From Acidipropionibacterium virtanenii (GTDB lineage Bacteria; Actinomycetota; Actinomycetes; Propionibacteriales; Propionibacteriaceae), in the NCBI RefSeq assembly GCF_003325455.1, contig NZ_CP025198.1, positions 2,356,001 through 2,420,000 of the forward strand: DNA of 64,000 nt. The letters are read 5' to 3'. Made by a program: the position numbers and the translations under genes. The notes under the pieces are model-generated. The model saw nothing but the letters and a program-made list of their open reading frames with translations, was not told the DNA's origin and did no database searches. Within the stretch, counting starts at the first letter, position 1; the number at the start of each line of letters is the position of its first letter. This document shows positions 1 through 64,000 of the stretch, piece after piece.

Positions 1-1171
1 GCCGATGCCTGGCCCCGGTCATCAGCCCGATCGCCAGGTCCTTGTCCCGGTCGACCAGCGTGAGGGTGCCGGTCCATCCGGTGTGTCCGATGCTGCCGGG
101 GGTCGGGGAGGGGCCGAATGGCGGATAGGGCGGCCCCTCCGCAGGCGCCACCCGCCATCCCAGCCCGTGGCTGGAGGCCCGCCGGGCGGCCGGGTCGGAT
201 CCCTGCGGGGCCGCGAACCGGCGCCAGGTCGCCGGGCGGATGATCTGCTCCCCGTCCAGCACCCCCTCGCCCAGCCCGAGTCGCAGCAGCACGGCGAGCT
301 CATCGGCGTCTGTGAACAGGCCGGCATGTCCCGAGACCCCGCCCATGCAGTACCAGGCCTTCTCGTCGTGGACCTGGCCTCGCAGGGTGTACCGCCGGAT
401 GGGCGCCGGCGATCCGTCGGGGGCCCGGCCGTAGTCGACCGAGCCTCCCCGGGAGTTGCCCTCGGGCTCGGTGGCGGCCATCTCCTCCACGTCCAGTCCC
501 TTGTCCAGCGGGTTGAAGACGGTGCGACGCAGCCCCAGGCGGTGGTAGGGGCCGCTCTCCAGGAAGTCGTCCAGACGGCGGCCGGTCAACTGCTCGACCA
601 CCAGGCCCAGGATCATGTAGTCCAGATCGGAGTAGAGGTAGCCGGTGCCGGGGGGCCGCTGCGGCGGCGTGCGGCAGATGACATCGATGATCCTGGAACG
701 GGGCACCGGATGCTGCGGAGTGCCGGAGCAGTACAGTCCTGCGCCAGGGTCGTGGGCCCGGGGGTCGAAGTATCGCGGATCGGCCGTCAGTCCGGCGTCA
801 TGCCTCAGCAGATCGACGATCCGCACCTTCTCCAGGCCGCCGGCTGTGAATCCGGACCAGCCTTCGACTGTGTGGACGGGCCGTTCAAGGTCTAGACGGC
901 CGGCGTCCACCAGAATCATCAGTGCCAGATTCGTGGCCCACATCTTCGTGTTGGAGGCCAGGTCGTAGAGAGTCGCCGCGGTCGCTGGCACACGTCGCTC
1001 CACGGGCAGCTCGACGGCGTGCGGCCGCCCCGGCACGGTGGTGTAGCGCAGCGAGTCTCCGCACACGTGACGGTGGACGGTACCGGTCGAACGCACCACG
1101 ACCAAGCTCGCCGAGGTGCGTTCGGCGGCCTGGTCGTCGAGGTACCGGTCGAGGGCCGACCAGTCGCTCAT
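1..1171 (-). CDS. Serine beta-lactamase-like hydrolase (class C / esterase type), C-terminus cut by window edge
   Basis: The frame is open from an ATG at 1171 to the first base of the window, so about 390 residues are visible and the C-terminus is missing. It has the serine active-site tetrad SNTK at residues 73-76 (the SxxK motif), YSD at 180-182 (the YxN-type motif) and an HTG triad near residue 370 in place of KTG. Together these mark the class C beta-lactamase/penicillin-binding-protein fold. Many such proteins are esterases or peptidases that act on cell-wall fragments rather than antibiotic resistance enzymes. No signal peptide is visible at the N-terminus, which argues for a cytoplasmic role. 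The start lies 5 bases after the pntB stop, so it is probably co-transcribed with pntAB. Substrate cannot be told from sequence. Confidence 0.85.
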   Translation of the reverse strand, partial: MSDWSALDRYLDDQAAERTSASLVVVRSTGTVHRHVCGDSLRYTTVPGRPHAVELPVERRVPATAATLYDLASNTKMWATNLALMILVDAGRLDLERPVHTVEGWSGFTAGGLEKVRIVDLLRHDAGLTADPRYFDPRAHDPGAGLYCSGTPQHPVPRSRIIDVICRTPPQRPPGTGYLYSDLDYMILGLVVEQLTGRRLDDFLESGPYHRLGLRRTVFNPLDKGLDVEEMAATEPEGNSRGGSVDYGRAPDGSPAPIRRYTLRGQVHDEKAWYCMGGVSGHAGLFTDADELAVLLRLGLGEGVLDGEQIIRPATWRRFAAPQGSDPAARRASSHGLGWRVAPAEGPPYPPFGPSPTPGSIGHTGWTGTLTLVDRDKDLAIGLMTGARHR

Positions 1172-1176
1172 GGCGC

Positions 1177-2610
1177 CTATGCGGCCTCGACGGGCACCGG
1201 TAGGGCGGCATTGATGGCGTCGACGGAGGCCTTGGCGTCGCCGAAGAGCATCTCGGTGTTGTCGTTGAAGAACAGCGGGTTCTCCACACCGGCGTAACCG
1301 GGCTTGAGGGAGCGCTTGAACACGACCACCTCACGGCCCTCCCATACGTGGAGCACCGGCATCCCCGAGATCGGGGTGCCAGGATCCATCGCCGAGGGGT
1401 TGACGGTGTCATTGGCGCCGATCACCAGCACGACGTCGGTCTCGGAGAAGTCGTCATTGATCTCGTCCATCTCCATGACGATGTCATAGGGCACATGGGC
1501 CTCGGCCAGGAGCACATTCATGTGCCCGGGCAGCCGTCCCGCCACCGGGTGGATCGCGAACCGCACGGTGACCCCGGCGGCCGTGAGCCGCTTGGCCAGT
1601 TCGGCCACCGGGTACTGCGCCTGAGCCACCGCCATTCCGTAGCCGGGGGCGATGATCACCGAGGATGCGTCGGCCAGCTTGCCGGCCAGCTCCTCGGCCT
1701 TGATCTCGTGAATCTCCCCCTGGGGCCCCTCGCCCTGGATCATCGGGGCGTCGCCGAATCCGCCGAGGATCACCGAGACGAAGGAGCGGTTCATGGCCCT
1801 GCACATGATGAAGGACAGGATCGCGCCCGAGAACCCGACCAGGGCACCGGTAATGGTGAGCACGCTGATGTGCAGGCTGAATCCGGAGAAGGCGGCCGCC
1901 CATCCGGAGTAGGAGTTCAGCATCGAGATGACCACCGGCATGTCCGCCCCGCCGATCGCGGCCACCAGATGGAAGCCGAGGAACAGGGACAGCCCGGTGA
2001 GGATCGCTAGGGGCAGCCAGGCGATCGGGCCCGATGCGGCGGAGAACCAGATGCCGCAGGCGATGATCGCGACGACCAGGCCCAGGTTGATCCAGTTCCG
2101 GCCGGGGATCGCCAGCGGAGCCGAGGCCATCTTGCCCGACAGCTTCGCCCAGGCGACGATCGATCCGGTGAAGGTGAGCGCACCGATGAACACGCCGATC
2201 CAGATCTCGGAGAGCTGGAAGGTCGATGCGCCGGAACCGTCCTCCATGAAGGCGTTGAAGCCGATCAGCACCGCTGCCAGGCCGACGAAGGAGTGCAGCT
2301 GGGCGATGAGCTCGGGCATCCCGGTCATCTCGACCTTGAGGGCCTTCCACACCCCGATCCCGGCGCCGATGAGCATCGGGACGAAGAGCAGCACCAGCGA
2401 GATCGGGCGGTAGTCGGGAAGCTTCACCAGCCACACGATCGAGGCGATCACGGCGATGACCATGCCGAGGATCCCGAACGCGTTGCCGCGCTTGGAGGTC
2501 TCGAACTTGGCCAGACCGGCCAGCGCGAAGATGAAGAGCAGTCCGGCGACGATGTAGGAGGCGTCGACGAAGTTCGTGAGCCTCCCTGACACCAGCATCA
2601 CAGCAAACAT
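1177..2610 (-). CDS. pntB: NAD(P) transhydrogenase subunit beta (PntB)
   Basis: This is the membrane and NADP-binding subunit of the proton-translocating transhydrogenase, which uses the proton gradient to drive hydride transfer from NADH to NADP+. Residues 1-270 hold about eight to nine hydrophobic helices (domain II). After that comes the soluble domain III with [12 protein letters not shown] at 323-334, GANDTVNP at 398-405 and [13 protein letters not shown] at 432-444, all classical NADP-site elements. The 477-residue length matches the E. coli-type PntB. It begins 3 bases after the pntA stop, so the two are one operon. In a propionic fermenter it may balance the NADH and NADPH pools. Confidence 0.97.
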
Positions 2611-2613
2611 GTC

Positions 2614-4158
2614 TCAGGCCTTCCTGAACATCTTGAGCATCCGCTGGGTCACGGTGAACCCGCCGAACACGTTGATGGAGGCGATCAGCACCGTGATCGC
2701 CGCAATGATCTGTATCACCAGCGAGCCGCTTCCCAGCTGGGTGATGGCGCCGACCATGATGATGCCCGACACGGCGTTGGTGACGCTCATGAGCGGGGTG
2801 TGCAGCGCGTGGGACACGTTCCAGACGACGTAGTAGCCGACCACGACGGCCACGGCGAAGGTGCCGAAGAGCCCCAGGAACGAGGAGGGGGCGAAGGTCA
2901 GCAGGGCGATGAGGGCGACGGCCAGCACGCCGATCATCGCGAAGGTCTGGGGCCACGGGCGCGGCTCCTTCTTGGCCGCGAGGACCGGTTCGGCCGCGGC
3001 CTTCTTCACCGGAGCGGGCGCTGCGGCCACCTGGACGGGCGGCGGCGGGAAGGTGACCTCCCCGTCGCGGGAGACGGTCGCCTGGCGGATCACCTCGTCC
3101 TCGAAGTCGATGACGAGCTGCCCGTCCTTGGCGGGGGTGGCCAGGGTGACCAGGTTCACCAGGTTCGTGCCGTAGAGCTGGGAGGACTGGCCGGGCAGCC
3201 TGGAGGGCAGGTCTGTGTAGCCGATGATCGTCACACCGCCATCGGTCACGTACTTCTCGCCGGGGTGGGTCAGCACGCAGTTGCCCCCGCCCAGGGCGGC
3301 CAGGTCCACGATGACGCTGCCCGGGCGCATCGCGGCCACCATCTCAGCGGTGATGAGCTTCGGGGAGGGGCGGCCGGGAATCGCCGCGGTGGTGATGACG
3401 ACATCGCAGGTCCTCGCCTGCTCCATGTACAGCTCGGCGGCCCGGGTGTTGTAGTCGTCGCTGGTCTCCTTGGCGTAGCCGTCGGAGGAGACGCCCTGGT
3501 CGGCGTCACTGGTGCGCACGTGGAGGAACCGGGCGCCCATGGACTCGACCTGCTCGGCGGTCTCGGGGCGGACGTCGGTGGCGAAGACCTCCGCGCCCAT
3601 CGAGTTGGCCGCACCCAGCGCGGCCAGTCCGGCCACGCCGGTGCCGATCACGAAGACCTTCGCCGGGGGCACCTTGCCGGCCGCGGTCACCTGACCGCCG
3701 AATGTGCGCCCGTAGGCGAAGGCGGCCTCGACGACGGCCCGATATCCCGAGATGTTGGCCATCGAGGAGAGCGCGTCCATCGACTGGGCGCGCGAGATCC
3801 GCGGCACCATGTCCATAGACATTCCGGTCACTCCGGCCGAGGCGAGCTTGCGGGTGAGGTTCTCGTCCTGCCGGGGGGCCAGGAAGGTCACCAGCGCCGC
3901 CCCGGGACGCATCGCGGCGATCTCACCGTCGCTGGGAGGATTCACCGCCAGCACCAGATCGGCGCCCCATGCCCGGGCGGCGTCACCCAGCTGCGCACCG
4001 GCGTCCTGGTATGCCTGATCGGGGAACGACGCCCCGGCACCCGCCCCCTGTTCGACAACGACCTCGTACCCGAGCTTGAGGAGGCGCGGAACGGTCGATG
4101 GCGTCGCCGCGACCCGATTCTCGCCCGCCGCTGACTCCCGCGGGATTCCTATCATCAT
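2614..4158 (-). CDS. pntA: NAD(P) transhydrogenase subunit alpha (PntA)
   Basis: This is the NAD(H)-binding subunit of the transhydrogenase, in the fused E. coli-like form of 514 residues. Domain I carries the mobile-loop signature around residues 123-142 ([20 protein letters not shown]) and the Rossmann motif [19 protein letters not shown] starting at residue 172. A proline/alanine-rich linker near residue 380 leads into four transmembrane helices at the C-terminus. Two ATG codons in tandem open the gene (4158 and 4155), so the exact start is uncertain by one residue. It is the first gene of the pntA-pntB unit, 77 bases downstream of the MFS gene. Confidence 0.97.
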
Positions 4159-4235
4159 GGCTCAAGATCCTAATAGTTCGACGTCGAGAGGTTTCACCGG
4201 GGGTCCCTGCGACGTCCACCTGACCGTGGGAAGGG

Positions 4236-5528
4236 TCAGCGGTTCTGCGGATTCATCGGAAGGAGCCCCATCCGGGGTGGCCAGCCGGACTCGATCGTCA
4301 TTCTCATCCGGTCGTGGAAGCGGATGAACAGGAGCACCCCGATCACCGTCGCCCCGGTGGCGATGGCTCCGATGAGCAGAGTCCATCGCGGCCCCCAGGT
4401 GTCGCCGATCCAGCCGATGATGGGCGCCCCGATGGGAGTGCCGCCCTGGAAGATCGCCATGTACAGGGCCATCACCCGGCCCCTCACATCGGGATCCGAG
4501 GCCAGTTGCACGGTGGCGTTCGCGGCCGTCATGACGGTCAGTGCGCACAGCCCGACCGGCACCAGGGTCACCGCGTACAGGCCGTAACCGGGGGCCAGCC
4601 CCAGCAGCGTCGTGAAGACCGCGAAACCGGCCAGCGGGATGAGCAGGGTGCGCAGCCTGGGGTGGGCCCGACGGGCCGCCAGCAGGGCGGCGACCAGTGT
4701 CCCGACCGCCATGACGGATCCGAGCAGGCCGTACTCGCCCGGCCCCTTGTTGAAGACCTTGGTGGCCATCAGGGCGTTGGTGATCTGGAAATTCATCCCG
4801 AACGTGCCCAGCATGAAGACGATCACCATCGGCACCAGAATGTCCGGGCGGTGGCTGACATATCGCACACCCTCTCGGACCGCCCCTTTGCCGCGACGAG
4901 TCGGTGCCGGCGTCAGGAGCCTGCGGTCCATCAGGGCCAGGGAGATCACCACCGCGGCGAAGCTCAGGGCATTGATGAGCAGACAGGCGGGCACCCCGAC
5001 CGCGGCGATGAGCAGGCCCCCGACTCCGGGACCCAGCAGCCGGGCACTGTTGAACTGTGCGGAATTGAGCCCGATCGCATTGGGAACGAGCCTCATCGGC
5101 ACCATCTCGGGCACGAAGGACTGGCGTACCGGGTTGTCCAGGGCGCTGATGGCGCCCTGGATGAAGGCGATCACCATCACCTGCCACAAGGTGATGACGC
5201 CGGTGGCGTCGAGGATGAACAGGGCCAGCGCGTTGAGGGCCAGCAGGGTCTGCGTCCAGTAGAGCAGCGTCCGCTTCGACCACCGGTCCGCCACGGCCCC
5301 CATCGTCGGCCCGAAGAGCACGATGGGCAGGAACTGCAGTGCGGTGACGTAGCCGAGCGCACTGGACGAATGGTCGGTGAGCTGGGTGAGAACCATCCAG
5401 TCCTGGGCGGTGCGACCCATCCACAGTCCGATATTGGAGACCAGCGCGCCGACGAAGAAATAACTGTAGTTGCGCACCGTGAAGGACGCGAAGGTGCGCC
5501 CGAGCTGGCCCCTGACGCCGGTGCTCAC
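4236..5528 (-). CDS. MFS transporter, drug-efflux type
   Basis: A 430-residue major facilitator protein with about 12 hydrophobic helices. The N-terminal part resembles DHA-type exporters: the loop after helix 2 reads GAVADRWSKRT, the motif-A pattern (GxxxDRxxRR). The second half carries an insertion of basic residues between the two bundles. The GTG start at 5528 overlaps the TGA of the MarR gene in the four bases GTGA, so translation is coupled and the pair forms one operon. That context suggests export of a small toxic or aromatic compound sensed by the MarR protein. Substrate is unknown. Confidence 0.85.
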   Translation of the reverse strand: MSTGVRGQLGRTFASFTVRNYSYFFVGALVSNIGLWMGRTAQDWMVLTQLTDHSSSALGYVTALQFLPIVLFGPTMGAVADRWSKRTLLYWTQTLLALNALALFILDATGVITLWQVMVIAFIQGAISALDNPVRQSFVPEMVPMRLVPNAIGLNSAQFNSARLLGPGVGGLLIAAVGVPACLLINALSFAAVVISLALMDRRLLTPAPTRRGKGAVREGVRYVSHRPDILVPMVIVFMLGTFGMNFQITNALMATKVFNKGPGEYGLLGSVMAVGTLVAALLAARRAHPRLRTLLIPLAGFAVFTTLLGLAPGYGLYAVTLVPVGLCALTVMTAANATVQLASDPDVRGRVMALYMAIFQGGTPIGAPIIGWIGDTWGPRWTLLIGAIATGATVIGVLLFIRFHDRMRMTIESGWPPRMGLLPMNPQNR

Positions 5529-5998
5529 TGCTGACCGATCCTGGTCAGCACCGCGGTGGCGCGCTCGAGCAGATCCAACTCCTCCTCGCCCAGACCGTCG
5601 AGGTGGCGGGCCATCCAGGTGTCGCGGCTGTCGAGGACCTCGTCAATGGCCCGCCTGCCTTCGTCGGTGAGGACCACCAGGACCGAACGGGAGTCGTCGG
5701 GGTGTTTGATCCGGCGGACGAGCCCTGCCTCGGCCATCGCGTTGACGGTGCGGGTCATCGCCGGGGCGGAGATCCGCTCCTCATCGGCCAGCGCGCCGGG
5801 TGTTCTGGGCTCGCGGCGGATCTTGAACAGCACGCTGATCTGGTGGGGAGGCACCTTCGAGGGAGACTCGAAGCGCACCCGACGGGCGATGATCTGACAG
5901 GCCAGACGCAGATCATTGGCCAGTTCGGTCCGATCAGGGCCGCTTCTCCCCTGCTTCGTTCCGGGCTCCGACGCGGACCCGTCCTCACCGATCGACAC
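5525..5998 (-). CDS. MarR-family transcriptional regulator
   Basis: A 157-residue winged-helix regulator of the MarR family. The DNA-recognition region is seen around EERISAPAMTRTVNAMAEAG, and the wing carries the conserved D-S-R of PDDSRSVLVVLTDEG. The GTG start at 5998 is preceded by GGAGG with a 7-base gap. The gene is first in a two-gene operon with the MFS exporter, and a palindrome lies just upstream at 6010-6030, so autoregulation with ligand-released repression of the pump is the likely mode. The inducer cannot be predicted. Confidence 0.9.
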   Translation of the reverse strand: MSIGEDGSASEPGTKQGRSGPDRTELANDLRLACQIIARRVRFESPSKVPPHQISVLFKIRREPRTPGALADEERISAPAMTRTVNAMAEAGLVRRIKHPDDSRSVLVVLTDEGRRAIDEVLDSRDTWMARHLDGLGEEELDLLERATAVLTRIGQQ

Positions 5999-6009
5999 AC
6001 GAACCTCCA

Positions 6010-6030
6010 GTAATTACCTACGGCAATTAC
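6010..6030. promoter_or_regulatory. Candidate MarR operator
   Basis: On the minus strand the sequence GTAATTGCCGTAGGTAATTA continues to a final C. The 6-base arms GTAATT and AATTAC are exact, and the inner arms TTGCC and GGTAA match with one mismatch. It lies 12 bases upstream of the MarR start codon and immediately upstream of its ribosome-binding site. AT-rich dyads of this kind are typical MarR sites. Binding is inferred from position and symmetry only. Confidence 0.6.
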
Positions 6031-6074
6031 CTTAGTTCAGCATCTTGGCGATCTCCAGGATTTCGCTCAGCGGA

Positions 6075-6983
6075 TCACTGTCCCCACTGATTGCCGTTCC
6101 AACCCTGCTGCGGCGCCCCCGGCTGGTTCCACTGCTGAGGGGCAGGGCCCTGCTGGTAGCCGGGCTGCTGGGGAACCGGGCCCTGCTGATAGCCGGGAGC
6201 CCCGGCCCACAGCTGCGCGGGGCCGGTGGGTGCGGCCGCCCTGCGGTCCAGGATGAACTGCCACACGGCCCCTCCGACTGTCACGAGCACCGTCACCAGG
6301 AACAACCAGACGCCGGCGGCGGTGCTGGCCTCGATGCTGTCGTAGTCGTTCTGCCTGCTGGTGAATCGAACAGTCTGGATGACTCCCCAGAGCATGAGGA
6401 CGCCCAGAAGCCCCGAGGCGACCAGACAGCTGAGATCCCACCAGGAGGGCAGCAGCCGGTCCAGCGCCAGGCCGATCGATCCCACGGCGACCAGGGCGAC
6501 GAGGACGATGAGAGTGAGGACGACCCGGGAATTCCAGGCCCCGGCGCTGACTGCCGACTGGGCGCCCGTCGTCGAGGCGATCCACGCCAGTCCGTGGGCA
6601 CTCGTGGTGACTTGGGAGGAGCTGAGGCTGTAGGTGGAACGGCCCCAGGGGGCGACCATCATGAACAGGCTCAGGACGGTTCCGCACAGCATGAGCAGGC
6701 GGGGGTAGCGCCTGAGCCAGGAGGCCGGACTTCCGACGGGCGCGGCCGGGGCGGATCCCGGGACACCGACCTGGGGCACGGGGGGCTGGACCGCCGGGGC
6801 CTGCGGAGGCAGTTGCGGCGCCGGGGACTGGCCATAGGGCTGCTGACCGGGGTACTGCTGCCATCCCTGATTCTGGGGAGCCTGACTCTGGGGAGGCGGG
6901 GCGGGCACTCCCGCGGGGGTCTCGCCCGCCGGTCCTTGCTGGGGGTACTGCTGCGGCCCCCAGGGGGGTGGCTGCTGGGACAT
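6075..6983 (-). CDS. Hypothetical membrane protein with Pro/Gln-rich N-terminal tail
   Basis: A 302-residue protein of no recognised family. Residues 1-80 are a low-complexity cytoplasmic-type tail rich in P, Q and G. About four hydrophobic helices follow between residues 90 and 250, then a second Q/G/P-rich tail in which short repeats such as GYQQGPAPQQ recur. Such tail-plus-membrane architecture is common in actinobacterial envelope proteins and may mediate clustering at the membrane, but no function is assigned. The ATG at 6983 has GGAGG 8 bases upstream, inside the palindrome GAGGAATTCCTC. It is a single gene between unrelated neighbours. Confidence 0.75.
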   Translation of the reverse strand: MSQQPPPWGPQQYPQQGPAGETPAGVPAPPPQSQAPQNQGWQQYPGQQPYGQSPAPQLPPQAPAVQPPVPQVGVPGSAPAAPVGSPASWLRRYPRLLMLCGTVLSLFMMVAPWGRSTYSLSSSQVTTSAHGLAWIASTTGAQSAVSAGAWNSRVVLTLIVLVALVAVGSIGLALDRLLPSWWDLSCLVASGLLGVLMLWGVIQTVRFTSRQNDYDSIEASTAAGVWLFLVTVLVTVGGAVWQFILDRRAAAPTGPAQLWAGAPGYQQGPVPQQPGYQQGPAPQQWNQPGAPQQGWNGNQWGQ

Positions 6984-7092
6984 GAGGAATTCCTCCGAGA
7001 AACGAAATGGTCAGTATCGCCACTCTAGGACCCGGCGGGCTCGACGGTCCTCTCCTGAACCGCGTCTCGACCTTCATCGGCCGGATCCCGGT

Positions 7093-8430
7093 TCAGAAGG
7101 TGACTGAGGAGGTGTAGATGAGGTCGATCCGCTCCGCGCAGCGCTCCGGAGCAGCGTTCCCGGGCTTGTCGGGCAGCCTGGTGGTGTGTCCCCGGGCCAC
7201 GCGCCAGCGTCGTCCGGTGCGGTTGGTCCACTCGTAGACACCCGGTTCGGGCTGTCCGACTTTCCAGATGCCCGCGGTCTTGGCCCGGTGCTCCCGCCGG
7301 GCCAGCGGACCCAGGTTGGAGATCCGGGTCTGGCCGGGCGGGGCCGGGGAACCCGGCGTGGATCGCCGGTAGGCCACGGTGTGATCCAGATCCGCCGACC
7401 GCGACCTGGCCGTGGAGTACGGGAAGACCGAGCAGTCCTCCCGGATCAGCACCTGGCGGCGGAGCCGGTCGGGGATCTCGTAAGCGTCCACCGAAGGATC
7501 ACCGGCCAGGTCCACCACGGGCAGTACCCGGATGCGATGGTGGCCCAACAGATGGGCCAACTGGTCGACCAGCACCGGGCCGACGTCCCCGCCCCGGGCG
7601 GCCACCCGGGCCACATGCGCACCGTCGCCACCCGTTGTGTCGAGGGCTTCGGCGGCGATGTGGACCACCACATCGGCCAAGGGCAGTTGCGGGGAACCGG
7701 TGGCGTTGTCGTCAGTGGTTGTTGGCGTGGCGAGCTCTTCCAGAGCCCGGGCCGCCAGGACCGGCAGCGGCTCGGTGGCCCCGGCCTTCCTCATCCGACT
7801 CGTGGCCCGGGCGATGACGGCCTCCAGCTGCAGCGCAGCACCGGTGTCGATGAGTCCCCCGATGGCCGAGGTGCCATCCCCCAGATGCCGGATCGACAGG
7901 AACCGGTCACGCCGGACGATCTCGGCCCGCCGTCGCGCCAGGTCGGCGTCCGCGCGGACGATCAGTCCGGCCAGGCGCCGTCGGATCCTCGGCCACGGGA
8001 CGCTACCCCACAGGTCGGCGAGCCTGGCGTCGACCCACCGGGCCGCCTCGGCGGACAGCTCCTCGGCTGCAAGGGCGACTTTGCGGGCCTGCCACGCCTC
8101 CACCCGCAACCCGTCGACCGCCGCCCACAGGCGGGGGTGGCGGGAACGCAGGTTCGCGACGTCATGGACCAGGCTCCAGGCAGCCGGCTCACCCAGACCC
8201 AGCAGCGCGCCGACCTCCAGGGCCACGAACTCCCCCACCACCCCTGCACCGGCGGCCCCCGCCGAGACCACCCGCTCGGCAGCCAGAGAACTTACGATCG
8301 GTGTGGGTGCGGGGTAGGTGTCGATCATCTCCGCCACCGCCACCAGGCGATCCGCCTCGGCACGACGCACCGCGGTATCGGCCTCGACCAGCCGGTCACT
8401 CGCCGCCCTGAACCGCGTCACCGCCTCCAT
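7093..8430 (-). CDS. DUF222 / HNH endonuclease-domain protein
   Basis: The N-terminal two thirds is a long Arg/Ala-rich helical region of the DUF222 (13E12 repeat) type seen in many actinobacterial genomes. The C-terminal part has an HNH nuclease signature, DLDHTVAY followed about 25 residues later by ISNLGPLARREHRAKT. These genes are usually multicopy and their biological role is not established; they resemble decayed or mobile HNH proteins. I place the start at the ATG at 8430 (MEAVTRF) because the family begins there. The frame stays open to a weak TTG at 8544, so a longer form is possible. It ends with a tail reading IYTSSVTF. Confidence 0.75.
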   Translation of the reverse strand: MEAVTRFRAASDRLVEADTAVRRAEADRLVAVAEMIDTYPAPTPIVSSLAAERVVSAGAAGAGVVGEFVALEVGALLGLGEPAAWSLVHDVANLRSRHPRLWAAVDGLRVEAWQARKVALAAEELSAEAARWVDARLADLWGSVPWPRIRRRLAGLIVRADADLARRRAEIVRRDRFLSIRHLGDGTSAIGGLIDTGAALQLEAVIARATSRMRKAGATEPLPVLAARALEELATPTTTDDNATGSPQLPLADVVVHIAAEALDTTGGDGAHVARVAARGGDVGPVLVDQLAHLLGHHRIRVLPVVDLAGDPSVDAYEIPDRLRRQVLIREDCSVFPYSTARSRSADLDHTVAYRRSTPGSPAPPGQTRISNLGPLARREHRAKTAGIWKVGQPEPGVYEWTNRTGRRWRVARGHTTRLPDKPGNAAPERCAERIDLIYTSSVTF

Positions 8431-8619
8431 GATCCAAGCCAACCAGGCAGGTCTGACAGTTCCTGGTGACAGGCCGCGCTGGATCTCAGCATGTGGACAT
8501 TGTTTTACTGAGGAGTCCTGGCTACGGGGATCAGGACAGCTCAATCCACCGGAGAGACCCGGACGAGGTTGCCGTCAGACGACCGGAGCGAAAAGGTGCG
8601 CCCGACAACCGACGGCGTC

Positions 8620-8649
8620 GGGCCCGGCCGGATCGCTCCGGCCGGGCCC
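8620..8649 (-). terminator. GC hairpin downstream of transketolase
   Basis: A perfect 13-base stem (GGGCCCGGCCGGA and its complement) with a TCGC loop, about 40 bases beyond the transketolase stop on the minus strand. There is no T-run, as is usual for actinobacterial hairpin terminators. It fits the end of the polyol-locus transcript. Confidence 0.65.
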
Positions 8650-8689
8650 CTGACGGCTCGATCAGGCCGGCCTCATCGGCCGGTCGGAG

Positions 8690-10750
8690 TCACCTGGCGA
8701 GGACCCTGCCCGCCACCTCGACGACGTGCTCGGGGGTGATGCCGAACTCCTCGAAGCACCTGGCCCCGGCGGCCGAGGCGCCGAAGTGCTCGATGGAGAC
8801 CGAGTCGCCGGCGAAACCGACGTACTTCGACCAGCCCATGGAGATGCCGGCCTCGACGGAGACGCGGGCGGTGACGGCCGAGGGCAGCACCGACTCCCTG
8901 TACTCATCGTCCTGGGCGTCGAACCACTCCTGGCACGGCATCGAGACCACGCGGGTCGGGGTTCCGGCCTTCTCCAGCTGCTTCTGCGCCTCCAGGGCGA
9001 CCCCCACCTCGGAGCCGGTGGCGATGAGGATCAGCTTCGGATCGGCACTGGCCTCCGCCAGCACGTAGGCGCCCTTGGCGACTCCCTCGGCCGAGGCGTG
9101 GACGCTGCGGTCGACGGTCGGCAGATCCTGGCGCGACAGCACGAGGCCGGCCGGACGGTCGGTGTGCTCCAGAACGGTGCGCCATGCGACCGCGGTCTCG
9201 TTGGCGTCGGCGGGACGCACGACGTCCAGCCCCGGGATGGCCCGGCAGGCCGCCAGATGCTCGATCGGCTGGTGGGTGGGGCCGTCCTCGCCGACGCCCA
9301 CGGAGTCGTGGGTCCACACGAAGATGCTGGGAATCTTCATGAGGGCGGCCAGACGCACCGACGGGCGCATGTAGTCGGAGAACACGAAGAAAGTGCCTCC
9401 GTAGGGACGGGTCAGCCCCGACAGGGTGATGCCGTTGACGATGCCGCCCATCGCGTGCTCGCGGATGCCGAAGTGCATCGTGCGGCCGTAGGGGCCTCCC
9501 GGGTACTCCTCGACGACGCGATCGGCCGGCAGGAAGGAATCGGCCCCCTTCATGGTGGTGTTGTTGGACCCTGCCAGGTCGGCCGAACCGCCCCACAGCT
9601 CCGGCAGCTGCGGGCCCAGCGCGCTCAGCACCGCACCCGAGGCCTTGCGGGTGCTCATCTTGCCAGGCTCGAAGGTCGGCAGCTCCAGGCTCTCGGGCAG
9701 CTTGCGGGCGCGAATCCGGTCGAGCAGCGCGGCGCCCTCCGGGTTGGCCTCCTGCCAGGCCGCGAAGGACTTGTCCCAGGCGGCACGATTCGCCTTGCCG
9801 CGCTCGGCGGCCGCGGCGCGGGTGGCCTTGACCACGGCGTCATCGATGGCGAAGGGGGTGTCCTCGAAGCCGAGGACCTTCTTCAGCGCCGAGATCTCCT
9901 CGCCACCCAGCTTGGAGCCGTGCACCGACTCAGAACCCTGCTTGTTGGGCAGCGGCCAGCCGATGACGGTGGTGACCTTGATGAAGGAGGGCTTGTCGGT
10001 GACGGCCTTGGCCGCCTCGACGGCGTCGGCCAGGGCCTGGACGTCCTCCTTGTACTCGGTGCCGCCCTGGGTGAAGTCGACCGTCTGGACGTGCCAGCCG
10101 TAGGCCTCGTAGCGGGCGCAGACATCCTCGGTGAAGGCGATGTTGGTGTCGCCCTCGATGGTGATGCGGTTGTCGTCGTAGAACAGGATGAGGTTGCCCA
10201 GCTCCTGGGTGCCAGCCAGCGAGGAGGCCTCCGAGGAGATCCCCTCCTGCAGGCAGCCGTCGCCGGCGATCGAGTAGACGTAGTGATCGAAGGGGCTGGT
10301 GCCGGCGGGAGCATCGGGATCCAGCAGACCGCGCTCCTTGCGGGCGGCCATGGCCATGCCGACGGCATTCGAGATGCCGGCGCCCAGCGGGCCGGTGGTG
10401 GTCTCGACGAACCGCGTGTGGCCGTACTCGGGGTGTCCGGGGGTCAGCGAGCCCCAGGTGCGCAGGGACTCGAGATCCTCGATCTCAAGCCCCAGCCCGG
10501 CCAGGAAGAGCTCGGTGTACTGGGTCAGCGAGGAGTGTCCCGCCGACATCACGAAGCGGTCGCGGCCCAGCCAGTGCTCGTCGGCCGGGTCGATCTTCAT
10601 CTCCTTCTGGTACAGCAGGTAGGCCAGAGGAGCCAGCGAGATCGCAGTCCCGGGGTGGCCGTTGCCCACCTTCTCCACGGCGTCCGCGGCCAGCACCCGT
10701 GCCGTGTCAACGGCCCTGACGTCGGTCTCGTTCCATTCCAGTTCAGCCAC
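8690..10750 (-). CDS. tkt: Transketolase
   Basis: Thiamine-diphosphate enzyme of the pentose phosphate pathway, moving two-carbon units between sugar phosphates; erythrose 4-phosphate is one of its standard acceptors. Of 686 residues, GHPGTA lies at 31-36 and the TPP-binding motif runs from GDGCLQEG at 163-170 to N194. The central pyrimidine domain (GIREHAMGGIVNG) and the C-terminal domain are complete. I choose the GTG at 10750 as start because AGGA precedes it by 7 bases and the family starts there; a longer frame exists upstream. The gene follows the polyol kinase/dehydrogenase run after a hairpin at 10867-10898, so it may be partly uncoupled from it. It could be the housekeeping copy or a locus-specific sink. 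Confidence 0.96.
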   Translation of the reverse strand: MAELEWNETDVRAVDTARVLAADAVEKVGNGHPGTAISLAPLAYLLYQKEMKIDPADEHWLGRDRFVMSAGHSSLTQYTELFLAGLGLEIEDLESLRTWGSLTPGHPEYGHTRFVETTTGPLGAGISNAVGMAMAARKERGLLDPDAPAGTSPFDHYVYSIAGDGCLQEGISSEASSLAGTQELGNLILFYDDNRITIEGDTNIAFTEDVCARYEAYGWHVQTVDFTQGGTEYKEDVQALADAVEAAKAVTDKPSFIKVTTVIGWPLPNKQGSESVHGSKLGGEEISALKKVLGFEDTPFAIDDAVVKATRAAAAERGKANRAAWDKSFAAWQEANPEGAALLDRIRARKLPESLELPTFEPGKMSTRKASGAVLSALGPQLPELWGGSADLAGSNNTTMKGADSFLPADRVVEEYPGGPYGRTMHFGIREHAMGGIVNGITLSGLTRPYGGTFFVFSDYMRPSVRLAALMKIPSIFVWTHDSVGVGEDGPTHQPIEHLAACRAIPGLDVVRPADANETAVAWRTVLEHTDRPAGLVLSRQDLPTVDRSVHASAEGVAKGAYVLAEASADPKLILIATGSEVGVALEAQKQLEKAGTPTRVVSMPCQEWFDAQDDEYRESVLPSAVTARVSVEAGISMGWSKYVGFAGDSVSIEHFGASAAGARCFEEFGITPEHVVEVAGRVLAR

Positions 10751-10866
10751 TGTGTGTCCTCTCATTGATACCCCGGTCGGGGGCAGATACGGGCCGTCTC
10801 TCGAGCCCATCGAGGGCGCGATGCTCAAGGATGAGCCTACAAATACAGTCGTGGTCGGGTTCCCCG

Positions 10867-10898
10867 GGGCCCGCCGGTCCCTACCGACAGGCGGGCCC
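10867..10898 (-). terminator. GC hairpin between araB-like kinase and transketolase
   Basis: A perfect 9-base stem GGGCCCGCC/GGCGGGCCC with a 14-base loop, 12 bases past the araB-like stop on the minus strand. It may terminate or attenuate the transcript before transketolase. Confidence 0.55.
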
Positions 10899-10910
10899 AG
10901 GGGCGGGTTC

Positions 10911-12644
10911 TCACGTCTCGGGGATCCAGGCGTCCTCCGAATGGTCGCCCTGGCGACGCAACAGCGGGCCGGCCTTCCTCTCGGCCCGGATGTGGGCCTC
11001 GCGACGCAGCTCCTTGAGTCGGTGCATCACCGGGTTGGCGCCGCGGCCGAAGTAGTCGTGCAGGGTCGTGTACTCGGCGAACAGTGGGTCGTAGAGCCTG
11101 GCACGCTCCTCGTCGACCTGGTAGACGCCCTCCTCCTTGGCTCCCATCGCCGCCGAGGCCGCCTTGACGTCGGGGTAGACGCCGGCTGCCACGGCGCCGA
11201 AGACCGCGGACCCACGGGCTCCGGGCTGCTGGGTGAGGCCCACGGACAGCGGCACCCGGCAGATATCGCAGAGCAGCTGCATGAGGAAGGTGTTCTTCGT
11301 CAGGCCACCGGCCACGATGAGCTCGTTGATCGCCACGCCCGCATTGCGGAAGGACTCGATGATGGTGCGCGCGCCGAAGGCGGTGGATTCCAGCAGCGCC
11401 CGGTACTGGTCCTCCGGGGTGGTGGTGAGCGCCTGCCCGATGAGCAGGCCCGACAGGTTGGCGTCGGCCAGCACCGAACGGTTGCCGTTGTGCCAGTCCA
11501 GCCCGATCAGACCGTGCGCCCCGACCTCCTGGTCCTGGCACTTCTCGGTCAGCAGCTCGTGCAGGCTGATGGCGCGGCGCTCGGCCTCGTCGGCGTACGA
11601 CTTCGGCACGCAGTTGTCGATGAACCAGGCGAAGATGTCGCCGACGGCGGTCTGCCCCGCCTCGAACCCCCAGGAGCCGTCGACGATGCCGCCGTCGACC
11701 ACCCCGAACATGCCGGGGACCTCCTTGAGCTCCGGGCCCGGCACGATGTAGCAGGCGGAGGTGCCCAGGATCGCGGTCATCTGACCGTTCTCGACGGCCT
11801 GGATGGCGGCCGCGGTGACGTGCGCGTCGATATTGCCCGACGCCACGGCGATGCCCTCGGGCAGCCCGAGACGGGCAGCGAAGTCGGCGGTGAGGCCACC
11901 CACCCGTCCACCCAGGGGCAGCACCGGGGCGTCCATCTTCGTCTCGAAGACGTCCTCGAACTCGGGGTTGAGGTTGCGCAGGAACTCACGTGACGGGTAC
12001 TGGCCGTCCTGGTACATCCGCTTGTAGCCGGAGTCGCCGGCGGCGAAGGTCAGCTCGCCGGTGAGCTGCCAGGTGAGCCAGTCCAGGGCGTCGCAGAAGA
12101 CGTCGGTGGCCTCGTAGACGCGCGGCGCCCATTCCAGGGTCTCCAGCACCTTCGGCATCAGCATCTCCGAGGAGAGGATGCCGCCGTAGCGGGCCAGCCA
12201 GGGCTCGCGTCGGGCCTGGGCCAGCTTGACGATCCGGTCGGCCTGGTCCTGGGCGCCGTGGTGCTTCCACAGCTTCACCCAGGCGTGCGGCTCATCGGCG
12301 TAGTCCTCCAGGAGGCACAGCGGCGTGCCGTCGGACCTGCAGGCGATGACCGTCGCCGAGGTGACGTCCAGGCCGATGCCGATGACGTCCGAGGGGTCGA
12401 TCGCGGCGTCCTTGAGGGCGCCGGGGATGATGTGCTCCAGGGTCTCGATGTAGTCGGCCGGGGACTGGAGCGCGAAGTCGGGTGGAAGCTTCTGATTGTC
12501 CGCCGCGGTGAGTGTGCGATCCATCACCGCATGCGGATACTCGTAGACGTCGGTCCCCATCTCAGCGCCGTCGCTGACGCGCACCACCAGGGCGCGTCCG
12601 GAAAGAGTGCCGTAGTCGAGGCCGATCACATACTTGTCTGACAT
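10911..12644 (-). CDS. araB: AraB-type FGGY kinase (ribulokinase family)
   Basis: A 577-residue sugar/polyol kinase. The N-terminal phosphate loop DYGTLSGRALV at residues 10-20 and the following VYEYPHAV are signatures of the L-ribulokinase branch of the FGGY family, and the C-terminal ATP domain has GGLTKNTFLMQ. Family knowledge: AraB enzymes phosphorylate 2-ketopentoses, and some also accept ribitol and L-arabitol. No arabinose isomerase (araA) or ribulose-phosphate epimerase (araD) lies in the window, so a role in ordinary arabinose catabolism is doubtful. It sits between an AraM-like dehydrogenase and transketolase, with hairpins on both sides. The start ATG at 12644 has AGG 9 bases upstream. 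The symbol describes the family, not a proven substrate. Confidence 0.85.
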   Translation of the reverse strand: MSDKYVIGLDYGTLSGRALVVRVSDGAEMGTDVYEYPHAVMDRTLTAADNQKLPPDFALQSPADYIETLEHIIPGALKDAAIDPSDVIGIGLDVTSATVIACRSDGTPLCLLEDYADEPHAWVKLWKHHGAQDQADRIVKLAQARREPWLARYGGILSSEMLMPKVLETLEWAPRVYEATDVFCDALDWLTWQLTGELTFAAGDSGYKRMYQDGQYPSREFLRNLNPEFEDVFETKMDAPVLPLGGRVGGLTADFAARLGLPEGIAVASGNIDAHVTAAAIQAVENGQMTAILGTSACYIVPGPELKEVPGMFGVVDGGIVDGSWGFEAGQTAVGDIFAWFIDNCVPKSYADEAERRAISLHELLTEKCQDQEVGAHGLIGLDWHNGNRSVLADANLSGLLIGQALTTTPEDQYRALLESTAFGARTIIESFRNAGVAINELIVAGGLTKNTFLMQLLCDICRVPLSVGLTQQPGARGSAVFGAVAAGVYPDVKAASAAMGAKEEGVYQVDEERARLYDPLFAEYTTLHDYFGRGANPVMHRLKELRREAHIRAERKAGPLLRRQGDHSEDAWIPET

Positions 12645-12707
12645 CTGGTTCTACCTACTTCGTCGTAAGGGGATGCGGGTTGATTCTCCCACTGATCTGA
12701 ACCGGAC

Positions 12708-12742
12708 GCCGTGGGGAAGGGGCCGCGCCCCTTCCCCACGGC
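12708..12742 (-). terminator. Very stable 16-bp hairpin between araM-like and araB-like genes
   Basis: A perfect 16-base stem GCCGTGGGGAAGGGGC with a 3-base loop, 18 bases past the araM-like stop on the minus strand. No T-run follows. It may be a terminator, an attenuator or an RNA-stability element that sets relative expression of the two cistrons. Confidence 0.65.
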
Positions 12743-12760
12743 ATCCCGTTCATCTCGGGA

Positions 12761-14122
12761 TCAGTCGGTCCAGGGACGCTTGGCCCAGAACCCGTCGCCG
12801 ACGAACAGCTTGTCGACCTCATCCTGGAGAACACCTGTCTCCAGCAGGAAGTCCAGCAGGGTGTAACGGGAGCGGATCATCTGGCAGCGGATGTAGGTCT
12901 CGTGGAAGCGCTGCTCGGTGACCCCGATCTGGCTCGGGTGGTAGACGCCGCCGACCTGCTTGAGGATCTCCTCGACCTGCGCGGCGGGCATCACCTGCTC
13001 GGCGCACCGCTTCTGGATCGAGGGCCACTTCTGGCGCACCAGCTCGAGGCGCTCGCGCAACTGCTCGGCGGTGATGTACTTGTCCATCGTCTGCTTGACG
13101 GCGGGCTCCAGCATGTCACCGGTGAAGTTGCGTCGGACCTTCGCCTCCATCTCCTCGGCCGACGGCCACTTGGCCACCGCCGCGTCGATGTCGAGCCGGC
13201 TGAAGTCGATCTCGAGGATCTTCTCCCACAGGGCCAGCACCGCGATGGTGCCCATGCCGACCTTCATGCCGTGGGTCAGCGGCGGCTCGCGGTCCATGCC
13301 CAGCTTCTCCATCTCCCAGGTGTGGGAGAACTGGTGGCCGGCACCGGAGGCCGGACGCGAGCTGATGCGGTACTTCTGCATCGACAGACCGGACATCACC
13401 AGGCCCTCGACCAGGCCTTCCAGGGCCTCGGGCTTGCCGGTGGCCAGCCCCTCGGGATCGGAGATGGCCTTGGGCAGCGGGCCCTGGACCAGGTCCCAGA
13501 CCTCCTGGTCGATGGCCTCGATGCCCAGCTCGTCGGCGATGATCCAGTCCGCACCGGCCGGCACCTTCTCGATGAGGTCGCCCAAGCCGGTGGCGGTGCA
13601 GCGCTGGGGCGCTGCGGCCATCGTCGGCAGGTCGGCGATCAGGGCCTGCGGGGCCCGGCAGCTCATGGTGTGCTTGAAGCCGTTCTCGGTGATGGAGGAG
13701 CCGAAGGCGGCGTAGCCGTCCATCGAGGCGGCGGTGCAGACGTTCATGTAGCGACGGCCCAGCTCGTCGGAGGCGCGCTTGGTGAGGTCGTTGAGGGTGC
13801 CCGAGCCGATCGAGCAGGCGATCACGCCGTCGAGCGGAGCCAGATGGTCGCGGATCTTCTCGACGTTGTCGTAGTCGGCGTACACGGTCGGGTGCGCGGG
13901 AAACAGCATCGGATCGACGAGCTCGACGCCGGCCGCCTCGAGGGATGCGACCACAGCATCGCCGGCCACCTCCCAGGTGTTGCCGTCGGCGATCACGATG
14001 CCCTTGGCATCGCCGAACAGTTTCTTGAACACCTCCCCGGTCTGATCCAGGACGCCGTGTCCCATGACCACGACGTCGGTGTCGTCGGAGTCGGCCAGGG
14101 CCTTCTCGATGAGTTCGGACAT
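12761..14122 (-). CDS. AraM/glycerol-1-phosphate dehydrogenase-family polyol-phosphate dehydrogenase
   Basis: A 453-residue NAD(P)-dependent dehydrogenase of the AraM/EgsA/GldA superfamily. The dinucleotide site is GSGTLND at 106-112, and the metal ligands are visible as D182 (GLGD), H263 with H267 (GAGHQFSHTWEM) and H284 (PLTHG). B. subtilis AraM, encoded in the arabinose operon, oxidises sn-glycerol 1-phosphate. This protein is about 60 residues longer, mainly at the C-terminus. Between two FGGY kinases and beside an AraL-type phosphatase and an RpiB isomerase, it probably oxidises a polyol phosphate (erythritol phosphate or a pentitol phosphate) to the ketose phosphate. True glycerol-1-phosphate activity remains possible. 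The ATG at 14122 has AGGA 6 bases upstream. Confidence 0.85.
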   Translation of the reverse strand: MSELIEKALADSDDTDVVVMGHGVLDQTGEVFKKLFGDAKGIVIADGNTWEVAGDAVVASLEAAGVELVDPMLFPAHPTVYADYDNVEKIRDHLAPLDGVIACSIGSGTLNDLTKRASDELGRRYMNVCTAASMDGYAAFGSSITENGFKHTMSCRAPQALIADLPTMAAAPQRCTATGLGDLIEKVPAGADWIIADELGIEAIDQEVWDLVQGPLPKAISDPEGLATGKPEALEGLVEGLVMSGLSMQKYRISSRPASGAGHQFSHTWEMEKLGMDREPPLTHGMKVGMGTIAVLALWEKILEIDFSRLDIDAAVAKWPSAEEMEAKVRRNFTGDMLEPAVKQTMDKYITAEQLRERLELVRQKWPSIQKRCAEQVMPAAQVEEILKQVGGVYHPSQIGVTEQRFHETYIRCQMIRSRYTLLDFLLETGVLQDEVDKLFVGDGFWAKRPWTD

Positions 14123-14158
14123 TTCTTTCCTCTCGTTGAAGCGAAGAATGTACGTGGG

Positions 14159-14192
14159 TTCCCGGGGCCCGTCCTGGGACGGGCCCCGGGAA
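14159..14192 (-). terminator. 15-bp hairpin between FGGY kinase and araM-like gene
   Basis: A perfect 15-base stem TTCCCGGGGCCCGTC with a 4-base loop, 11 bases past the FGGY kinase stop and 36 bases before the next start. It is the third strong intercistronic hairpin of this run and may tune expression rather than end transcription. Confidence 0.6.
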
Positions 14193-14203
14193 TCGTGACG
14201 GGG

Positions 14204-15766
14204 TCAGTGCTTGGCGGCCTCGTGGTCGACGACCTCGTGGATCAGCTCCTGCATCAGCGGGAACGACCGCATGTACTTGTCGAGGTAGAACTGGTACTGC
14301 TCGTGAGCCTCCTGGTCGGGCTCGATCAGATCGATCTCATGCACCATATTCGCACCGGCCTCCGGGAGATCCTTGTACAGACCCGCGCCGACGGCGGCGA
14401 TCATGCAGGTGCCCAGGACGACCGCGTCGCCCACCTCGGTGAGCGCGATCGGCACACCGGTGACGTCGGAGTGCATCTGCATCCAGTCGCGGCTCTTGGT
14501 GGATCCGCCGCAGGCGACCATCTTCTCCACGTTGACGCCGGCCGTCTCGAAGGCCTTGACCGAGTGCCCGATGCCGAAGCAGACGGCCTCCTGGATGGCG
14601 TGGTAGACGTGCGCCGGCGTGTGGGCCAACGACAGTCCCCACATGATGCCGCGCGCCTTGGAGTCGGTGTAGGGGGTGCGGTTGCCCTGGAAGTACTCGT
14701 TGACGATCAGCCCGTCGGATCCGATCGGGATGTTGCGGGACTGCTCGTTGAGCACGTCGTAGGGGTTGAGCCCGACCTTCTCGGCAGCCGCGACGACGTC
14801 GGAGGCGAAGTTGTCCTTGAACCACTTGAGCACCGAGCCGGTGGAGACACCCGATCCCTCGACGGTGAACTGCCCGGGGACCACCGCGTCGGTGTAGGAG
14901 CCCCAGAAGCCCTCTCCGTGGATCTCGGTGTCGCTCTGGCCCGAGAGCACATGGGAGGAGCCGGTGATGAGGGCGAACTTGCCGGGGCTCAGCACGCCGA
15001 GGCCGATCTGGCCGGCCCATGCGTCGCCCGGTCCCTGCGCGACGGGGATGCCGGGCCGCAGCCCGAGCAGCTGGGCCGGGATGGAGCCGAGGGTCCCGAC
15101 CTGCTCGCCGAGGTTGACGACACGGTCGGGAACCTTCTCGAACAGGTCGCCGGCCCCCACGGTCTCGTAGAAGTCGGCGGGCCAGCCGCCCTGGGCGCGG
15201 TTGTAGTAGGAGCGGATCGAGTGGGTGTTGATGTTGGCGGTCCACTCGCCGGTGAGTTTGTAGGTCAGCCAGTCGGCGGCGTCGACGATGTGGGCGGCGC
15301 GGGCGTAGTTCTCCGGCTCGTTCTCACGCAGCCAGGCGGCCTTGAAGGGGAAGTTCTCCGCGGGGGCCGCGCCCTTGCCGCCGTTGTTCATGAGGCGGGC
15401 GACCGAGTCGGACTGCTCGGCGCGGGCGGCCTGCTTGGTCGCACGGTTGTCCATCCACATGATGGCCGGGCGGATCGACTCGCCCTTGGCGTCCAGGGTC
15501 ACCATCGTGAAGGTGGTGGCGTCGTAGGAGATGCCGGCGATGGCGGCCGGCGAGATCCCGGCGTTGGCGATGGCCCGGTGCGAGGAGGCCTGGAGGGCCT
15601 TCCACCACTCGTCGGGATCCTGCTCGGCCCAGCCCGGGTGCGGGAAGGCCGTCTTGTAGGGGGTCGCTGCGAAGGTCAGCGGCCGGCCCTGGAGGTCGAA
15701 GATGGCCACGCGGCACGACTCCGTGCCGTAGTCGATTCCGAGGACGTAGGGTCCGTTGTCAATCAT
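14204..15766 (-). CDS. FGGY-family carbohydrate/polyol kinase
   Basis: A 520-residue kinase with the N-terminal FGGY motif GIDYGTESCRVAIFD at residues 10-24, the PGWAEQDPDEWW segment common in xylulokinase- and polyol-kinase-like members, and the C-terminal adenosine motif GGSTKSRDWMQ. It is clearly a different subfamily from the AraB-type kinase two genes away. From context it likely phosphorylates the imported polyol, supplying the AraM-like dehydrogenase. The role is analogous to erythritol kinase EryA of Brucella, but the sequence is not close to EryA. The ATG at 15766 is preceded by AAGGAG about 11 bases upstream. Erythritol, ribitol and arabitol are all possible substrates. Confidence 0.85.
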   Translation of the reverse strand: MIDNGPYVLGIDYGTESCRVAIFDLQGRPLTFAATPYKTAFPHPGWAEQDPDEWWKALQASSHRAIANAGISPAAIAGISYDATTFTMVTLDAKGESIRPAIMWMDNRATKQAARAEQSDSVARLMNNGGKGAAPAENFPFKAAWLRENEPENYARAAHIVDAADWLTYKLTGEWTANINTHSIRSYYNRAQGGWPADFYETVGAGDLFEKVPDRVVNLGEQVGTLGSIPAQLLGLRPGIPVAQGPGDAWAGQIGLGVLSPGKFALITGSSHVLSGQSDTEIHGEGFWGSYTDAVVPGQFTVEGSGVSTGSVLKWFKDNFASDVVAAAEKVGLNPYDVLNEQSRNIPIGSDGLIVNEYFQGNRTPYTDSKARGIMWGLSLAHTPAHVYHAIQEAVCFGIGHSVKAFETAGVNVEKMVACGGSTKSRDWMQMHSDVTGVPIALTEVGDAVVLGTCMIAAVGAGLYKDLPEAGANMVHEIDLIEPDQEAHEQYQFYLDKYMRSFPLMQELIHEVVDHEAAKH

Positions 15767-15819
15767 TGTTGGTGTCTCTCCTTTGAGGGGTTCTGAGGAT
15801 CGGGGCCGAAGAGCAGGGG

Positions 15820-16674
15820 TCAGTCGTCGTTCTCGGTCCATCCGAGCTCGGCCCACGCCGATGCGGGGATGAGCCTGTCGATGCGGTCGAGCACCCAGGT
15901 GGGCCGGTGGGCGTCATCCAGGGAGCTGATGTCGTCGGCGGTGGCCTCGCCCGTGAGCACGCAGGCCGACCCCATGCCGGTGTCCAGAGCCATCTGGATA
16001 TCGGTCGCCAGCCGGTCGCCGACCATCACGCAGTGTGCGACGTCGACGTCCAGCCCGGCGAGCGCCGCCGTCAGCATGACCGGTGAGGGCTTGCCGAAGT
16101 TCACCTGGCAGGTGGTGCCGGTGCAGGCCTCGATGGCGGCGGTCATCGCCGCGCAGTCGGGCTCGCCACGGCCGCCGGGGAAGGGGCAGAAACGATCCGG
16201 ATTGGTCTGGACCAGGAAGGCCCGCTTGTGGAACCAGATCGCGTCGAAGGCGATCTGAAGTTTGCGGTAGTCGAAACCGCGGTCATAGGAGGAGACGACG
16301 ATGTCGATCTCCTCGGGGTCCTCCGACAGGGCGATACCGGCCTGACGGAGGCTGTTCTTGAGGGGCTCCTCCGCGATGGCGAAGACCTTGGCGTCGGGAT
16401 GATTCTCCTTGATCCAGTTGGTCGTCGTCACCACGGTGTTCGAGATGTCGGAGATATCGGTGGGCAGGCCCAGTTTCTCCAGCTTCTCGACGTACTGCTG
16501 CGGATCCTTGGTCGGGTTGTTCGACAGGAAGCGCACCGGGATCCCCCGCCGACGCAGTTCCTCAATCAGTCGCTTGGCCCCCGGCAGCAGGTGGTCACCG
16601 AGGTAGATGGTGCCGTCCATGTCGAAGACATAGGCCTGCTGGAAATCGGTGGGCGCCTTCACGATGTCATTCAT
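15820..16674 (-). CDS. HAD-IIA sugar phosphatase, AraL/NagD type
   Basis: A 284-residue haloacid-dehalogenase-type phosphatase of subclass IIA. Visible motifs: VFDMDGTIYLG near residue 17 (nucleophile and acid Asp), LSNNPTKD (motif II), the lysine of GKPSPVML (motif III) and MVGDRLATDI (motif IV). AraL of B. subtilis, in the same operon as AraM, is a promiscuous sugar phosphatase thought to relieve sugar-phosphate stress. The same AraL-AraM pairing here suggests a safety valve for accumulated polyol or ketose phosphate. The start ATG at 16674 follows GGAGAA by 6 bases. The frame is open much further upstream, but that part overlaps the permease gene. Confidence 0.85.
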   Translation of the reverse strand: MNDIVKAPTDFQQAYVFDMDGTIYLGDHLLPGAKRLIEELRRRGIPVRFLSNNPTKDPQQYVEKLEKLGLPTDISDISNTVVTTTNWIKENHPDAKVFAIAEEPLKNSLRQAGIALSEDPEEIDIVVSSYDRGFDYRKLQIAFDAIWFHKRAFLVQTNPDRFCPFPGGRGEPDCAAMTAAIEACTGTTCQVNFGKPSPVMLTAALAGLDVDVAHCVMVGDRLATDIQMALDTGMGSACVLTGEATADDISSLDDAHRPTWVLDRIDRLIPASAWAELGWTENDD

Positions 16675-16712
16675 TGAGTTCTCCAGGTCAGCGGGGGAAT
16701 CACGGATTCGGG

Positions 16713-17780
16713 TCAGGACAGCAGCGCGGCCAGGGAGACCACGATGGTGTTCGAGATCCAGATGGCGGCGGCCGGCGGGTCGATGTGGCTGGTGCCGCGG
16801 TTGTACCAGAGGCGGGCGGCCAACTCGGCGAAGGCGGCGGCCATGATGCCGAAGACACCCGCGATCAGCAGGGCCACGAAAGCCATCAGCCAGGCGTGCG
16901 AGTTCCAGGTGGCGACCGATGTCCATGCGAAGGAGGCGCCCATCACGATCGGGTAGAACTGGATGGCTCCCAGCCCAGCGGTGATCGTCACATGGTGCTG
17001 CACCGGCATATTCCGGTTCGTGATGAGGAACAGGATGATGACGGCCGAGATGCCGAAGGCGAAGCTGTTCCCCTTGCTCGCGGCCAGGTCGTTCGCGAGG
17101 CCCATCTTGGTGAAGTGGGCACCGACCTCGGAGGCCAGCATGAGTGACACGAAGCCGGCGAAGATGCCGAAGAGCGAACCGATCGCCAGCAGCTGGCCAG
17201 GCTTCTCCTGCCACTCGAGCCAGCGACCGTTGGGGCCGGGCTTGATCTTGGCGGGGAAGGAGGTGGCGTCCTCATGGAAGAGTTCCGGGTTGTGCAGCGA
17301 TCCGGTGAACAGCTGCTTCTTCAGCCCGCCGAAGACCCAGCGGGCGGTCAGACCGGAGATGAGGACGGTCAGGGCCACCGAGTCGGTGTGTGCGCCGAAC
17401 CAGGGGATGTTCGAGATGCCGATCTGGACGACATAGCCGAACACGCCGAACAGGGAGCCGATCAGCAGAACGTCGGGCTTGCCCAGGCCGGCCAGCGGCG
17501 TGTTCACGTCCTTGCCGTCGGTCATGTAGCTCTTGTAGGTGGCGTAGATCGAGCCGGCCACACCACCGGCGAAGGCCACATGAGGCCCGAAGAAGGGTCC
17601 GAAGGCCAGGTAGTCGAGTCCGAAGGAGTTCCCGGTGGCGGCGAACATGCCCCAGGAGGCCAGAACCATGAAACCGGTCATGACGAATGCATAGTTACCG
17701 CCGATAGCGGCGCCGACGGCGCCTCCGGCGATCGCGGCGAGGAGTCCGAACAGGAAGACTCCCAGCGAAGCTGTGAACAT
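16713..17780 (-). CDS. Unrecognised multi-pass membrane protein; candidate polyol permease
   Basis: A 355-residue protein with about ten hydrophobic segments and no domain I recognise. Glycine-rich helices open the protein (GLLAAIAGGAVGAAIGG). A soluble loop of about 40 residues around 165-205 contains Trp and Pro and divides the protein into halves that both contain a similar LLxIGSLFGxFxG segment (about residues 105 and 205), hinting at an internal duplication. It is not an MFS, PTS, ABC, SSS, MIP or TRAP component by eye. Inside a catabolic run that has no other transporter, uptake of the substrate polyol is the most economical role, but this is inference. The ATG at 17780 has AAGGAA 5 bases upstream. 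Confidence 0.7.
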   Translation of the reverse strand: MFTASLGVFLFGLLAAIAGGAVGAAIGGNYAFVMTGFMVLASWGMFAATGNSFGLDYLAFGPFFGPHVAFAGGVAGSIYATYKSYMTDGKDVNTPLAGLGKPDVLLIGSLFGVFGYVVQIGISNIPWFGAHTDSVALTVLISGLTARWVFGGLKKQLFTGSLHNPELFHEDATSFPAKIKPGPNGRWLEWQEKPGQLLAIGSLFGIFAGFVSLMLASEVGAHFTKMGLANDLAASKGNSFAFGISAVIILFLITNRNMPVQHHVTITAGLGAIQFYPIVMGASFAWTSVATWNSHAWLMAFVALLIAGVFGIMAAAFAELAARLWYNRGTSHIDPPAAAIWISNTIVVSLAALLS

Positions 17781-17904
17781 CAGTGTTCCTTGTGGTCGGG
17801 CGGGCTGGTGCCCGCTTGCGTATGTGATGCCATCGGCGCTGCGCCGAGGCGGGGTGCTCCCGGGCCCGACCCTGGAATGGGGACGGGCTCGGGATTGCCT
17901 CGCG

Positions 17905-17977
17905 TCGCACCCGGTTCGGGAGGTCGCGAGGCCAGGTCCCGGCCTGAGCCGGGTCCCGGTCCTGGAATCGGGTGCGA
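17905..17977 (-). other. Nested inverted-repeat element, possible structured RNA
   Basis: Three nested exact stems lie between rpiB and the permease: TCGCACCCG (17905-17913) with CGGGTGCGA (17969-17977), CCAGG (17932-17936) with CCTGG (17961-17965), and CCCGGC (17938-17943) with GCCGGG (17948-17953) around a CTGA loop. A competing pairing, CCTCGCG with CGCGAGG, overlaps the outer stem. On the minus strand this would form in the leader of the permease cistron. It could be an attenuator or processing site. No known riboswitch class is recognised. Confidence 0.4.
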
Positions 17978-17979
17978 GA

Positions 17980-18001
17980 ACGGCGCGGTGAGCGGCGCCG
18001 T
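17980..18001 (-). terminator. Small hairpin after rpiB
   Basis: A 7-base stem ACGGCGC/GCGCCGT with an 8-base loop, about 16 bases beyond the rpiB stop on the minus strand. It adjoins the larger nested element at 17905-17977. Confidence 0.4.
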
Positions 18002-18017
18002 CTCCCCCCGTGAGGGG

Positions 18018-18509
18018 TCAGCAGCCCGTGGCCGCTTCCTCTCCGGTACCCGCCGACTCGGCCTCGAGCTTCTCGATGAGGTCGACGTTGCCCTTCGAGT
18101 GAGAGGACGGGTCGAAGGTGTAGTTGAGGAACTCCTTGGCGAGGCGCCTGGCCAGCTCACGTCCGATGACGCGCTCGCCCAGGCACAGCACGTGCGCGTC
18201 GTTCGACATGACGAGGCGCTCCACCGAGAAGCTGTCATGGGCGGTGCAGGCCCGGATACCCGGCACTTTGTTGGCCGAGATGGCCATTCCCATTCCCGTG
18301 CCGCAGATGAAGATGCCGCGATCGGCCCTGCCCTCGGCGATGGTCTTGGCCCCTGCGAAACCGACATGCGGGTAGGCGGTGTCCTCGCCGGGCGTGATGC
18401 CGACGTCGATCACCTCGTCCACCCTCGGATCGGCCTCCAGATCAGCCTTGATGGCCTCCTTGTAGCCCACTCCGGCCGGATCGCCGGCAACCACGATTCT
18501 GAATCCCAT
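18018..18509 (-). CDS. RpiB/LacAB-family sugar-phosphate isomerase
   Basis: A 163-residue isomerase of the RpiB family, which interconverts ketose and aldose phosphates. The catalytic cysteine is C69 in FICGTGMGM, and a conserved histidine is H48 in TAYPHVG. The family includes ribose-5-phosphate isomerase B and the D-erythrulose-4-phosphate isomerases EryI/DerI of tetritol pathways. Context (DAK-type kinase, AraM-like dehydrogenase, transketolase) favours conversion of erythrulose 4-phosphate to erythrose 4-phosphate, but ribulose 5-phosphate cannot be excluded. The start ATG at 18509 has GGAGGA 5 bases upstream; an in-frame extension above it lacks a good site. It is the first structural gene downstream of the DeoR regulator. 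Confidence 0.88.
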   Translation of the reverse strand: MGFRIVVAGDPAGVGYKEAIKADLEADPRVDEVIDVGITPGEDTAYPHVGFAGAKTIAEGRADRGIFICGTGMGMAISANKVPGIRACTAHDSFSVERLVMSNDAHVLCLGERVIGRELARRLAKEFLNYTFDPSSHSKGNVDLIEKLEAESAGTGEEAATGC

Positions 18510-18612
18510 GTCTCCTCCGAGCTTCCTTGCGATCGGGATGGGAGATGTGCCCGTCAGGGACACTCGCCCTCTTGCCGTGTCTAAAACTAACACAGTTGAT
18601 GACAGAATCACC

Positions 18613-18629
18613 ATCATCAGTGTGATGAT
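18613..18629. promoter_or_regulatory. Candidate DeoR operator
   Basis: A perfect 7-base inverted repeat ATCATCA-GTG-TGATGAT in the 150-base space between the regulator gene and rpiB, in a locally AT-rich stretch that also looks promoter-like. Position suits control of the polyol operon by the DeoR protein encoded just upstream. Confidence 0.55.
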
Positions 18630-18659
18630 TTGCTCGGTCGTGTGTGACGTCCGCCCCGA

Positions 18660-19475
18660 TCATCCCCGCGTCCCCGCCACCGTGACCTGAACCCCGGTGT
18701 CGCGAAGGTGATCCAGCATCGCCGGGGAGGACTGATCGTCGACCACCACATGGTCGAACTCCTGCAGTTCGGCGAATTTGAACAGCGCACGCCGGTTGAA
18801 CTTGGTGTGATCCAGCAGCAGCACCCTCACCTCGGCGGACTCGATCATCGCGCGTTTGACCTCGACCACCTCCTGATAGGGGTGGTAGCACCCGAGTTCG
18901 AAGATGCCGGAAGCTGACACGAAGCAGAAGTCAGCGTGCATCGAACGGATGGTGCGCACCGCGGCGGCACCCATCAGGGAGTGCGCCCAGGCCTGGTACT
19001 CGCCCCCGCTCACCAGCAGCTTGGCTCCACGGCAGGGGGCCACCTCGTCGGCCACCAGCAGCGAGTTGGTGACCACCGTCACCGAGGACAGGTCGGGCAG
19101 CGATCGCAGCAGCCACACCCCCGATGTGGAGTCGTCCAGCATGATCGAGGATCCGGGGCTGATGAGCTTGCCCGCCTCGGCGGCGACCAGCTGCTTCTCC
19201 GCCGAGCTCTGCTCCAGACGGAACTCGGCGTCGGCCTCGTGCAGTCCGCTGGCCACCGCGACCACCTGGCCGCGATGCCGGGTGAGCACGCCACTGTCCT
19301 CCAGGGCCGCCAGGTCCCGGTAGACGGTCATCGCCGAGACCCCGGTCAGCGCGACCAGATCCTCGACGCTGGCCGAGCCGTTGCGGATCACCGACTCGGC
19401 GATGGTGAGTTGCCGGCTCCTCGGGCCGTCCTGGCCGTGGCGCGACGACGCGGAATCGGCGCTACTCGTAACCAT
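18660..19475 (-). CDS. DeoR/GlpR-family transcriptional regulator
   Basis: A 271-residue regulator with an N-terminal DeoR helix-turn-helix (SRQLTIAESVIRNGSASVEDL, then ALTGVSAMTVYRDLAALEDSG) and a C-terminal sugar-phosphate sensor domain of the phosphosugar-isomerase-like fold (LDDSTSGVWLLRSL, then VVTNSLLVADEV). DeoR proteins usually repress catabolic operons and are released by a phosphorylated pathway intermediate. It is encoded on the same strand directly upstream of rpiB and thus probably controls the polyol locus, perhaps sensing erythrulose or erythritol phosphate. Start at the ATG 19475, with AGGAGG 7 bases upstream; a longer frame to 19499 is less likely. Its 5' side faces the divergent phosphoribosyltransferase gene. 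Confidence 0.9.
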   Translation of the reverse strand: MVTSSADSASSRHGQDGPRSRQLTIAESVIRNGSASVEDLVALTGVSAMTVYRDLAALEDSGVLTRHRGQVVAVASGLHEADAEFRLEQSSAEKQLVAAEAGKLISPGSSIMLDDSTSGVWLLRSLPDLSSVTVVTNSLLVADEVAPCRGAKLLVSGGEYQAWAHSLMGAAAVRTIRSMHADFCFVSASGIFELGCYHPYQEVVEVKRAMIESAEVRVLLLDHTKFNRRALFKFAELQEFDHVVVDDQSSPAMLDHLRDTGVQVTVAGTRG

Positions 19476-19593
19476 GAGTCTGCCTCCTGAATCTGACACT
19501 GCGACACTCCCGGACTACCCCATCGGGACCGGACCGGTCGACCCGCCTCCTCCGGCGGGACGACCGCCCGACGAGGCTCGGTAAGGTGTGCCC

Positions 19594-20097
19594 ATGACCG
19601 CTTATCACGCCGATTCCTCGGACCTCGCAGAAAAAGAGGTCCTCACCTGGGAGCAGTTCGGAACAGCTCAGGAGGAGCTCGCCCAGCAGATCGCGGACTC
19701 CGGATTCCATCCGGAGGTCCTCATCGCGATCGCCCGGGGAGGAATGATCCCCGGTGGCGCGCTCACCTACTCCCTGGGAGTCAAGCTGACCGACGCCATC
19801 AACGTCGAGTTCTACACCGACGTCAACGAGACCCTGGCCGATCCGGTACTGCTGGCCCCGATGCTCGACACCGAGTACATCAAGGGCCGCAGGATCCTGG
19901 TGGTCGACGACGTGGCGGACTCCGGCCGCACCCTGGCCCTCGTGCTCAAGCTGCTGCGCGGATTCGGCGCCGAGGTGCGCTCGGCGGTGCTCTACACCAA
20001 GCCGCGAACCGTCGTGAAGCCCGACTACCAGTGGAAGACGGTCGACAGCTGGATCGTCTTCCCCTGGAGCGCCAAGCCTCCGGTCACCGCGAACTGA
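19594..20097 (+). CDS. Phosphoribosyltransferase (purine/xanthine-guanine type)
   Basis: A 167-residue type I phosphoribosyltransferase. The PRPP-binding motif is RILVVDDVADSGRTL near residues 103-117, with the family's early loop VLIAIARGGMIPGG near residue 45. Such small proteins salvage hypoxanthine, guanine or xanthine as nucleotides; the exact base is unclear. The start ATG at 19594 has AAGG 7 bases upstream; a GTG two codons earlier is an alternative. It stands alone on the plus strand between the DeoR gene and the kinase gene, so it seems not to belong to the polyol system. Confidence 0.85.
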   Translation: MTAYHADSSDLAEKEVLTWEQFGTAQEELAQQIADSGFHPEVLIAIARGGMIPGGALTYSLGVKLTDAINVEFYTDVNETLADPVLLAPMLDTEYIKGRRILVVDDVADSGRTLALVLKLLRGFGAEVRSAVLYTKPRTVVKPDYQWKTVDSWIVFPWSAKPPVTAN

Positions 20098-20139
20098 CAG
20101 CATCGCTGAGCACACCCCCGTCTCCCCTGCCCCGCCGTA

Positions 20140-21840
20140 TCAGCCGATGACGCTGCCGACGGCCCGCACCACGTCCACGAAGGAGATGGCGCCGGGGTCG
20201 GGGGTCCCCAGCGACTTCTCACCGAGCGGTCGGGAGCGCCCCAGTCTCGCCACGATGTCGGCCGTGGAGCGGGCGCCGGCCTCGGCGGCCAGCACTGCGG
20301 CCCCCCAGGCCGTGGGCAGGTCGGCGGCCGATCCCCGCAGGGTCTCGACGAAGGGCTCCATGGCGTCGATCATCGTCTTGTCGCCGCGCTGGGCCCCGCC
20401 CAGCCGCTTGACCGCGTCCAGCGACGCGGCGGCGGCCTCCACGACGAGGCCGGGACGACATCCCTCCTGATCGCCGAGCACGCTGCCGAAGGCGGTCAGC
20501 GCCGCCCCCCACAGGGCCCCGGAGGTGCCACCGGCCTGCTCGGACCATGCCGCCCCGGCAGCGGCCAGGGTGGTGAGCGCACCGGCGCCCTTGGCGGCGA
20601 CGGCCCTGGCGGCCTCGACGCCGGCGGTGGACCCGCGCGACATCCCGATCCCGTGGTCGCCGTCACCGGCGATCGAGTCCAGGCGTCCGAGCTCGTCCTG
20701 GCGCTCGAGAAGGACGTCGTGGATGAGGTCCAGCGCCTCGACGACGGTGGAGGCGACATCCTGGGAGGCCGGGCCGCCCGGATCCTCCACGGTGACCGCC
20801 TCGGCCTGCTGGGAGAGTTCTGTGGTGTCCAGCTCGACGGCGCCGACGGCTCCGCGGCGGTAGGCCGGGGTGTCGCAGGGGGCGAGCCACAGTGGTTCGA
20901 TGACGTCGTCGAGCCACACCAGGGTCAGCGACAGGCCCGCCATGTCGAGGCTGGTGACGAACTCGCCGACCTGCGGGTCGACGATCTCCAGGCCGGCCTC
21001 CGCCAGGAGTCGGCGGATGTCGTTCCAGATGACGAAGAGCTCCTCGTACTTGGTGTCCCCCAGGCCGTTGACGATCGGCACCACCCGGGTACCGGCGTCC
21101 TCGGGGCGATCGGCGAGCAGCCCGTCGACGAGCAGCCCCGCGAGGTCGTCGGCGGTGCCCAGATCGGCGTCGTGGATGCCCGGCTCCCCGTGGATGCCCA
21201 TGCCCACGCCCATCCGGCCCTCGGTCACCTTGAACAAGGGCTCGTCGGCGCCCGGCAGGGTGCATCCCTGGAAGGCGACGCCGAAGGAGCGGGTGCGGTG
21301 ATTGACCCGGTTGAAGATCTGCTCGACCTCGTCGATGCTCATCCCGGCCTCGCAGGCCGCACCGGTCACCTTGAAGGTGGGCAGGTCGCCGGCGATGCCG
21401 CGCCGCTTGGGAAGCTCGTCGGGACCGGCGGAGGCGATGTCGTCGGTGACCAGGAGGCAGCGTGCCTCGATCCCCTCCGCCTTGAGCCGCTCGGCCGCCT
21501 GGCCGAACTGCAGCACGTCCCCGGCGTAGTTGCCGAAGCCGATGAGGACGCCGGCGCCGCGGTCGGCGGCCTTGCAGACCGAATAGGCCTGGGCGCCCGA
21601 CGGGGAGGAGAAGATGTTGCCGCAGACAGCCCCGTCGGCGAATCCCTGACCGACCCAGCCGGCGAAGGCCGGGTAGTGGCCGGAGCCCCCGCCCACCACC
21701 AGTGCGACCTTTCCCTGAGGGGTGGCGGTGGCGCGGGCCACGCCGCCGAAGACGGGTTTCAGGTGGTTCGGGAAGGCGCTGGCCAGCCCTGCCACCGCCT
21801 GAGCCGGGAAATCATCGGGGTCGTTGAGCACTCGGGTCAT
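20140..21840 (-). CDS. DAK-family ketose kinase (DhaK-DhaL fusion), probable erythrulose or dihydroxyacetone kinase
   Basis: A 566-residue ATP-dependent kinase with an N-terminal DhaK domain and a C-terminal DhaL domain in one chain. DhaK shows GGGSGH at 50-55 and the substrate-binding histidine H217 in GMGIHGEPG. DhaL, from about residue 355, shows the Mg-ATP motif GDGDHG at 392-397. The family phosphorylates dihydroxyacetone, and members in mycobacterial tetritol pathways (LerK, DerK) phosphorylate L- or D-erythrulose. A divergent zinc dehydrogenase next door would supply the ketose, and the RpiB isomerase and transketolase nearby would use the product, so erythrulose is favoured here. Dihydroxyacetone kinase is the main alternative. 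The ATG at 21840 has GGAG 9 bases upstream. Confidence 0.88.
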   Translation of the reverse strand: MTRVLNDPDDFPAQAVAGLASAFPNHLKPVFGGVARATATPQGKVALVVGGGSGHYPAFAGWVGQGFADGAVCGNIFSSPSGAQAYSVCKAADRGAGVLIGFGNYAGDVLQFGQAAERLKAEGIEARCLLVTDDIASAGPDELPKRRGIAGDLPTFKVTGAACEAGMSIDEVEQIFNRVNHRTRSFGVAFQGCTLPGADEPLFKVTEGRMGVGMGIHGEPGIHDADLGTADDLAGLLVDGLLADRPEDAGTRVVPIVNGLGDTKYEELFVIWNDIRRLLAEAGLEIVDPQVGEFVTSLDMAGLSLTLVWLDDVIEPLWLAPCDTPAYRRGAVGAVELDTTELSQQAEAVTVEDPGGPASQDVASTVVEALDLIHDVLLERQDELGRLDSIAGDGDHGIGMSRGSTAGVEAARAVAAKGAGALTTLAAAGAAWSEQAGGTSGALWGAALTAFGSVLGDQEGCRPGLVVEAAAASLDAVKRLGGAQRGDKTMIDAMEPFVETLRGSAADLPTAWGAAVLAAEAGARSTADIVARLGRSRPLGEKSLGTPDPGAISFVDVVRAVGSVIG

Positions 21841-21855
21841 CTGCGTCCACTCCTG

Positions 21856-21887
21856 TGTGTGAAATCTCCGCTGTGTGAAAACTCCGC
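21856..21887. repeat. Tandem 16-bp repeat in divergent promoter region
   Basis: Two adjacent copies of TGTGTGAAATCTCCGC (the second has A for T at position 10) lie 16-47 bases upstream of the DAK-kinase start. A partial inverse, TTTTCACA, occurs about 60 bases further on, before the divergent dehydrogenase gene. The arrangement suits a regulator that binds repeated half-sites. Confidence 0.5.
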
Positions 21888-22040
21888 GCAGCGTCCAGGT
21901 TCCCGATCACCAACCCTGGTGAATCTTAACGTCGGACGCTAACATTTTCACATCAAATCATGAGAAGTTCGGTTGGACAAGTGGGTCCCGTCTGGACCTC
22001 ACACGGAGCATCGACGATGCTGACGAGGAAGGATCACCGC

Positions 22041-23108
22041 ATGACCTCAACAATGCCGGCCCTCACGCTGCGCGGCCCCGGGGACGTCGCTCTCACCGAC
22101 AAGCCGGTCCCCGAGCCGGGCCCCGGCGAGGTGCTGCTGGCCGTCGAGGCGACCACCATCTGCGGTACCGACCTGCGCCTCATCTCCGGGCAGAAGACCA
22201 GCGGGGTGCGCTACGGGGCCACCCTCGGTCATGAGGTGGCCGGGCGGATCGCCGCGATCGGCGAGGGCGTCACCGACCTGCCCACCGGCGCGAACCTGCG
22301 GGTGGGCCAGCAGGCCACCGTCTCGATCGTGGTCTCCTGCGGCACCTGCCGGGCCTGCCTGGCGGGGCGGGAGCACCTGTGCACCTCGATGGAGCTGGTC
22401 GGCTACGCGATCGACGGCGGCCTGGCGCCGTACCTGCTGGTGCCGGCCCGGGCGGTGGCCCGAGGCAACGTCATCCCGGTGCCGGCCGAGATCCCGGCGA
22501 ACCGTCTGGCGATCGCCGAGCCGATGTCCTGCGTCCTCAACGGGCACCGCCGTCACGGCGGAGTCAATCCCGGTGAGACCGTCGTGGTGATCGGCGGGGG
22601 CCCGATCGGCCTGCTGCACACCCAGCTCAACCTGGCCAGCGGCGCCGCCCAGGTGATCCTGTCGGAGAACAACGAGTCAAGGCGGGCATCGGGTGCCGAG
22701 CTCGGCGCCGTCACCACCGCCCCCGACCAGCTCGAGGCGGTGCTCGCCGAGCGGACCGAGGGCTGGGGGGCCGACGTCGTCGTGGTGGCCATCGGGCTGC
22801 CCTTCCTGGCCCAGACCTCACTCTCCCTGGCCGCCCCTGGGGGTCGGGTGAGCTGGTTCGCCGGGTTCCCGAAGGATGCCACCGCCGAGGTCGATCCGAA
22901 CACGGTCCACTACGGCGAGGTCACCGTCTCCGGCGGCTCCAACGCCCGCCGGGCCGACGTCCACGACGCCGTGCGCCTGCTCTCGCGCGGCGTCATCGAC
23001 GAGAGGCCGATCGTCACCCACACCTTCGGCCTGTCGGAGTGGGAGTCGGCGATCGACGCCGTGAAGAATCACGTGGGCGTCAAGATCGCCATCGACCCCA
23101 CCCGCTGA
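22041..23108 (+). CDS. Zinc-dependent medium-chain alcohol/polyol dehydrogenase
   Basis: A 355-residue medium-chain dehydrogenase. Catalytic zinc ligands are C41 (TTICGTDLR) and H64-E65 (LGHEVAG), and the structural zinc is held by C100, C103, C106 and C114. The NAD-binding motif is VIGGGPIGLLH near residue 180. The family includes threonine, sorbitol and erythritol/threitol dehydrogenases. Divergent from the DAK-type kinase with a shared promoter region, it probably oxidises a free polyol such as erythritol or threitol to the ketose. The start at 22041 is set by GAGGAAGGA 7 bases upstream; the frame is open to 21960 without a site. Butanediol or other secondary alcohols are possible substrates. 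Confidence 0.88.
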   Translation: MTSTMPALTLRGPGDVALTDKPVPEPGPGEVLLAVEATTICGTDLRLISGQKTSGVRYGATLGHEVAGRIAAIGEGVTDLPTGANLRVGQQATVSIVVSCGTCRACLAGREHLCTSMELVGYAIDGGLAPYLLVPARAVARGNVIPVPAEIPANRLAIAEPMSCVLNGHRRHGGVNPGETVVVIGGGPIGLLHTQLNLASGAAQVILSENNESRRASGAELGAVTTAPDQLEAVLAERTEGWGADVVVVAIGLPFLAQTSLSLAAPGGRVSWFAGFPKDATAEVDPNTVHYGEVTVSGGSNARRADVHDAVRLLSRGVIDERPIVTHTFGLSEWESAIDAVKNHVGVKIAIDPTR

Positions 23109-23136
23109 GCAGGGACCGCGCGCCGAGGACCGCTCC

Positions 23137-26100
23137 TCAGAGCTCCACCGCCCGGATCCCGGCACTCGGGCTGCCGAACCGGTGGGCGGTCAGCGAGATC
23201 GACTGCTCACGCAGGAAGGGCAGCAGTTCGACCCTGGGCGCCGCGGTCACCGGCCAGGCCCACACCGCCATGTCCGGGTCCCCCGCCACGGCACGGGCGA
23301 CCTCGGCGGGGTCACCACCGACCAGGCGGACCCGCCGGGGAGCGCCCGGCGCCCGCATCGACACCAGCCAGTCTGGCTGGGACACGACATCGCAGGGCAC
23401 ACCGAGTGAGGTGAGCGCGCCGACCAGAAGATGCCCGGCCCCGGGGTCCACGCTGACCGACAGGTGGTCCCCGGCGGCGAGGATCCCGGCGGCGCACACC
23501 CTGGCCGCGTCCACCGGGTCGGCGTCGGGACAGATCCGGATCAGGCTCGCGGCCGGGCGGTAGCGCAATTCGTTGCGCTCCAGCTCCAGTCCGCCGATGT
23601 CCCTGCTGATCCCGAACTCCTCCTCCCAGGCCCGCGCATCGCGGGCCGCGGCATCGCGGAGCCGGTCGGAGCCGTTGCCCAGTCCGGTCGCGACATGGGC
23701 GATGAAGCGCTCGACGCGGTCGCCGATCCTGACCTCCGGGGTCCGGGTCCGCAGTGGGGCGGGACGCCAGGCGCCGAGTACCGCGAGGTAGTTCGGGCCG
23801 CCGGCCTTGGCCCCCGGGCCGACGGCCGATTTCTTCCAGCCGCCGAAGGGCTGGCGCCCCACGATGGCTCCGGTGATGCCCCGGTTGACGTAGAGGTTCC
23901 CGGCATCGACGTGATCGCACCACCAGGAGATCTCACCGGGATCCAGCGAGTGCAGACCGGCGGTCAGCCCGTAGGCGGTGCCGTTCTGGTACTGGACGGC
24001 GGTGGCCAGATCGGGGGCGTACATGATTCCGGTGATCGGCCCGAAGTACTCGGTGAGGTGGTAGCGGTCCCCCGGCCTCACACCGGCGCGGACACCGGGG
24101 CTCCAGAACCGTCCCTCCCGGTCCAGACGGTGGGGCTCCAGGGCCCAGTTCTGTCCGGGATCGAGCCGGGTCAGCCCGTCCTGCAGCTTTCCGGACGCCG
24201 GCTCGATGACCGGCCCCAGCTGGGTGGAGAGGTCCTCGGGTCCGCCCACCCGCAGCGACGACGCGGCGTCGAGGATCTGGGTCCTCAGCCGCTTCGAGCG
24301 GTAGGCCTGGCCGACGAGGATCACCAGGGAGGCCGCCGAGCACTTCTGGCCGGCGTGGCCGAAGGCCGAGGCGACGATGTCGGCGGCCGCCAGGTCGTAG
24401 TCGCCGTTCTCGGTGACGATGATGGCGTTCTTGCCGCTGGTCTCGGCCAGCAGCGGAAGGTCCTGGCGCCAGGATCTGAACAGTTTCGCGGTGTCATGGG
24501 CGCCGGTGAGGATCACTCGGTCGACGTCGGGGTGGCTGATGAGGCGGCGCCCCGCCTCCTCCTCCCCGGTGTCGACCAGCTGGAAGACGTCCCGGGGCAC
24601 TCCCGCCGCCCAGATGCACTCGGCGATCACCGCCGCGCAGTGGCGGGCCTGCGGAGCGGGCTTGAGGATCACCGGCGAACCTGAGGCCAGCGGAGCCAGC
24701 GCCGATCCGGTGGTGATGGCCAGCGGGAAGTTCCAGGGCGGGGCGACGACGCTCACCCTCGCCGGCACGTACCTCGCACCGTCGACCTGTTCCAGGAGCT
24801 CGGCCTGCTCGGCGTACCAGTCGGCGAAATCGATGGCCTCGGAGACCTCGACATCCCCCTCTGCGATCACCTTGCCGGTCTCGTGGCCGGCAACCGCCAG
24901 CAGATCGCCGCGACGGCGCGCCAGCTCGGCGGCCACCTCGCGCAGCAGCTCGGCCCGGCGGGCCGCTCCCACGGCCTCCCAGCGGGGGGCTGCCGCCAGC
25001 GAGGCGGCGACCGCGGCATCGGCCTGGTCGACGGTACCCACCCGGTGAGTGCCCAGGGTGGTGGCTCCCAGCCGGCAGCCCGGCATGGCAGCGGCCACTT
25101 CGCGGGCCCACGCCCGGTTGGCGGGCAGGGCGGGATCGGAGTCGGTGCTCCAGGTGAAGCCGTCCCCCGAGGGCACCCGGTCGAGGTCCTGGTGGCGGTT
25201 GGGCCCGGGCACCGTGCGGGTCGCCGCCGCCACGGCGGCGCGGAACCGCTCCTCCTCCCGGGCGAAGAGAGACTCATCGGTGCCGATGTCGAAGACCGCC
25301 GACATGAAGTTCTCCTCGGCGGCGTTCTCCTCCAGCCGGCGCACCAGGTAGGAGATGGCCACGTCGAAGTGGTCGGGATGGACCACCGGCGTGTAGAGCA
25401 GCACCCCGCCGACATCCTTCTTGATCTTCTCCACCTGGTCGGGGGCCATGCCCACCAGCATCTCGAACTCGACGCGGTCGGCCACGCCGCGGGCATCGGC
25501 CAGAGCACGGGCCAGGGCGACGTCGAAGAGATTGTGCCCGGCCACCCCGTAGCGCACCGAGCGGGTGCGCTCGGAGGTCAGCGCCCAGTCCAGGACGCGC
25601 TTGTAGTTGGCATCGGTGGCGACCTTCGATCCCCAGGGGGCCCGGGCCCAGCCGTGGCGCTCGGCGTCGACCCGCTCCATGGGCAGGTTGGCTCCCTTGA
25701 CCAGCCGGATCTTGATGCCCGCTCCCCCGGCCTCGGCCCGCCGGTCGGCCCATCGGGTGAGCCTCTGCACGGCGGCCAGGGCGTCGGGAAGGTAGGCCTG
25801 GATGACGATCCCGGCCTCCAGGTGGAGGAACTCGGGGCGGTCGAGCAGCGCGGTGAAGACGTCGACGGTCAGGTCGAGATCGTGGTACTCCTCCATGTCC
25901 AGGTTGATGAACTTCCCGCCTCCCGCGTCCGCCGCCAGCTGGAACAGCGGCTCGAGCCGGTCTGCGACCCTCGCCACGGTCTGATCATGGGCCCACAGGT
26001 CGAGCTGATTGACCACCGAGGAGATCTTGACCGAGACGTAGTCGACGTCGCCGCGGGCCAGCAGCCTCTCGATCCCGGCGAGTCGTCCTGCCGCCTCGCG

Positions 26101-26610
26101 GTCCCCGAGCACCGCCTCGCCGAGCAGGTTGAGGTTGAGTCTGACTCCCTCGGCGCGCAGCTTTCGCAGCGACCGGCCCAGCGCCCAGGGTCGCGAGTCG
26201 ATCACCAGGTGGCCCACCAGCTGGCGCAGCACCATCCGGGCGGCCCTTACCACCAGGCCCGGTGCGACGGGGGCGAGCCGTCCGGCCGCCCTGACTCCCA
26301 GGCGAAGCGGTGCGGGCAGGAAGGAGCAGTCGGTGCGCGAGAGCCGGGTGAGGCTGCGGGCCGCCGTCACCGGATCCTCGGGGCGCATCACCTCGTCGAT
26401 GAAGCCGACCGTGAAGGGCAGGCCGCTGGGGTCGCTCAGCACCTGCGACAGCAGCCGCGCGGCCGCCCGCCCCCGGTCGAATCGTCTGGCCCGGCCCTCC
26501 TCGGGCGTCTTCTCCAACCACCTGTGCACCTGCGCGACGGCCTCGTCGGCCAGATCGGCCGGGGCGGGGTCGGGAGAGGTCCATGTCTGTGCGTCACCCT
26601 CAGATCCCAT
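23137..26610 (-). CDS. putA: Bifunctional proline dehydrogenase / glutamate-semialdehyde dehydrogenase (PutA)
   Basis: A 1157-residue two-domain enzyme oxidising proline to glutamate. The first half is an FAD-dependent proline dehydrogenase barrel (KISSVVNQLDLWAHDQT near residue 195 and IKIRLVKGANLPMERV near 310). The second half is an aldehyde dehydrogenase with the catalytic cysteine in FGHAGQKCSAASL and the cofactor region APPWNFPLAI. There is no N-terminal ribbon-helix-helix DNA-binding domain, so it is not self-regulating like E. coli PutA. The C-terminal extension of about 170 residues is typical of the long actinobacterial form. It is divergent from the NCS1 permease, with a 207-base space. 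Proline can serve as carbon, nitrogen or redox source. Confidence 0.95.
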   Translation of the reverse strand: MGSEGDAQTWTSPDPAPADLADEAVAQVHRWLEKTPEEGRARRFDRGRAAARLLSQVLSDPSGLPFTVGFIDEVMRPEDPVTAARSLTRLSRTDCSFLPAPLRLGVRAAGRLAPVAPGLVVRAARMVLRQLVGHLVIDSRPWALGRSLRKLRAEGVRLNLNLLGEAVLGDREAAGRLAGIERLLARGDVDYVSVKISSVVNQLDLWAHDQTVARVADRLEPLFQLAADAGGGKFINLDMEEYHDLDLTVDVFTALLDRPEFLHLEAGIVIQAYLPDALAAVQRLTRWADRRAEAGGAGIKIRLVKGANLPMERVDAERHGWARAPWGSKVATDANYKRVLDWALTSERTRSVRYGVAGHNLFDVALARALADARGVADRVEFEMLVGMAPDQVEKIKKDVGGVLLYTPVVHPDHFDVAISYLVRRLEENAAEENFMSAVFDIGTDESLFAREEERFRAAVAAATRTVPGPNRHQDLDRVPSGDGFTWSTDSDPALPANRAWAREVAAAMPGCRLGATTLGTHRVGTVDQADAAVAASLAAAPRWEAVGAARRAELLREVAAELARRRGDLLAVAGHETGKVIAEGDVEVSEAIDFADWYAEQAELLEQVDGARYVPARVSVVAPPWNFPLAITTGSALAPLASGSPVILKPAPQARHCAAVIAECIWAAGVPRDVFQLVDTGEEEAGRRLISHPDVDRVILTGAHDTAKLFRSWRQDLPLLAETSGKNAIIVTENGDYDLAAADIVASAFGHAGQKCSAASLVILVGQAYRSKRLRTQILDAASSLRVGGPEDLSTQLGPVIEPASGKLQDGLTRLDPGQNWALEPHRLDREGRFWSPGVRAGVRPGDRYHLTEYFGPITGIMYAPDLATAVQYQNGTAYGLTAGLHSLDPGEISWWCDHVDAGNLYVNRGITGAIVGRQPFGGWKKSAVGPGAKAGGPNYLAVLGAWRPAPLRTRTPEVRIGDRVERFIAHVATGLGNGSDRLRDAAARDARAWEEEFGISRDIGGLELERNELRYRPAASLIRICPDADPVDAARVCAAGILAAGDHLSVSVDPGAGHLLVGALTSLGVPCDVVSQPDWLVSMRAPGAPRRVRLVGGDPAEVARAVAGDPDMAVWAWPVTAAPRVELLPFLREQSISLTAHRFGSPSAGIRAVEL

Positions 26611-26817
26611 GACGCGACGATAGCGGCCATCTCCGCTGCGTGGAGCCTCGGGTCACCGATCTGTTCGAGAGCCGACTCAGGACCGTTCGAATGCGCAGGG
26701 CGCTCCACCGACGCGGACCTGTACGGACAAGACCTGTGCTGACGCCGCCCGTACTGACACAATGAGCCGCATCGTCATCGGAGCCGGGCCCTGCGGCCGG
26801 CGGATGGGAGCGCGCAC

Positions 26818-28278
26818 ATGTCCGAGCCGTCATCGCGGGCCGCCGCGGCGGGAGTCGAGACCACCGGCATCGAGATCATCGCGGAGTCCGAACGGACCGC
26901 GAGACCGCGAAATCTCTTCCTGCCCTGGTTCGCCTCCAACATCTCGGTCTTCGGCATGTCCTACGGGGCCTTCGTGCTCGGCTTCGGGATCTCCTTCTGG
27001 CAGGCCACCGTCGCCACGCTGATCGGAGTCGTCGTCTCCTTCGCCTTCTGCGGGGCGATCGCGATCGCCGGAAAGCGCGGTTCGGCCCCCACCATGGTGG
27101 CCTCCCGGGCGGCCTTCGGGGTTCAGGGCAACAAGCTTCCCGGCATCGTCTCCTGGATCACCTCGATCGGCTGGGAGACCTCGCTGGCCATCACCGCGGT
27201 GCTGGCCACGGCCACGATCTTCGCCAGGCTCGGCTGGAGTTCGGGGACGGCGGTCAAGATCATCGCCGCGGTGGTCGTGGCCCTGCTCATCGTCGCCGGA
27301 GCGGTGGCCGGCTATCACATCATCATGAAGATGCAGACGGTCCTCACCTGGATCACCGGCATCGTCACGATCATCTATCTCGCGATGGCCCTGCCCGCCA
27401 TCAGGTGGGACGCCGTGATGGCGATCGGCTCCGGGCCCTGGCAGTCGGTGATCGGCGCCCTGACGATGGTGATGACCGGCATGGGCCTGGGCTGGGTGAA
27501 CATCGCCGCCGACTGGTCGCGCTACCAGAGCCGCGAGGCCTCCGGGCGCTCGATCGTCTTCTGGAACACCTTCGGCGGGTCCCTGGGGCCGGTCTTCCTC
27601 ATTACCGCGGGCCTGCTGCTGGCGGGATCCTCCAAGACCCTGTCCGACGGCGTCCAGACCGATCCGGTCGGCGCGCTGGCCTCGATCCTGCCCACCTGGT
27701 TCCTGGTGCCCTTCCTGCTGGTGGCGATCCTGTCCCTGCTGTCCGGCGCCATCAACGGCATCTACTCCTCGGGGCTGACCCTGCTGAGCCTGGGGATCCG
27801 CATTCCCCGGCCGGCCGCCTCCCTCATCGACGGCACGATTCTGACCATCGGCACCATCTACGTGGTCTTCTTCTCCCCGAATTTCATCTCCCCGTTCCAG
27901 TCCTTCCTGGTGACCCTGGGGGTCCCGTTGGCGGCCTGGGCCGGAATCATGATGGCCGACATCTCACTGCGCCACAAGCCCTACGACGACGCCGACCTGT
28001 TCCGCTCCGATGGGCGCTACGGGGCGGTGGACCCGATCTCCATGGTCACCCTGGTCGTCGCCACGGCGGTCGGCTGGGGCCTGGTGATCAACCAGTACGA
28101 GGGGGTGTCCTGGAACGACTGGCAGGGTTACCTCCTCGGGCCTCTGGACCTGGGCGGTCGCCAGGGGGACTGGGCGTCGGCCAATATCGGTGTCATCGTG
28201 GCGCTGGTCCTCGGCTTCCTGGTGACCCTGGTGGCCAGGAGGTCTCGGGTCCGGGCTCAGGAGGCTCTCGATGCCTGA
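26818..28278 (+). CDS. NCS1-family nucleobase/allantoin-type permease
   Basis: A 486-residue membrane protein with about 12 helices, of the nucleobase:cation symporter-1 family (cytosine permease/PurP-like). Family features: the first-helix region LPWFASNISVFGMSYGAF and the central segment MGLGWVNIAADWSRYQSRE. Substrates in the family include cytosine, purines, hydantoins, allantoin and thiamine precursors. The stop overlaps the start of an isochorismatase-like amidase gene, which implies the imported compound is then hydrolysed at an amide or ureide bond. Start ATG at 26818; no strong SD is seen. Confidence 0.85.
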   Translation: MSEPSSRAAAAGVETTGIEIIAESERTARPRNLFLPWFASNISVFGMSYGAFVLGFGISFWQATVATLIGVVVSFAFCGAIAIAGKRGSAPTMVASRAAFGVQGNKLPGIVSWITSIGWETSLAITAVLATATIFARLGWSSGTAVKIIAAVVVALLIVAGAVAGYHIIMKMQTVLTWITGIVTIIYLAMALPAIRWDAVMAIGSGPWQSVIGALTMVMTGMGLGWVNIAADWSRYQSREASGRSIVFWNTFGGSLGPVFLITAGLLLAGSSKTLSDGVQTDPVGALASILPTWFLVPFLLVAILSLLSGAINGIYSSGLTLLSLGIRIPRPAASLIDGTILTIGTIYVVFFSPNFISPFQSFLVTLGVPLAAWAGIMMADISLRHKPYDDADLFRSDGRYGAVDPISMVTLVVATAVGWGLVINQYEGVSWNDWQGYLLGPLDLGGRQGDWASANIGVIVALVLGFLVTLVARRSRVRAQEALDA

Positions 28279-28828
28279 ACCCCGGCCCGACCGCCCGTGG
28301 CTGGTGATCATCGACCCGCAGCGGATCTTCGCCGATCCCGCATCCCCGTGGTGCGCTCCCGGATTCGGGACCATCGTCGGGCCCGTCGACCGCCTGGCGG
28401 CAGCCTTCGGCGACCAGGTGCTGGTGACCCGGTGGGTGCCCGGCGCCGGCCATCCGGGCTCCTGGGCCGACTACTTCGAGCGCTGGCCCTTCGCCGACCG
28501 GCCGGGCACCGACCCGTACTTCGACCTGATCGACGCCGCCGCCGGCTGGCTGCGCCGCCCGACCCTCGACGTCACGACCTTCGGAAAGTGGGGCGACGCC
28601 ATGGCGGGGATCGTCGGGCGCCATCCGCATCTGGTACTGGCCGGAGTGGCCACCGACTGCTGCGTCATCTCCACAGCCCTGGCGGCCGCCGACCAGGGGG
28701 CCTGGGTCGACGTCGTCGCCGATGCCTGCGCCGGCTCGGACCCGGGCAATCACGCGGCCGCCTGCCAGGTGATGGACCTCTACTCGCCCCAGATCCGGGT
28801 GCGCACCATCGACCAGATCCTGTCCTGA
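28271..28828 (+). CDS. Isochorismatase-family cysteine hydrolase
   Basis: A 185-residue cysteine hydrolase of the isochorismatase-like fold. The catalytic triad is visible as D15 (VIIDPQ), K106 (TFGKWG) and C131 (GVATDCCV). Family members include nicotinamidase, ureidoacrylate amidohydrolase RutB, N-carbamoylsarcosine amidase and true isochorismatases. Translational overlap of 8 bases with the NCS1 permease suggests it acts on what that permease imports, so amidohydrolysis of a ureide or cyclic amide is more likely than isochorismate chemistry. The ATG lies within the 3' end of the permease gene. Confidence 0.85.
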   Translation: MPEPRPDRPWLVIIDPQRIFADPASPWCAPGFGTIVGPVDRLAAAFGDQVLVTRWVPGAGHPGSWADYFERWPFADRPGTDPYFDLIDAAAGWLRRPTLDVTTFGKWGDAMAGIVGRHPHLVLAGVATDCCVISTALAAADQGAWVDVVADACAGSDPGNHAAACQVMDLYSPQIRVRTIDQILS

Positions 28829-28915
28829 CGCTCTCCCGCCCGGCCTCCACCCCTTTCCCTGTGCGTCCACTGTGGGGGCCTGCTCCCGGGAGAGTTGCCC
28901 CGTCGGTGTGCTTAG

Positions 28916-28932
28916 TTGATAATGGTTATCAA
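28916..28932. promoter_or_regulatory. Zur-type operator upstream of zinc-binding protein gene
   Basis: A perfect palindrome TTGATAA-TGG-TTATCAA located 25 bases before the start of the metal-binding lipoprotein gene. It closely follows the TGATAATnnTTATCA form of Fur/Zur boxes. With the second site at 29907-29919 this supports zinc-repressed control. Confidence 0.75.
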
Positions 28933-28957
28933 TTACAGCAACTGGTTAGGACTTCCC

Positions 28958-29878
28958 ATGTCACGTGGTTCACTGCCCAGGACCTCTCGCCGCCTGCTCG
29001 CCGCAGGCGCCGCCGCGGCCTGCCTCATCCCGCTGGCCGCCTGCTCCTCGCAGGACTCGCCATCCGGGTCGGCGGACGGCCGGGTCTCCGTCGTGGCGTC
29101 CACCAACGTCTGGGGATCAGTCGCCAAGGAGGTGGCCGGCAGCCACGCCGACGTCACCTCGGTGATCTCCAGCCCCGAGCAGGACCCGCACGACTACGAG
29201 GCCACAGCCAGGGACAAGCTGGCCTTCAGGAAAGCCGCGGTGACCGTCGTCAATGGCGGAGGATACGACGACTGGGCCACCACCCTGGCCGGGCAGTCCG
29301 ACAGCACCCTGGTCGACGCCGTCAAGACCTCCGGGCTGAAGACCGGCGCCGACTTCAACGAGCACGTCTTCTACTCGATCTCCACCGCCCGCAAGGTGGC
29401 CGACAGGATCGCAACCGACCTGGCGAAGGCCGACCCCGACCACGCCACCGACTACCGAAAGAACGCGAAGGCCTTCGGCGCCACCATGGACAAGACCCTG
29501 ACGGATGCCAGAAAGGTCGGCCGGGCCAATCCCGGCGTGAGCTTCGTCGCCACCGAGTCGGTGGCCGACTACCTGCTGGCCGACATGGGCCTGAAGGACG
29601 CCACCCCCGAGGCCTTCGTCGAGCAGTCCGAGACCGAGTCGGGCCCCTCGGTGAAGGTGGTCAACCAGACCTCCAAGCTCCTGACCACGAAGAAGGCGGG
29701 GCTGTTGATCGTCAACGGGCAGACCTCCGACTCCGTGACGAAGGCCCTCCAGAGCGCGGCGAGGAAGGCGTCGGTGCCGAGCGTCGGGGTCACCGAGACC
29801 TTCCCGGAGGGGATCGACTCCTACCCCGCGTTCATCAACGCCACCATCACCGGCGTCTCCAAGGCTCTGTCGGTCTGA
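28958..29878 (+). CDS. znuA: Zinc (metal) ABC transporter substrate-binding lipoprotein
   Basis: A 306-residue metal-binding lipoprotein of the ZnuA/TroA family. A twin-basic signal peptide ends in the lipobox LAAC, with the lipidated cysteine near residue 28. Metal ligands are visible in EQDPHDYEAT and FNEHVFYS (two His); the third family His is not at its usual place, where ESVADYLL suggests a Glu, and the Asp-type region near the C-terminus is less clear. There is no His-rich loop. The ATG at 28958 has TTAGGA 6 bases upstream. A Zur-like palindrome precedes it and the ATPase and permease genes follow, so zinc is the likely substrate, with manganese as the alternative. Confidence 0.88.
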   Translation: MSRGSLPRTSRRLLAAGAAAACLIPLAACSSQDSPSGSADGRVSVVASTNVWGSVAKEVAGSHADVTSVISSPEQDPHDYEATARDKLAFRKAAVTVVNGGGYDDWATTLAGQSDSTLVDAVKTSGLKTGADFNEHVFYSISTARKVADRIATDLAKADPDHATDYRKNAKAFGATMDKTLTDARKVGRANPGVSFVATESVADYLLADMGLKDATPEAFVEQSETESGPSVKVVNQTSKLLTTKKAGLLIVNGQTSDSVTKALQSAARKASVPSVGVTETFPEGIDSYPAFINATITGVSKALSV

Positions 29879-29906
29879 CCGGTACGCAACCCCCTCATCA
29901 TCAAAT

Positions 29907-29919
29907 GGGAATCATTCCC
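29907..29919. promoter_or_regulatory. Second Zur-like palindrome, upstream of ATPase gene
   Basis: A perfect palindrome GGGAAT-C-ATTCCC within AATGGGAATCATTCCCGC, similar to the actinobacterial Zur consensus TGAAAATCATTTTCA. It lies 52 bases upstream of the ATPase start and is followed by a TATTAT-like stretch, suggesting an internal zinc-regulated promoter. Confidence 0.6.
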
Positions 29920-29970
29920 GCTATTATCGGGACGCGTCGTACCCCTCAGTACCGCTCCCCGGAGATGCCT

Positions 29971-30804
29971 GTGACCGTTTCCCCACAATCCCGACAACCT
30001 GACGCCGCCGAACTGACAGGCGCGACGGTGGCCTTCGGCGACCGCATCCTGTGGCACGACGTCGACCTGCGCGTCGAACCCGGCGAGTTCGTGGCAGTAC
30101 TGGGCCCCAACGGCGCCGGGAAGACCACCATGCTGCGCGTCCTGCTCGGCCAGATCCCGTTGTCGACGGGGCACGCCGAGGTGGCCGGCCGTCCGGTCAC
30201 CAAGGGATCGTCATCCATCGGCTATGTGCCTCAGCAGCGCTCCATGGACTCACTGGCCCCGATCCGCGGGCGAGACCTGGTGACGATGGGGATCGACGGT
30301 CACCGGTGGGGCCCCAGGCTTCCCTCGAGATCCTGCTCCCGGCGGGTCGCCGAGGTGATCGAGGAGGTCGGGGCCACGGCCTACGCCGACGCCCCGCTCT
30401 CCGAGCTGTCGGGCGGCGAGCAGCAACGGCTGCGCATCGCCCAGGCTCTGGTCACCGATCCGGCCCTGCTGCTGTGCGACGAGCCCCTGCTCAGCCTCGA
30501 CCTGCGCCATCAGGACGCCGTCACCAGGCTCATCGACCGGGCCCGGCGCGACCACGACCTGGGCGTCCTCTTCGTCACTCACGAGATCAATCCGGTGCTG
30601 CCCTATATCGATCGGGTCGCCTATGTGGCGGGCGGCCGGGTGGTCGTCGGCACCCCCGACGCCGTGATGAGATCGGCGACCCTCACCGAGCTCTACGGCT
30701 CCCCGGTCGAGGTCTTCAGGCACAACGGCCGCATCATCGTGCTCGCCGACGAGGAGCACGGCCCCCACGAACACGGAGAACACGAGGCCACCCACCGTGA
30801 TTGA
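29971..30804 (+). CDS. znuC: Zinc ABC transporter ATP-binding protein
   Basis: A 277-residue ABC ATPase with Walker A GPNGAGKTT at 45-53, the Q-loop YVPQQRS, signature LSGGEQQRL, Walker B LLLCDEPLLSLD and the H-loop THE. The C-terminus ends in a His/Glu-rich tail (EEHGPHEHGEHEATHRD, five His), consistent with zinc handling. I choose the GTG at 29971 because GGAG lies 6 bases upstream; the ATG at 29965 directly abuts that site. The stop overlaps the permease start by 8 bases. It has its own upstream Zur-like site. Confidence 0.9.
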   Translation: MTVSPQSRQPDAAELTGATVAFGDRILWHDVDLRVEPGEFVAVLGPNGAGKTTMLRVLLGQIPLSTGHAEVAGRPVTKGSSSIGYVPQQRSMDSLAPIRGRDLVTMGIDGHRWGPRLPSRSCSRRVAEVIEEVGATAYADAPLSELSGGEQQRLRIAQALVTDPALLLCDEPLLSLDLRHQDAVTRLIDRARRDHDLGVLFVTHEINPVLPYIDRVAYVAGGRVVVGTPDAVMRSATLTELYGSPVEVFRHNGRIIVLADEEHGPHEHGEHEATHRD

Positions 30805-31651
30805 TCTCGGCACCATCATCAACTTCACCGACTTCGCCGAGCTGCTGCCGCTCGTGACCGGTTCGATTCTCGCCGGGGCGGTTCTCGGGGTGCTCGCCGG
30901 GCTCATCGGGCCGATGATCCACGCCAGAGACCTGGCCTTCGCCGTCCACGGCACCTCCGAGCTGTCCTTCGCCGGCGCCTCGGTGGCCCTCTTCCTGGGG
31001 GTCGGCGTCACCACCGGAGCAGTCGCCGGCTCCCTGATCGCGGCCGTCATCCTCGGCGTGCTGGGCGTGCGCGCCAAGGACCGCAATGCCAGCATCGGCA
31101 TCATGCTGCCCTTCGGCATGGGTATCGGCGTGCTCTTCCTCAGCCTCTACAAAGGCCGCTCCTCCAACAAGTTCGGCCTGCTCACCGGCCAGATCGTCGC
31201 CGTGGACACCACCCAGCTCACCACCCTCTGCGTGGTGGCCGCGGTCGTGACCCTGGCCCTGGCGGCGGTGTGGCGACCGCTCTTCTTCGCCTCCGCCGAT
31301 CCCGAGGTGGCCAGGGCCCGCGGAGTCCCGATGCGCACCCTCTCAATCCTCTTCATGGTGCTGCTCGGGCTCACCACCGCGATGGCGATCCAGCTTGTCG
31401 GCGCCCTGCTGGTGCTGAGCCTGCTCGTCACTCCGACGGCGGCCGCGGCACGAGTCACCGCCCGGCCAAGCGCCCTGTGCGCCCTGTCGATCGTCTTCGC
31501 CGTGGTCGCGGCGGTCGGAGGCATCATGCTCTCCCTGGGACCGGGCCTGCCGGTGAGCCCCTACGTCACGACGATCAGCTTCCTCATCTACCTCGTCTGC
31601 CTGCCGATCGGCGCCCTGCGACGTCGCCGGGACTGGAACCGTCGCGCCTGA
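30797..31651 (+). CDS. znuB: Zinc ABC transporter permease
   Basis: A 284-residue integral membrane protein with about eight helices, of the ZnuB/TroC (ABC-3) permease family. Typical segments include AGLIGPMIHARDLAFAVHGTSELSFAGAS and ALLVLSLLVTPTAAAARV. The GTG start at 30797 lies inside the 3' end of the ATPase gene, so it is translationally coupled. It completes the zinc importer encoded from 28958. Confidence 0.92.
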   Translation: MIDLGTIINFTDFAELLPLVTGSILAGAVLGVLAGLIGPMIHARDLAFAVHGTSELSFAGASVALFLGVGVTTGAVAGSLIAAVILGVLGVRAKDRNASIGIMLPFGMGIGVLFLSLYKGRSSNKFGLLTGQIVAVDTTQLTTLCVVAAVVTLALAAVWRPLFFASADPEVARARGVPMRTLSILFMVLLGLTTAMAIQLVGALLVLSLLVTPTAAAARVTARPSALCALSIVFAVVAAVGGIMLSLGPGLPVSPYVTTISFLIYLVCLPIGALRRRRDWNRRA

Positions 31652-31671
31652 ACCAGCCGACTGATCCATTA

Positions 31672-31718
31672 CCTTGCAGTGCTAGGCTTCAGAACGTCTG
31701 ATACCTAGCAGTGCGAGG
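31672..31718. promoter_or_regulatory. Twin palindromic operators of the PadR regulator
   Basis: Two 15-base palindromes of the form CCTNGCANTGCNAGG: CCTTGCAGTGCTAGG at 31672-31686 and CCTAGCAGTGCGAGG at 31704-31718. Centres are 32 bases apart, three helical turns. The second covers the GAGG ribosome-binding site of the padR gene. The layout suggests two PadR dimers bound on one DNA face to repress the operon. Confidence 0.7.
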
Positions 31719-31724
31719 TGCGTG

Positions 31725-32084
31725 ATGCAGTTTCCGAAGGATCTCGTGGCCGCCTCGGCCACACCCCTCATTCTCGGCGTCCTGAGCAGCGGCCAGGACT
31801 ACGGTTACTCCCTGCTGCGCCGCATCGGCGACGCCTCCGGCGGCCAGATCGAGTGGAGCGAGGGCATGCTCTATCCCCTGCTCCACCGCCTCGAACAGCA
31901 GGGACTGATCACCTCGCGTTGGGGCTCCTCGCCGGAAGGACGCCGCAGGAAGTACTACGCCATCACCACCGAGGGCAGCGTCGCGCTCGAGGGCCGGGTC
32001 CGTCAGTGGCACCTCATCACCGAGACCCTCGACGGCCTGCTCGTCCCGGGGCAGACCCCGCGCCCCGTGCTCCCGGAAGCCTGA
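31725..32084 (+). CDS. PadR-family transcriptional regulator
   Basis: A 119-residue winged-helix protein. The PadR core is clear: ATPLILGVLSSGQDYGYSLLRRI near the N-terminus and SEGMLYPLLHRLEQQGLI followed by the wing RRKYYAITTEG. It starts at the ATG 31725, with GAGG 6 bases upstream; a GTG one codon earlier is possible. Two palindromes overlap its promoter and ribosome-binding site. PadR proteins paired with a downstream membrane protein often regulate that protein in response to envelope or drug stress. Confidence 0.9.
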   Translation: MQFPKDLVAASATPLILGVLSSGQDYGYSLLRRIGDASGGQIEWSEGMLYPLLHRLEQQGLITSRWGSSPEGRRRKYYAITTEGSVALEGRVRQWHLITETLDGLLVPGQTPRPVLPEA

Positions 32085-32094
32085 GGAGGTCCCC

Positions 32095-33504
32095 GTGCCA
32101 ATGCCCGCCCCGAAGGCCGACGACATCAGCGGCCAGATCACCCAGTGGCGCCGGATGATGGCAGCACGCCCCGGCCTCAGCGACGACGACGTCGACGAAC
32201 TCACCGACCATCTCGAGTCGGAGATCAACGACCTGCGCACCGTCGGGCTCACCCCGGACGAGGCCTTCCTCATCGCCGTCAAGCGTCTCGGCGGCCAAGA
32301 CGCGGTGTCCCGGGAGTACGCGCGGGTCCACTCCGACCGGCTCTGGCGCCAACTCGTACCGCCCTCCCCCGCCCGCCGACAGTCCAACGGCCTCCTTCTG
32401 ACTCTCATCCTCGCCACGGGCTGCGGGCTGGCCGTCCGCCTGCCCTACACCTTCCTGGGCGAGGCGGCCAGCGGTGAGTTCTACCCCCGGGCCATCGGGC
32501 TGCTCATCCTTCCCCTCCTCATCGGATACTTCCTCATCGGCCACTGGCGCGACGAGATCGAGCTCCCGCACCGCGTCGACCGACTCGGCGGCGTGGGCGG
32601 CCTCGTCACTATGGCCGGGGTCCTCGCCGTGGCAGCCGTGCCGGTCGCCCTCTTCCCCGCCCGCCCCGACAGTCAGACCTTCTGGCTCACCGCGCTCCAC
32701 CTCCCGGTCAGCCTGGGCATCGCCACCGGGATCGCCTACCTCGGCGCACGCTGGACCGACCTGAGCGCCTGGATGGACTGGGTGCGCTTCCTCGGCGAGG
32801 CGGCCGTCTACTACGTGCTGATCGCCCTGTGCGGAGGCGTATTGACGGCGCTGATCGTCGGGATCTTCTACGCCGCCGGCCTCCCGGAGACGGCCGTCAG
32901 CCAGATACCCGGATGGGTCCTGCCACTGGGAGCCGGCGGGGCCGTACCGGTGTGCGCCTGGCTCGTCCAGCACAAGAAGTCCGTGATCGAGAACATGGCG
33001 CCCGTCCTCACCGCCGTCTTCACCCCTCTCATGAGCGCCGCCCTGATCGCGTTCCTCGTCGTGGTGGTCGTGGCCGGAGATCCGGTGACCGTCGACCGGG
33101 ATGTCCTCATCGTCTTCGACGCCGCTCTCATCGCCGTGGCGGCGATCGTCCTGTTCACCGTCTCGGCCCGGGACGCCGAGCGTCGCCACGTTCTGGACTG
33201 GATGCAGCTGATACTCATCGCAGCTGCGATCTGCGTCGATCTCGTCATGCTCTGGGCGATGGCCGGACGGCTCGGCGAGTGGGGGGCCTCCGCCAACAAG
33301 CTCGCCGGGCTCGGCTGCAACGTCCTGCTACTGACCCACCTGGCCGGCTCGGCATGGCACTACTGCCAGATCCTCCTGGGCCGCGCGCCGCGCCCGGCGG
33401 GAGCCTCCGGCCTGGCTCGCTGGCAGTGCCTGGCACTGCCGGTCTTCGGCGTCTGGGCCCTCCTCATCGCGCTGGGGTTCCCGCCCCTGTTCGGCTGGGC
33501 CTGA
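32095..33504 (+). CDS. Membrane protein with permease-prefix domain, PadR partner
   Basis: A 469-residue protein. Residues 1-90 are a soluble helical domain (LSDDDVDELTDHLESEINDLRTVGLTPDEAFLIAVKRLG) of the permease prefix domain 1 type often found beside PadR regulators. About ten hydrophobic helices follow. It lacks ABC or MFS motifs. The GTG start at 32095 has GAGGAGG 5 bases upstream, only 10 bases after the padR stop, so it is one operon. Role unknown; envelope-stress or lipid-related function has been suggested for similar pairs, but nothing here proves it. Confidence 0.8.
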   Translation: MPMPAPKADDISGQITQWRRMMAARPGLSDDDVDELTDHLESEINDLRTVGLTPDEAFLIAVKRLGGQDAVSREYARVHSDRLWRQLVPPSPARRQSNGLLLTLILATGCGLAVRLPYTFLGEAASGEFYPRAIGLLILPLLIGYFLIGHWRDEIELPHRVDRLGGVGGLVTMAGVLAVAAVPVALFPARPDSQTFWLTALHLPVSLGIATGIAYLGARWTDLSAWMDWVRFLGEAAVYYVLIALCGGVLTALIVGIFYAAGLPETAVSQIPGWVLPLGAGGAVPVCAWLVQHKKSVIENMAPVLTAVFTPLMSAALIAFLVVVVVAGDPVTVDRDVLIVFDAALIAVAAIVLFTVSARDAERRHVLDWMQLILIAAAICVDLVMLWAMAGRLGEWGASANKLAGLGCNVLLLTHLAGSAWHYCQILLGRAPRPAGASGLARWQCLALPVFGVWALLIALGFPPLFGWA

Positions 33505-33634
33505 GCACCCCGGGCAGACGCTACGGCGACATCGCGGTTCGGTCACGACGACCCCGCCGACTTGCATGTATTAGTCGTGATGCATAATTATGTGACGAGC
33601 GGCGCAGTTCGGCGCCCCGTCACGAGGAAGCCCC

Positions 33635-34573
33635 ATGAACAAGCTCACGCGCACCATCCCCTCCTGCCTGGTTCTCGCCGCCCTGGCCCTGACCGGCTGC
33701 ACCAATGCCTCCCAGGAGGAGGGCGGCGCGGCTGGCGGCTCCGCCTCGGCGGCCTCCGGGACCGACGCGAACAAGGCGATCATCGACTCGGTCAAGAAGG
33801 ACGACAAGATCGCGGCGATGGTGCCCGATTCGATCGCCAAGTCCGGGACGCTGCGCAACGGCGCTGCCGCCAACTACGCTCCCGCCGAGTTCGTCGACAC
33901 CGACGGCTCCACCGTGATCGGCTACGACGTCGACTACCTCAGCGCCGTCGCCAAGCTCATGGGCCTCAAGCTCACCACCGCGAACTCGGACTTCCCCTCC
34001 CTCATTCCGGCCATCGGCAGCAAGTACGACCTGTCGGCCTCCTCCTTCACCGTCACCGCCGAGCGCGAGAAGCAGGTGACCATGGTGAGCTACTTCAAGG
34101 CCGGTTTCGGGATGGCCGTCCAGAAGGGCAATCCCAAGAAGGTCACCAAGGACTCGCTGTGCGGCTTCAAGGTCGCCGTCCAGACGGGCACCGCCCAGGA
34201 GACCGCGGCCCAGGACAAGTCGAAGAAGTGCACCGCCGCTGGCAAGAAGGCCATCGACGTCGTCTCCTACAAGTCGCAGGCCGACGCCGCCACCAATGTC
34301 GCCGGCGGCAAGGCGGACGTCGCCTTCGCCGACTCGATGATCATCAGCTACGCCATCCAGCAGTCCCACGACAAGCTCGAGGCCCTGGGCGGGATGACCG
34401 ACGCCGCCCTCTTCGGCGTGGTGACCGCCCAGAACGACGACGGGCTGTCGAAGGCCGTCCAGGCCGCCACCCAGAAGCTCATCGACGACGGCACCATGAA
34501 GAAGCTGCTGGCCAACTGGGGCAATGAGGACGGCATGATCCCCACCTCCGAGATCAATCCGTCCGTCAAGTGA
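33635..34573 (+). CDS. Amino-acid ABC transporter substrate-binding lipoprotein, copy 1
   Basis: A 312-residue lipoprotein of the polar amino-acid binding family (SBP_bac_3). Lipobox LALTGC gives the lipidated Cys22, followed by a Ser/Ala/Gly linker. The ligand domain shows YAPAEFVDTDGSTVIGYDVDY, and a probable disulfide pair lies in DSLCGFKVAVQTGT and KKCTAAG. The start has AGGA upstream of the ATG at 33635, preceded by a 130-base promoter region. It is the first of three related binding proteins before one permease and one ATPase. The specific amino acid is unknown. Confidence 0.9.
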   Translation: MNKLTRTIPSCLVLAALALTGCTNASQEEGGAAGGSASAASGTDANKAIIDSVKKDDKIAAMVPDSIAKSGTLRNGAAANYAPAEFVDTDGSTVIGYDVDYLSAVAKLMGLKLTTANSDFPSLIPAIGSKYDLSASSFTVTAEREKQVTMVSYFKAGFGMAVQKGNPKKVTKDSLCGFKVAVQTGTAQETAAQDKSKKCTAAGKKAIDVVSYKSQADAATNVAGGKADVAFADSMIISYAIQQSHDKLEALGGMTDAALFGVVTAQNDDGLSKAVQAATQKLIDDGTMKKLLANWGNEDGMIPTSEINPSVK

Positions 34574-34648
34574 TACAAGCAGGTAACACTGAGGGACCAG
34601 ACTGTCGCCCGACATCACGTCACAGGCGCACGCATCAGGAGCATTCCC

Positions 34649-35581
34649 ATGAACCTACGGAGCACAACCCGCACCCTCGCGGCGATCTCGCTGGCCTCGG
34701 CCTTGGCCCTGTCCGGCTGCACCGACGCCTCCCAGTCCTTCTCGTCCGGCGCCTCGGGATCGGCCTCGGCCGCCTCCAACGACGCGCTCATCAGCTCACT
34801 GAAGACTGACGACTCGATCGCCGCGCTGGTGCCGCAGGATCTGAAGAGCAAGGGCACCCTCACGATCGGCTCCGACGCCTCCTACGCCCCGGCCGAGTAC
34901 GTGGCTGCCGACGGGACGACCGTCGTCGGCTATGACGTCGACTACGCCGAGGCGATGGCCAAGCTGATGGGAGTCAAGGTGAAGTTCGTCAACGCCACCT
35001 TCGACAGCCTCATCCCTGCCGTCGGCACCAAGTACGACATGTCGATCTCCTCCTTCACCATCACCTCGGAGCGGGAGAAGCAGGTCAACCTCACCTCATA
35101 CTTCACGGCCGGGATGGCCAAGGCCGTCCAGAAGGGCAATCCCAAGAAGGTGCCCGCCGACTCATTGTGCGGATTCAAGGTGGCCGTGGAGACCGGCACC
35201 TCCGAGGAGGAGGACGCCAATGCGCAGTCGAAGAAGTGCGTGGCCGACGGCAAGAAGGCCGTCGACGTGCTCTCGTACAAGGCCCAGACCGACGCCACCA
35301 CCAATGTCGCCGGCGGCAAGGCCGACATCTCCTACGCCGACTCGATGATCATCAACTACTCGATCAAGCAGACCGGCGGCAAGCTCGAGCCGATCGGCGA
35401 CGTCACCGACGCCGAGCCCTTCGGCGTCGCCACCGCCAAGGACGACAAGGGGTTGTCGAAGGCCGTTCAGGCCGCCACCCAGAAGCTCATCGACGACGGC
35501 ACCATGAAGAAGATTCTCACCACCTGGGGCAACCAGGACGGCATGATTGCCAAGTCGGAGATCAACCCGTCCGTCGAGTAG
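34649..35581 (+). CDS. Amino-acid ABC transporter substrate-binding lipoprotein, copy 2
   Basis: A 310-residue paralogue of the preceding protein, with long shared stretches (for example AVQKGNPKKV and KAVQAATQKLIDDGTMKK). Lipobox LALSGC. The ligand-site segment reads YAPAEYVAADGTTVVGYDVDY, and the Cys pair is conserved. Differences concentrate in the linker and in the loops flanking the cleft, as expected if binding specificity has shifted. SD AGGAG lies 7 bases before the ATG. It is 75 bases after copy 1 and probably co-transcribed. Confidence 0.9.
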   Translation: MNLRSTTRTLAAISLASALALSGCTDASQSFSSGASGSASAASNDALISSLKTDDSIAALVPQDLKSKGTLTIGSDASYAPAEYVAADGTTVVGYDVDYAEAMAKLMGVKVKFVNATFDSLIPAVGTKYDMSISSFTITSEREKQVNLTSYFTAGMAKAVQKGNPKKVPADSLCGFKVAVETGTSEEEDANAQSKKCVADGKKAVDVLSYKAQTDATTNVAGGKADISYADSMIINYSIKQTGGKLEPIGDVTDAEPFGVATAKDDKGLSKAVQAATQKLIDDGTMKKILTTWGNQDGMIAKSEINPSVE

Positions 35582-35642
35582 ACCTCCGCTCCGCCGACCG
35601 GGGCCCGCCGGCCGGCCCGCACGAAAGATCAAGGATCCACCT

Positions 35643-36587
35643 ATGAAGACCCGTTTCTCAGCCGCTCTCACCGCAGCCGTGAGCGCCCTGGCGATCAGTC
35701 TGGCGGCGGCCGGCTGTACCAATGCCTCCGAGGTCGAGGCGGGTGCGGGATCATCCGGGTCCGGTTCGGCCAAGGCGAGCGCCCAGCCCAGCGTCGACCT
35801 GACGTCGGTCGCCAAGGACCCGAAGATCGCCGCCATGGTGCCCGCCGACATCGCCAAGAAGGGCACCCTCACCAATGGCGCCGAGGGCACCTACGCCCCG
35901 GCTGAGTTCATCGGCGTCGACGGCAAGACCCTGGTCGGCTTCGACATGGACATCGCCACCGCGATCGGCCAGGTGATGGGCTTGAAGACCACCAACCAGT
36001 CCTCGGCCTTCGCGCAGATCATCCCGGCCGTCGGCACCAAGTTCGACATGGGCATCTCCGGGTTCACGGTGACCCCCGAGCGGCTCAAGCAGGTGAACAT
36101 GGTGACCTACATGGCCGACGGCTGGACCTACGGTGTGGCCAAGGGCAACCCCAAGAAGGTGGACGCCAAGGACGTCTGCGGCACGACGATCGCCGTCCAG
36201 ACGGGCACCGCCCAGGCCGACGACGCCAAGAAGAGCGCCGACACCTGCGCCGCCGACGGCAAGGCCGAGGTCAAGATCCTCTCCTACGACCAGATGACGG
36301 CGGCCAGTCAGGCGGTGATCGGCGGAAAGGCGGACCTCATGTACGCCGACTCGATCATCGTGAACTACGCTGCCATGCAGTCGGGCGGAGCGCTCGAACA
36401 GCTCGGTGGCAAGACCAACACCGATGAGAAGGGCGTCGTGCTGCCCAAGGATGATCCGCAGATGGCCAAGGCCGTCCAGGCCGCCCTGCAGAAGCTCATC
36501 GATGACGGCACGATGAAGAAGATCATGAGCGCATGGGGAGCCGAGGGAACGATGATCAAGACCGCGCAGATCAATCCGGGCAAGTGA
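35643..36587 (+). CDS. Amino-acid ABC transporter substrate-binding lipoprotein, copy 3
   Basis: A 314-residue paralogue, more diverged than copies 1 and 2. Lipobox LAAAGC. The ligand segment is YAPAEFIGVDGKTLVGFDMDI, where the Tyr-Asp of the other copies has become Phe-Asp, and the C-terminal lobe has MTAASQAVIGGKADLMYADSI. The start ATG at 35643 is chosen because AAGGA precedes it by 7 bases; the frame is open upstream. The stop overlaps or nearly touches the permease start, so this copy is most tightly linked to the transporter and may be the ancestral binding protein. Confidence 0.9.
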   Translation: MKTRFSAALTAAVSALAISLAAAGCTNASEVEAGAGSSGSGSAKASAQPSVDLTSVAKDPKIAAMVPADIAKKGTLTNGAEGTYAPAEFIGVDGKTLVGFDMDIATAIGQVMGLKTTNQSSAFAQIIPAVGTKFDMGISGFTVTPERLKQVNMVTYMADGWTYGVAKGNPKKVDAKDVCGTTIAVQTGTAQADDAKKSADTCAADGKAEVKILSYDQMTAASQAVIGGKADLMYADSIIVNYAAMQSGGALEQLGGKTNTDEKGVVLPKDDPQMAKAVQAALQKLIDDGTMKKIMSAWGAEGTMIKTAQINPGK

Positions 36588-36592
36588 TCGCG

Positions 36593-37534
36593 ATGGCGCA
36601 CGAACCCCACTCCCAGATACCTGGGCGCATCAGGGCCAGGGAGGTCTTCCACCCCGGCACCCTCATCGCCGCCGTCGTGGTGGCGGTGCTGGCGGCGATG
36701 CTCGTCCACGGCCTGGTCACCAACAAGAACTTCCAGTGGAACATCGTGTGGATGTACCTGCGCGACGTCAAGGTGATCCAGGGCATCGGCTACACACTGC
36801 TGCTGACGGTGGGCGCCATGATCCTGGGCACCATCCTGGCCCTCGTCATGGCCATCATGCGCACGGCGTCCAACCCGGTCCTGCGTGGCGTCTCCTGGGC
36901 CTACATCTTCGTCTTCCGCGGGATCCCCGTCTACACCCAGCTGGTGTTCTGGGGCCTGGTCTCGGTGCTGTACCCGGTGATCGGTCTGGGCGTCCCCTTC
37001 GGGCCCCAGTTCGTCGACTTCGACACCTCGAAGCTCTTCACCGCCGGGGTCGCGGCGGTCATCGGCCTGGGGCTCAATGAGGGCGCCTACCTGGCCGAGA
37101 TCATCCGCTCCGGGCTGGAGTCAGTCGACTCCGGCCAGTCGGAGGCCGCCAAGGCGCTGGGCATGAAGCCCTCCCTGATCCTGCGCAGGATCATCATCCC
37201 CCAGGCCATGCGGGTCATCATCCCGCCGCTGGGCAATGAGACCATCGGCATGCTGAAGACCACCTCCCTGGTGCTTGCGGTGCCCTTCACCCTGGACCTG
37301 CAGTTCGCCACCAATGCCATCGCCAATCGCATCTACGCGCCGATCCCGCTGCTCATCGTCGCGGCCTTCTGGTACCTGGTGATGACGAGCATCCTGATGG
37401 TGGGCCAGCACTACCTCGAGCGCTACTACGGACGCGGGTTCACCAACAGCGGCTCCAAGCGCTCCAAGCGGCAGGCGGCCATCAATGCGGCCGGCACCTC
37501 TCATATCGATCCGTCACTGGAGGTCGAGCAGTGA
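36593..37534 (+). CDS. Amino-acid ABC transporter permease
   Basis: A 313-residue HisM/GlnP-type permease with a cytoplasmic N-terminus, one early helix and the typical five-helix core. The EAA loop is clear: [27 protein letters not shown]. The usual start is the ATG at 36593; a GTG at 36584, overlapping the previous stop as GTGA, is an in-frame alternative. The 3' end overlaps the ATPase gene by 4 bases. Only one permease gene is present, so the channel is probably a homodimer served by three binding proteins. Confidence 0.92.
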
Positions 37535-38349
37535 GTTCCACGACATCCACCATCCCCGAGCCCGGACGCCCTGCGCTGGGCACCCCGATGGTCCAGATCT
37601 CCGGCCTCCACAAGGAGTTCGGCGCGCTGCACATCCTCAAGGGCATCGACCTGCAGATCACCAGCGGCGAGGTCTGCGTACTGCTGGGCCCGTCCGGCTC
37701 GGGAAAGTCCACCCTGCTGCGCTGCGTCAACCAGCTGGAGACCTTCGAGGCCGGCCAGATCCGGGTCGGTGGGGAACGGGTCGGCTTCGCCGAGCAGACC
37801 CTGCCCGACGGCCGGCTGGCCCGCCTCACCGAGAAGCAGATCGCAGCCCAGCGGGCCCGGGTGGGGATGGTCTTCCAGCGGTTCAACCTCTTCCCCCACA
37901 TGACCGCTCAGGCCAACGTCATGGAGGCGCCGATCCACGTCGCCGGCGTGCCGGTGCCCCAGGCCAAGGCCCGCGCGATGGAGCTGCTGGAACGGGTCGG
38001 GATGGCCGACCGGGCCACCCACTACCCCTCGGAGCTGTCGGGAGGCCAGCAGCAGCGGGTGGCCATCGCCCGCGCGATGGCGATGGACCCCGAGCTGATG
38101 CTCTTCGACGAGCCCACCTCGGCCCTGGATCCCGAGCTGGTCGGCGAGGTGCTCAACGTCATCAAGGATCTGGCCCGCTCCGGCATGACGATGATCGTCG
38201 TCACCCATGAGCTCGGCTTCGCCAAGGAGGTGGCCGATCAGGTCGTCTTCATGGACGACGGCATCGTGGTGGAGTCCGGCCCCCCGGCCGAGGTGATCGA
38301 CCACCCCAGCTCCCCGCGCCTCAAGGACTTCCTCGACTCAGTGCTCTGA
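37531..38349 (+). CDS. Amino-acid ABC transporter ATP-binding protein
   Basis: A 272-residue ATPase of the GlnQ/HisP type. Walker [10 protein letters not shown] lies near residue 54, with the Q-loop [13 protein letters not shown], signature [14 protein letters not shown], Walker [15 protein letters not shown] and the H-loop THE. The GTG start overlaps the permease stop (GTGA). The gene ends 6 bases before the first copy of the 53-base repeat, which begins the inserted segment. Confidence 0.95.
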
Positions 38350-38355
38350 CCCCTC

Positions 38356-38408
38356 CAGCACCGCGGCCCCGGCCCCTCCCCGCAAGGTGAGAGACTGGGG
38401 CCGTGGTG
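38356..38408. repeat. 53-bp direct repeat, copy 1
   Basis: Identical to 39343-39395 except one base (A for C at position 29); the two are 987 bases apart. The unit begins CAGCACCGCGGCCCCGGCC and ends GGGGCCGTGGTG. Its ends can pair (CACCGCGGCCCC with GGGGCCGTGGTG, one mismatch), so it may also act as a terminator for the ABC operon that stops 6 bases before it. Confidence 0.85.
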
Positions 38409-38526
38409 TATGTAGGGAATCTCCTTGAGCATCAGCCCCGTGATCAATACTTTCTTACCTCTTTCGACACGTGCGTCAGGTTCAACGGATAGTCTCAGCG
38501 TGAGCTCCGTCGACAACTGATCGAGT

Positions 38527-38550
38527 GCCGAGGGCAGGGGCGCCCTCGGC
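38527..38550. terminator. 9-bp hairpin in leader of inserted segment
   Basis: A perfect stem GCCGAGGGC/GCCCTCGGC with a 6-base loop, about 85 bases upstream of the small exported-protein gene. It could be a terminator or leader structure. The surrounding 38409-38634 has no credible gene. Confidence 0.4.
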
Positions 38551-38634
38551 GAAGTGCGAGCGGTCACCGGGCGAAGGGGGATGTAGAAGCTGACGCGCTC
38601 GATCGAACTCTCACCGTGTTGAAGAAGGTTGACA

Positions 38635-39102
38635 ATGGACTACCCAAGAAGAGTATTTATTTCGGGCAGCCTGGCGCTGGCGATGATGGGCATTGCATCC
38701 CCCCTTGCGGGAGCTACGCCCATTGAACGTGCCAGGCAGGGGACATTCCGGATCGTGGCTTATTCGGAGCAGAAGCCGATCGTCGAGAAGGTTGGGCCCA
38801 CGGTGGCCGCCGCTGGAGAGCGAAGAGTCACACTCGGATCATGGACCCTCACAGTCGCACAGACGAAACAGCTCGCCAATAACATGAAGACCCTGTCTTC
38901 TTCGAAAGTCACTGTGTTTCTCGCAGCCGTCGGACTCAAAGCTCCGTTCGCGGCGCTGGCGGCCGCTCTCACGGTCAATGCGACGGTGCGCAACGACGTG
39001 ATCTACGCCGGAAGCCACGGGAAGCGCGTGCGGATCACTATCACTGACAGCGCCAACCACCACACCTCGTACTCGACACAGGTCACTTACAAGGTGATCT
39101 AG
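38635..39102 (+). CDS. Small exported protein of unknown function
   Basis: A 155-residue protein with a signal peptide (SGSLALAMMGIASPLAGA, likely cleaved near residue 27). The mature part is basic and has a long hydrophobic, Ala-rich stretch around residues 100-125 (FLAAVGLKAPFAALAAALTV), then a beta-like tail rich in Thr, Ser and Val. No family is recognised. Small size, secretion, an amphipathic Ala-rich core and a downstream two-helix membrane protein recall bacteriocin/immunity pairs, but this is a guess from architecture. The ATG at 38635 has GAAGAAGG 6 bases upstream. Base composition is visibly lower in GC than all neighbours. Confidence 0.65.
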   Translation: MDYPRRVFISGSLALAMMGIASPLAGATPIERARQGTFRIVAYSEQKPIVEKVGPTVAAAGERRVTLGSWTLTVAQTKQLANNMKTLSSSKVTVFLAAVGLKAPFAALAAALTVNATVRNDVIYAGSHGKRVRITITDSANHHTSYSTQVTYKVI

Positions 39103-39124
39103 TGATTCACTGCACGGAGGCATC

Positions 39125-39331
39125 ATGAGTATCACTGTCTTGTTGAAGAAGCGGTACAAGGTCTGGATTCGCAATTGGCTGATCTACGCGGTGCTGCTCT
39201 GCGGTCTGATGTGGTTGCTTGGCGACTTTCATCTATCGCTGGTCGCTCCGATGGTCGCCGGACTGGTCGTCGGACTGGTCATATGGCCGGTGATCGACCT
39301 GGCGAGGTACGGCCTGAGAAGACGGCCCTGA
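39125..39331 (+). CDS. Small two-helix membrane protein
   Basis: A 68-residue protein with a basic N-terminus (LLKKRYKVWIRN), two hydrophobic helices (about residues 18-32 and 38-58) and a basic C-terminus (RYGLRRRP). It starts at the ATG 39125, just after GGAGG, 22 bases downstream of the exported-protein stop, so the two are one operon. No family is recognised. A role as an immunity or anchoring partner of the exported protein is possible. Confidence 0.6.
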   Translation: MSITVLLKKRYKVWIRNWLIYAVLLCGLMWLLGDFHLSLVAPMVAGLVVGLVIWPVIDLARYGLRRRP

Positions 39332-39342
39332 CTCTCGTCGCA

Positions 39343-39395
39343 CAGCACCGCGGCCCCGGCCCCTCCCCGCCAGGTGAGAGACTGGGGCCGTGGTG
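39343..39395. repeat. 53-bp direct repeat, copy 2 (ends at S4 gene start codon)
   Basis: The second copy of the unit at 38356-38408, 52 of 53 bases identical. Its last three bases are the GTG proposed as start of the S4-domain gene, so this copy is the native leader of that gene, including a GGGG ribosome-binding site. Confidence 0.85.
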
Positions 39396-39623
39396 CGTGA
39401 TGACATGATCCGGCTGGGCCAGTTCCTCAAATTCGCCAACCTGGCCGAGACCGGCGGTATGGCCCGCGAACTCATCGCCGAGGGGGCGGTGTCGGTCAAC
39501 GGCGAGAAGGAGACCAGGCGAGGCCGTCAGCTGCATCCTGGCGACGTCGTTACCGTGCGCTCCGGTGACCAGCAGGTCACCGAGACCGTCGACCTCTCCG
39601 GTGAGATCGACGTCCCCTGGTGA
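39393..39623 (+). CDS. S4-domain RNA-binding protein
   Basis: A 76-residue protein made of a single S4 RNA-binding domain (MIRLGQFLKFANLAETGGMARELIAEGAVSVNGEKETRRGRQL), like YbcJ/YaaA-type small RNA-binding proteins. The fold binds structured rRNA or tRNA; the role of the stand-alone form is not known in detail. The start is chosen at the second of two tandem GTG codons, which has GGGG 5 bases upstream. It is convergent with meaB, with 8 bases between stops. Confidence 0.88.
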   Translation: MRDDMIRLGQFLKFANLAETGGMARELIAEGAVSVNGEKETRRGRQLHPGDVVTVRSGDQQVTETVDLSGEIDVPW

Positions 39624-39631
39624 CCAGCTGG

Positions 39632-40660
39632 TCAGCTACGAGCCTTCATCTCGCCGCGGGCCCACGGCAGTTCGGGAACCCGCTCGGCGAAGATCTGCAG
39701 GATCTTCGAGGCGCCGTCCAGCGCATTGGTGGCCTCGGTGCCCAGCCCCGCCTCGATCCTCTCGGCGGCCTGCTGGACGCGAGCATCGGTCTTCAGCGAC
39801 TCCAGCACCTCGTTCTCCACCATGTTCCACAGCCACTCTCGCTGCTGGGAGACCCGGCGGCGCACCAGCGAGCCGTCCTTCTCCAGGTAGGCGCGGTGGT
39901 CCAGGACGGCCTTCCAGACGTCGTCGAGCCCCGTACCGGTGTAGGCCGAGCAGGTGAGCACCGGCACCCGGCGCTTCTCGGAGTCCGAGGAGACCAGCTT
40001 CATCGCGATGGACAGGTCGCGGGCGGCGACCCGCGCGTTGCCGGCATTGTCCCCGTCGGCCTTGTTGACCGCCACGACGTCGGCGATCTCCAGGATGCCC
40101 TTCTTGATCCCCTGCAGCTGGTCGCCGGTACCGGTGACCGAAAGCATCAGGAAGGTGTCGACCATCCCCGCCACGGCCACCTCCGACTGCCCCACGCCGA
40201 CGGTCTCGATGATGATGACACCGTATCCGGCGGCCTCCATGATGATCATGGCCTCGCGGGTGGCCCGGGCCACCCCGCCCAGGTGACCGCCCGACGGGGA
40301 GGGGCGCACGAAGGCCTCCTCTCGGTTGGCCAGATCGCCCATCCGGGTGCGGTCTCCCAGGATGGAACCGCCGGTGCGCGAGGACGACGGGTCGACCGCC
40401 AGCACCGCGATCTTGTAGTGGTACTCGTCGATCAGCTTGGAGCCCATCGCATTGATGAAGGTCGATTTCCCGGCCCCCGGCACCCCGGAGATCCCGACCC
40501 GGATGGCGTTGCCGGTGTGCGGGGCCAGCCGGCGCAGCAGATCACGGGCCAGTTCCCGGTGAGCCGGCTTGCTGGACTCCACCAGGGTCAGCGCCCGGGC
40601 GATGTGCATCCGGCTTCCGGCCAGAACGTTCTCAACGAGCTCGGGGACGTCGATCTTCAT
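39632..40660 (-). CDS. meaB: Methylmalonyl-CoA mutase-associated GTPase MeaB
   Basis: A 342-residue G3E GTPase that protects and reloads methylmalonyl-CoA mutase with its cobalamin cofactor. Walker A is GVPGAGKSTF near residue 65, then DPSSSRTGGSILGDRTRM, the metal site ETVGVGQSE and the base-recognition motif NKADG. The C-terminal helical arm is complete. The start ATG at 40660 lies 11 bases after GGAGG; a longer frame above it is unlikely. It follows mutB on the same strand but is separated by a strong hairpin, so it may be expressed at lower level. Confidence 0.95.
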   Translation of the reverse strand: MKIDVPELVENVLAGSRMHIARALTLVESSKPAHRELARDLLRRLAPHTGNAIRVGISGVPGAGKSTFINAMGSKLIDEYHYKIAVLAVDPSSSRTGGSILGDRTRMGDLANREEAFVRPSPSGGHLGGVARATREAMIIMEAAGYGVIIIETVGVGQSEVAVAGMVDTFLMLSVTGTGDQLQGIKKGILEIADVVAVNKADGDNAGNARVAARDLSIAMKLVSSDSEKRRVPVLTCSAYTGTGLDDVWKAVLDHRAYLEKDGSLVRRRVSQQREWLWNMVENEVLESLKTDARVQQAAERIEAGLGTEATNALDGASKILQIFAERVPELPWARGEMKARS

Positions 40661-40717
40661 TGCTGTGCATGCCTCCTGGGTGTGGGACTCCACCGTATCG
40701 CCCCGGACACGGCCGAC

Positions 40718-40748
40718 GGCCGGCCCCGGGAAATCCCCGGGGCCGGCC
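40718..40748 (-). terminator. 13-bp hairpin between mutB and meaB
   Basis: A perfect stem GGCCGGCCCCGGG/CCCGGGGCCGGCC with a 5-base loop, 36 bases past the mutB stop on the minus strand. It probably ends or weakens the mutA-mutB transcript before meaB. Confidence 0.65.
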
Positions 40749-40784
40749 GCCTTCTGCACTACCGGTTGAGTGCCGTGGACCGGA

Positions 40785-42971
40785 TCAGTCCTCGACGTGC
40801 TCGAGCAGCTTGGTCATCAGATCGACAGCGGCCTCCGGAATGTTGGTGCCGGGCGGGTAGATCGCCACGGCGCCGTCATCGCGCAGCTCCTGGAAATCGC
40901 CGGTCGGGATGACGCCGCCGACGACGATCATGATGTCGGAGCGACCCAGCTTCTCCAGCTCCTTGCGCAGCTCGGGCACCAGGGTGAGGTGGCCGGCCGC
41001 CAGCGAGGAGACGCCGACGACGTGGACGTCACCCTCGACCGCCTGCCGAGCGGTCTCCTCAGGGGTCTGGAACAGCGGACCGACGTCGACGTCCATGCCG
41101 AGGTCGGCGTAGGCCGTCGCGACGACCTTCTGACCGCGGTCGTGGCCGTCCTGACCCATCTTGGCGATGAGAATGCGGGGACGACGCCCCTCCTTCTCCT
41201 CGAACTCCTTGACCATCCCCTGGACCTTCTCGGTGGCCTCCGAGGATCCTGCCGCCTTGCTGTACACACCGGAGATTGTATGGATCTGGGCGGTGTAGCG
41301 CCCGAAAACCTTCTCCATCGCGTCGCTCATCTCGCCGAGGGTGGCTCCGGCGCGCCCGGCGTCGATGCACATCTTCAGCAGGTTGCGGTCGGGATCGCTC
41401 GGGTCCGGGTTGCCCGCGGCCCAGGTGAGGTTCTCCAGGGCCTTCTGGGTGGCGGCGTTGTCGCGCTCGCCGCGCAGCGCCTCCAGCTTGGCCTTCTGCT
41501 CGGCCAGCACCTGGGAGTTGTCGACCTTGCGGACCTCGAGGGGCTCGTCCTCGTCGAGCTGGTACTTGTTGACGCCGATGAGGGCCTGACGGCCGGAGTC
41601 CAGACGGGCCTGGGTACGGGCCGCGGCCTCCTCGATGCGCATCTTGGGGATGCCCTTCTCGATGGCCTTGGCCATGCCTCCGGCGGCCTCCACCTCCTGG
41701 ATGTGGGCCCATGCCTTGCGGGCCAGCTCCAGGGTGAGCTTCTCGACGTAGGCCGAACCGCTCCACGGGTCGATGACACGGGTGGTGCCCGACTCCTGCT
41801 GCAGGAACTGCTGGGTGGACCGGGCGATGCGGGCCGAGAAGTCGGTCGGCAGGGCGATGGCCTCGTCCAGCGAGTTGGTGTGCAGCGACTGGGTGTGGCC
41901 CTGGGTGGCGGCCATCGCCTCCACGCAGGTGCGCACCACGTTGTTGTAGACGTCCTGGGCGGTCAGCGACCAGCCGGAGGTCTGCGAGTGCGTCCGCAGG
42001 CTCATCGACTTCGGGTTCTTCGGCCCGAACTGGTGCACCAGCTTGGCCCACAGCATGCGGGCCGCGCGCATCTTGGCGACCTCCATGAAGAAGTTCGTCC
42101 CGATGGCCCAGAAGAAGGACAGTCGCGGAGCGAACTGGTCGACCTTCAGCCCGACGTTCTCGCCGGCGCGGATGTAGTCGACGCCGTCGGCCAGCGTGTA
42201 GGCCATCTCGATGTCGGCGGTGGCCCCGGCCTCCTGCATGTGATAGCCGGAGATCGAGATGGAGTTCCACTTCGGCATGTTCGCGCTGGTGTAGGCGAAG
42301 ATGTCGGCGATGATCCGCATCGAGGGCTGCGGCGGGTAGATGTAGGTGTTACGAACCATGAACTCCTTGAGGATGTCGTTCTGGATCGTCCCGGCGAGCT
42401 GCTCGGGCCTGACGCCCTGCTCCTCGGCGGTCACCACGTAGAGGGCCAGGATCGGCAGCACGGCGCCGTTCATGGTCATCGACACGCTCATCTGGTCCAG
42501 CGGGATGCCCGCGAACAGCTCGCGCATGTCCTTGATGGAGTCCACGGCCACGCCGGCCATGCCGACGTCGCCCCCGACGCGCGGATTGTCAGAGTCGTAG
42601 CCGCGGTGGGTCGGCAGGTCGAAGGCCACCGACAGACCCTTCTGGCCGGCGGCCAGGTTGGCGCGGTAGAAGGCGTTCGACTCCTTGGCCGTGGAGAATC
42701 CGGCGTACTGGCGGATCGTCCAGGGGCGGAAGGCGTACATGGTGGCGTACGGGCCGTGCACGAACGGCGGGATACCCGCGTAGGTGTCCAGCCAGTCCAT
42801 GTCCTGGTAGACGTCCTCGCTGTACAGGTGACCGACCGGAATCTGCTCCGGGGTCATCCACGGCTCCTGCTCGCCGGCCTGGGCGGCCAGCGCGGCGAAG
42901 CGCTCCTGGGCATCGGCGGGCGCCTGCTCGTCTCCCAGGTTGATCGAATCGAAACGGGGCAAGGTGCTCAC
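40785..42971 (-). CDS. mutB: Methylmalonyl-CoA mutase large (alpha) subunit
   Basis: The 728-residue catalytic subunit interconverting succinyl-CoA and (R)-methylmalonyl-CoA, the B12-dependent step of the Wood-Werkman propionate cycle. The TIM-barrel part has [19 protein letters not shown] and [15 protein letters not shown]. The cobalamin domain has the DxHxxG motif, with H610 in [11 protein letters not shown], the same position as the axial ligand in the P. shermanii enzyme. Sequence similarity to that enzyme is very high throughout. The start overlaps the mutA stop by 4 bases. The partner is MutA, and MeaB is the chaperone. Confidence 0.98.
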
Positions 42972-44875
42972 TTGGCAACTCCCAACGTGTCCAGAGTGTC
43001 GGAGAGGGTCGCGACGACGTCCATCCCCATGGCGACACGACCGTCGAAGACCTTCTCGGCCTCGGCGGCTTCATCACCGAATTCCTTGTAGGCGCCTGAC
43101 AGGTAGACCTTCTTGGCGCCGGCCTCCTTGAGAGCCCTGGCGACCTCGAGGCCCTGCTCGGCGTAGACCTTCTTGTTCGAGCAGAGGTCGACGACCGTGG
43201 TCCCGGAGGCCTCGAAGGCGGCGACGATCTCGTCGACGGACCCGCCCTCGACCTCGGGGGTCTCGATGCCGGCGATATGCCACATGGGAGCCGAGAAGCC
43301 TTCACGGGCACCGAAATCGCGCCGGGTGCCCAGACAGACCAGGAACACCTTCGGCTTGTCGGCGGCCTTGGCGGAGCGATCGACGAGGCCCTCGAAGACC
43401 TCGGAGTCGCGGTGCCAGGCCAGTCCCTTGCGCTCGGGGGCGGGCGGGAAGGGTTTGGCCTCCAGCGTCCGCGCCCCGATCATCGGGAACTCGGAGACTG
43501 AGGTGATGGGCTGCTTGCGGGTCGCCAGGCGCTTGGCGCGCTCGGTGTTGAGGGTCGCCAGCTCCTCGGCGACCTTCCCGTCGGCCAGGACCTTCGCGAA
43601 TCCACCGGCGGCCTCGATCTCCTGGAACTTGCTCCAGGCGGCGTCGGCGAGGGTCTTGGTGAGCGACTCGACGTAGAAGGAGCCGCCGGCCGGGTCGTTG
43701 GCCCGTCCGATGTTGCACTCCTCGGCCAGCACGATGCCGGTGTTGCGGGCGATCCTGCGGGTGAACTGGTTCTTCGGCAGCCCGATGGCCGCGTCGAAGG
43801 GCAGCGTGGTGATGGCCTCGGCGCCGCCGACGGCCGCGCTGAAGGTCGAGATGGTGCCGCGCAGGATGTTGACGTAGGGGTCGTCTCGGGTCAGCTCGCG
43901 CCGGCTGGTGACCGCCTGCTGGCGGGCGCCGCGCCTGTCCTCGGGCACCTCGAAGACCTCGCCGATCCGGTTCCACACGGTCCGCAGGGCGCGCAGCCGA
44001 GCGATGGTGAGGAACTGGTCGTGGGTGGCGGTGACCCGGAAGTTGATGGCGTCGAAGGCCTCCTCGGCGGAGACCCCCTGCTCGACCAGGGCGCGCACGT
44101 ACTCGACCGCGGTGGCGATCGACCAGGCCAGCTCGGCGACGTCCCCGGCACCGGCGTTGTGATAGATCGTGCCGTCGGCCACGAAGGCCCGCGCGTTCTT
44201 GTACTTCCTGATCTTCTCGATCCAGCCGGCCAGACCGGAGAGGTCGGCGTCGCCGCCGTTCAGGGCCGCGAGCCCGATCGGGTCGATGCCCAGGTTGAAG
44301 GACAGCTCCTCGGGTTTCAGGTCGGAGGAGGCGTAGACATCGAGGAGGGCATTGGCGGCGGCCTCCTGGTCGTCGCGGCTGGAGACCTCGACCTTGGCCA
44401 GGTTCAGCAGCACGTCCTTGAGGTCGCCGGCGATGTCGGCGGGCCTGATCGCGTCGGCTCCGACGCGCAGCCAGATCGAGGTGACGCCGCGCTCCAGGTC
44501 GGCGACGATGGCCTTCCGGGTGACGTCGGTGTCGGGATCCTCGTGGAGGGCCCGCACGTCCCATGCGTCGGCCGCACCGGTCCTGATGGTGGTGCCGCGG
44601 GTGAAGGGGGCCACGCCGGGTGCGCCGAGCTTCTCGGGAGCGTCGTCCCGGGTGTACATGGGCTCGAACCGGACGCCGTCGACGGTGGTCGGCTCCATGC
44701 GCTTGAGGGACTGCTCGAAGGTGAGCTGCTTGCCCTCGGGACGCCCCCGGTTGAAGACCTTGGCCACCTCCTTCTCCCACTGCTCATGCGTGGGGGCCGG
44801 GAAGACACCGGCCAGGGTGAGCGCCTCGGGAGCTTCGGCCACTGCCGATTCCTCGAGGTTTTCGGGATCAGTCAT
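42968..44875 (-). CDS. mutA: Methylmalonyl-CoA mutase small (beta) subunit
   Basis: The 635-residue non-catalytic subunit of the heterodimeric mutase. It shares the barrel and cobalamin-like domains ([20 protein letters not shown], then PFDAAIGLP) but lacks the DxHxxG cobalamin motif, as in P. shermanii MutA. The C-terminus ends [10 protein letters not shown], almost identical to the P. shermanii ending. I place the start at the ATG 44875 ([10 protein letters not shown]), with GGAG about 9 bases upstream, which gives the family length; the frame is open to 45007 through the leader. A cobalamin riboswitch precedes it, so it is the first gene of a B12-responsive operon. Confidence 0.97.
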
Positions 44876-44971
44876 ACTCTGCAGACTCCTGCTCCGCTGT
44901 GGATGGATATGTGCCGAAGGCCTCCCCTCGAGGCCCAGGCACCGCATCGCACGCGGCGGTGCGAAGACGCG

Positions 44972-45210
44972 TCGGCAGGTATTCGGACTCATGGGCGTCC
45001 CACCCACCGGGGTCTCCGGTAGGCAGGTCCTACGTCACCGCTTCCCGGGCCTGGACCCAGTGCTGTGATCTCCGTCGGCGTCCCGGACGGGCCGTGACAC
45101 CGGCGGCGATGGTGATGTCGTTCCCATTCACCGCTGCGGGGCAGCGCCGGATTCTCACCGGCTTCCCTCTTGCGGTCGGAGCTGCGGGTGCAACTCCGAC
45201 ACCAACGAGC
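44972..45210 (-). ncRNA. Cobalamin (AdoCbl) riboswitch upstream of mutA
   Basis: On the minus strand the core GGGAAGCCGGTGAGAATCC, then GCGCTGCCCCGCAGCGGTG, matches the B12 aptamer consensus. Further on are CACTGGGTCCAGGCCCGGGAA and the 3' element GAGTCCGAATACCTGCC, also conserved. Downstream, in about 95 bases before the mutA start, GCACCGC/GCGGTGC and GGCCTC/GAGGCC stems can form and may be the expression platform. Ends are approximate. The whole 420-base space 44876-45295 holds only this element and a promoter. Confidence 0.92.
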
Positions 45211-45295
45211 CCATCCTAACGGCAGCCATTCCGGCCGGTGAGGCCGGGGCCGACATGATCATCCGAGTGCACAACCGTGCACGGACCCGGGCCCG

Positions 45296-46261
45296 TCAGC
45301 TCGCACCGGCGCCCGCATCGGTGGCCCGGGCGCCCTGTACCGCGCTCTGCACCGCGCTGTCGATCCAGGCGATGATCTCGGACTCGACCTGACGCCGGTT
45401 CACCTCGTGGAGGATCTCGTGGCGGGCACCCGGATAGAGGACCAGATCGACGCTGCGGACGCCGTTGGCACGCATCCTGCGGGCGACCTGGCGGACCCCT
45501 CGCCCTGCTCCTCCCACCGGATCGGCGGCGCCTGAGAAGATGCCGACCGGCAGACGCGGCGGGATGGCCCGCATCACCTCGACGCTGTTGGCGACCCTCA
45601 TCACCCGCAGCAGCTCTCGGTAGAAGCCGGTGCTGCACACATACCCGCACAGCGGGTCGGCGACGTAGTCGTCAACGGCCCGGGTGTCGCGCGAGAGCCA
45701 GTCGAATTCGGTGCGGGCCGGCATGAAGGCGGCGTTGAAGGGCCCGAACGCCAGCCTGTTCATCAGAGCACTGGGGTGGTCCTCCCCCAGCAATACCGTC
45801 TCGACGTCGGCGACCGCGGCTCCCGCCCCGCCCACCGGTCCCAGTGAACCACCGGTGCCCAGCAGCACCAGGGCCGCCATCTCGCGACCGCGCCGCGCGG
45901 CCATGGTCCGGGCCAGGAACGACCCCATCGAATGTCCCACGAGCACCCAGGGGACACCTGGCAGCTCGCCTCGCACATGGTCGTAGGCCGTCGACATGTC
46001 GTCGAGCAGCTGGTGGTAGCCACGGTCCGGCAGCTGCCCGAGCCTCCCTTCGGCGGCCGCCCTGGGGCCCTGGCCGCGGTGCTCAGCGGCGATGACGAAC
46101 CATCCGTGCTCGACCAGCGCTCCCGCGAACCCGTCATAGCGGGCCGCGTACTCGCACATCCCGGGCACGATCTGGACGATTCCCCTCGGGGCGCCCGCCG
46201 GCTCCCAGACGAGCACATCCAGATCGGCGCCGTCCTCGGCGACCAGGGTGATGCAGTCCAT
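45296..46261 (-). CDS. Alpha/beta hydrolase (monoacylglycerol-lipase-like)
   Basis: A 321-residue serine hydrolase of the alpha/beta fold. The nucleophile elbow is GHSMGS near residue 99, the acid region FSGAADPVGG and the histidine in YPGARHEIL. Sequence style (HGWFVIAAEHRGQGP) resembles lysophospholipase/monoacylglycerol lipase proteins. No signal peptide. The start ATG at 46261 has AAGGAG 6 bases upstream; the longer open frame above it lacks a site. It is a single gene between the riboswitch and the divergent ugd gene. Confidence 0.85.
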   Translation of the reverse strand: MDCITLVAEDGADLDVLVWEPAGAPRGIVQIVPGMCEYAARYDGFAGALVEHGWFVIAAEHRGQGPRAAAEGRLGQLPDRGYHQLLDDMSTAYDHVRGELPGVPWVLVGHSMGSFLARTMAARRGREMAALVLLGTGGSLGPVGGAGAAVADVETVLLGEDHPSALMNRLAFGPFNAAFMPARTEFDWLSRDTRAVDDYVADPLCGYVCSTGFYRELLRVMRVANSVEVMRAIPPRLPVGIFSGAADPVGGAGRGVRQVARRMRANGVRSVDLVLYPGARHEILHEVNRRQVESEIIAWIDSAVQSAVQGARATDAGAGAS

Positions 46262-46370
46262 CGACACTCCTTCTCGCGTCCCCGCGGCCAGTCTAGAGAC
46301 CGAACCGTAGACTGACCGGCGTCCCCGCGCGGGTTCGCGCCGGGGCGGGCGTCGACAGAGGGGATTGTCC

Positions 46371-47537
46371 ATGAGGATCACCGTGGTGGGTCTGGGGTAT
46401 GTCGGCATGGCGATGGCCACGCTGTTGGCCCAGGACCACGAGGTGGTGGCCCTCGACGTCGACGCCGAGCGGGTCGGGCTGGTCAACGATCACCGCACCA
46501 CCGTGGTCGACCCCCTCATCCAGGAGTACCTGACCGGCCACGACCTGGCCCTGACGGCGGTCACCGACCCCGCCGAGGCGATGCGCGGCGCCGACCACGT
46601 GGTGATCGCCACCCCCACCAACTACGACCCCGACCAGAACTACTTCGACACCTCCTCGGTCACCACCGTGATCGACCAGGTGCTCGCCTGGGCACCCGAT
46701 GCCCTGGTGGTCATCAAATCCACCGTGCCGGTCGGATTCACCGACTCGGTGCGCCAGGCCCACCCCGGCCTGGAGGTCGTCTTCTCCCCCGAGTTCCTGC
46801 GCGAGGGACGCGCCCTGGCCGACAACCTCCACCCCTCCCGCATCGTGGTGGGAGGCCGGGGCCCCCGCGCCCGCGCCTTCGCCGACCTGCTGGTGGCCGG
46901 GGCCCTGGACGATGACGTGGAGGTGCTGCTGACCGGATCCACCGAGGCCGAGGCCATCAAACTGTTCGCCAACACCTATCTGGCGATGCGGGTCTCCTTC
47001 TTCAACGAGTTGGACACCTACTCGGCCCGCCGGGGCCTGGACACCCGCCAGATCATCGACGGGGTGTGTCTGGATCCGAGGATCGGGACCCACTACAACA
47101 ATCCGTCCTTCGGCTACGGCGGCTACTGCCTGCCCAAGGACACCCGTCAGCTGCTGGCCAACTACTCCGATGTGCCCCAGACCCTGATCGGGGCGATCGT
47201 GGACTCCAACCGGGTCCGCAAGGACTGGGTGGCCGCCGATATCGTGGCCCGCAACCCGACCCGGGTGGGCGTGTACCGGCTGGTGATGAAGGCCGGCTCC
47301 GACAACTACCGCTCCTCCTCCATCCAGGGGGTGATGAAACGGATCAAGGCCAAGGGCATCGAGGTGATCGTCTACGAGCCCACCTATGACGGCGACGAGT
47401 TCTTCCGGTCGCGGGTCACCGGAGACCTGGAGTCATTCAAGACCGAGTGCGATCTGATCATCACCAACCGGATGTCCCCCGAACTCGCCGACGTCGCCGA
47501 CAAGGTCTACACCAGAGACCTCTTCGGGGCTGATTAA
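46371..47537 (+). CDS. ugd: UDP-glucose/nucleotide-sugar 6-dehydrogenase
   Basis: A 388-residue enzyme oxidising UDP-glucose to UDP-glucuronate in two NAD-linked steps. Motifs: [12 protein letters not shown] at 5-16, KSTVPVGF near 116, SPEFLREG at 139-146, K197 and N201, and the catalytic C253 in [11 protein letters not shown]. It is the short bacterial form. The ATG at 46371 has GGGG 8 bases upstream. No polysaccharide genes lie beside it, so its end product (capsule, exopolysaccharide or glycolipid) is not shown. Confidence 0.93.
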
Positions 47538-47610
47538 CCAGAGGAGGAGACGACCCCTCCACGGTCGCTTCGCTCCCTTCCACCCCGAGCGGGTCAGGTC
47601 CGTGCCCGCG

Positions 47611-48873
47611 TCACGAGTGGTACTCCCAGATCACGTCCCCGGCCTCGCGGATGACCGCCCAGGGACGGTCGGTGAGGTCGAACTCGGCGATGAGCGGTTC
47701 GACGCCGGGCACCCCGGTCCGGTAGACGTAGCGCTCATTGCTGAGCGCCTCCTTCTCGGTGCGGGCGTCGATGAGCCAGGGATGTCGTCGCCGCAGCCCG
47801 ATCAGTTCCCGGTGGGTCCGCAGCATCTGCGCCCCGAGCTCCATGCCCTGCGGCGAGTCCGGCAGCACCGGCCGGATCTGGTCGTCGCCGCCGACGCGGT
47901 CCTCCTTCACGCCGCGGTAGCCGTACTCGTCGCCGTAGTAGATCGACGGCACGCCCCCGACGGTCATGAGCACCGCCAGGGCCAGCACCGCTCCGTCCTC
48001 GCCCACCTGCGAGGCGATCCGGGTGACGTCGTGGTTGCCGATGAAGGTCATCGGGGGGAAGGCGCTGCCGAACATGTCGTGCCTCTCCAGGGCGTGGTCG
48101 AGCTCGAAGAAGTTCCTGCTGGCGATGCTCGACCAGATGGCCTTCCACAGCTCGTACTGCGTCACGGAGTCCATCCCGGAGGTCGCGACGATTCCCGGGT
48201 AGTCGCCATGGATCACCTCGCCGAAGACCCAGGTGCCAGGATGCTGGGAGCGCACCCGGGGCAGCACCGTGGACCAGAAGGCGGGCGGCACGGCATAGGC
48301 GGCGTCCAGGCGCCACCCGTCGATCCCGCGCGCAGACCAGTGGTTCATGACGTCGGTCACCATCCGGGAGACCTCGGGCTCGTCATGGTTGAGTGCGACG
48401 AGGTCCCCGTGGCCCTCGAAGACGTCGGGCTCGGGTCCGTCGGCGCCCTGGCGCCAGCGGATCATCCGGCCCTGTGGAGTCTCCGGGCCAGCGGCCAGCG
48501 CGTCCTGCACCAGACGGTGGTGCCAGGACACGTGGTTGAACACACCGTCCAGCAGTACCTTGAGCCCGTGCGAATGGGCCGCCGAGACGAGGCTGTCGAG
48601 ATCGGCGCCGTCACCCAGCCTCGGATCCACCCTGTAGTGGTCGAGGGTGTCGTAGCCGTGGCTGCGCGAGGCCAGGACCGGGCCGAGAAGCAGCCCGGAG
48701 CAGCCGAGCTCCTGGATGTGCCCGAGCCAGTGCTCCAGACGCGGCAACCGGTGCTCGACCGGCGCGTCGAGGCCCTGAGGGGTCATCGGCGCCCCGAGTT
48801 GTCCGAGCGGGTAGGTGTGCCAGGCGATGAGGTGTTCGGCCCAGTCAGGACGGGAAGACATGTCTTCCAGCAT
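47611..48873 (-). CDS. GH13 alpha-amylase-family glycosidase
   Basis: A 420-residue glycoside hydrolase of family 13. Conserved regions: LLDGVFNHV (108-115), the nucleophile D190 in GWRLDAA, the acid/base E219 in VFGEVIHG, and the transition-state Asp D282 in FIGNHDVTR. Length is short, with only a small C-terminal domain and no signal peptide, so it is intracellular and likely acts on maltodextrins or another alpha-glucan or alpha-glucoside. The start could be the ATG at 48873 or 48861; neither has an ideal site. Single gene. Confidence 0.9.
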   Translation of the reverse strand: MLEDMSSRPDWAEHLIAWHTYPLGQLGAPMTPQGLDAPVEHRLPRLEHWLGHIQELGCSGLLLGPVLASRSHGYDTLDHYRVDPRLGDGADLDSLVSAAHSHGLKVLLDGVFNHVSWHHRLVQDALAAGPETPQGRMIRWRQGADGPEPDVFEGHGDLVALNHDEPEVSRMVTDVMNHWSARGIDGWRLDAAYAVPPAFWSTVLPRVRSQHPGTWVFGEVIHGDYPGIVATSGMDSVTQYELWKAIWSSIASRNFFELDHALERHDMFGSAFPPMTFIGNHDVTRIASQVGEDGAVLALAVLMTVGGVPSIYYGDEYGYRGVKEDRVGGDDQIRPVLPDSPQGMELGAQMLRTHRELIGLRRRHPWLIDARTEKEALSNERYVYRTGVPGVEPLIAEFDLTDRPWAVIREAGDVIWEYHS

Positions 48874-48921
48874 GTCACGAACCCACCCCGGCCGGGGCCC
48901 GCCGACGTTCCGGGGGACAGA

Positions 48922-50415
48922 TCAGTGACGCGACAGGTCGGCGGTGCGCAGGTCGGCGCGGGGCGCTCCGGTGACCAGACGGTGGCCGAACCAGATCGCC
49001 AGGAAGACCGGGATGCCGACATAGGCCACCACGGCGCCCTGGACGTCGCCGCTGCTGATGGCCCCCCAGCCCTGGCCGAGCACCACGACGATGCACATCG
49101 CGAAGGCCACGATCGGGCCGAGCGGGAACCATCGGGCGCGGAACGGAAGCTCGGACAACTCGTGGCCCTGGGCACGGAAGGCCCGACGGAACTGGAAGTG
49201 GCTCACCGCGATGCCGAGCCAGGCGATGAATCCGCACAGGCTGGAGAGATTCACCAGCCAGGTGTAGGCCTTTCCCTGCCCGAACAGGCTGGTGGCGAAG
49301 CAGGCGGCCCCGACCAGGCTGGTGGCGATCAGCGAGTAGATCGGCACGCCGCGCCGGTTGACGACGGCGAAGATGCCCGGTGCCTTGTGCTCCTTGGCCA
49401 TCGCGTAGAGCATCCGGGTCGAGGCGTAGAGCCCGGAGTTGCCGGCCGAGAGGATCGAGGTGAGGATCACCGCGTTCATGAGCGCGGCCGCGGCGGCGAT
49501 CCCGGCCCTGCGGAGGACGAGGGTGAAGGGGCTGATGGCCACGTCGGTGACGTCGGAGGCCAGCAGGTTCGGATCGGTGTAGGGCAGCAGGAAGCCGATC
49601 ACCGCGATCGCGCCGATGTAGAAGATGAGGATCCGCCAGAAGATCTGGCGGGTTGCCCGGGGAATCGTCCGCTCCGGATTCTTCGACTCCCCCGCGGCCA
49701 CGCCGATCAGTTCGGTGCCCTGGAAGGAGAAGCCGGCGATGAGGAAGACCGAGAGCACTCCGCCGGCCCCATGGACGAAGGGGGCCTCGCCGCGAGTCCA
49801 GTTGGACGGCCCCGGGGAGTGGCCTCCGAGGATCCCGACGATCATCAGGACGCCGACCACCAGGAAGATCACCACTGCGGCGACCTTGATGGCCGCGAAC
49901 CAGAACTCTCCCTCGCCGTAGGCCCGCGCGGAGAGCACGTTGAGGCCGAAGAGCAGCACGATGAACAGCAGGGACCACACCCAGGACGGGGATCCGGGCA
50001 GCCAGTACTGCACGACTATGGCCGCGGCGGCCAGCTCCGCAGCCACGGTGATGGCCCAGTTGAACCAGTAGTTCCAGCCGAGTGCGAATCCGAACGATGG
50101 CGAGACGAAGCGGGTCGCGTAGGTCTCGAAGGCTCCCGGCACCGGAATGTAGGCGCTCATCTCCCCCAGGCTCTGCATCAGCAGGAAGACCATGACGCCG
50201 ATCAGCCCGTAGGCGACCAGCGCGCCTCCGGGACCGGCCTGGTGGATCGTGGCCCCCGAGGCCACGAAGAGCCCGGTGCCGATCGCCCCTCCGATGGCGA
50301 TCATGTTCATATGCCGGGCCTCGAGGCCCCGCCGGAGGCCCGGCGAGGCCTCGGTGGGCGTCTGTCCGCCGTCGGCCGAGGAGCCGGCATGGGTGGCCTG
50401 GGTGTCCGTTGACAA
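48922..50415 (-). CDS. Amino-acid permease (APC superfamily, AAT/LysP-like)
   Basis: A 497-residue permease with 12 hydrophobic helices. The first-helix signature HMNMIAIGGAIGTGLFVASGATI and the helix-3 region MQSLGEMSAYIPVPGAFETYATRF are typical of the AAT family (lysine, aromatic or branched amino acids). SFQGTELIGVAAGESKNP in helix 6 resembles lysine-specific permeases. The N-terminal 30 residues are polar and cytoplasmic. Substrate uncertain. It stands alone between GH13 and tpx. Confidence 0.9.
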   Translation of the reverse strand: MSTDTQATHAGSSADGGQTPTEASPGLRRGLEARHMNMIAIGGAIGTGLFVASGATIHQAGPGGALVAYGLIGVMVFLLMQSLGEMSAYIPVPGAFETYATRFVSPSFGFALGWNYWFNWAITVAAELAAAAIVVQYWLPGSPSWVWSLLFIVLLFGLNVLSARAYGEGEFWFAAIKVAAVVIFLVVGVLMIVGILGGHSPGPSNWTRGEAPFVHGAGGVLSVFLIAGFSFQGTELIGVAAGESKNPERTIPRATRQIFWRILIFYIGAIAVIGFLLPYTDPNLLASDVTDVAISPFTLVLRRAGIAAAAALMNAVILTSILSAGNSGLYASTRMLYAMAKEHKAPGIFAVVNRRGVPIYSLIATSLVGAACFATSLFGQGKAYTWLVNLSSLCGFIAWLGIAVSHFQFRRAFRAQGHELSELPFRARWFPLGPIVAFAMCIVVVLGQGWGAISSGDVQGAVVAYVGIPVFLAIWFGHRLVTGAPRADLRTADLSRH

Positions 50416-50501
50416 GTGCGTGCTCCTTCCGCGCCGCCACTCGACGGCCCAGCGCCCTATTCAACGCCCCCTCGTTACGAGAGGCCACCCGGTCCCGGCT
50501 C

Positions 50502-51005
50502 TCAGGCCTTCTCGGCGGCCTCCAGGGCCGATGCGTAGTCGGGTTCGGTGGTGATCTCGGGAACCAGCTCGGTGTAGACGACCTTGCCGGAGGCGTCGGT
50601 GACGACCACGGCGCGGGCCAGCAGTCCGGCCATCGGGCCATCGGCCTGGGTGACGCCGAAATCCTCGCCGAAGCTGGAGCGGAAGGCGGAGGCGACCGTC
50701 ACGTTGCTGATCCCCTCGGCTCCGCAGAAGCGGCCCTGTGCGAATGGCAGATCCTTCGACACGCAGACCACAGTGGTGTCGTCGAGCCCGGCGGCCTCCT
50801 GGTTGAAGGTGCGGACGCTGGCCGCACACACGCCGGTGTCGACGCTCGGGAAGATGTTGAAGATGACTTTCCTGCCGGCCAGCGCGTCGCTGGTCACGTC
50901 ACCGAGGTCGTTTCCGGCGAGGGTGATGGAGGGCACGGTGGAGCCGACCGCGGGCAGCTCTCCGACGGTGTGGACGGGATTTCCCTTGAAATTCGTTGTG
51001 GCCAT
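50502..51005 (-). CDS. tpx: Thiol peroxidase (Tpx)
   Basis: A 167-residue atypical 2-Cys peroxiredoxin that reduces hydroperoxides using thioredoxin. The peroxidatic cysteine is C60 in [17 protein letters not shown] and the resolving cysteine is C94 in GRFCGAEG, matching C61 and C95 of the E. coli enzyme. Full length. Cytoplasmic. It is a single gene, separated from the upstream reductase by a hairpin. Confidence 0.97.
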
Positions 51006-51062
51006 GCCGCAATTCTTGTGGCGCCGACCGTGCTCGGCAACAACTTGCGCCGCAGACGAACA

Positions 51063-51092
51063 GCGCGGCGGGGCCGCAGGGCCCCGCCGCGC
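51063..51092 (-). terminator. 13-bp hairpin after aldo/keto reductase
   Basis: A perfect stem GCGCGGCGGGGCC with a GCAG loop, about 16 bases past the aldo/keto reductase stop on the minus strand and before the tpx gene. Confidence 0.65.
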
Positions 51093-51107
51093 CGCGCTCG
51101 GGATGTG

Positions 51108-52079
51108 TCAGGCGGCCCGGACGAAGCCCTGGGAGGCCGTGTCGAGGGTCTCGAGCTCGGAGGCCGTCAGGGTGAGCTCGGTGGAGGCCAGCAGTGCCGG
51201 CAGTTGCTCGGGCACCCGGGCGGAGGCGATCGGGGCGGTCACTCCCCTGGCGAGCAGCCAGGCCAGTGACACGCTGGTCACCTCCACTGCGTGGGCGGCG
51301 GCGATCTCGCGCTCGGCACCCACGACGGCGAAGGCGCTCTCCTGGGCGGCCTCGTCGGGCAGGTAGGCCTCGATCATGCCCTCGCGCGCCGCGCCCTTGA
51401 GGTTCTCGGCGGTCCGGTACTTGCCGGTGAGGAATCCGGACGCCAGGGAGAAGTAGGAGAAGACCGACAGGTTCTTCTCGGCGGCCAGCGCGCCATATCC
51501 GTCGCCGCCCTCGACGTCGCCGCGGTGCAGCAGGTTGTACTGCGGCTGGAGGGCGACCGGCAGGGCCAGGCCCTGCTGCTCGGCGACCTCGAACCATTCC
51601 CGCTCACGGGCGACCGAGAAGTTCGACAGACCGATGTAGCGGATCTTGCCGGCCTTCACCAGGGCGTCGAAGGCGGCGGCCATGTCGGCCACGCTCTGGG
51701 TGTCGTCGTCGAAGTGGGCGTAGTAGAGGTCGATGTGATCGGTACCCAGGCGGGTCAGCGAGGCATCGGCGGCCGCGGCGATATTGGCCGGGGACAGGCC
51801 TTTGAACTGCGGGTGGGTGGCGACCTTGGAGGCGATGACGACGTCATCGCGCTTCCCGCCGGCCTTCAGCCAGTGGCCGATGACGGTCTCGGACTCCCCA
51901 CCGTGGTTGCCCGGCGCCCATGCGGAGTAGCCGTCAGCGGTGTCGATGAAGCTCCCACCTGCTGCGGTGAAGGCATCCAGGACGGCGAAGGACTCCTTCT
52001 CGTCGCTGGTCCAGCCGAAGGTGTTGCCGCCCAGGGCGAGCGGACGGATATCGAGGTCAGTTCCGGACAGGTGAACCAT
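51108..52079 (-). CDS. Aldo/keto reductase
   Basis: A 323-residue NADPH-linked reductase of the aldo/keto reductase barrel family. The catalytic tetrad is D46, Y51 (DTADGYSAW), K85 (VIASKVA) and H122 (LYYAHFDD). The C-terminal cofactor loop includes PIASARVPEQL. The family reduces aldehydes and ketones of sugars or xenobiotics; the natural substrate cannot be read off. ATG at 52079 with AGGAG upstream. Confidence 0.92.
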   Translation of the reverse strand: MVHLSGTDLDIRPLALGGNTFGWTSDEKESFAVLDAFTAAGGSFIDTADGYSAWAPGNHGGESETVIGHWLKAGGKRDDVVIASKVATHPQFKGLSPANIAAAADASLTRLGTDHIDLYYAHFDDDTQSVADMAAAFDALVKAGKIRYIGLSNFSVAREREWFEVAEQQGLALPVALQPQYNLLHRGDVEGGDGYGALAAEKNLSVFSYFSLASGFLTGKYRTAENLKGAAREGMIEAYLPDEAAQESAFAVVGAEREIAAAHAVEVTSVSLAWLLARGVTAPIASARVPEQLPALLASTELTLTASELETLDTASQGFVRAA

Positions 52080-52181
52080 AGGTGCTCCTTGACGTCGAAA
52101 GATGAGGCTTCATGTCCTCACATTCACGCTATAACCCGCGCCAGCCCTGATGAATTCCGCCCCCGTCCTCCGAGGGAAGGG

Positions 52182-53381
52182 TCACCGCACGGTGAGCATC
52201 AGGATTCTGTCGTCCCCGGAACCGGGGGTCTGGCGCCCGTCGGTGTTGCTGGTGGTCACCAGCAGAGTGTGGTCGCCGAGGGCCATCACGCTGCGCAGCC
52301 GCCCGTACTTCTCGGTGAGGAAGTCGGCGGGCCGGGCGACGAGCCTCTGCCCGTTGAGCGGGATCCTCCACAGCCTCTCGCCCTTGAGGGCCGCCATCCA
52401 CACCGTGCCACCGGCGATGGCGATCCCACTGGGCGAGTCCTCCTCGGTGCCCCACTGGGCCACCGGGTCTGTGGCGCCCGACGTCGAGCCCCTGCCCTCG
52501 GAGTCCGGCCAGCCGTAGTTGCGGCCCTTGGCGATGAGATTGAGTTCGTCAGCGGTCTTGTCGCCGAACTCGGAGGCCCACATCCTCCCCCCGGCGTCCC
52601 AGGCCAGGCCCTGGACGTTGCGGTGGCCCAGGGTCCACACCAGCGACCCGGAGAACGGATTGCCGGCCGCGGGCTTCCCGTCGGTCGTCATTCGCAGGAT
52701 CTTGCCGCCCAGGTCGGAACGGTCCTGGGCCCGTGAGCTCTCGGAGGCGTCGCCGGTGCTGGCGTAGAGCATGCCGTCGGGTCCGAAGGCGAGCTGTCCG
52801 CCGTTGTGATGGACGGCCTGCGGGATCCCCGACAGGATCACCTTCTGGCCGCTCAGCCGACTGCCCGCCGCGGCCGTCGGTGTGTAGGTGAAGCGTGAGA
52901 TCCGGTTGTCTGAGGCGGTCGAGTAGTAGACGAAGAGCTGGTGGTCGGTGGCGAACTTCGGCGACAGTGCGATGCCGAGCAGCCCGGCCTCCCCTCCGGA
53001 GCTCGCATTGCTCACCGCCTGGGCGACGGTGCCGACGGCCGTCGTCCGTCCACTGGCGAGGTTGATCAGGGTGATCCGGCCGGTGTCTCTGGACGTGACG
53101 AAGAGGTCGCCCGAGCCTGTACGCGCCAGCCCCCACGGCACGTTGAGACCCTGGGCGAGGGTTCTGCTGACCGTCACCGATCCGGTGGCCGCGCCGGGCG
53201 TCGAGGCCGACGCAGAAGGAGCCGTTGCGGTGGGCGTGGCAGCGGTAGGAGTCGTGCTCACGGGTGCCGGGGTGCTCGACGCGGTGACTTCAGGCCCCGT
53301 GCCCGCGTTGCTCCCGCAGGCCGAGATCATCGCCGAGGCGACGACCATGGCGCTGATTCCTGTGACGAGTCGCGTCCTCAT
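52182..53381 (-). CDS. PQQ-type sugar dehydrogenase lipoprotein (GSDH beta-propeller)
   Basis: A 399-residue exported protein. Signal peptide with lipobox MISAC (Cys near residue 22), then a Thr/Ser/Pro/Ala-rich linker to about residue 65, then a six-bladed beta-propeller of the glucose/sorbosone dehydrogenase family (VPWGLARTGSGDLFVTSRDTG, HNGGQLAFGPDGMLYASTGD, GHRNVQGLAWDAGGRMW). Family members use PQQ, though many actinobacterial ones have unproven cofactor and substrate. Surface-anchored location suggests periplasmic-side sugar oxidation or sugar binding. Single gene. Confidence 0.85.
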   Translation of the reverse strand: MRTRLVTGISAMVVASAMISACGSNAGTGPEVTASSTPAPVSTTPTAATPTATAPSASASTPGAATGSVTVSRTLAQGLNVPWGLARTGSGDLFVTSRDTGRITLINLASGRTTAVGTVAQAVSNASSGGEAGLLGIALSPKFATDHQLFVYYSTASDNRISRFTYTPTAAAGSRLSGQKVILSGIPQAVHHNGGQLAFGPDGMLYASTGDASESSRAQDRSDLGGKILRMTTDGKPAAGNPFSGSLVWTLGHRNVQGLAWDAGGRMWASEFGDKTADELNLIAKGRNYGWPDSEGRGSTSGATDPVAQWGTEEDSPSGIAIAGGTVWMAALKGERLWRIPLNGQRLVARPADFLTEKYGRLRSVMALGDHTLLVTTSNTDGRQTPGSGDDRILMLTVR

Positions 53382-53432
53382 GGGCCAAGGCTACGGGGCG
53401 GAGTCAACCCGGCCCGATGTCGTGCACCGAGG

Positions 53433-53951
53433 TCAGGAGACGTCGACCAGGTCGATGTCGACCATCAGCTCACCGGCGATCGATTCGAGGGCCTCGCGCA
53501 GATCGTCCTGCGTGGTGGCGGTGGTGATGCGTACCCGCGCCTCGGCCTCGAAGAGCACGCCGTCGCCCATCGGGGCGTCGCGCAGCTCGGTGTCGAGGTC
53601 GTCGATGGTGACCCCGAGGCGGGCCATGGCACCGGTGACCTGGCTGACGATACCGGGATGATCGTGGCCGATGAGCCGCACAGACAGCACTGTCTGGTCG
53701 TGGGACTTCACCGGCGCGGTGGGTGTCACGGTGATGGCGAGGCCCTCGGCCTTCAGGGACAGCAGGCTCTCGCGCAACCCGGGGGCCCGCTCCTCCGGTA
53801 TATCTACCAGGATGATGCCGGCGAAGGCACCGGCCAGCAGAGCCATCCGGCTCTCCAACCAGTTCCCGCCGTGCTCGGCGACCTTGGCGGCGACAGAGGA
53901 GACGATCCCCGGCCGGTCCGCTCCGACTGCGGTGAGGAGTAGCTGTGCCAT
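53433..53951 (-). CDS. Tandem ACT-domain protein (GcvR-like)
   Basis: A 172-residue protein made of two ACT domains (LLLTAVGADRPGIVSSVAAKVAEHGG and VRLIGHDHPGIVSQVTGAMARLG), as in the glycine-cleavage regulatory protein GcvR and related amino-acid sensors. There is no DNA-binding domain, so it would act by binding a partner protein or as an allosteric sensor. No gcv genes lie nearby. Single gene. Confidence 0.85.
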   Translation of the reverse strand: MAQLLLTAVGADRPGIVSSVAAKVAEHGGNWLESRMALLAGAFAGIILVDIPEERAPGLRESLLSLKAEGLAITVTPTAPVKSHDQTVLSVRLIGHDHPGIVSQVTGAMARLGVTIDDLDTELRDAPMGDGVLFEAEARVRITTATTQDDLREALESIAGELMVDIDLVDVS

Positions 53952-54000
53952 GCCCGAATGCTAGTCGAGCCGCACGCTGTCAGATGTGCAGGGGGAGTTA

Positions 54001-54681
54001 TCACCAGGAGGCTCGGGTGGTCTCGGTGGGACCGTCCAGCTCGGTGAATCCGGCGTCGGTGATCGAGACCGGCCGTCCCTCACGCCGCCACTGCTCGGGG
54101 TCAGGAGTGAGGACGTGGACCCTGAAACCGTCCTCGCGCCACCGCCGTAAGGTGCCGTCGTCCATCCTCTCGCGGGCGATCTGGGCCGCGTGACCGCACT
54201 GGGCGGCGGCCTTGCCGGTGGTGATCTCGATGCCGGGGTTGATCTCGACGGTGACCACCGCGCCGGCGCTGGAGCTGGTGCCCACGTCGGGGAAGTGGGT
54301 TCCCGAGACCTGCAGCTTGTCGAGGGCCTTGGGCAGCGGTCGTACCGGGGCGGGGACGAAGGCGCGCACCGCGGCGGGCCCGAAATCCACGGAGCCGTCG
54401 AGTGCGGGTGCGTCCTGGGTCATGGTCACTCCGTCCAGCAGCTGGACGTCGTCCCAGCGCTTGCCGTCGGCGCGGCGGACGAGCTTGCGGATCCGGTTGT
54501 CGTTCCAGCGCCGGACCGACGCGTACCACGGGCCGCCCTCGGCGGCGCGGGGATCGTCGAGCAGGGCGACGACGGCCCTGGCCGCGGCCTCGCAGACGTC
54601 GATCTGGCGAGCGGGATGATGCCTGTCGCGCAGCACGACCAGCTGCATGGCCCAGGGATCGACCTCATGTTCGGCAGTCAC
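54001..54681 (-). CDS. Peptidyl-tRNA hydrolase type 2 family protein
   Basis: A 226-residue protein whose C-terminal half carries the PTH2 motif GKAAAQCGHAAQIARERM, with the conserved lysine. The N-terminal extension begins VDPWAMQLVVLRD and is typical of actinobacterial members. PTH2 enzymes free tRNA from stalled peptidyl-tRNA in archaea and eukaryotes; bacterial copies are accessory and their role is less sure. I take the GTG at 54681 as start; an ATG at 54648 is an alternative. It is divergent from the HAD gene, with 39 bases between. Confidence 0.8.
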   Translation of the reverse strand: MTAEHEVDPWAMQLVVLRDRHHPARQIDVCEAAARAVVALLDDPRAAEGGPWYASVRRWNDNRIRKLVRRADGKRWDDVQLLDGVTMTQDAPALDGSVDFGPAAVRAFVPAPVRPLPKALDKLQVSGTHFPDVGTSSSAGAVVTVEINPGIEITTGKAAAQCGHAAQIARERMDDGTLRRWREDGFRVHVLTPDPEQWRREGRPVSITDAGFTELDGPTETTRASW

Positions 54682-54720
54682 GGCCGCCGAGCATACGCGC
54701 GCCCTTCTAGAATCAGCCTG

Positions 54721-55353
54721 ATGAACGTCATCTGGGACATGGGCGGCACCCTCATCGACACCTATCCCGAGGTCGATCGCACTCTGGCCGGGGCCGTGTG
54801 GGGCGAGGGCGTCACGGCTGCCCGCCTTCACGAGGTGGCTGAGCTGCGTCAGGAGTCGATCGCCCATGCGATCGGCGTCCTCTCCGAGCGCCACCGGGTG
54901 TCCCCCGATGCACTGCAACGGGCCTACGACGAACTCAAGCAGCGCTGGAGCGAGCATCCCGCCCCGCTGATGGATGGGGCGCGCGAGGTGCTGGCCGCGG
55001 TGCATGGCTCAGGCGGGCTGAATCTGGTCGCGACCCACCGCGACCGCACCAGCGCCGAAGCACTGGTGACCGCGCTGGGGATCGAGATCGACGATCTGGT
55101 CTGTGCTCCCGACGGTCTGCCCCGCAAGCCCGATCCGGCGATGAACCTGCTGCTGATGGACCGCCACGGGCTGGATCCCGACGCGGTCCTGTGCGTGGGC
55201 GACAGACCTATCGACGTCCTGGCCGCTCAGGCGTCCGGGACCAGGGGTGTCCTTCTGGACCCCGGGGCCACGACGCCGCCCGACGCGCTGCCGGAGGGCT
55301 GCCTGGTCATCGCCGATCTGCGCGAGCTGATCGGCCTGGCCCGGATCAGATGA
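54721..55353 (+). CDS. HAD-IA family hydrolase with altered nucleophile motif
   Basis: A 210-residue haloacid-dehalogenase-like protein. Motif I reads IWDMGGTLIDT: the nucleophile Asp (D6) is present, but the usual general acid two residues later is Gly (G8). Motif II is VATHRDR, motif III has the lysine of PRKPDPAMN and motif IV is CVGDRPIDVLA. The cap domain is the helical C1 type. Loss of the acid Asp may lower phosphatase activity or mark another reaction. The ATG at 54721 has no strong ribosome site. It ends in an 8-base convergent overlap with the next gene. Confidence 0.82.
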   Translation: MNVIWDMGGTLIDTYPEVDRTLAGAVWGEGVTAARLHEVAELRQESIAHAIGVLSERHRVSPDALQRAYDELKQRWSEHPAPLMDGAREVLAAVHGSGGLNLVATHRDRTSAEALVTALGIEIDDLVCAPDGLPRKPDPAMNLLLMDRHGLDPDAVLCVGDRPIDVLAAQASGTRGVLLDPGATTPPDALPEGCLVIADLRELIGLARIR

Positions 55354-55759
55354 GATTCTCGAAGGCGTAGTCGCCGGGCCACCAGGCCATCCAGCGGCCA
55401 TCGGCGAAGCCCGAGAGCTGGGCGATCTCGGCGCTGGGATCGGCCCGGCGCGGGTTGATGATCAACGCCCCATGGGCGAACTGGATGCGCAACCCCAGTT
55501 CGGTCCGCTCGGCGGTCGACAGCACGGTGGTCCCCAGCAGACTGCGCAGGACGTCGGTGAAGCCGAGATCGCCGTCGCGCCAGGTACCACCGGACCGTTC
55601 GACGTCCGGCCACGAGCGGCAGCTCAGAACCAGCCTGGGCGACCGGGCCCCCGGCCGGTCGAAGCACAGGCGGAGGGGTTCCCCCAGCGCGACCTCGAGG
55701 GAGCGGAGGCGATGCCCGACGAGTCGGGAGAGCACATCATTCGGGGCTAACGGCGACAT
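55346..55759 (-). CDS. Hypothetical protein
   Basis: A 137-residue protein of unrecognised family. It is predicted mostly soluble, with Trp-rich and Arg-rich segments (GRWMAWWPGDYAF near the end) and an N-terminal LSRLVGHRLRSLEVALGEPLRL that could be a beta-alpha unit. Codon use is like its neighbours and the frame is well preserved, so it is a likely gene. Its stop overlaps the end of the convergent HAD gene. No function can be given. Confidence 0.6.
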   Translation of the reverse strand: MSPLAPNDVLSRLVGHRLRSLEVALGEPLRLCFDRPGARSPRLVLSCRSWPDVERSGGTWRDGDLGFTDVLRSLLGTTVLSTAERTELGLRIQFAHGALIINPRRADPSAEIAQLSGFADGRWMAWWPGDYAFENLI

Positions 55760-55805
55760 TTCCGGTTACTCAACCTCATCCTGAACTCGGCCAGCGCAAC
55801 GACCC

Positions 55806-56603
55806 TCATTCTGCCACACGGAACTGTCGGTTCAGACTTTCCGGCAGGGCGTCCCGCACCGCCGCGGGCAGGCCCTCGCGCGCCCGCCGAGCACGGACGT
55901 CCTGACCGGCCAGCAGGGCTTCTGCGGCCTCCGGGACGTCAGGCCCGAGTGCGTGCCGGATGACCACCGCGTCCTGCATGACGCCCAGCAGAGCGGCCAG
56001 CCCGGCATATCCGGCGACGCGGTCGCCGGACTCGTCAACGGTTCCGCCCAAGGCCTCCAGCGCGTACCGGGCCGTCTTGGCGCGACGACGCAGCCGGTGC
56101 TCGGCAGCGGCGAGGTCGTCGGGACCGGCGAGCACCGACCGCCAGGCGTCGGCGACTCTGCGCTCGGCCCGGTCGAGACGGACGAGCAGGAGGTCCTCCC
56201 CCGGACGGACCGCACCCCGCCAGGCGGAGCCGATGAAGCCGTCAAGGTCATCGAGGAGCCGGCCGGCACGACGAGAGGCGAGCATCTGATCGACCAGCCG
56301 GGCCAGGATCTCCCGTCGTCGCCCGAAGTCCGGAAGGATGCTCAGCTGCTCGGCGATCACCTCGGCGTCGCGGGCCGCTCCGAGGACCCCGTTGTACCAG
56401 CTGAGCTCGGCCGTCAGATGCGCTGACGGCGTGCGGCGCAGCAGTGGTTCGAAGACCCTGATCGTCGATCGGAGACGTCTTCCGGCGGCTCGCAGGTCGT
56501 GGATCGAGTCGGGCTCGCGCGCGATCACGGCGGCCGGCAGAGACCACATGAGATCCAGCTGCCGGGTCCAGTATTCCTGCACTGTTCGCGCCGGCCCGGT
56601 CAT
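55806..56603 (-). CDS. CHAD-domain protein
   Basis: A 265-residue helical protein of the CHAD family (conserved histidine alpha-helical domain), with HDLRAAGRRLRSTIRVFEPLL near residue 29 and further Arg/His helices (AEHRLRRRAKTARYALEALGG). CHAD domains bind inorganic polyphosphate through their basic surface and often associate with polyphosphate granules or with CYTH triphosphatases. There is no CYTH domain in this protein. It lies 9 bases from the arsR stop on the same strand and could be the last gene of that operon. Confidence 0.88.
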   Translation of the reverse strand: MTGPARTVQEYWTRQLDLMWSLPAAVIAREPDSIHDLRAAGRRLRSTIRVFEPLLRRTPSAHLTAELSWYNGVLGAARDAEVIAEQLSILPDFGRRREILARLVDQMLASRRAGRLLDDLDGFIGSAWRGAVRPGEDLLLVRLDRAERRVADAWRSVLAGPDDLAAAEHRLRRRAKTARYALEALGGTVDESGDRVAGYAGLAALLGVMQDAVVIRHALGPDVPEAAEALLAGQDVRARRAREGLPAAVRDALPESLNRQFRVAE

Positions 56604-56612
56604 GTCCGGATT

Positions 56613-56990
56613 CTACCGGCGGTGGTGCGGGGGCACCGTGTAGAGGGCGTGCTCGCTCAGCTGAAGAGTGTTTCGCACCAGGGCCGCCAGGTGCTCGTCG
56701 GGCTGCCCGTAGAAGACCGTTGTGCCCTGCCGTCGCACCGTGACCACTCCTGCGGCGCGAAGCCGGGCCAGGTGCTGGGAGACGGCGGGTACCGGGCGTC
56801 CGAGTGCCTCGGCGATCGACGTCACCGACATCTCGGTACCGTCGAGCATGCTCAGGATCGCCAACCGGGTCCGGTCGGCCAGCAGCCGCAGCACGGTGAC
56901 GGCGTGGTCGACGACCGCCGCCTCGGGGATCTCGCCACGATCATGCGCGACGTCACTGCCCGGCTCACCGTCGCGAGCCTGCTCCGTCAT
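56613..56990 (-). CDS. ArsR-family transcriptional regulator
   Basis: A 125-residue winged-helix regulator. The recognition region is LLADRTRLAILSMLDGTEMSVTSIAEALGRPVPAVSQHLARLRAAGVV, and the wing QGTTVFYG. No classical metal-binding Cys pair is seen in helix 3, so it is not an arsenic or cadmium sensor of the ArsR/CadC type; a helix-5 His set near the C-terminus (SEHALYTVPPHHRR) might bind zinc, nickel or cobalt. The start ATG overlaps the MFS stop as ATGA. It probably represses the operon at the palindrome 58241-58258. Confidence 0.88.
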   Translation of the reverse strand: MTEQARDGEPGSDVAHDRGEIPEAAVVDHAVTVLRLLADRTRLAILSMLDGTEMSVTSIAEALGRPVPAVSQHLARLRAAGVVTVRRQGTTVFYGQPDEHLAALVRNTLQLSEHALYTVPPHHRR

Positions 56991-58228
56991 ACCCGGACCT
57001 CCTCGATCACCGGCCGGTCCACCGGTCCCCACATGAGCCTACCGGCCACCAACGACGCCGCCGCGAGGACCGCCAGGACGACTGCGGCCGGCGTCAGCCC
57101 CCACTGTCCCAGGAGCCCTGCGAGCGGATAACTGATCAGCCAGCACGCGTGGGACAGGGAGAACTGTGCGGCGAAGGCGGCCGGCAGCTGGTCGGCCCGC
57201 ACGGCGCGACGGATGATCCGGGCCATCGGGGTCTCCACTCCCGACCAGCCCGCCCCGATGAGAAACCACAGGGCGGCCAGGACGATCCTCACCCGTCCGG
57301 ATCCCGCCATCGGGAGCAGCAGGCCGGCGGCCAGCACCCCGGCCGGAAGCAGGATCCCGGCCCGCAGCATGACGCTGCGCTCCGGAACTCTTCGCAGGAT
57401 GCGCGGCAGGCACAGTGCGGTGATCATCGAACCGGCCCCGTTGATGCCCAGGAAGACCGCCACCCAGGACTCGGGGAGTCCGAGGTCGGAGCGGACGACG
57501 ACCACCGTCTGCACCAGGACGAAGGCCACGGCGGCCGCCACCGCCATGTTGAGCACCAGGATCGGGCGCAGTGAGGGACTGGTGAAGAAGGCGACGACTC
57601 CGGATCGGGCGCGCTGACCGAAGGGCGGATCGGGCCCGTCGGCCTCATGGGACAGTCCCAGACCCGTCGGTAGCGCGGAGGCCAGCACCAGGCAGGTCGA
57701 TCCGACGAAGCCGATCGCGGTGCCGAAGAACAGGGCGCTGCCCGGAACGATCAGCAGGAGGGCGGCAGCCAGCATCGGGGAGGCGATCGACTCCAGATCG
57801 GTGGCCAGTCGCGAGAGGGACAGGGCGTCGGTGTAGTCCTCCTCGTCGGGAAGCACCACGGGGATGACGGCCTGGAAGGTCGGCGTGAAGGTGGCCGACG
57901 CCGCCTGGAGGATGAAGACCAGCACGAAGATCTGCCACATCCGGGTGACGAACGGCAACCCCAGAGCGGCCACCATCCTCAGCGCATCTGAGCCGATGAG
58001 CACCCACCGCCGCGGGATCCTCGACAGTGCGGCCGACGCCAGCGGCGCGATCACCACATAGGCCACCATCTTGACCGCCAGCACGGCCCCCATCATCAGG
58101 CCGGCGCGGCCCCCGGCCAGGTCGTAGGCGACCAGGCTGAGCGCGACGGTCGCCAGGCCGGTACCCAGCAGGGAGATCACCTGGGCCGCGAACAGGCATC
58201 CGTAGACGCGGTGCCGGAGGATCCTCAT
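56987..58228 (-). CDS. MFS transporter co-encoded with ArsR regulator
   Basis: A 413-residue major facilitator protein with 12 helices, related to multidrug or metal-type exporters such as NreB and enterobactin exporters. Starts LRHRVYGCLFAAQVISLLGTGLATVALSLVAYDLAGG. The gene comes first in a two-gene unit with the ArsR regulator and overlaps it by 4 bases. With an ArsR partner whose C-terminus is His-rich, export of a divalent metal such as nickel or cobalt is possible. I use the ATG at 58228; the preceding GTG codon is an alternative. Confidence 0.85.
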   Translation of the reverse strand: MRILRHRVYGCLFAAQVISLLGTGLATVALSLVAYDLAGGRAGLMMGAVLAVKMVAYVVIAPLASAALSRIPRRWVLIGSDALRMVAALGLPFVTRMWQIFVLVFILQAASATFTPTFQAVIPVVLPDEEDYTDALSLSRLATDLESIASPMLAAALLLIVPGSALFFGTAIGFVGSTCLVLASALPTGLGLSHEADGPDPPFGQRARSGVVAFFTSPSLRPILVLNMAVAAAVAFVLVQTVVVVRSDLGLPESWVAVFLGINGAGSMITALCLPRILRRVPERSVMLRAGILLPAGVLAAGLLLPMAGSGRVRIVLAALWFLIGAGWSGVETPMARIIRRAVRADQLPAAFAAQFSLSHACWLISYPLAGLLGQWGLTPAAVVLAVLAAASLVAGRLMWGPVDRPVIEEVRV

Positions 58229-58240
58229 CACACTTTCATT

Positions 58241-58258
58241 ATTGCATCATTATGCAAT
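58241..58258. promoter_or_regulatory. Candidate ArsR operator overlapping promoter
   Basis: A perfect palindrome ATTGCAT-CATT-ATGCAAT (on the minus strand ATTGCAT-AATG-ATGCAAT) 13 bases upstream of the MFS start. The minus-strand CATAAT inside it looks like a -10 element, so binding would block transcription directly and the message would have a very short leader. Confidence 0.65.
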
Positions 58259-58321
58259 CAATTAAGCGGCGGACGACGCGGCTACGCTCTGCACCCATCC
58301 GTGCCGTCCTGCGGCTCTCGC

Positions 58322-59824
58322 TCAACGGCTCTTGACGGTCCCGTGGTCATCCTCGACGCGGCGGAACAGATCCTCGATGTCGAGATCGGGGTTGTCATCC
58401 TGGCCGTCCACCAGATCCCGGGCCTCCTCGATGCTGGAGACCGCGGGCATCGACCCGGGGAGCGGCCTCCGGGCGGACTCGGGCAGGAAGAAGACCACCA
58501 CGAAACCGGCGATGGAGGTGAAGATCACCCAGAAGGCCGGCGCCAGAGCCTGCTTGGTGAGCGCCACCAGGGACTCCATGATGAACGGCGCGGTGCCGGA
58601 GAACATCGCTGCGGCGATGTTGTAGGAGATGCCCATCCCGCCGTAGCGCGAGGAGGTCGGGAAGAGCGAGGGCAGGCACGAGGCGAGGTTCGAGACGTAG
58701 AGGGCGACCGGCACCGAGAGCACGAAGAGCCCCAGCAGCGTCGACCACACCGCCCCGTGCATCATCAGCAGGAAGGCCGGGACCGCCAGCACGATCCCGC
58801 CGATCGATGCCATCCGCAGCACGGCACGACGCCCGATCCGGTCCGAGAGCGCGCCGGCCAGCGGAATGCACAGCGACATGATGACCAGCACCGGCAGGGT
58901 CAGAAGGGTGCCGTGGGTCTCGCTGTAGTGGAGGGTCGTCGTGAGATAGGTGGGCATGTAGCTGGTGAGCGCATATCCGGCCGTGTTGGCGGCGGCCACC
59001 AGGATGATGGCGACGAGGAGCTCCCGCCAGTAGGCGCTGATCAGCTCCCCCACGCCCTTCGGGCCCTCCATCACCTCGGCCTGCTCCAACCGCTGCGCCT
59101 CCTTGAAGGCCGGCGTCTCCTCGATCCGGGAGCGGAAGTACAGCGCCACAGCGCCGAAGGGCAGCGCCAGCATGAACGGTATGCGCCATCCCCAGCTGTC
59201 CATGAAGGAGTCGGTTACCAGCAGCTGCATCACCGAGACCATCGCGGCCCCGGCGGCGAACCCCAGGTAGGAGCCGAGGTCCAGCAGCGCGGCGAGGTAG
59301 CCGCGGCGCCGGTCGGGTGCGAACTCGGTGACGAAGGTCGTGGCCCCGGCGTACTCCCCGCCGGTGGAGAAGCCCTGCACCAGCTTGAGCACGATGAGCA
59401 GGATCGGAGCCCAGACACCGATGGTCCGGTAGTCGGGCAGCACGCCGATGAGGAAGGTCGCCGAGGCCATCATCAGCAGTGTGAAGGCGAGCACCTTCTG
59501 GCGCCCCAGCCGGTCTCCCAACTGGCCCAGCACGACGCCGCCCAGCGGCCTGGCGATGAAGGTCACCGCGAAGACGCCCAGGGAGAACAGGTTCTGGGCT
59601 GTCTCGGAGCTCCCCGGCAGGAACATTCTGCCGATGATCACCGCCACATACCCGTAGACCCCGATGTCGTACCACTCCATCAGGTTCCCGACGATCGTCC
59701 CGGCGATCGTCTTCCGCAGAACGGCCGGTTCCACCACGGTGACGTCGTCCACCTGAAGCCGCCGTCTCTCCGGACTCCCAGGTCCGGAGGATGCTGCCCC
59801 GCCCGTTGTGCTGGTACTTGTCAT
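58322..59824 (-). CDS. MHS-family MFS transporter 1 (proline/betaine or organic-acid type)
   Basis: A 500-residue member of the metabolite:H+ symporter branch of the MFS. Features: VGNLMEWYDIGVYGYVAVIIGRMF, the A-motif GQLGDRLGRQKVLA and SSRYGGMGISYNIAAAMFSGTAPF. The family covers ProP (proline/betaine), citrate, ketoglutarate and shikimate carriers. The acidic C-terminal tail (DGQDDNPDLDIEDLFRRVEDD) could be regulatory, as in ProP, though no coiled coil is obvious. Start ATG at 59824. Close paralogue of the next gene. Confidence 0.88.
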   Translation of the reverse strand: MTSTSTTGGAASSGPGSPERRRLQVDDVTVVEPAVLRKTIAGTIVGNLMEWYDIGVYGYVAVIIGRMFLPGSSETAQNLFSLGVFAVTFIARPLGGVVLGQLGDRLGRQKVLAFTLLMMASATFLIGVLPDYRTIGVWAPILLIVLKLVQGFSTGGEYAGATTFVTEFAPDRRRGYLAALLDLGSYLGFAAGAAMVSVMQLLVTDSFMDSWGWRIPFMLALPFGAVALYFRSRIEETPAFKEAQRLEQAEVMEGPKGVGELISAYWRELLVAIILVAAANTAGYALTSYMPTYLTTTLHYSETHGTLLTLPVLVIMSLCIPLAGALSDRIGRRAVLRMASIGGIVLAVPAFLLMMHGAVWSTLLGLFVLSVPVALYVSNLASCLPSLFPTSSRYGGMGISYNIAAAMFSGTAPFIMESLVALTKQALAPAFWVIFTSIAGFVVVFFLPESARRPLPGSMPAVSSIEEARDLVDGQDDNPDLDIEDLFRRVEDDHGTVKSR

Positions 59825-60035
59825 GATGATCTGCTTCCTGCCGTTCACGGTGCGGGACGCCGGAATCCGAGGACGGCGGCCTCCCCCTCTGGGTGCGACG
59901 GCCCCCATACGCGCCGCCCTGTCATGCATCACAATCGTGGATACAGCTCTGAAGCGGTCAGGCTAGATCATCAGCGGGTGAGAACGCTGCGTCCCGTCTC
60001 GCCTGTCGGGAATCAGAGAACCGGGTGCCCGGAGC

Positions 60036-61556
60036 TCAGGACGCGCCCTGGAGCTGTTGACGGTCCCCGGCGGCGAGCAGATCCGAGAGCTCGTCGAGGT
60101 CCAGATCCGGGTTGGTGTCCTGGGTGGCCACGAGCTGTCTGGCCTCCTCCCGGGTCGCCACGGTCGGCATCGCTCCGGGCATCGGCCGGCGCGCGGACTC
60201 CCTCATGTAGCCGGCTGCGCACAACCCGGCCACCGAGGTGAGCATGATCCAGAAGGCCGGGGCCAGGGGCTGGCCGGTGAGCGTGACCAGGGACTGCATG
60301 ATGAAAGGCGCGGTGCCCGCGAACAGCGCGACCGAGATGTTGTAGGTGATCCCCATGCCGCCGTAGCGCGACTCGGTCGGGAACAGGGCCGGCAGGGAGG
60401 CGGCCAGGTTGGCCAGGTAGAGCGCCACCGGCGCCGCCAGGATGAGCAGGCCGAAGAAGGTGGACCATGTGGAGCCGTGCATGAGCAGCAGGAAGGCGGG
60501 CACCGATCCGACGATCGCGCTCAATGCGGCGATCTGAAGCACCCGCTTGCGGCCCAGCCGATCGGACATCATGCCGCTCAACGGCACGCAGGCCGACAGG
60601 ATGACCAGCACCGGGACGATGAGCAGGTTCCCGCGCACCGGGTCGTAGTGCAGGGTCGTGGTGAGGTAGGTCGGCATGTAGGTCGTCACCGCGTAGAAGG
60701 TGGTGTTGGCGGCCGCGACCAGCACGATCCCGGTGAGCAGCTGACGCCAGTACGCGCGGATGAGAGCGATGACCCCCTTCGGGGCGCCGACCGCCTGGAT
60801 GGCCTCCTCGTCCGCGTTGCGCTGAGCCTCCTGTGCGGCCTGGAAGGCCGGGGTGTCCTCCACCTTGAGGCGGAAGTACATGGCCACCGCACCGAAGGGC
60901 AGGGCCGCCATGAAGGGGATGCGCCAGCCCCATCCGTTCATGAACTGCTCGGAGAGGTTGAGCTGGAGCAGCGAGACGAACAGGGCACCGATGGCCGCAC
61001 CGAGATTGGAGCCGGCGTCCAGCACCGAGGCGTACAGGGCGCGATGCCGGTCGGGGGCGTACTCGGTGACGAAGGTGCTCGCCCCCGCGTACTCCCCGCC
61101 GGTGGAGAAGCCCTGCATCAGCTTGAGCACGATGAGCAGCAGCGGTGCCCAGAAGCCGATCTTCGAGTAGTCGGGCAGCACGCCGATGAGGAAGGTGGCC
61201 GATGCCATCATCGTCAGGGTGAATGCCAGCACCCGCTGGCGGCCCAGCCGGTCCCCGAGCTGGCCCAGCACGATCCCGCCCACGGGTCTGGCGATGAAGG
61301 TCACCGCGAAGACGCCCAGAGAGAACAGGCTGCGCGCGGAGTCCGACCCGTCGGCGAGGAACATCCGTCCGATGATCACCGCGACATAGGCGTAGACGCC
61401 GATGTCGTACCACTCCATCAGATTTCCGACGGCGGCTCCCGCGATGGCCGTCTTGAGGGTCCTGGGCTCGACGACGGTGACGTCGTCCACCTCCAACCGT
61501 CGCCGGGAGCGCTTCCTCGTCCTGTGCACGTCTGTCGTGTCCGGGCGGTCAACCAT
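60036..61556 (-). CDS. MHS-family MFS transporter 2, tandem paralogue
   Basis: A 506-residue paralogue of the preceding transporter, matching over its whole length, including the RRLEVDDVTVVEP leader before helix 1 and the acidic tail (QDTNPDLDLDELSDLL). It differs in the loop after helix 6, which carries an insert of about 10 residues (AQRNADEEAIQAVGAPKG). The ATG at 61556 has GAGGA 5 bases upstream. The two genes are on the same strand with 211 bases between, so they may have separate promoters. Substrate unknown; an osmolyte or organic acid is likely. Confidence 0.88.
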   Translation of the reverse strand: MVDRPDTTDVHRTRKRSRRRLEVDDVTVVEPRTLKTAIAGAAVGNLMEWYDIGVYAYVAVIIGRMFLADGSDSARSLFSLGVFAVTFIARPVGGIVLGQLGDRLGRQRVLAFTLTMMASATFLIGVLPDYSKIGFWAPLLLIVLKLMQGFSTGGEYAGASTFVTEYAPDRHRALYASVLDAGSNLGAAIGALFVSLLQLNLSEQFMNGWGWRIPFMAALPFGAVAMYFRLKVEDTPAFQAAQEAQRNADEEAIQAVGAPKGVIALIRAYWRQLLTGIVLVAAANTTFYAVTTYMPTYLTTTLHYDPVRGNLLIVPVLVILSACVPLSGMMSDRLGRKRVLQIAALSAIVGSVPAFLLLMHGSTWSTFFGLLILAAPVALYLANLAASLPALFPTESRYGGMGITYNISVALFAGTAPFIMQSLVTLTGQPLAPAFWIMLTSVAGLCAAGYMRESARRPMPGAMPTVATREEARQLVATQDTNPDLDLDELSDLLAAGDRQQLQGAS

Positions 61557-61940
61557 GTCTTCCTCACAAATCGACAACAGAGGTCGGACGATGACCGTCG
61601 CCACGACGTGTGCGTGGGCGCGGCCAGCACCACGGGAAGACAGCCGAGGATCCGGCATCGGCATCAACCCGGGCGATCAAGGCCCGACCGGTGGCAAATG
61701 GCGTGAATCCCCCTCGCACTGCCACCGCTCGTGGAGGTGTACAACCAGCGCCGATACTCACGAGGGCCACGCCTGACCCCTGGAGTTCACCGGTACGTGC
61801 TGGTACTCGAACAATCCGAGGATACATGGTCGTACCCTTCCTCGGACAAAGACCCGTGAGCTCGGCCCGGTCCGCGGGCCTCATGCTTGACCGTCGACGG
61901 TAGACATGGATGGAACCTCGTCGCGAGAAGGAGACGATCC
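61557..61940. other. Intergenic region between MHS transporter 2 and oxidoreductase gene
   Basis: A 384-base space with divergent genes on both sides. The short open frames in it have no ribosome sites and read through on both strands, so I see no gene. It has small dyads (for example CTCG-AACAATC-CGAG near 61808) and is less GC-rich than coding DNA, consistent with two divergent promoters. Confidence 0.6.
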
Positions 61941-62924
61941 ATGAGAGCACTGCTGCTGCCCACCGCAGGCGGCTTCGATTCCCTTGAGGTCGGGCAGGCT
62001 CCCCGGCCTCGGCCCGGTGCGGGCCAGGTTCTCATCGCCGTCCATGCGGTCGGCCTCAATCCGGTCGAGTACAAGGTGGCCAGAGGCGGAGGCGTCCCCA
62101 CCTGGCACTGGCCGCACATTCTCGGCCAGGACTGCGCAGGGGTGATCGCCGAACTCGGCGAGGGGGTCTCGGAGTTCCGGGTCGGGGACCGGGTCGCCTG
62201 TCATGGAGATCTGGGGCGGCAGGGCTCCTTCGCCGAGTACGTCGCCGACGATGCCGAGGTGATCGCCAGAGTCCCCGAGGGGGTCGACGACATCTCCGCA
62301 GCGGCCCTGCCCTGCGCCGGTATGACCGCCTACCAGGCGATCGTGCATCGCCTTCACGTCGAGCCCGGGCAGACCGTCCTGGTGACGGCCGGCGCCGGCG
62401 GGGTGGGCGGCTACGCGATCCAGCTCGCACGGATCGCCGGGGCCCGGGTCCTGGCGACGGCGTCGGCCGGCAATGCCGAGAGGCTGCGCGCGCTCGGCGC
62501 CGAGCCGATCGACTACCGGTCCACCGACGTGGTCCGGGAGGTGCGACGTCTCACTGACGGTCGCGGGGTGGACGGCATCCTCGATACGGTGGGCGGCGAC
62601 TCGGCGACAGCGAACCTCCAGCTACTGGTGCACGGCGGCGGGATCGTGACCATCGACGGACGCCCCGACCTCACCACCGTGCCCGAGTTGACGATCGCCC
62701 CCTCGGTCCACGAGGTGGCCCTCGGGGCCGCTTACCAGTGGGGCGACGCCGCGGCCCACCGGCGCCTGTCGACCGATCTGGCCGCACTGCTGGACCTGGT
62801 GGCCGCGGGCCGCCTCGACCCGATGGTGACGCGCACCGTGACCCTCGACGAGATTCCGGCCGCACTGCACGACCTGGAGGGTCGTCACGTGGCGGGCAAG
62901 ATCGTCGCGAGGATCGCCGACTGA
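61941..62924 (+). CDS. NADP-dependent oxidoreductase, quinone-oxidoreductase type (MDR)
   Basis: A 327-residue medium-chain reductase without zinc ligands. Typical elements: VGLNPVEYKVARG, GQDCAGVIAELGEGV, the nucleotide-binding GAGGVGGYAIQLARIAGARV and the C-terminal GRHVAGKIVARI. The family reduces quinones or enones with NADPH. ATG at 61941 with AAGGAG upstream. It is convergent with the isomerase-like gene that follows; a functional link is not shown. Confidence 0.9.
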   Translation: MRALLLPTAGGFDSLEVGQAPRPRPGAGQVLIAVHAVGLNPVEYKVARGGGVPTWHWPHILGQDCAGVIAELGEGVSEFRVGDRVACHGDLGRQGSFAEYVADDAEVIARVPEGVDDISAAALPCAGMTAYQAIVHRLHVEPGQTVLVTAGAGGVGGYAIQLARIAGARVLATASAGNAERLRALGAEPIDYRSTDVVREVRRLTDGRGVDGILDTVGGDSATANLQLLVHGGGIVTIDGRPDLTTVPELTIAPSVHEVALGAAYQWGDAAAHRRLSTDLAALLDLVAAGRLDPMVTRTVTLDEIPAALHDLEGRHVAGKIVARIAD

Positions 62925-62932
62925 GCCTGAAC

Positions 62933-63898
62933 TCAGATGGCCTGGGGCTTCCAGCTCGGCGGGCCGACCAGCAGCACCTCGCTGAGTAGCCGCACGGTCT
63001 GCGCCACCCCTTCCACCGCGTCCATCGCGACGTCCTCGTGCTCGATGGCCAGGGGCCCGTCGTACCCGCCGGCGCGCAGGTCAGCGCAGAACCGTCCCCA
63101 GAACTGCTGACCGCCCGGGTGCCCCAGGCCCAGGGTGACATAGTTCCAGGACCGGTCGTAGGACCTCTCGGGAGGCTGGGTGTCCAGCATCCCGTTGACG
63201 TCGGCGACCTGCGGCTGACGCCGGGAGTCCTTGGCATGGACGTTGAACACCGCTCCCCGAAGGGCCCGGATCATCGCCAGCGGGTCGGCCCCCATCCACA
63301 TCGGATGGGAGGGGTCCAGGTTCGCTCCGACGGTCTCTCCGACCGCCTCGCGCAGCCGCAGCAGGGTGGCCGCGTTGTAGACGAGCTGATCGCCGTGCAT
63401 CTCGACGGCGAAGCGCACCCCCTTGTCACGTCCGTACCCGGCGAGGTCCTTCCAGTACGGGATCGCCACTTCGTTCCACTGGTGGTTCAGAATCTCCTGG
63501 GTCTCGGGCGGCCAGGACGTCGTGACCCAGTTGGGGGTGCGGTCCCCCGGCGCACCGGCCGGCAGGCCGGACATGCACACCACCGTGCCGATGCCGAGCA
63601 GGCTCGCCAGGTCGACCGTGCGGTGCAGCACCCTGTCCACCTGAGGCCCGATGACCGGATGGAGCTGGTTGCCGTTGGCGTTGAGGGCGCTGATCGTGAT
63701 GCCGCGCCGCTCCAGCGCGTCGGAGAACGCGTTGCGGGCCCCGGCATCGGCGAGAAGCCGGTCGAGATCCAGATGCGGGGCTGAGGACCAGCCACCGGTG
63801 GGGAACTCGAGCTGGGTGATGCCCAGTCCCGCGGCCGTGTCCAGGAGTTCCTCGAATCCGAGATGGGCGAGGGAGTCGGTGACCATGGAGATCCGCAT
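62933..63898 (-). CDS. Sugar-phosphate isomerase/epimerase-family TIM barrel protein
   Basis: A 321-residue protein of the xylose-isomerase-like barrel family (AP endonuclease 2 superfamily). Metal-site residues can be seen in FAVEMHGDQLVY (Glu, His), GANLDPSHPMWMG (Asp, His), NVHAKDSR (His) and IEHEDVAMD (Glu). Such proteins include inosose dehydratase/isomerase IolE/IolI and related sugar epimerases. The start ATG follows the previous stop by a single base, so it is coupled to an upstream Gfo/Idh/MocA-type dehydrogenase gene. The pair suggests inositol or keto-sugar metabolism. Confidence 0.88.
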   Translation of the reverse strand: MRISMVTDSLAHLGFEELLDTAAGLGITQLEFPTGGWSSAPHLDLDRLLADAGARNAFSDALERRGITISALNANGNQLHPVIGPQVDRVLHRTVDLASLLGIGTVVCMSGLPAGAPGDRTPNWVTTSWPPETQEILNHQWNEVAIPYWKDLAGYGRDKGVRFAVEMHGDQLVYNAATLLRLREAVGETVGANLDPSHPMWMGADPLAMIRALRGAVFNVHAKDSRRQPQVADVNGMLDTQPPERSYDRSWNYVTLGLGHPGGQQFWGRFCADLRAGGYDGPLAIEHEDVAMDAVEGVAQTVRLLSEVLLVGPPSWKPQAI

Positions 63899-63899
63899 G

Positions 63900-64000
63900 T
63901 CAGTCCTCCTCCACCGCGACGGGCGAGCCGCCCTGATTCATCGAAGCCACCAGGGCCTCGGCCACCGCGCTGGCCCGCAGCCCGTCGCGGGCGGTCGCGG
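63900..64000 (-). CDS. Gfo/Idh/MocA-type oxidoreductase, C-terminal fragment at window edge
   Basis: Only the last 33 residues are visible (ATARDGLRASAVAEALVASM, then a Gly-rich end and VAVEED). The ARDGLRA segment is the common C-terminal helix of Gfo/Idh/MocA dehydrogenases. The stop lies one base before the start of the TIM-barrel gene, so the two are coupled. Identification rests on a short segment. Confidence 0.6.
   Translation of the reverse strand, partial: ATARDGLRASAVAEALVASMNQGGSPVAVEED

Follow-up and report, generated by a model that had tools for sequence, protein, structure and literature searches.

A conserved, probable polyol operon of Acidipropionibacterium virtanenii as a candidate for the erythritol genes of propionic-acid bacteria

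Which genes do propionic-acid bacteria use to ferment erythritol? The trait is a regular one among the dairy propionibacteria. According to the available excerpts, all Acidipropionibacterium strains tested are positive for erythritol, adonitol, and D- and L-arabitol (PMC6920887), and 21 of 21 P. freudenreichii strains ferment erythritol and adonitol but none D-arabitol (PMC4437456). The same 2015 study, as excerpted, found no pathway for erythritol or adonitol. Erythritol fermentation by P. pentosaceum, now placed under A. acidipropionici, was studied biochemically in the 1960s. Here we describe a locus in a 64,000-nucleotide stretch of A. virtanenii DNA (the window; NZ_CP025198.1, positions 2,356,001 to 2,420,000) that probably holds the long-missing erythritol genes of these bacteria and probably also serves five-carbon relatives of erythritol. 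Candidate genes are thereby named for a trait that, from the excerpts of PMC4437456, was genetically unexplained in P. freudenreichii as of 2015; a likely earlier mis-assignment of the same genes is pointed out, and one branch per kinase is proposed.

Eight genes, from the DeoR-family regulator to transketolase, are read in one direction and together form a probable operon (Table 1). Gaps between the genes from rpiB onward are 38-237 bases. All the gene types named in an earlier reading of the DNA (the sequence-only reading) are present where it placed them, as judged from ORFs and Pfam and NCBIfam profiles. The aligned position of the candidate operator reads GTGTTA in 8 of 9 rpiB upstream regions and ATGTTA in the ninth, and the C. 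avidum candidate is an exact inverted repeat. We consider it fairly probable that DeoR controls a polyol operon here, one with an erythritol and a pentitol branch, in which one polyol-phosphate dehydrogenase serves two kinases.

Table 1. Features of the locus, in window coordinates; start codons of the listed genes were read off the sequence by the author.
Feature	Position	Strand	Basis or proposed role
DeoR-family regulator, likely local repressor	18660..19475	-	DeoRC 144 bits and HTH_DeoR; first gene of the syntenic block
Candidate operator/promoter GTGTTAGTTTTAGACAC	18577..18593	-	In front of rpiB
RpiB-family isomerase, EryI/DerI type	18018..18509	-	DerI model 143 bits; EryI-type residues
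Membrane protein of a family without a name	16713..17780	-	Proposed polyol transporter or facilitator
HAD-IIA phosphatase (AraL/PGP type)	15820..16674	-	HAD-IIA 109.5 bits
FGGY kinase, own clade	14204..15766	-	Proposed erythritol (perhaps also ribitol) kinase
AraM-like metal-dependent dehydrogenase	12761..14122	-	Fe-ADH_2; proposed polyol-phosphate dehydrogenase
AraB-type kinase	10911..12644	-	Ribulokinase models; proposed L-ribulokinase and pentitol kinase
Transketolase	8690..10765	-	TIGR00232 769 bits
Phosphoribosyltransferase-like gene, operon boundary, not a member	19588..20097	+	By eye from the sequence
Single-chain DAK-type kinase, accessory at most	20140..21840	-	Dak1 and Dak2; PRK14479 719 bits
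Zinc-type alcohol dehydrogenase, accessory at most	21960..23108	+	NCBIfam matches all far below cut-off

The comparative survey that the sequence-only reading had recommended found the eight genes in identical order in 5 of 5 Acidipropionibacterium genomes, in a Cutibacterium (G016), in C. avidum and in P. freudenreichii. Their clustering is far beyond chance. The P. freudenreichii set is complete, with a gap of about 1.5 kb between deoR and rpiB; in G003, a MAG, AraM is split over two frames.

Gene pairings were counted in 54 loci, which remained from the best 80 of 499 relatives after 26 were left out (L133 and L135 among them) because a flank was shorter than 4 kb or the AraM ORF could not be located; matches under set identity and score limits were not counted. 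RpiB accompanies the FGGY kinase in 32 of 40 loci and is found in 1 of the 14 without it (p 2e-6), and the HAD phosphatase in 40/40 versus 4/14 (p 4e-8). Ribulose-phosphate epimerase goes with AraB (19 of 35 loci, versus 0 of 19 without AraB; p 4e-5), and AraB and RpiB have no association in the 54 loci (p 0.39). These loci are related, and the p-values are uncorrected apart from a repeat with 13 cluster representatives, which still contain two Acidipropionibacterium loci. There the values are 0.005 for FGGY-RpiB, 0.0008 for FGGY-HAD, 0.021 for AraB-epimerase and 0.59 for AraB-RpiB; the pairing of FGGY with transketolase loses significance (p 0.23). The earlier suggestion of a polyol locus in which the FGGY kinase would act first is supported.

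The FGGY kinase has an ortholog in 10 of 10 genomes; this count and those of DAK and transketolase below cover 10 chosen genomes. It scores below every NCBIfam equivalog cut-off. In a tree of 57 proteins (from 19 named loci, with others from the window's own genome, Rubrobacter, rhizobia and propionibacteria) it forms a separate clade apart from rhizobial EryA, of which the R. leguminosarum member was assigned by locus context and sits on a long branch. We propose that it is an erythritol kinase, and it could act on ribitol too; the sequence does not fix which polyol each of the two kinases takes. The HAD protein scores 109.5 bits with HAD-IIA, over the cut-off, and 143 bits with PGP_euk, under it (the longer ORF was scored), and may be a metabolite-repair phosphatase. 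A second locus with FGGY kinases in the window genome (G000:C1:544-553k) was put aside as an erythritol locus. It holds two FGGY kinases, FucA-like and DhnA-type aldolases and a zinc dehydrogenase. Its second kinase (FGGY547k2) groups with EryA in the tree, on long branches, and has orthologs in 2 of 10 genomes, the window's and that of A. acidipropionici (90%). The only class-II aldolase gene of A. jensenii is the epimerase of its operon.

The operon RpiB scores 143 bits against the DerI model, below the cut-off of 240, and the canonical RpiB of the same genome scores 63. It carries an EryI-type residue pattern and lacks the canonical DH motif and C-terminal Arg pattern, which the genome's other RpiB has; the signature comparison used two canonical sequences, and an RpiB was sought in 18 named loci, of which L071 yielded none. 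The EryI-type pattern is also present in the RpiB of a rhizobial apionate locus. An EryA-type kinase is present near one RpiB match (H40), and none was found in the stretches around H34 (the apionate locus), H36 and H49. The residue pattern would suit an EryI/DerI-type enzyme, a putative D-erythrulose-4-phosphate isomerase, in line with the earlier view that RpiB leads to erythrose 4-phosphate.

The same isomerase bears on ribitol as the main substrate. The FGGY kinase would then form D-ribitol 5-phosphate, which the AraM-like enzyme would oxidise to D-ribulose 5-phosphate for conversion by RpiB to ribose 5-phosphate. D-Ribulose 5-phosphate is of the RpiB substrate class, the species that ferment erythritol also ferment adonitol (in the excerpted sources), and ribitol by our reasoning matches erythritol in configuration at the carbons involved. 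We nevertheless rate this as unlikely, because the operon RpiB has the EryI pattern in place of the canonical one with its His and C-terminal Arg (against two canonical sequences), a canonical RpiB is encoded separately in the genome, and the HAD phosphatase goes with the FGGY branch.

The AraM-like protein matches the Fe-ADH_2 family. Its D182, H263 and H284 are invariant in 16 sequences, and we take them to be Asp/His/His metal ligands. A paralogue adjoins a glucitol-type PTS IIBC (over its cut-off), so a polyol phosphate would suit as the substrate class, and we propose a polyol-phosphate dehydrogenase. The sequence-only reading had put an AraM-type dehydrogenase in the place of EryB, which is consistent with the finding of no GlpD-like EryB among the operon ORFs. 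No viral relatives of the dehydrogenase were found. Its kin are glycerol-1-phosphate dehydrogenases, which counts against the polyol reading: the best PDB relative is one (E 1e-33). Several AraM-like enzymes are annotated as glycerol-1-phosphate dehydrogenases. If the enzyme were a plain G1P dehydrogenase, with the FGGY protein as a variant of glycerol kinase, the locus would belong to glycerol/sn-glycerol-1-phosphate metabolism. This is highly improbable, for the protein reaches only 159 bits against the G1PDH equivalog cut-off of 413, a standard GlpK lies elsewhere (751 and 713 bits, both cut-offs passed), and RpiB, AraB and the epimerase would be superfluous.

AraB passes two ribulokinase models (713.4 bits, cut-off 428; 682.9 bits, cut-off 583.25). 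Among the FGGY genes of the window genome no further ribulokinase was found, and AraB may for that reason serve L-arabinose. The sequence-only reading had assigned it no role. The excerpts of PMC4437456 place an araB-araB-araM-araL locus, present in all strains, under L-arabinose; it is probably the present one. An accessory L-arabinose operon would agree with these scores, with the lack of a second ribulokinase among those FGGY genes and with the epimerase and AraA genes that lie side by side elsewhere in the window genome. We think it very unlikely all the same. In A. jensenii and A. thoenii the whole operon is present with an epimerase inside it (342 and 349 bits, cut-off 251), AraA was not found in either genome, and both are L-arabinose-negative in fermentation (PMC6920887, as excerpted). 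AraA is present in 2 of 5 Acidipropionibacterium genomes and the operon in 5 of 5, one of the three without AraA being an 86% complete MAG. L-Arabinose use varies among P. freudenreichii strains although all those studied have the locus (PMC4437456, as excerpted). In relatives AraB is partnered by L-ribulose-5-phosphate 4-epimerase, and this pairing suggests a pentitol branch. By the same excerpts the locus is in all P. freudenreichii strains but L-arabitol is used by no more than 11 of the 21, so that L-arabitol use needs something more or L-arabitol is not an AraB substrate in that species.

The DAK-type kinase and the divergent zinc dehydrogenase had been read as a second, oxidise-then-phosphorylate route that converges with FGGY and AraM on erythrulose 4-phosphate. 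Both genes are real. They lie outside the operon, since the opposed gene at 19588-20097 separates DeoR from DAK, and of the two logics claimed for the locus the phosphorylate-then-oxidise one (FGGY, AraM, RpiB) is the one that is supported. The opposed gene is kept in all 5 Acidipropionibacterium genomes, and the whole arrangement of DAK, zinc dehydrogenase and opposed gene in Acidipropionibacterium and G070. A converging second route is unlikely: DAK is unlinked in three Cutibacterium-genus genomes that carry the operon (G016, G098 and G109/C. avidum), the zinc dehydrogenase has no family call, and among the 54 loci from the best 80 of 499 relatives DAK lies within 7 kb of AraM in 6 and this zinc dehydrogenase in 2, although at 7.8 kb the window's own zinc dehydrogenase falls outside that limit. 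In favor of such a route, DAK was found in 10 of 10 genomes, follows about 0.9 kb past deoR in P. freudenreichii, is near the operon in G070, accompanies this zinc dehydrogenase close to the Trueperella cluster (L080, L105), and stands with a different zinc dehydrogenase inside two Rubrobacter plasmid polyol operons. The mycobacterial EltD/DerK/DerI pathway is a precedent.

The membrane protein has no Pfam, NCBIfam or PDB sequence match. The best PDB fold hit of its AlphaFold model (pLDDT 92.2, pTM 0.91) has an E of 0.023 and so misses the limit of 0.001, and the two halves of the protein are weakly similar (hhalign probability 17.7). The alignment was made from 39 proteins found, less L077 and L078. 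We propose a polyol transporter or facilitator. Transketolase is present in the locus, as had been noted, but it is no extra copy: the genome yielded no other of full length, nor was a second one found in any of the 10 genomes checked. It was therefore rejected as a dedicated polyol enzyme and taken as the housekeeping one, a point against the polyol reading.

The preferred two-branch reading gives the following pathway, in which we infer every substrate assignment. The pairings, the epimerase genes of A. jensenii and A. thoenii and the EryI-type RpiB suggest that FGGY probably leads from erythritol to erythrose 4-phosphate and AraB from a pentitol to xylulose 5-phosphate. Polyols would enter through the membrane protein. 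In the tetritol branch the FGGY kinase would form erythritol phosphate, and NAD(P)-dependent oxidation at C2 by the AraM-like enzyme would give D-erythrulose 4-phosphate; RpiB would convert this to D-erythrose 4-phosphate, and transketolase would pass it to glycolysis. This requires D-erythritol 4-phosphate, the enantiomer of the compound used in Brucella and Rhizobium, and its use would make EryB and EryC dispensable. In the pentitol branch AraB would phosphorylate L-arabitol and/or ribitol, the same dehydrogenase would yield L-ribulose 5-phosphate, and L-ribulose-5-phosphate 4-epimerase, presumably supplied in A. virtanenii by the araD-araA locus elsewhere in the genome, would give D-xylulose 5-phosphate for transketolase. 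The HAD enzyme may clear 4-phosphoerythronate or a similar by-product of erythrose 4-phosphate. The full picture is more tentative: an erythritol and pentitol pathway with a mirror-image phosphate, an AraM-type dehydrogenase used with several kinases (and, in the paralogue, with a PTS), its own repair phosphatase and an importer family without a named relative or solved fold. If true, it means a new function for AraM-like enzymes and a candidate new family of polyol transporters. A 1968 paper on P. pentosaceum, seen as a title in reference lists, concerns L-erythrulose 1-phosphate, and an enzyme that cleaves this compound is suggested for erythritol use in that species in the excerpts of PMC10733421; such cleavage is a route other than ours and counts against it.

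Parts of this arrangement are found in known systems. In Rhizobium and Brucella, EryA, EryB, EryC, EryH and EryI carry erythritol through a kinase, oxidation of the phosphate and an RpiB-family isomerase to erythrose 4-phosphate. The proposed route likewise starts with an FGGY-fold kinase, oxidises the phosphate and ends with an RpiB-family isomerase, and the R. leguminosarum locus (L150) also has a DeoR-family regulator, two genes before RpiB. Its genes, recorded as FGGY kinase, G3P dehydrogenase and TIM barrel, are presumably the ery genes, from context. The present operon differs in its FGGY clade, in the AraM-like enzyme instead of the GlpD-like FAD enzyme EryB and, probably, in the enantiomer of erythritol phosphate; EryC-type and TIM-type isomerases, like EryB, were not found among its ORFs. 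S. meliloti also uses a single locus for a tetritol and two pentitols, namely erythritol, adonitol and L-arabitol, but there one kinase, EryA, takes all three (PMC3599248, as excerpted), whereas two kinases and one dehydrogenase are proposed here. The excerpts of PMC10733421 describe EltD, LerK, LerI and DerI.

The mycobacterial tetritol pathway of EltD, DerK and DerI has an RpiB-family D-erythrulose-4-phosphate isomerase, as is proposed here, and members of its DAK and zinc dehydrogenase families are neighbors of the present operon; there oxidation precedes phosphorylation, and here those two genes lie outside the operon. The ara operon of Bacillus subtilis contains AraB, AraL and AraM, and homologous families (AraL being HAD-IIA) stand together in the present operon, which differs in having no AraA and in adding FGGY, RpiB, DeoR, transketolase and the membrane protein. 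It is also carried by species negative for L-arabinose fermentation, as far as the excerpts tell. The two Rubrobacter plasmid operons (L062, L063) differ in that they include a DAK gene and a zinc dehydrogenase more similar to a different zinc dehydrogenase of the window genome, and no AraB, membrane-protein or transketolase match was found in the stretch read. Their likeness lies in a single run of the HAD phosphatase (62-64%), AraM-like enzyme (49-51%), RpiB (41%) and FGGY kinase (49-51%).

The operon runs on the minus strand in the order deoR, rpiB, membrane protein, HAD-IIA phosphatase, FGGY kinase, AraM-like dehydrogenase, araB and transketolase, in a genome that is one contig of 3,432,872 bases. 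With the starts corrected, 38-237 bases separate neighboring genes from rpiB onward. All eight genes are present, in the same order, in 5/5 Acidipropionibacterium genomes searched (G000-G004), with araM split into two frames in the MAG G003. The gene order is also kept in the Cutibacterium MAG G016, and the set is complete in C. avidum and in P. freudenreichii (G083), where about 1.5 kb separates deoR from rpiB. P. australiense and P. acidifaciens have shorter versions of the operon. The A. acidipropionici genes are 85-98% identical to those of the window, gene by gene.

The sequence-only reading placed a second erythritol route in the neighboring DAK kinase and divergent zinc dehydrogenase. 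Together with the phosphoribosyltransferase gene, these neighbors recur in Acidipropionibacterium and the genome G070, and the trio is absent beside the operon in three Cutibacterium genomes (G016, G098 and C. avidum, G109). A DAK gene is present in 10/10 genomes examined; it is distant from the operon in the same three Cutibacterium genomes, and in P. freudenreichii (53% identity) it lies ~0.9 kb beyond deoR. Past the other end of the operon, pntA and pntB occupy the same position in A. jensenii, A. thoenii and G070. The NAD(P) transhydrogenase that they encode could even out the redox burden that polyol catabolism imposes.

Features near the operon and related loci elsewhere (window coordinates unless a locus or contig is named)
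Feature	Coordinates	Strand	Observation
pntA, pntB (NAD(P) transhydrogenase)	1177-4158		past the transketolase end
DUF222 protein	7093-8544		adjoins the transketolase end; 26.8 bits, barely over the cut-off of 24.4
Phosphoribosyltransferase-like gene	19588-20097	+ (opposite operon)	between the operon and the DAK kinase/divergent zinc dehydrogenase
L042, locus of the AraM-like paralogue	G000:C1:1434-1443 kb		glucitol-type PTS subunits, GutM-like protein, antiterminator-like regulator
L059, polyol or sugar locus	G000:C1:544-553 kb		two FGGY kinases, FucA-like and DhnA-type aldolases, zinc dehydrogenase
L060, FGGY kinase away from the operon	L060:7267-8910 (G000:C1:637 kb)		83% identity to the operon kinase
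FGGY gene of G098	L172:10454-12097		in-frame stop gives two open frames; other operon genes look intact

Pairing of the operon genes was counted at AraM-like loci from a scan of named genomes. The best 80 of 499 were kept, and the 54 of these with enough flank, from genomes that are related to one another, were used. RpiB lies near 32/40 loci with an FGGY kinase versus 1/14 without (p 2e-6), and HAD near 40/40 versus 4/14 (p 4e-8). A homolog of L-ribulose-5-phosphate 4-epimerase lies near 19/35 AraB loci versus 0/19 without AraB (p 4e-5). In these 54 loci AraB is not associated with RpiB (p 0.39), nor FGGY with the epimerase (p 0.1). When one representative was taken per 65% AraM cluster as a check on kinship, leaving 13 loci that include two from Acidipropionibacterium, the FGGY-RpiB (7/8 versus 0/5), FGGY-HAD (8/8 versus 0/5) and AraB-epimerase (4/6 versus 0/7) pairings were kept. 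The FGGY-transketolase pairing of the full set (16/40 versus 0/14, p 0.005) was lost among the 13 (p 0.23). These counts indicate that FGGY pairs with RpiB and HAD, that AraB pairs with the epimerase, and that both pair with the AraM-like dehydrogenase. Erythritol probably enters through the first branch and a pentitol through the second.

For the AraB branch, a role in L-arabinose use in place of pentitol use is unlikely. In A. jensenii and A. thoenii an epimerase gene stands between araB and the transketolase gene; the products score 342 and 349 bits with the subfamily model (cut-off 251) and fall under the stricter araD equivalog (134 versus a cut-off of 389). Scores of the window genome's own epimerase, whose gene lies next to araA, are similar (368 and 146). 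Among the five genus genomes searched, L-arabinose isomerase was found in 2/5, A. virtanenii and A. acidipropionici, and not in A. jensenii or A. thoenii. The first two species are listed as L-arabinose positive, and A. jensenii (three strains, including DSM 20535, the genome examined here) and A. thoenii as negative (PMC6920887). Lacking AraA and L-arabinose negative, the latter two therefore cannot use AraB and the epimerase for L-arabinose through AraA; both are recorded as fermenting L-arabitol and adonitol (PMC6920887). The A. virtanenii operon has no epimerase gene, and no second ribulokinase was found among the FGGY genes of its genome, so the window's AraB may serve both the L-arabinose and the pentitol route. 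An epimerase gene is likewise missing from the stretches of G016, G070, P. freudenreichii and C. avidum. In G098, a partial match (43% over 168 residues) lies between rpiB and deoR.

The recorded phenotypes agree with a polyol role. A footnote to the table of PMC6920887, whose nine columns comprise two of the study's own measurements and otherwise cited data, gives all Acidipropionibacterium strains tested as positive for erythritol, adonitol, D-arabitol and L-arabitol. In P. freudenreichii, PMC4437456 reports fermentation of erythritol and adonitol by 21/21 strains, of D-arabitol by 0/21 and of L-arabitol by about half (11 named). Its authors state that reconstruction of the erythritol and adonitol pathways failed, and they file under L-arabinose a locus, common to all strains, that contains araM, araL and two copies of araB. 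From its content and approximate position, we infer that this locus is the operon described here. L-arabitol use varies among these strains although the locus does not. Among the open-access full-text literature matches listed, none assigns these operon genes to erythritol. P. pentosaceum, the subject of erythritol biochemistry in the 1960s, is now A. acidipropionici; titles of that older literature and a passage of PMC10733421 point to L-erythrulose 1-phosphate, which has no place in the proposed scheme.

The operon HAD is nearest to the phosphoglycolate-phosphatase type. Pho13 and PGP are of this HAD type as well. For 4-phosphoerythronate, which arises from erythrose 4-phosphate, clearance by phosphatases including yeast Pho13 is described (PMC6449344), and the strict link of HAD to the FGGY branch would suit a repair role of this kind. 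The membrane protein is found in 36/54 loci (34/40 with FGGY, 2/14 without). It matched nothing in Pfam or NCBIfam, and a sequence search against solved structures gave no match. Its predicted structure is confident (pLDDT 92.2, pTM 0.91), with no convincing solved counterpart among the 50 rows listed (best E 0.023, TM-scores ≤0.26). It is the putative importer, since the operon has no other transporter.

The RpiB-family alignment holds 27 sequences, with C. avidum present twice and one sequence from a rhizobial apionate locus. The two canonical RpiB proteins (window genome and S. meliloti) have an Asp-His motif near the N-terminus. The other 25, including the operon RpiB and that of R. leguminosarum, taken as EryI from its locus context, lack that His and share SN-[ND] in place of the canonical HND or HDD. 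The apionate-locus protein is among the 25, and the pattern therefore marks a non-canonical isomerase and not erythritol alone. The NCBIfam D-erythrulose-4-phosphate isomerase model gives the operon RpiB 143 bits and the genome's canonical RpiB 63, both below the cut-off of 240.

Phylogenetic reconstruction places the FGGY kinase in a clade of 26 rows (support 99/97) that adjoins the AraB clade and is separate from EryA, whose exact place is unsure because it is a long branch; EryA was reported in Alphaproteobacteria only (PMC3245297). Polyol operons (L062, L063) also occur on the Rubrobacter plasmids NZ_CP031116 and NZ_CP007516; their FGGY kinases, two or three per operon, belong to the clade of the operon kinase, and AraM-like genes number one or two. 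In the L060 kinase the stretch around the presumed catalytic Asp is altered relative to the operon kinase, and the second L059 kinase has orthologs in 2/10 genomes only, the window's included. A second count at the G098 FGGY gene gave two stops, but the query carried 30 residues ahead of the true start. C. acnes biotypes are reported to differ in erythritol fermentation (PMC2924382).

The AraM-like protein resembles solved glycerol-1-phosphate dehydrogenases, and the three presumed metal ligands are kept in 16/16 AraM-like sequences. A paralogue in the same genome (48%) stands beside a glucitol-type PTS IIBC that is over the cut-off, with IIA and GutM matches under theirs, a setting in which the substrate is expected to be a polyol phosphate. 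The glycerol-1-phosphate dehydrogenase family acts on glycerol phosphate of the D configuration, an arrangement that D-erythritol 4-phosphate shares at C2. The mirror-image phosphate is the substrate of the GlpD-like EryB.
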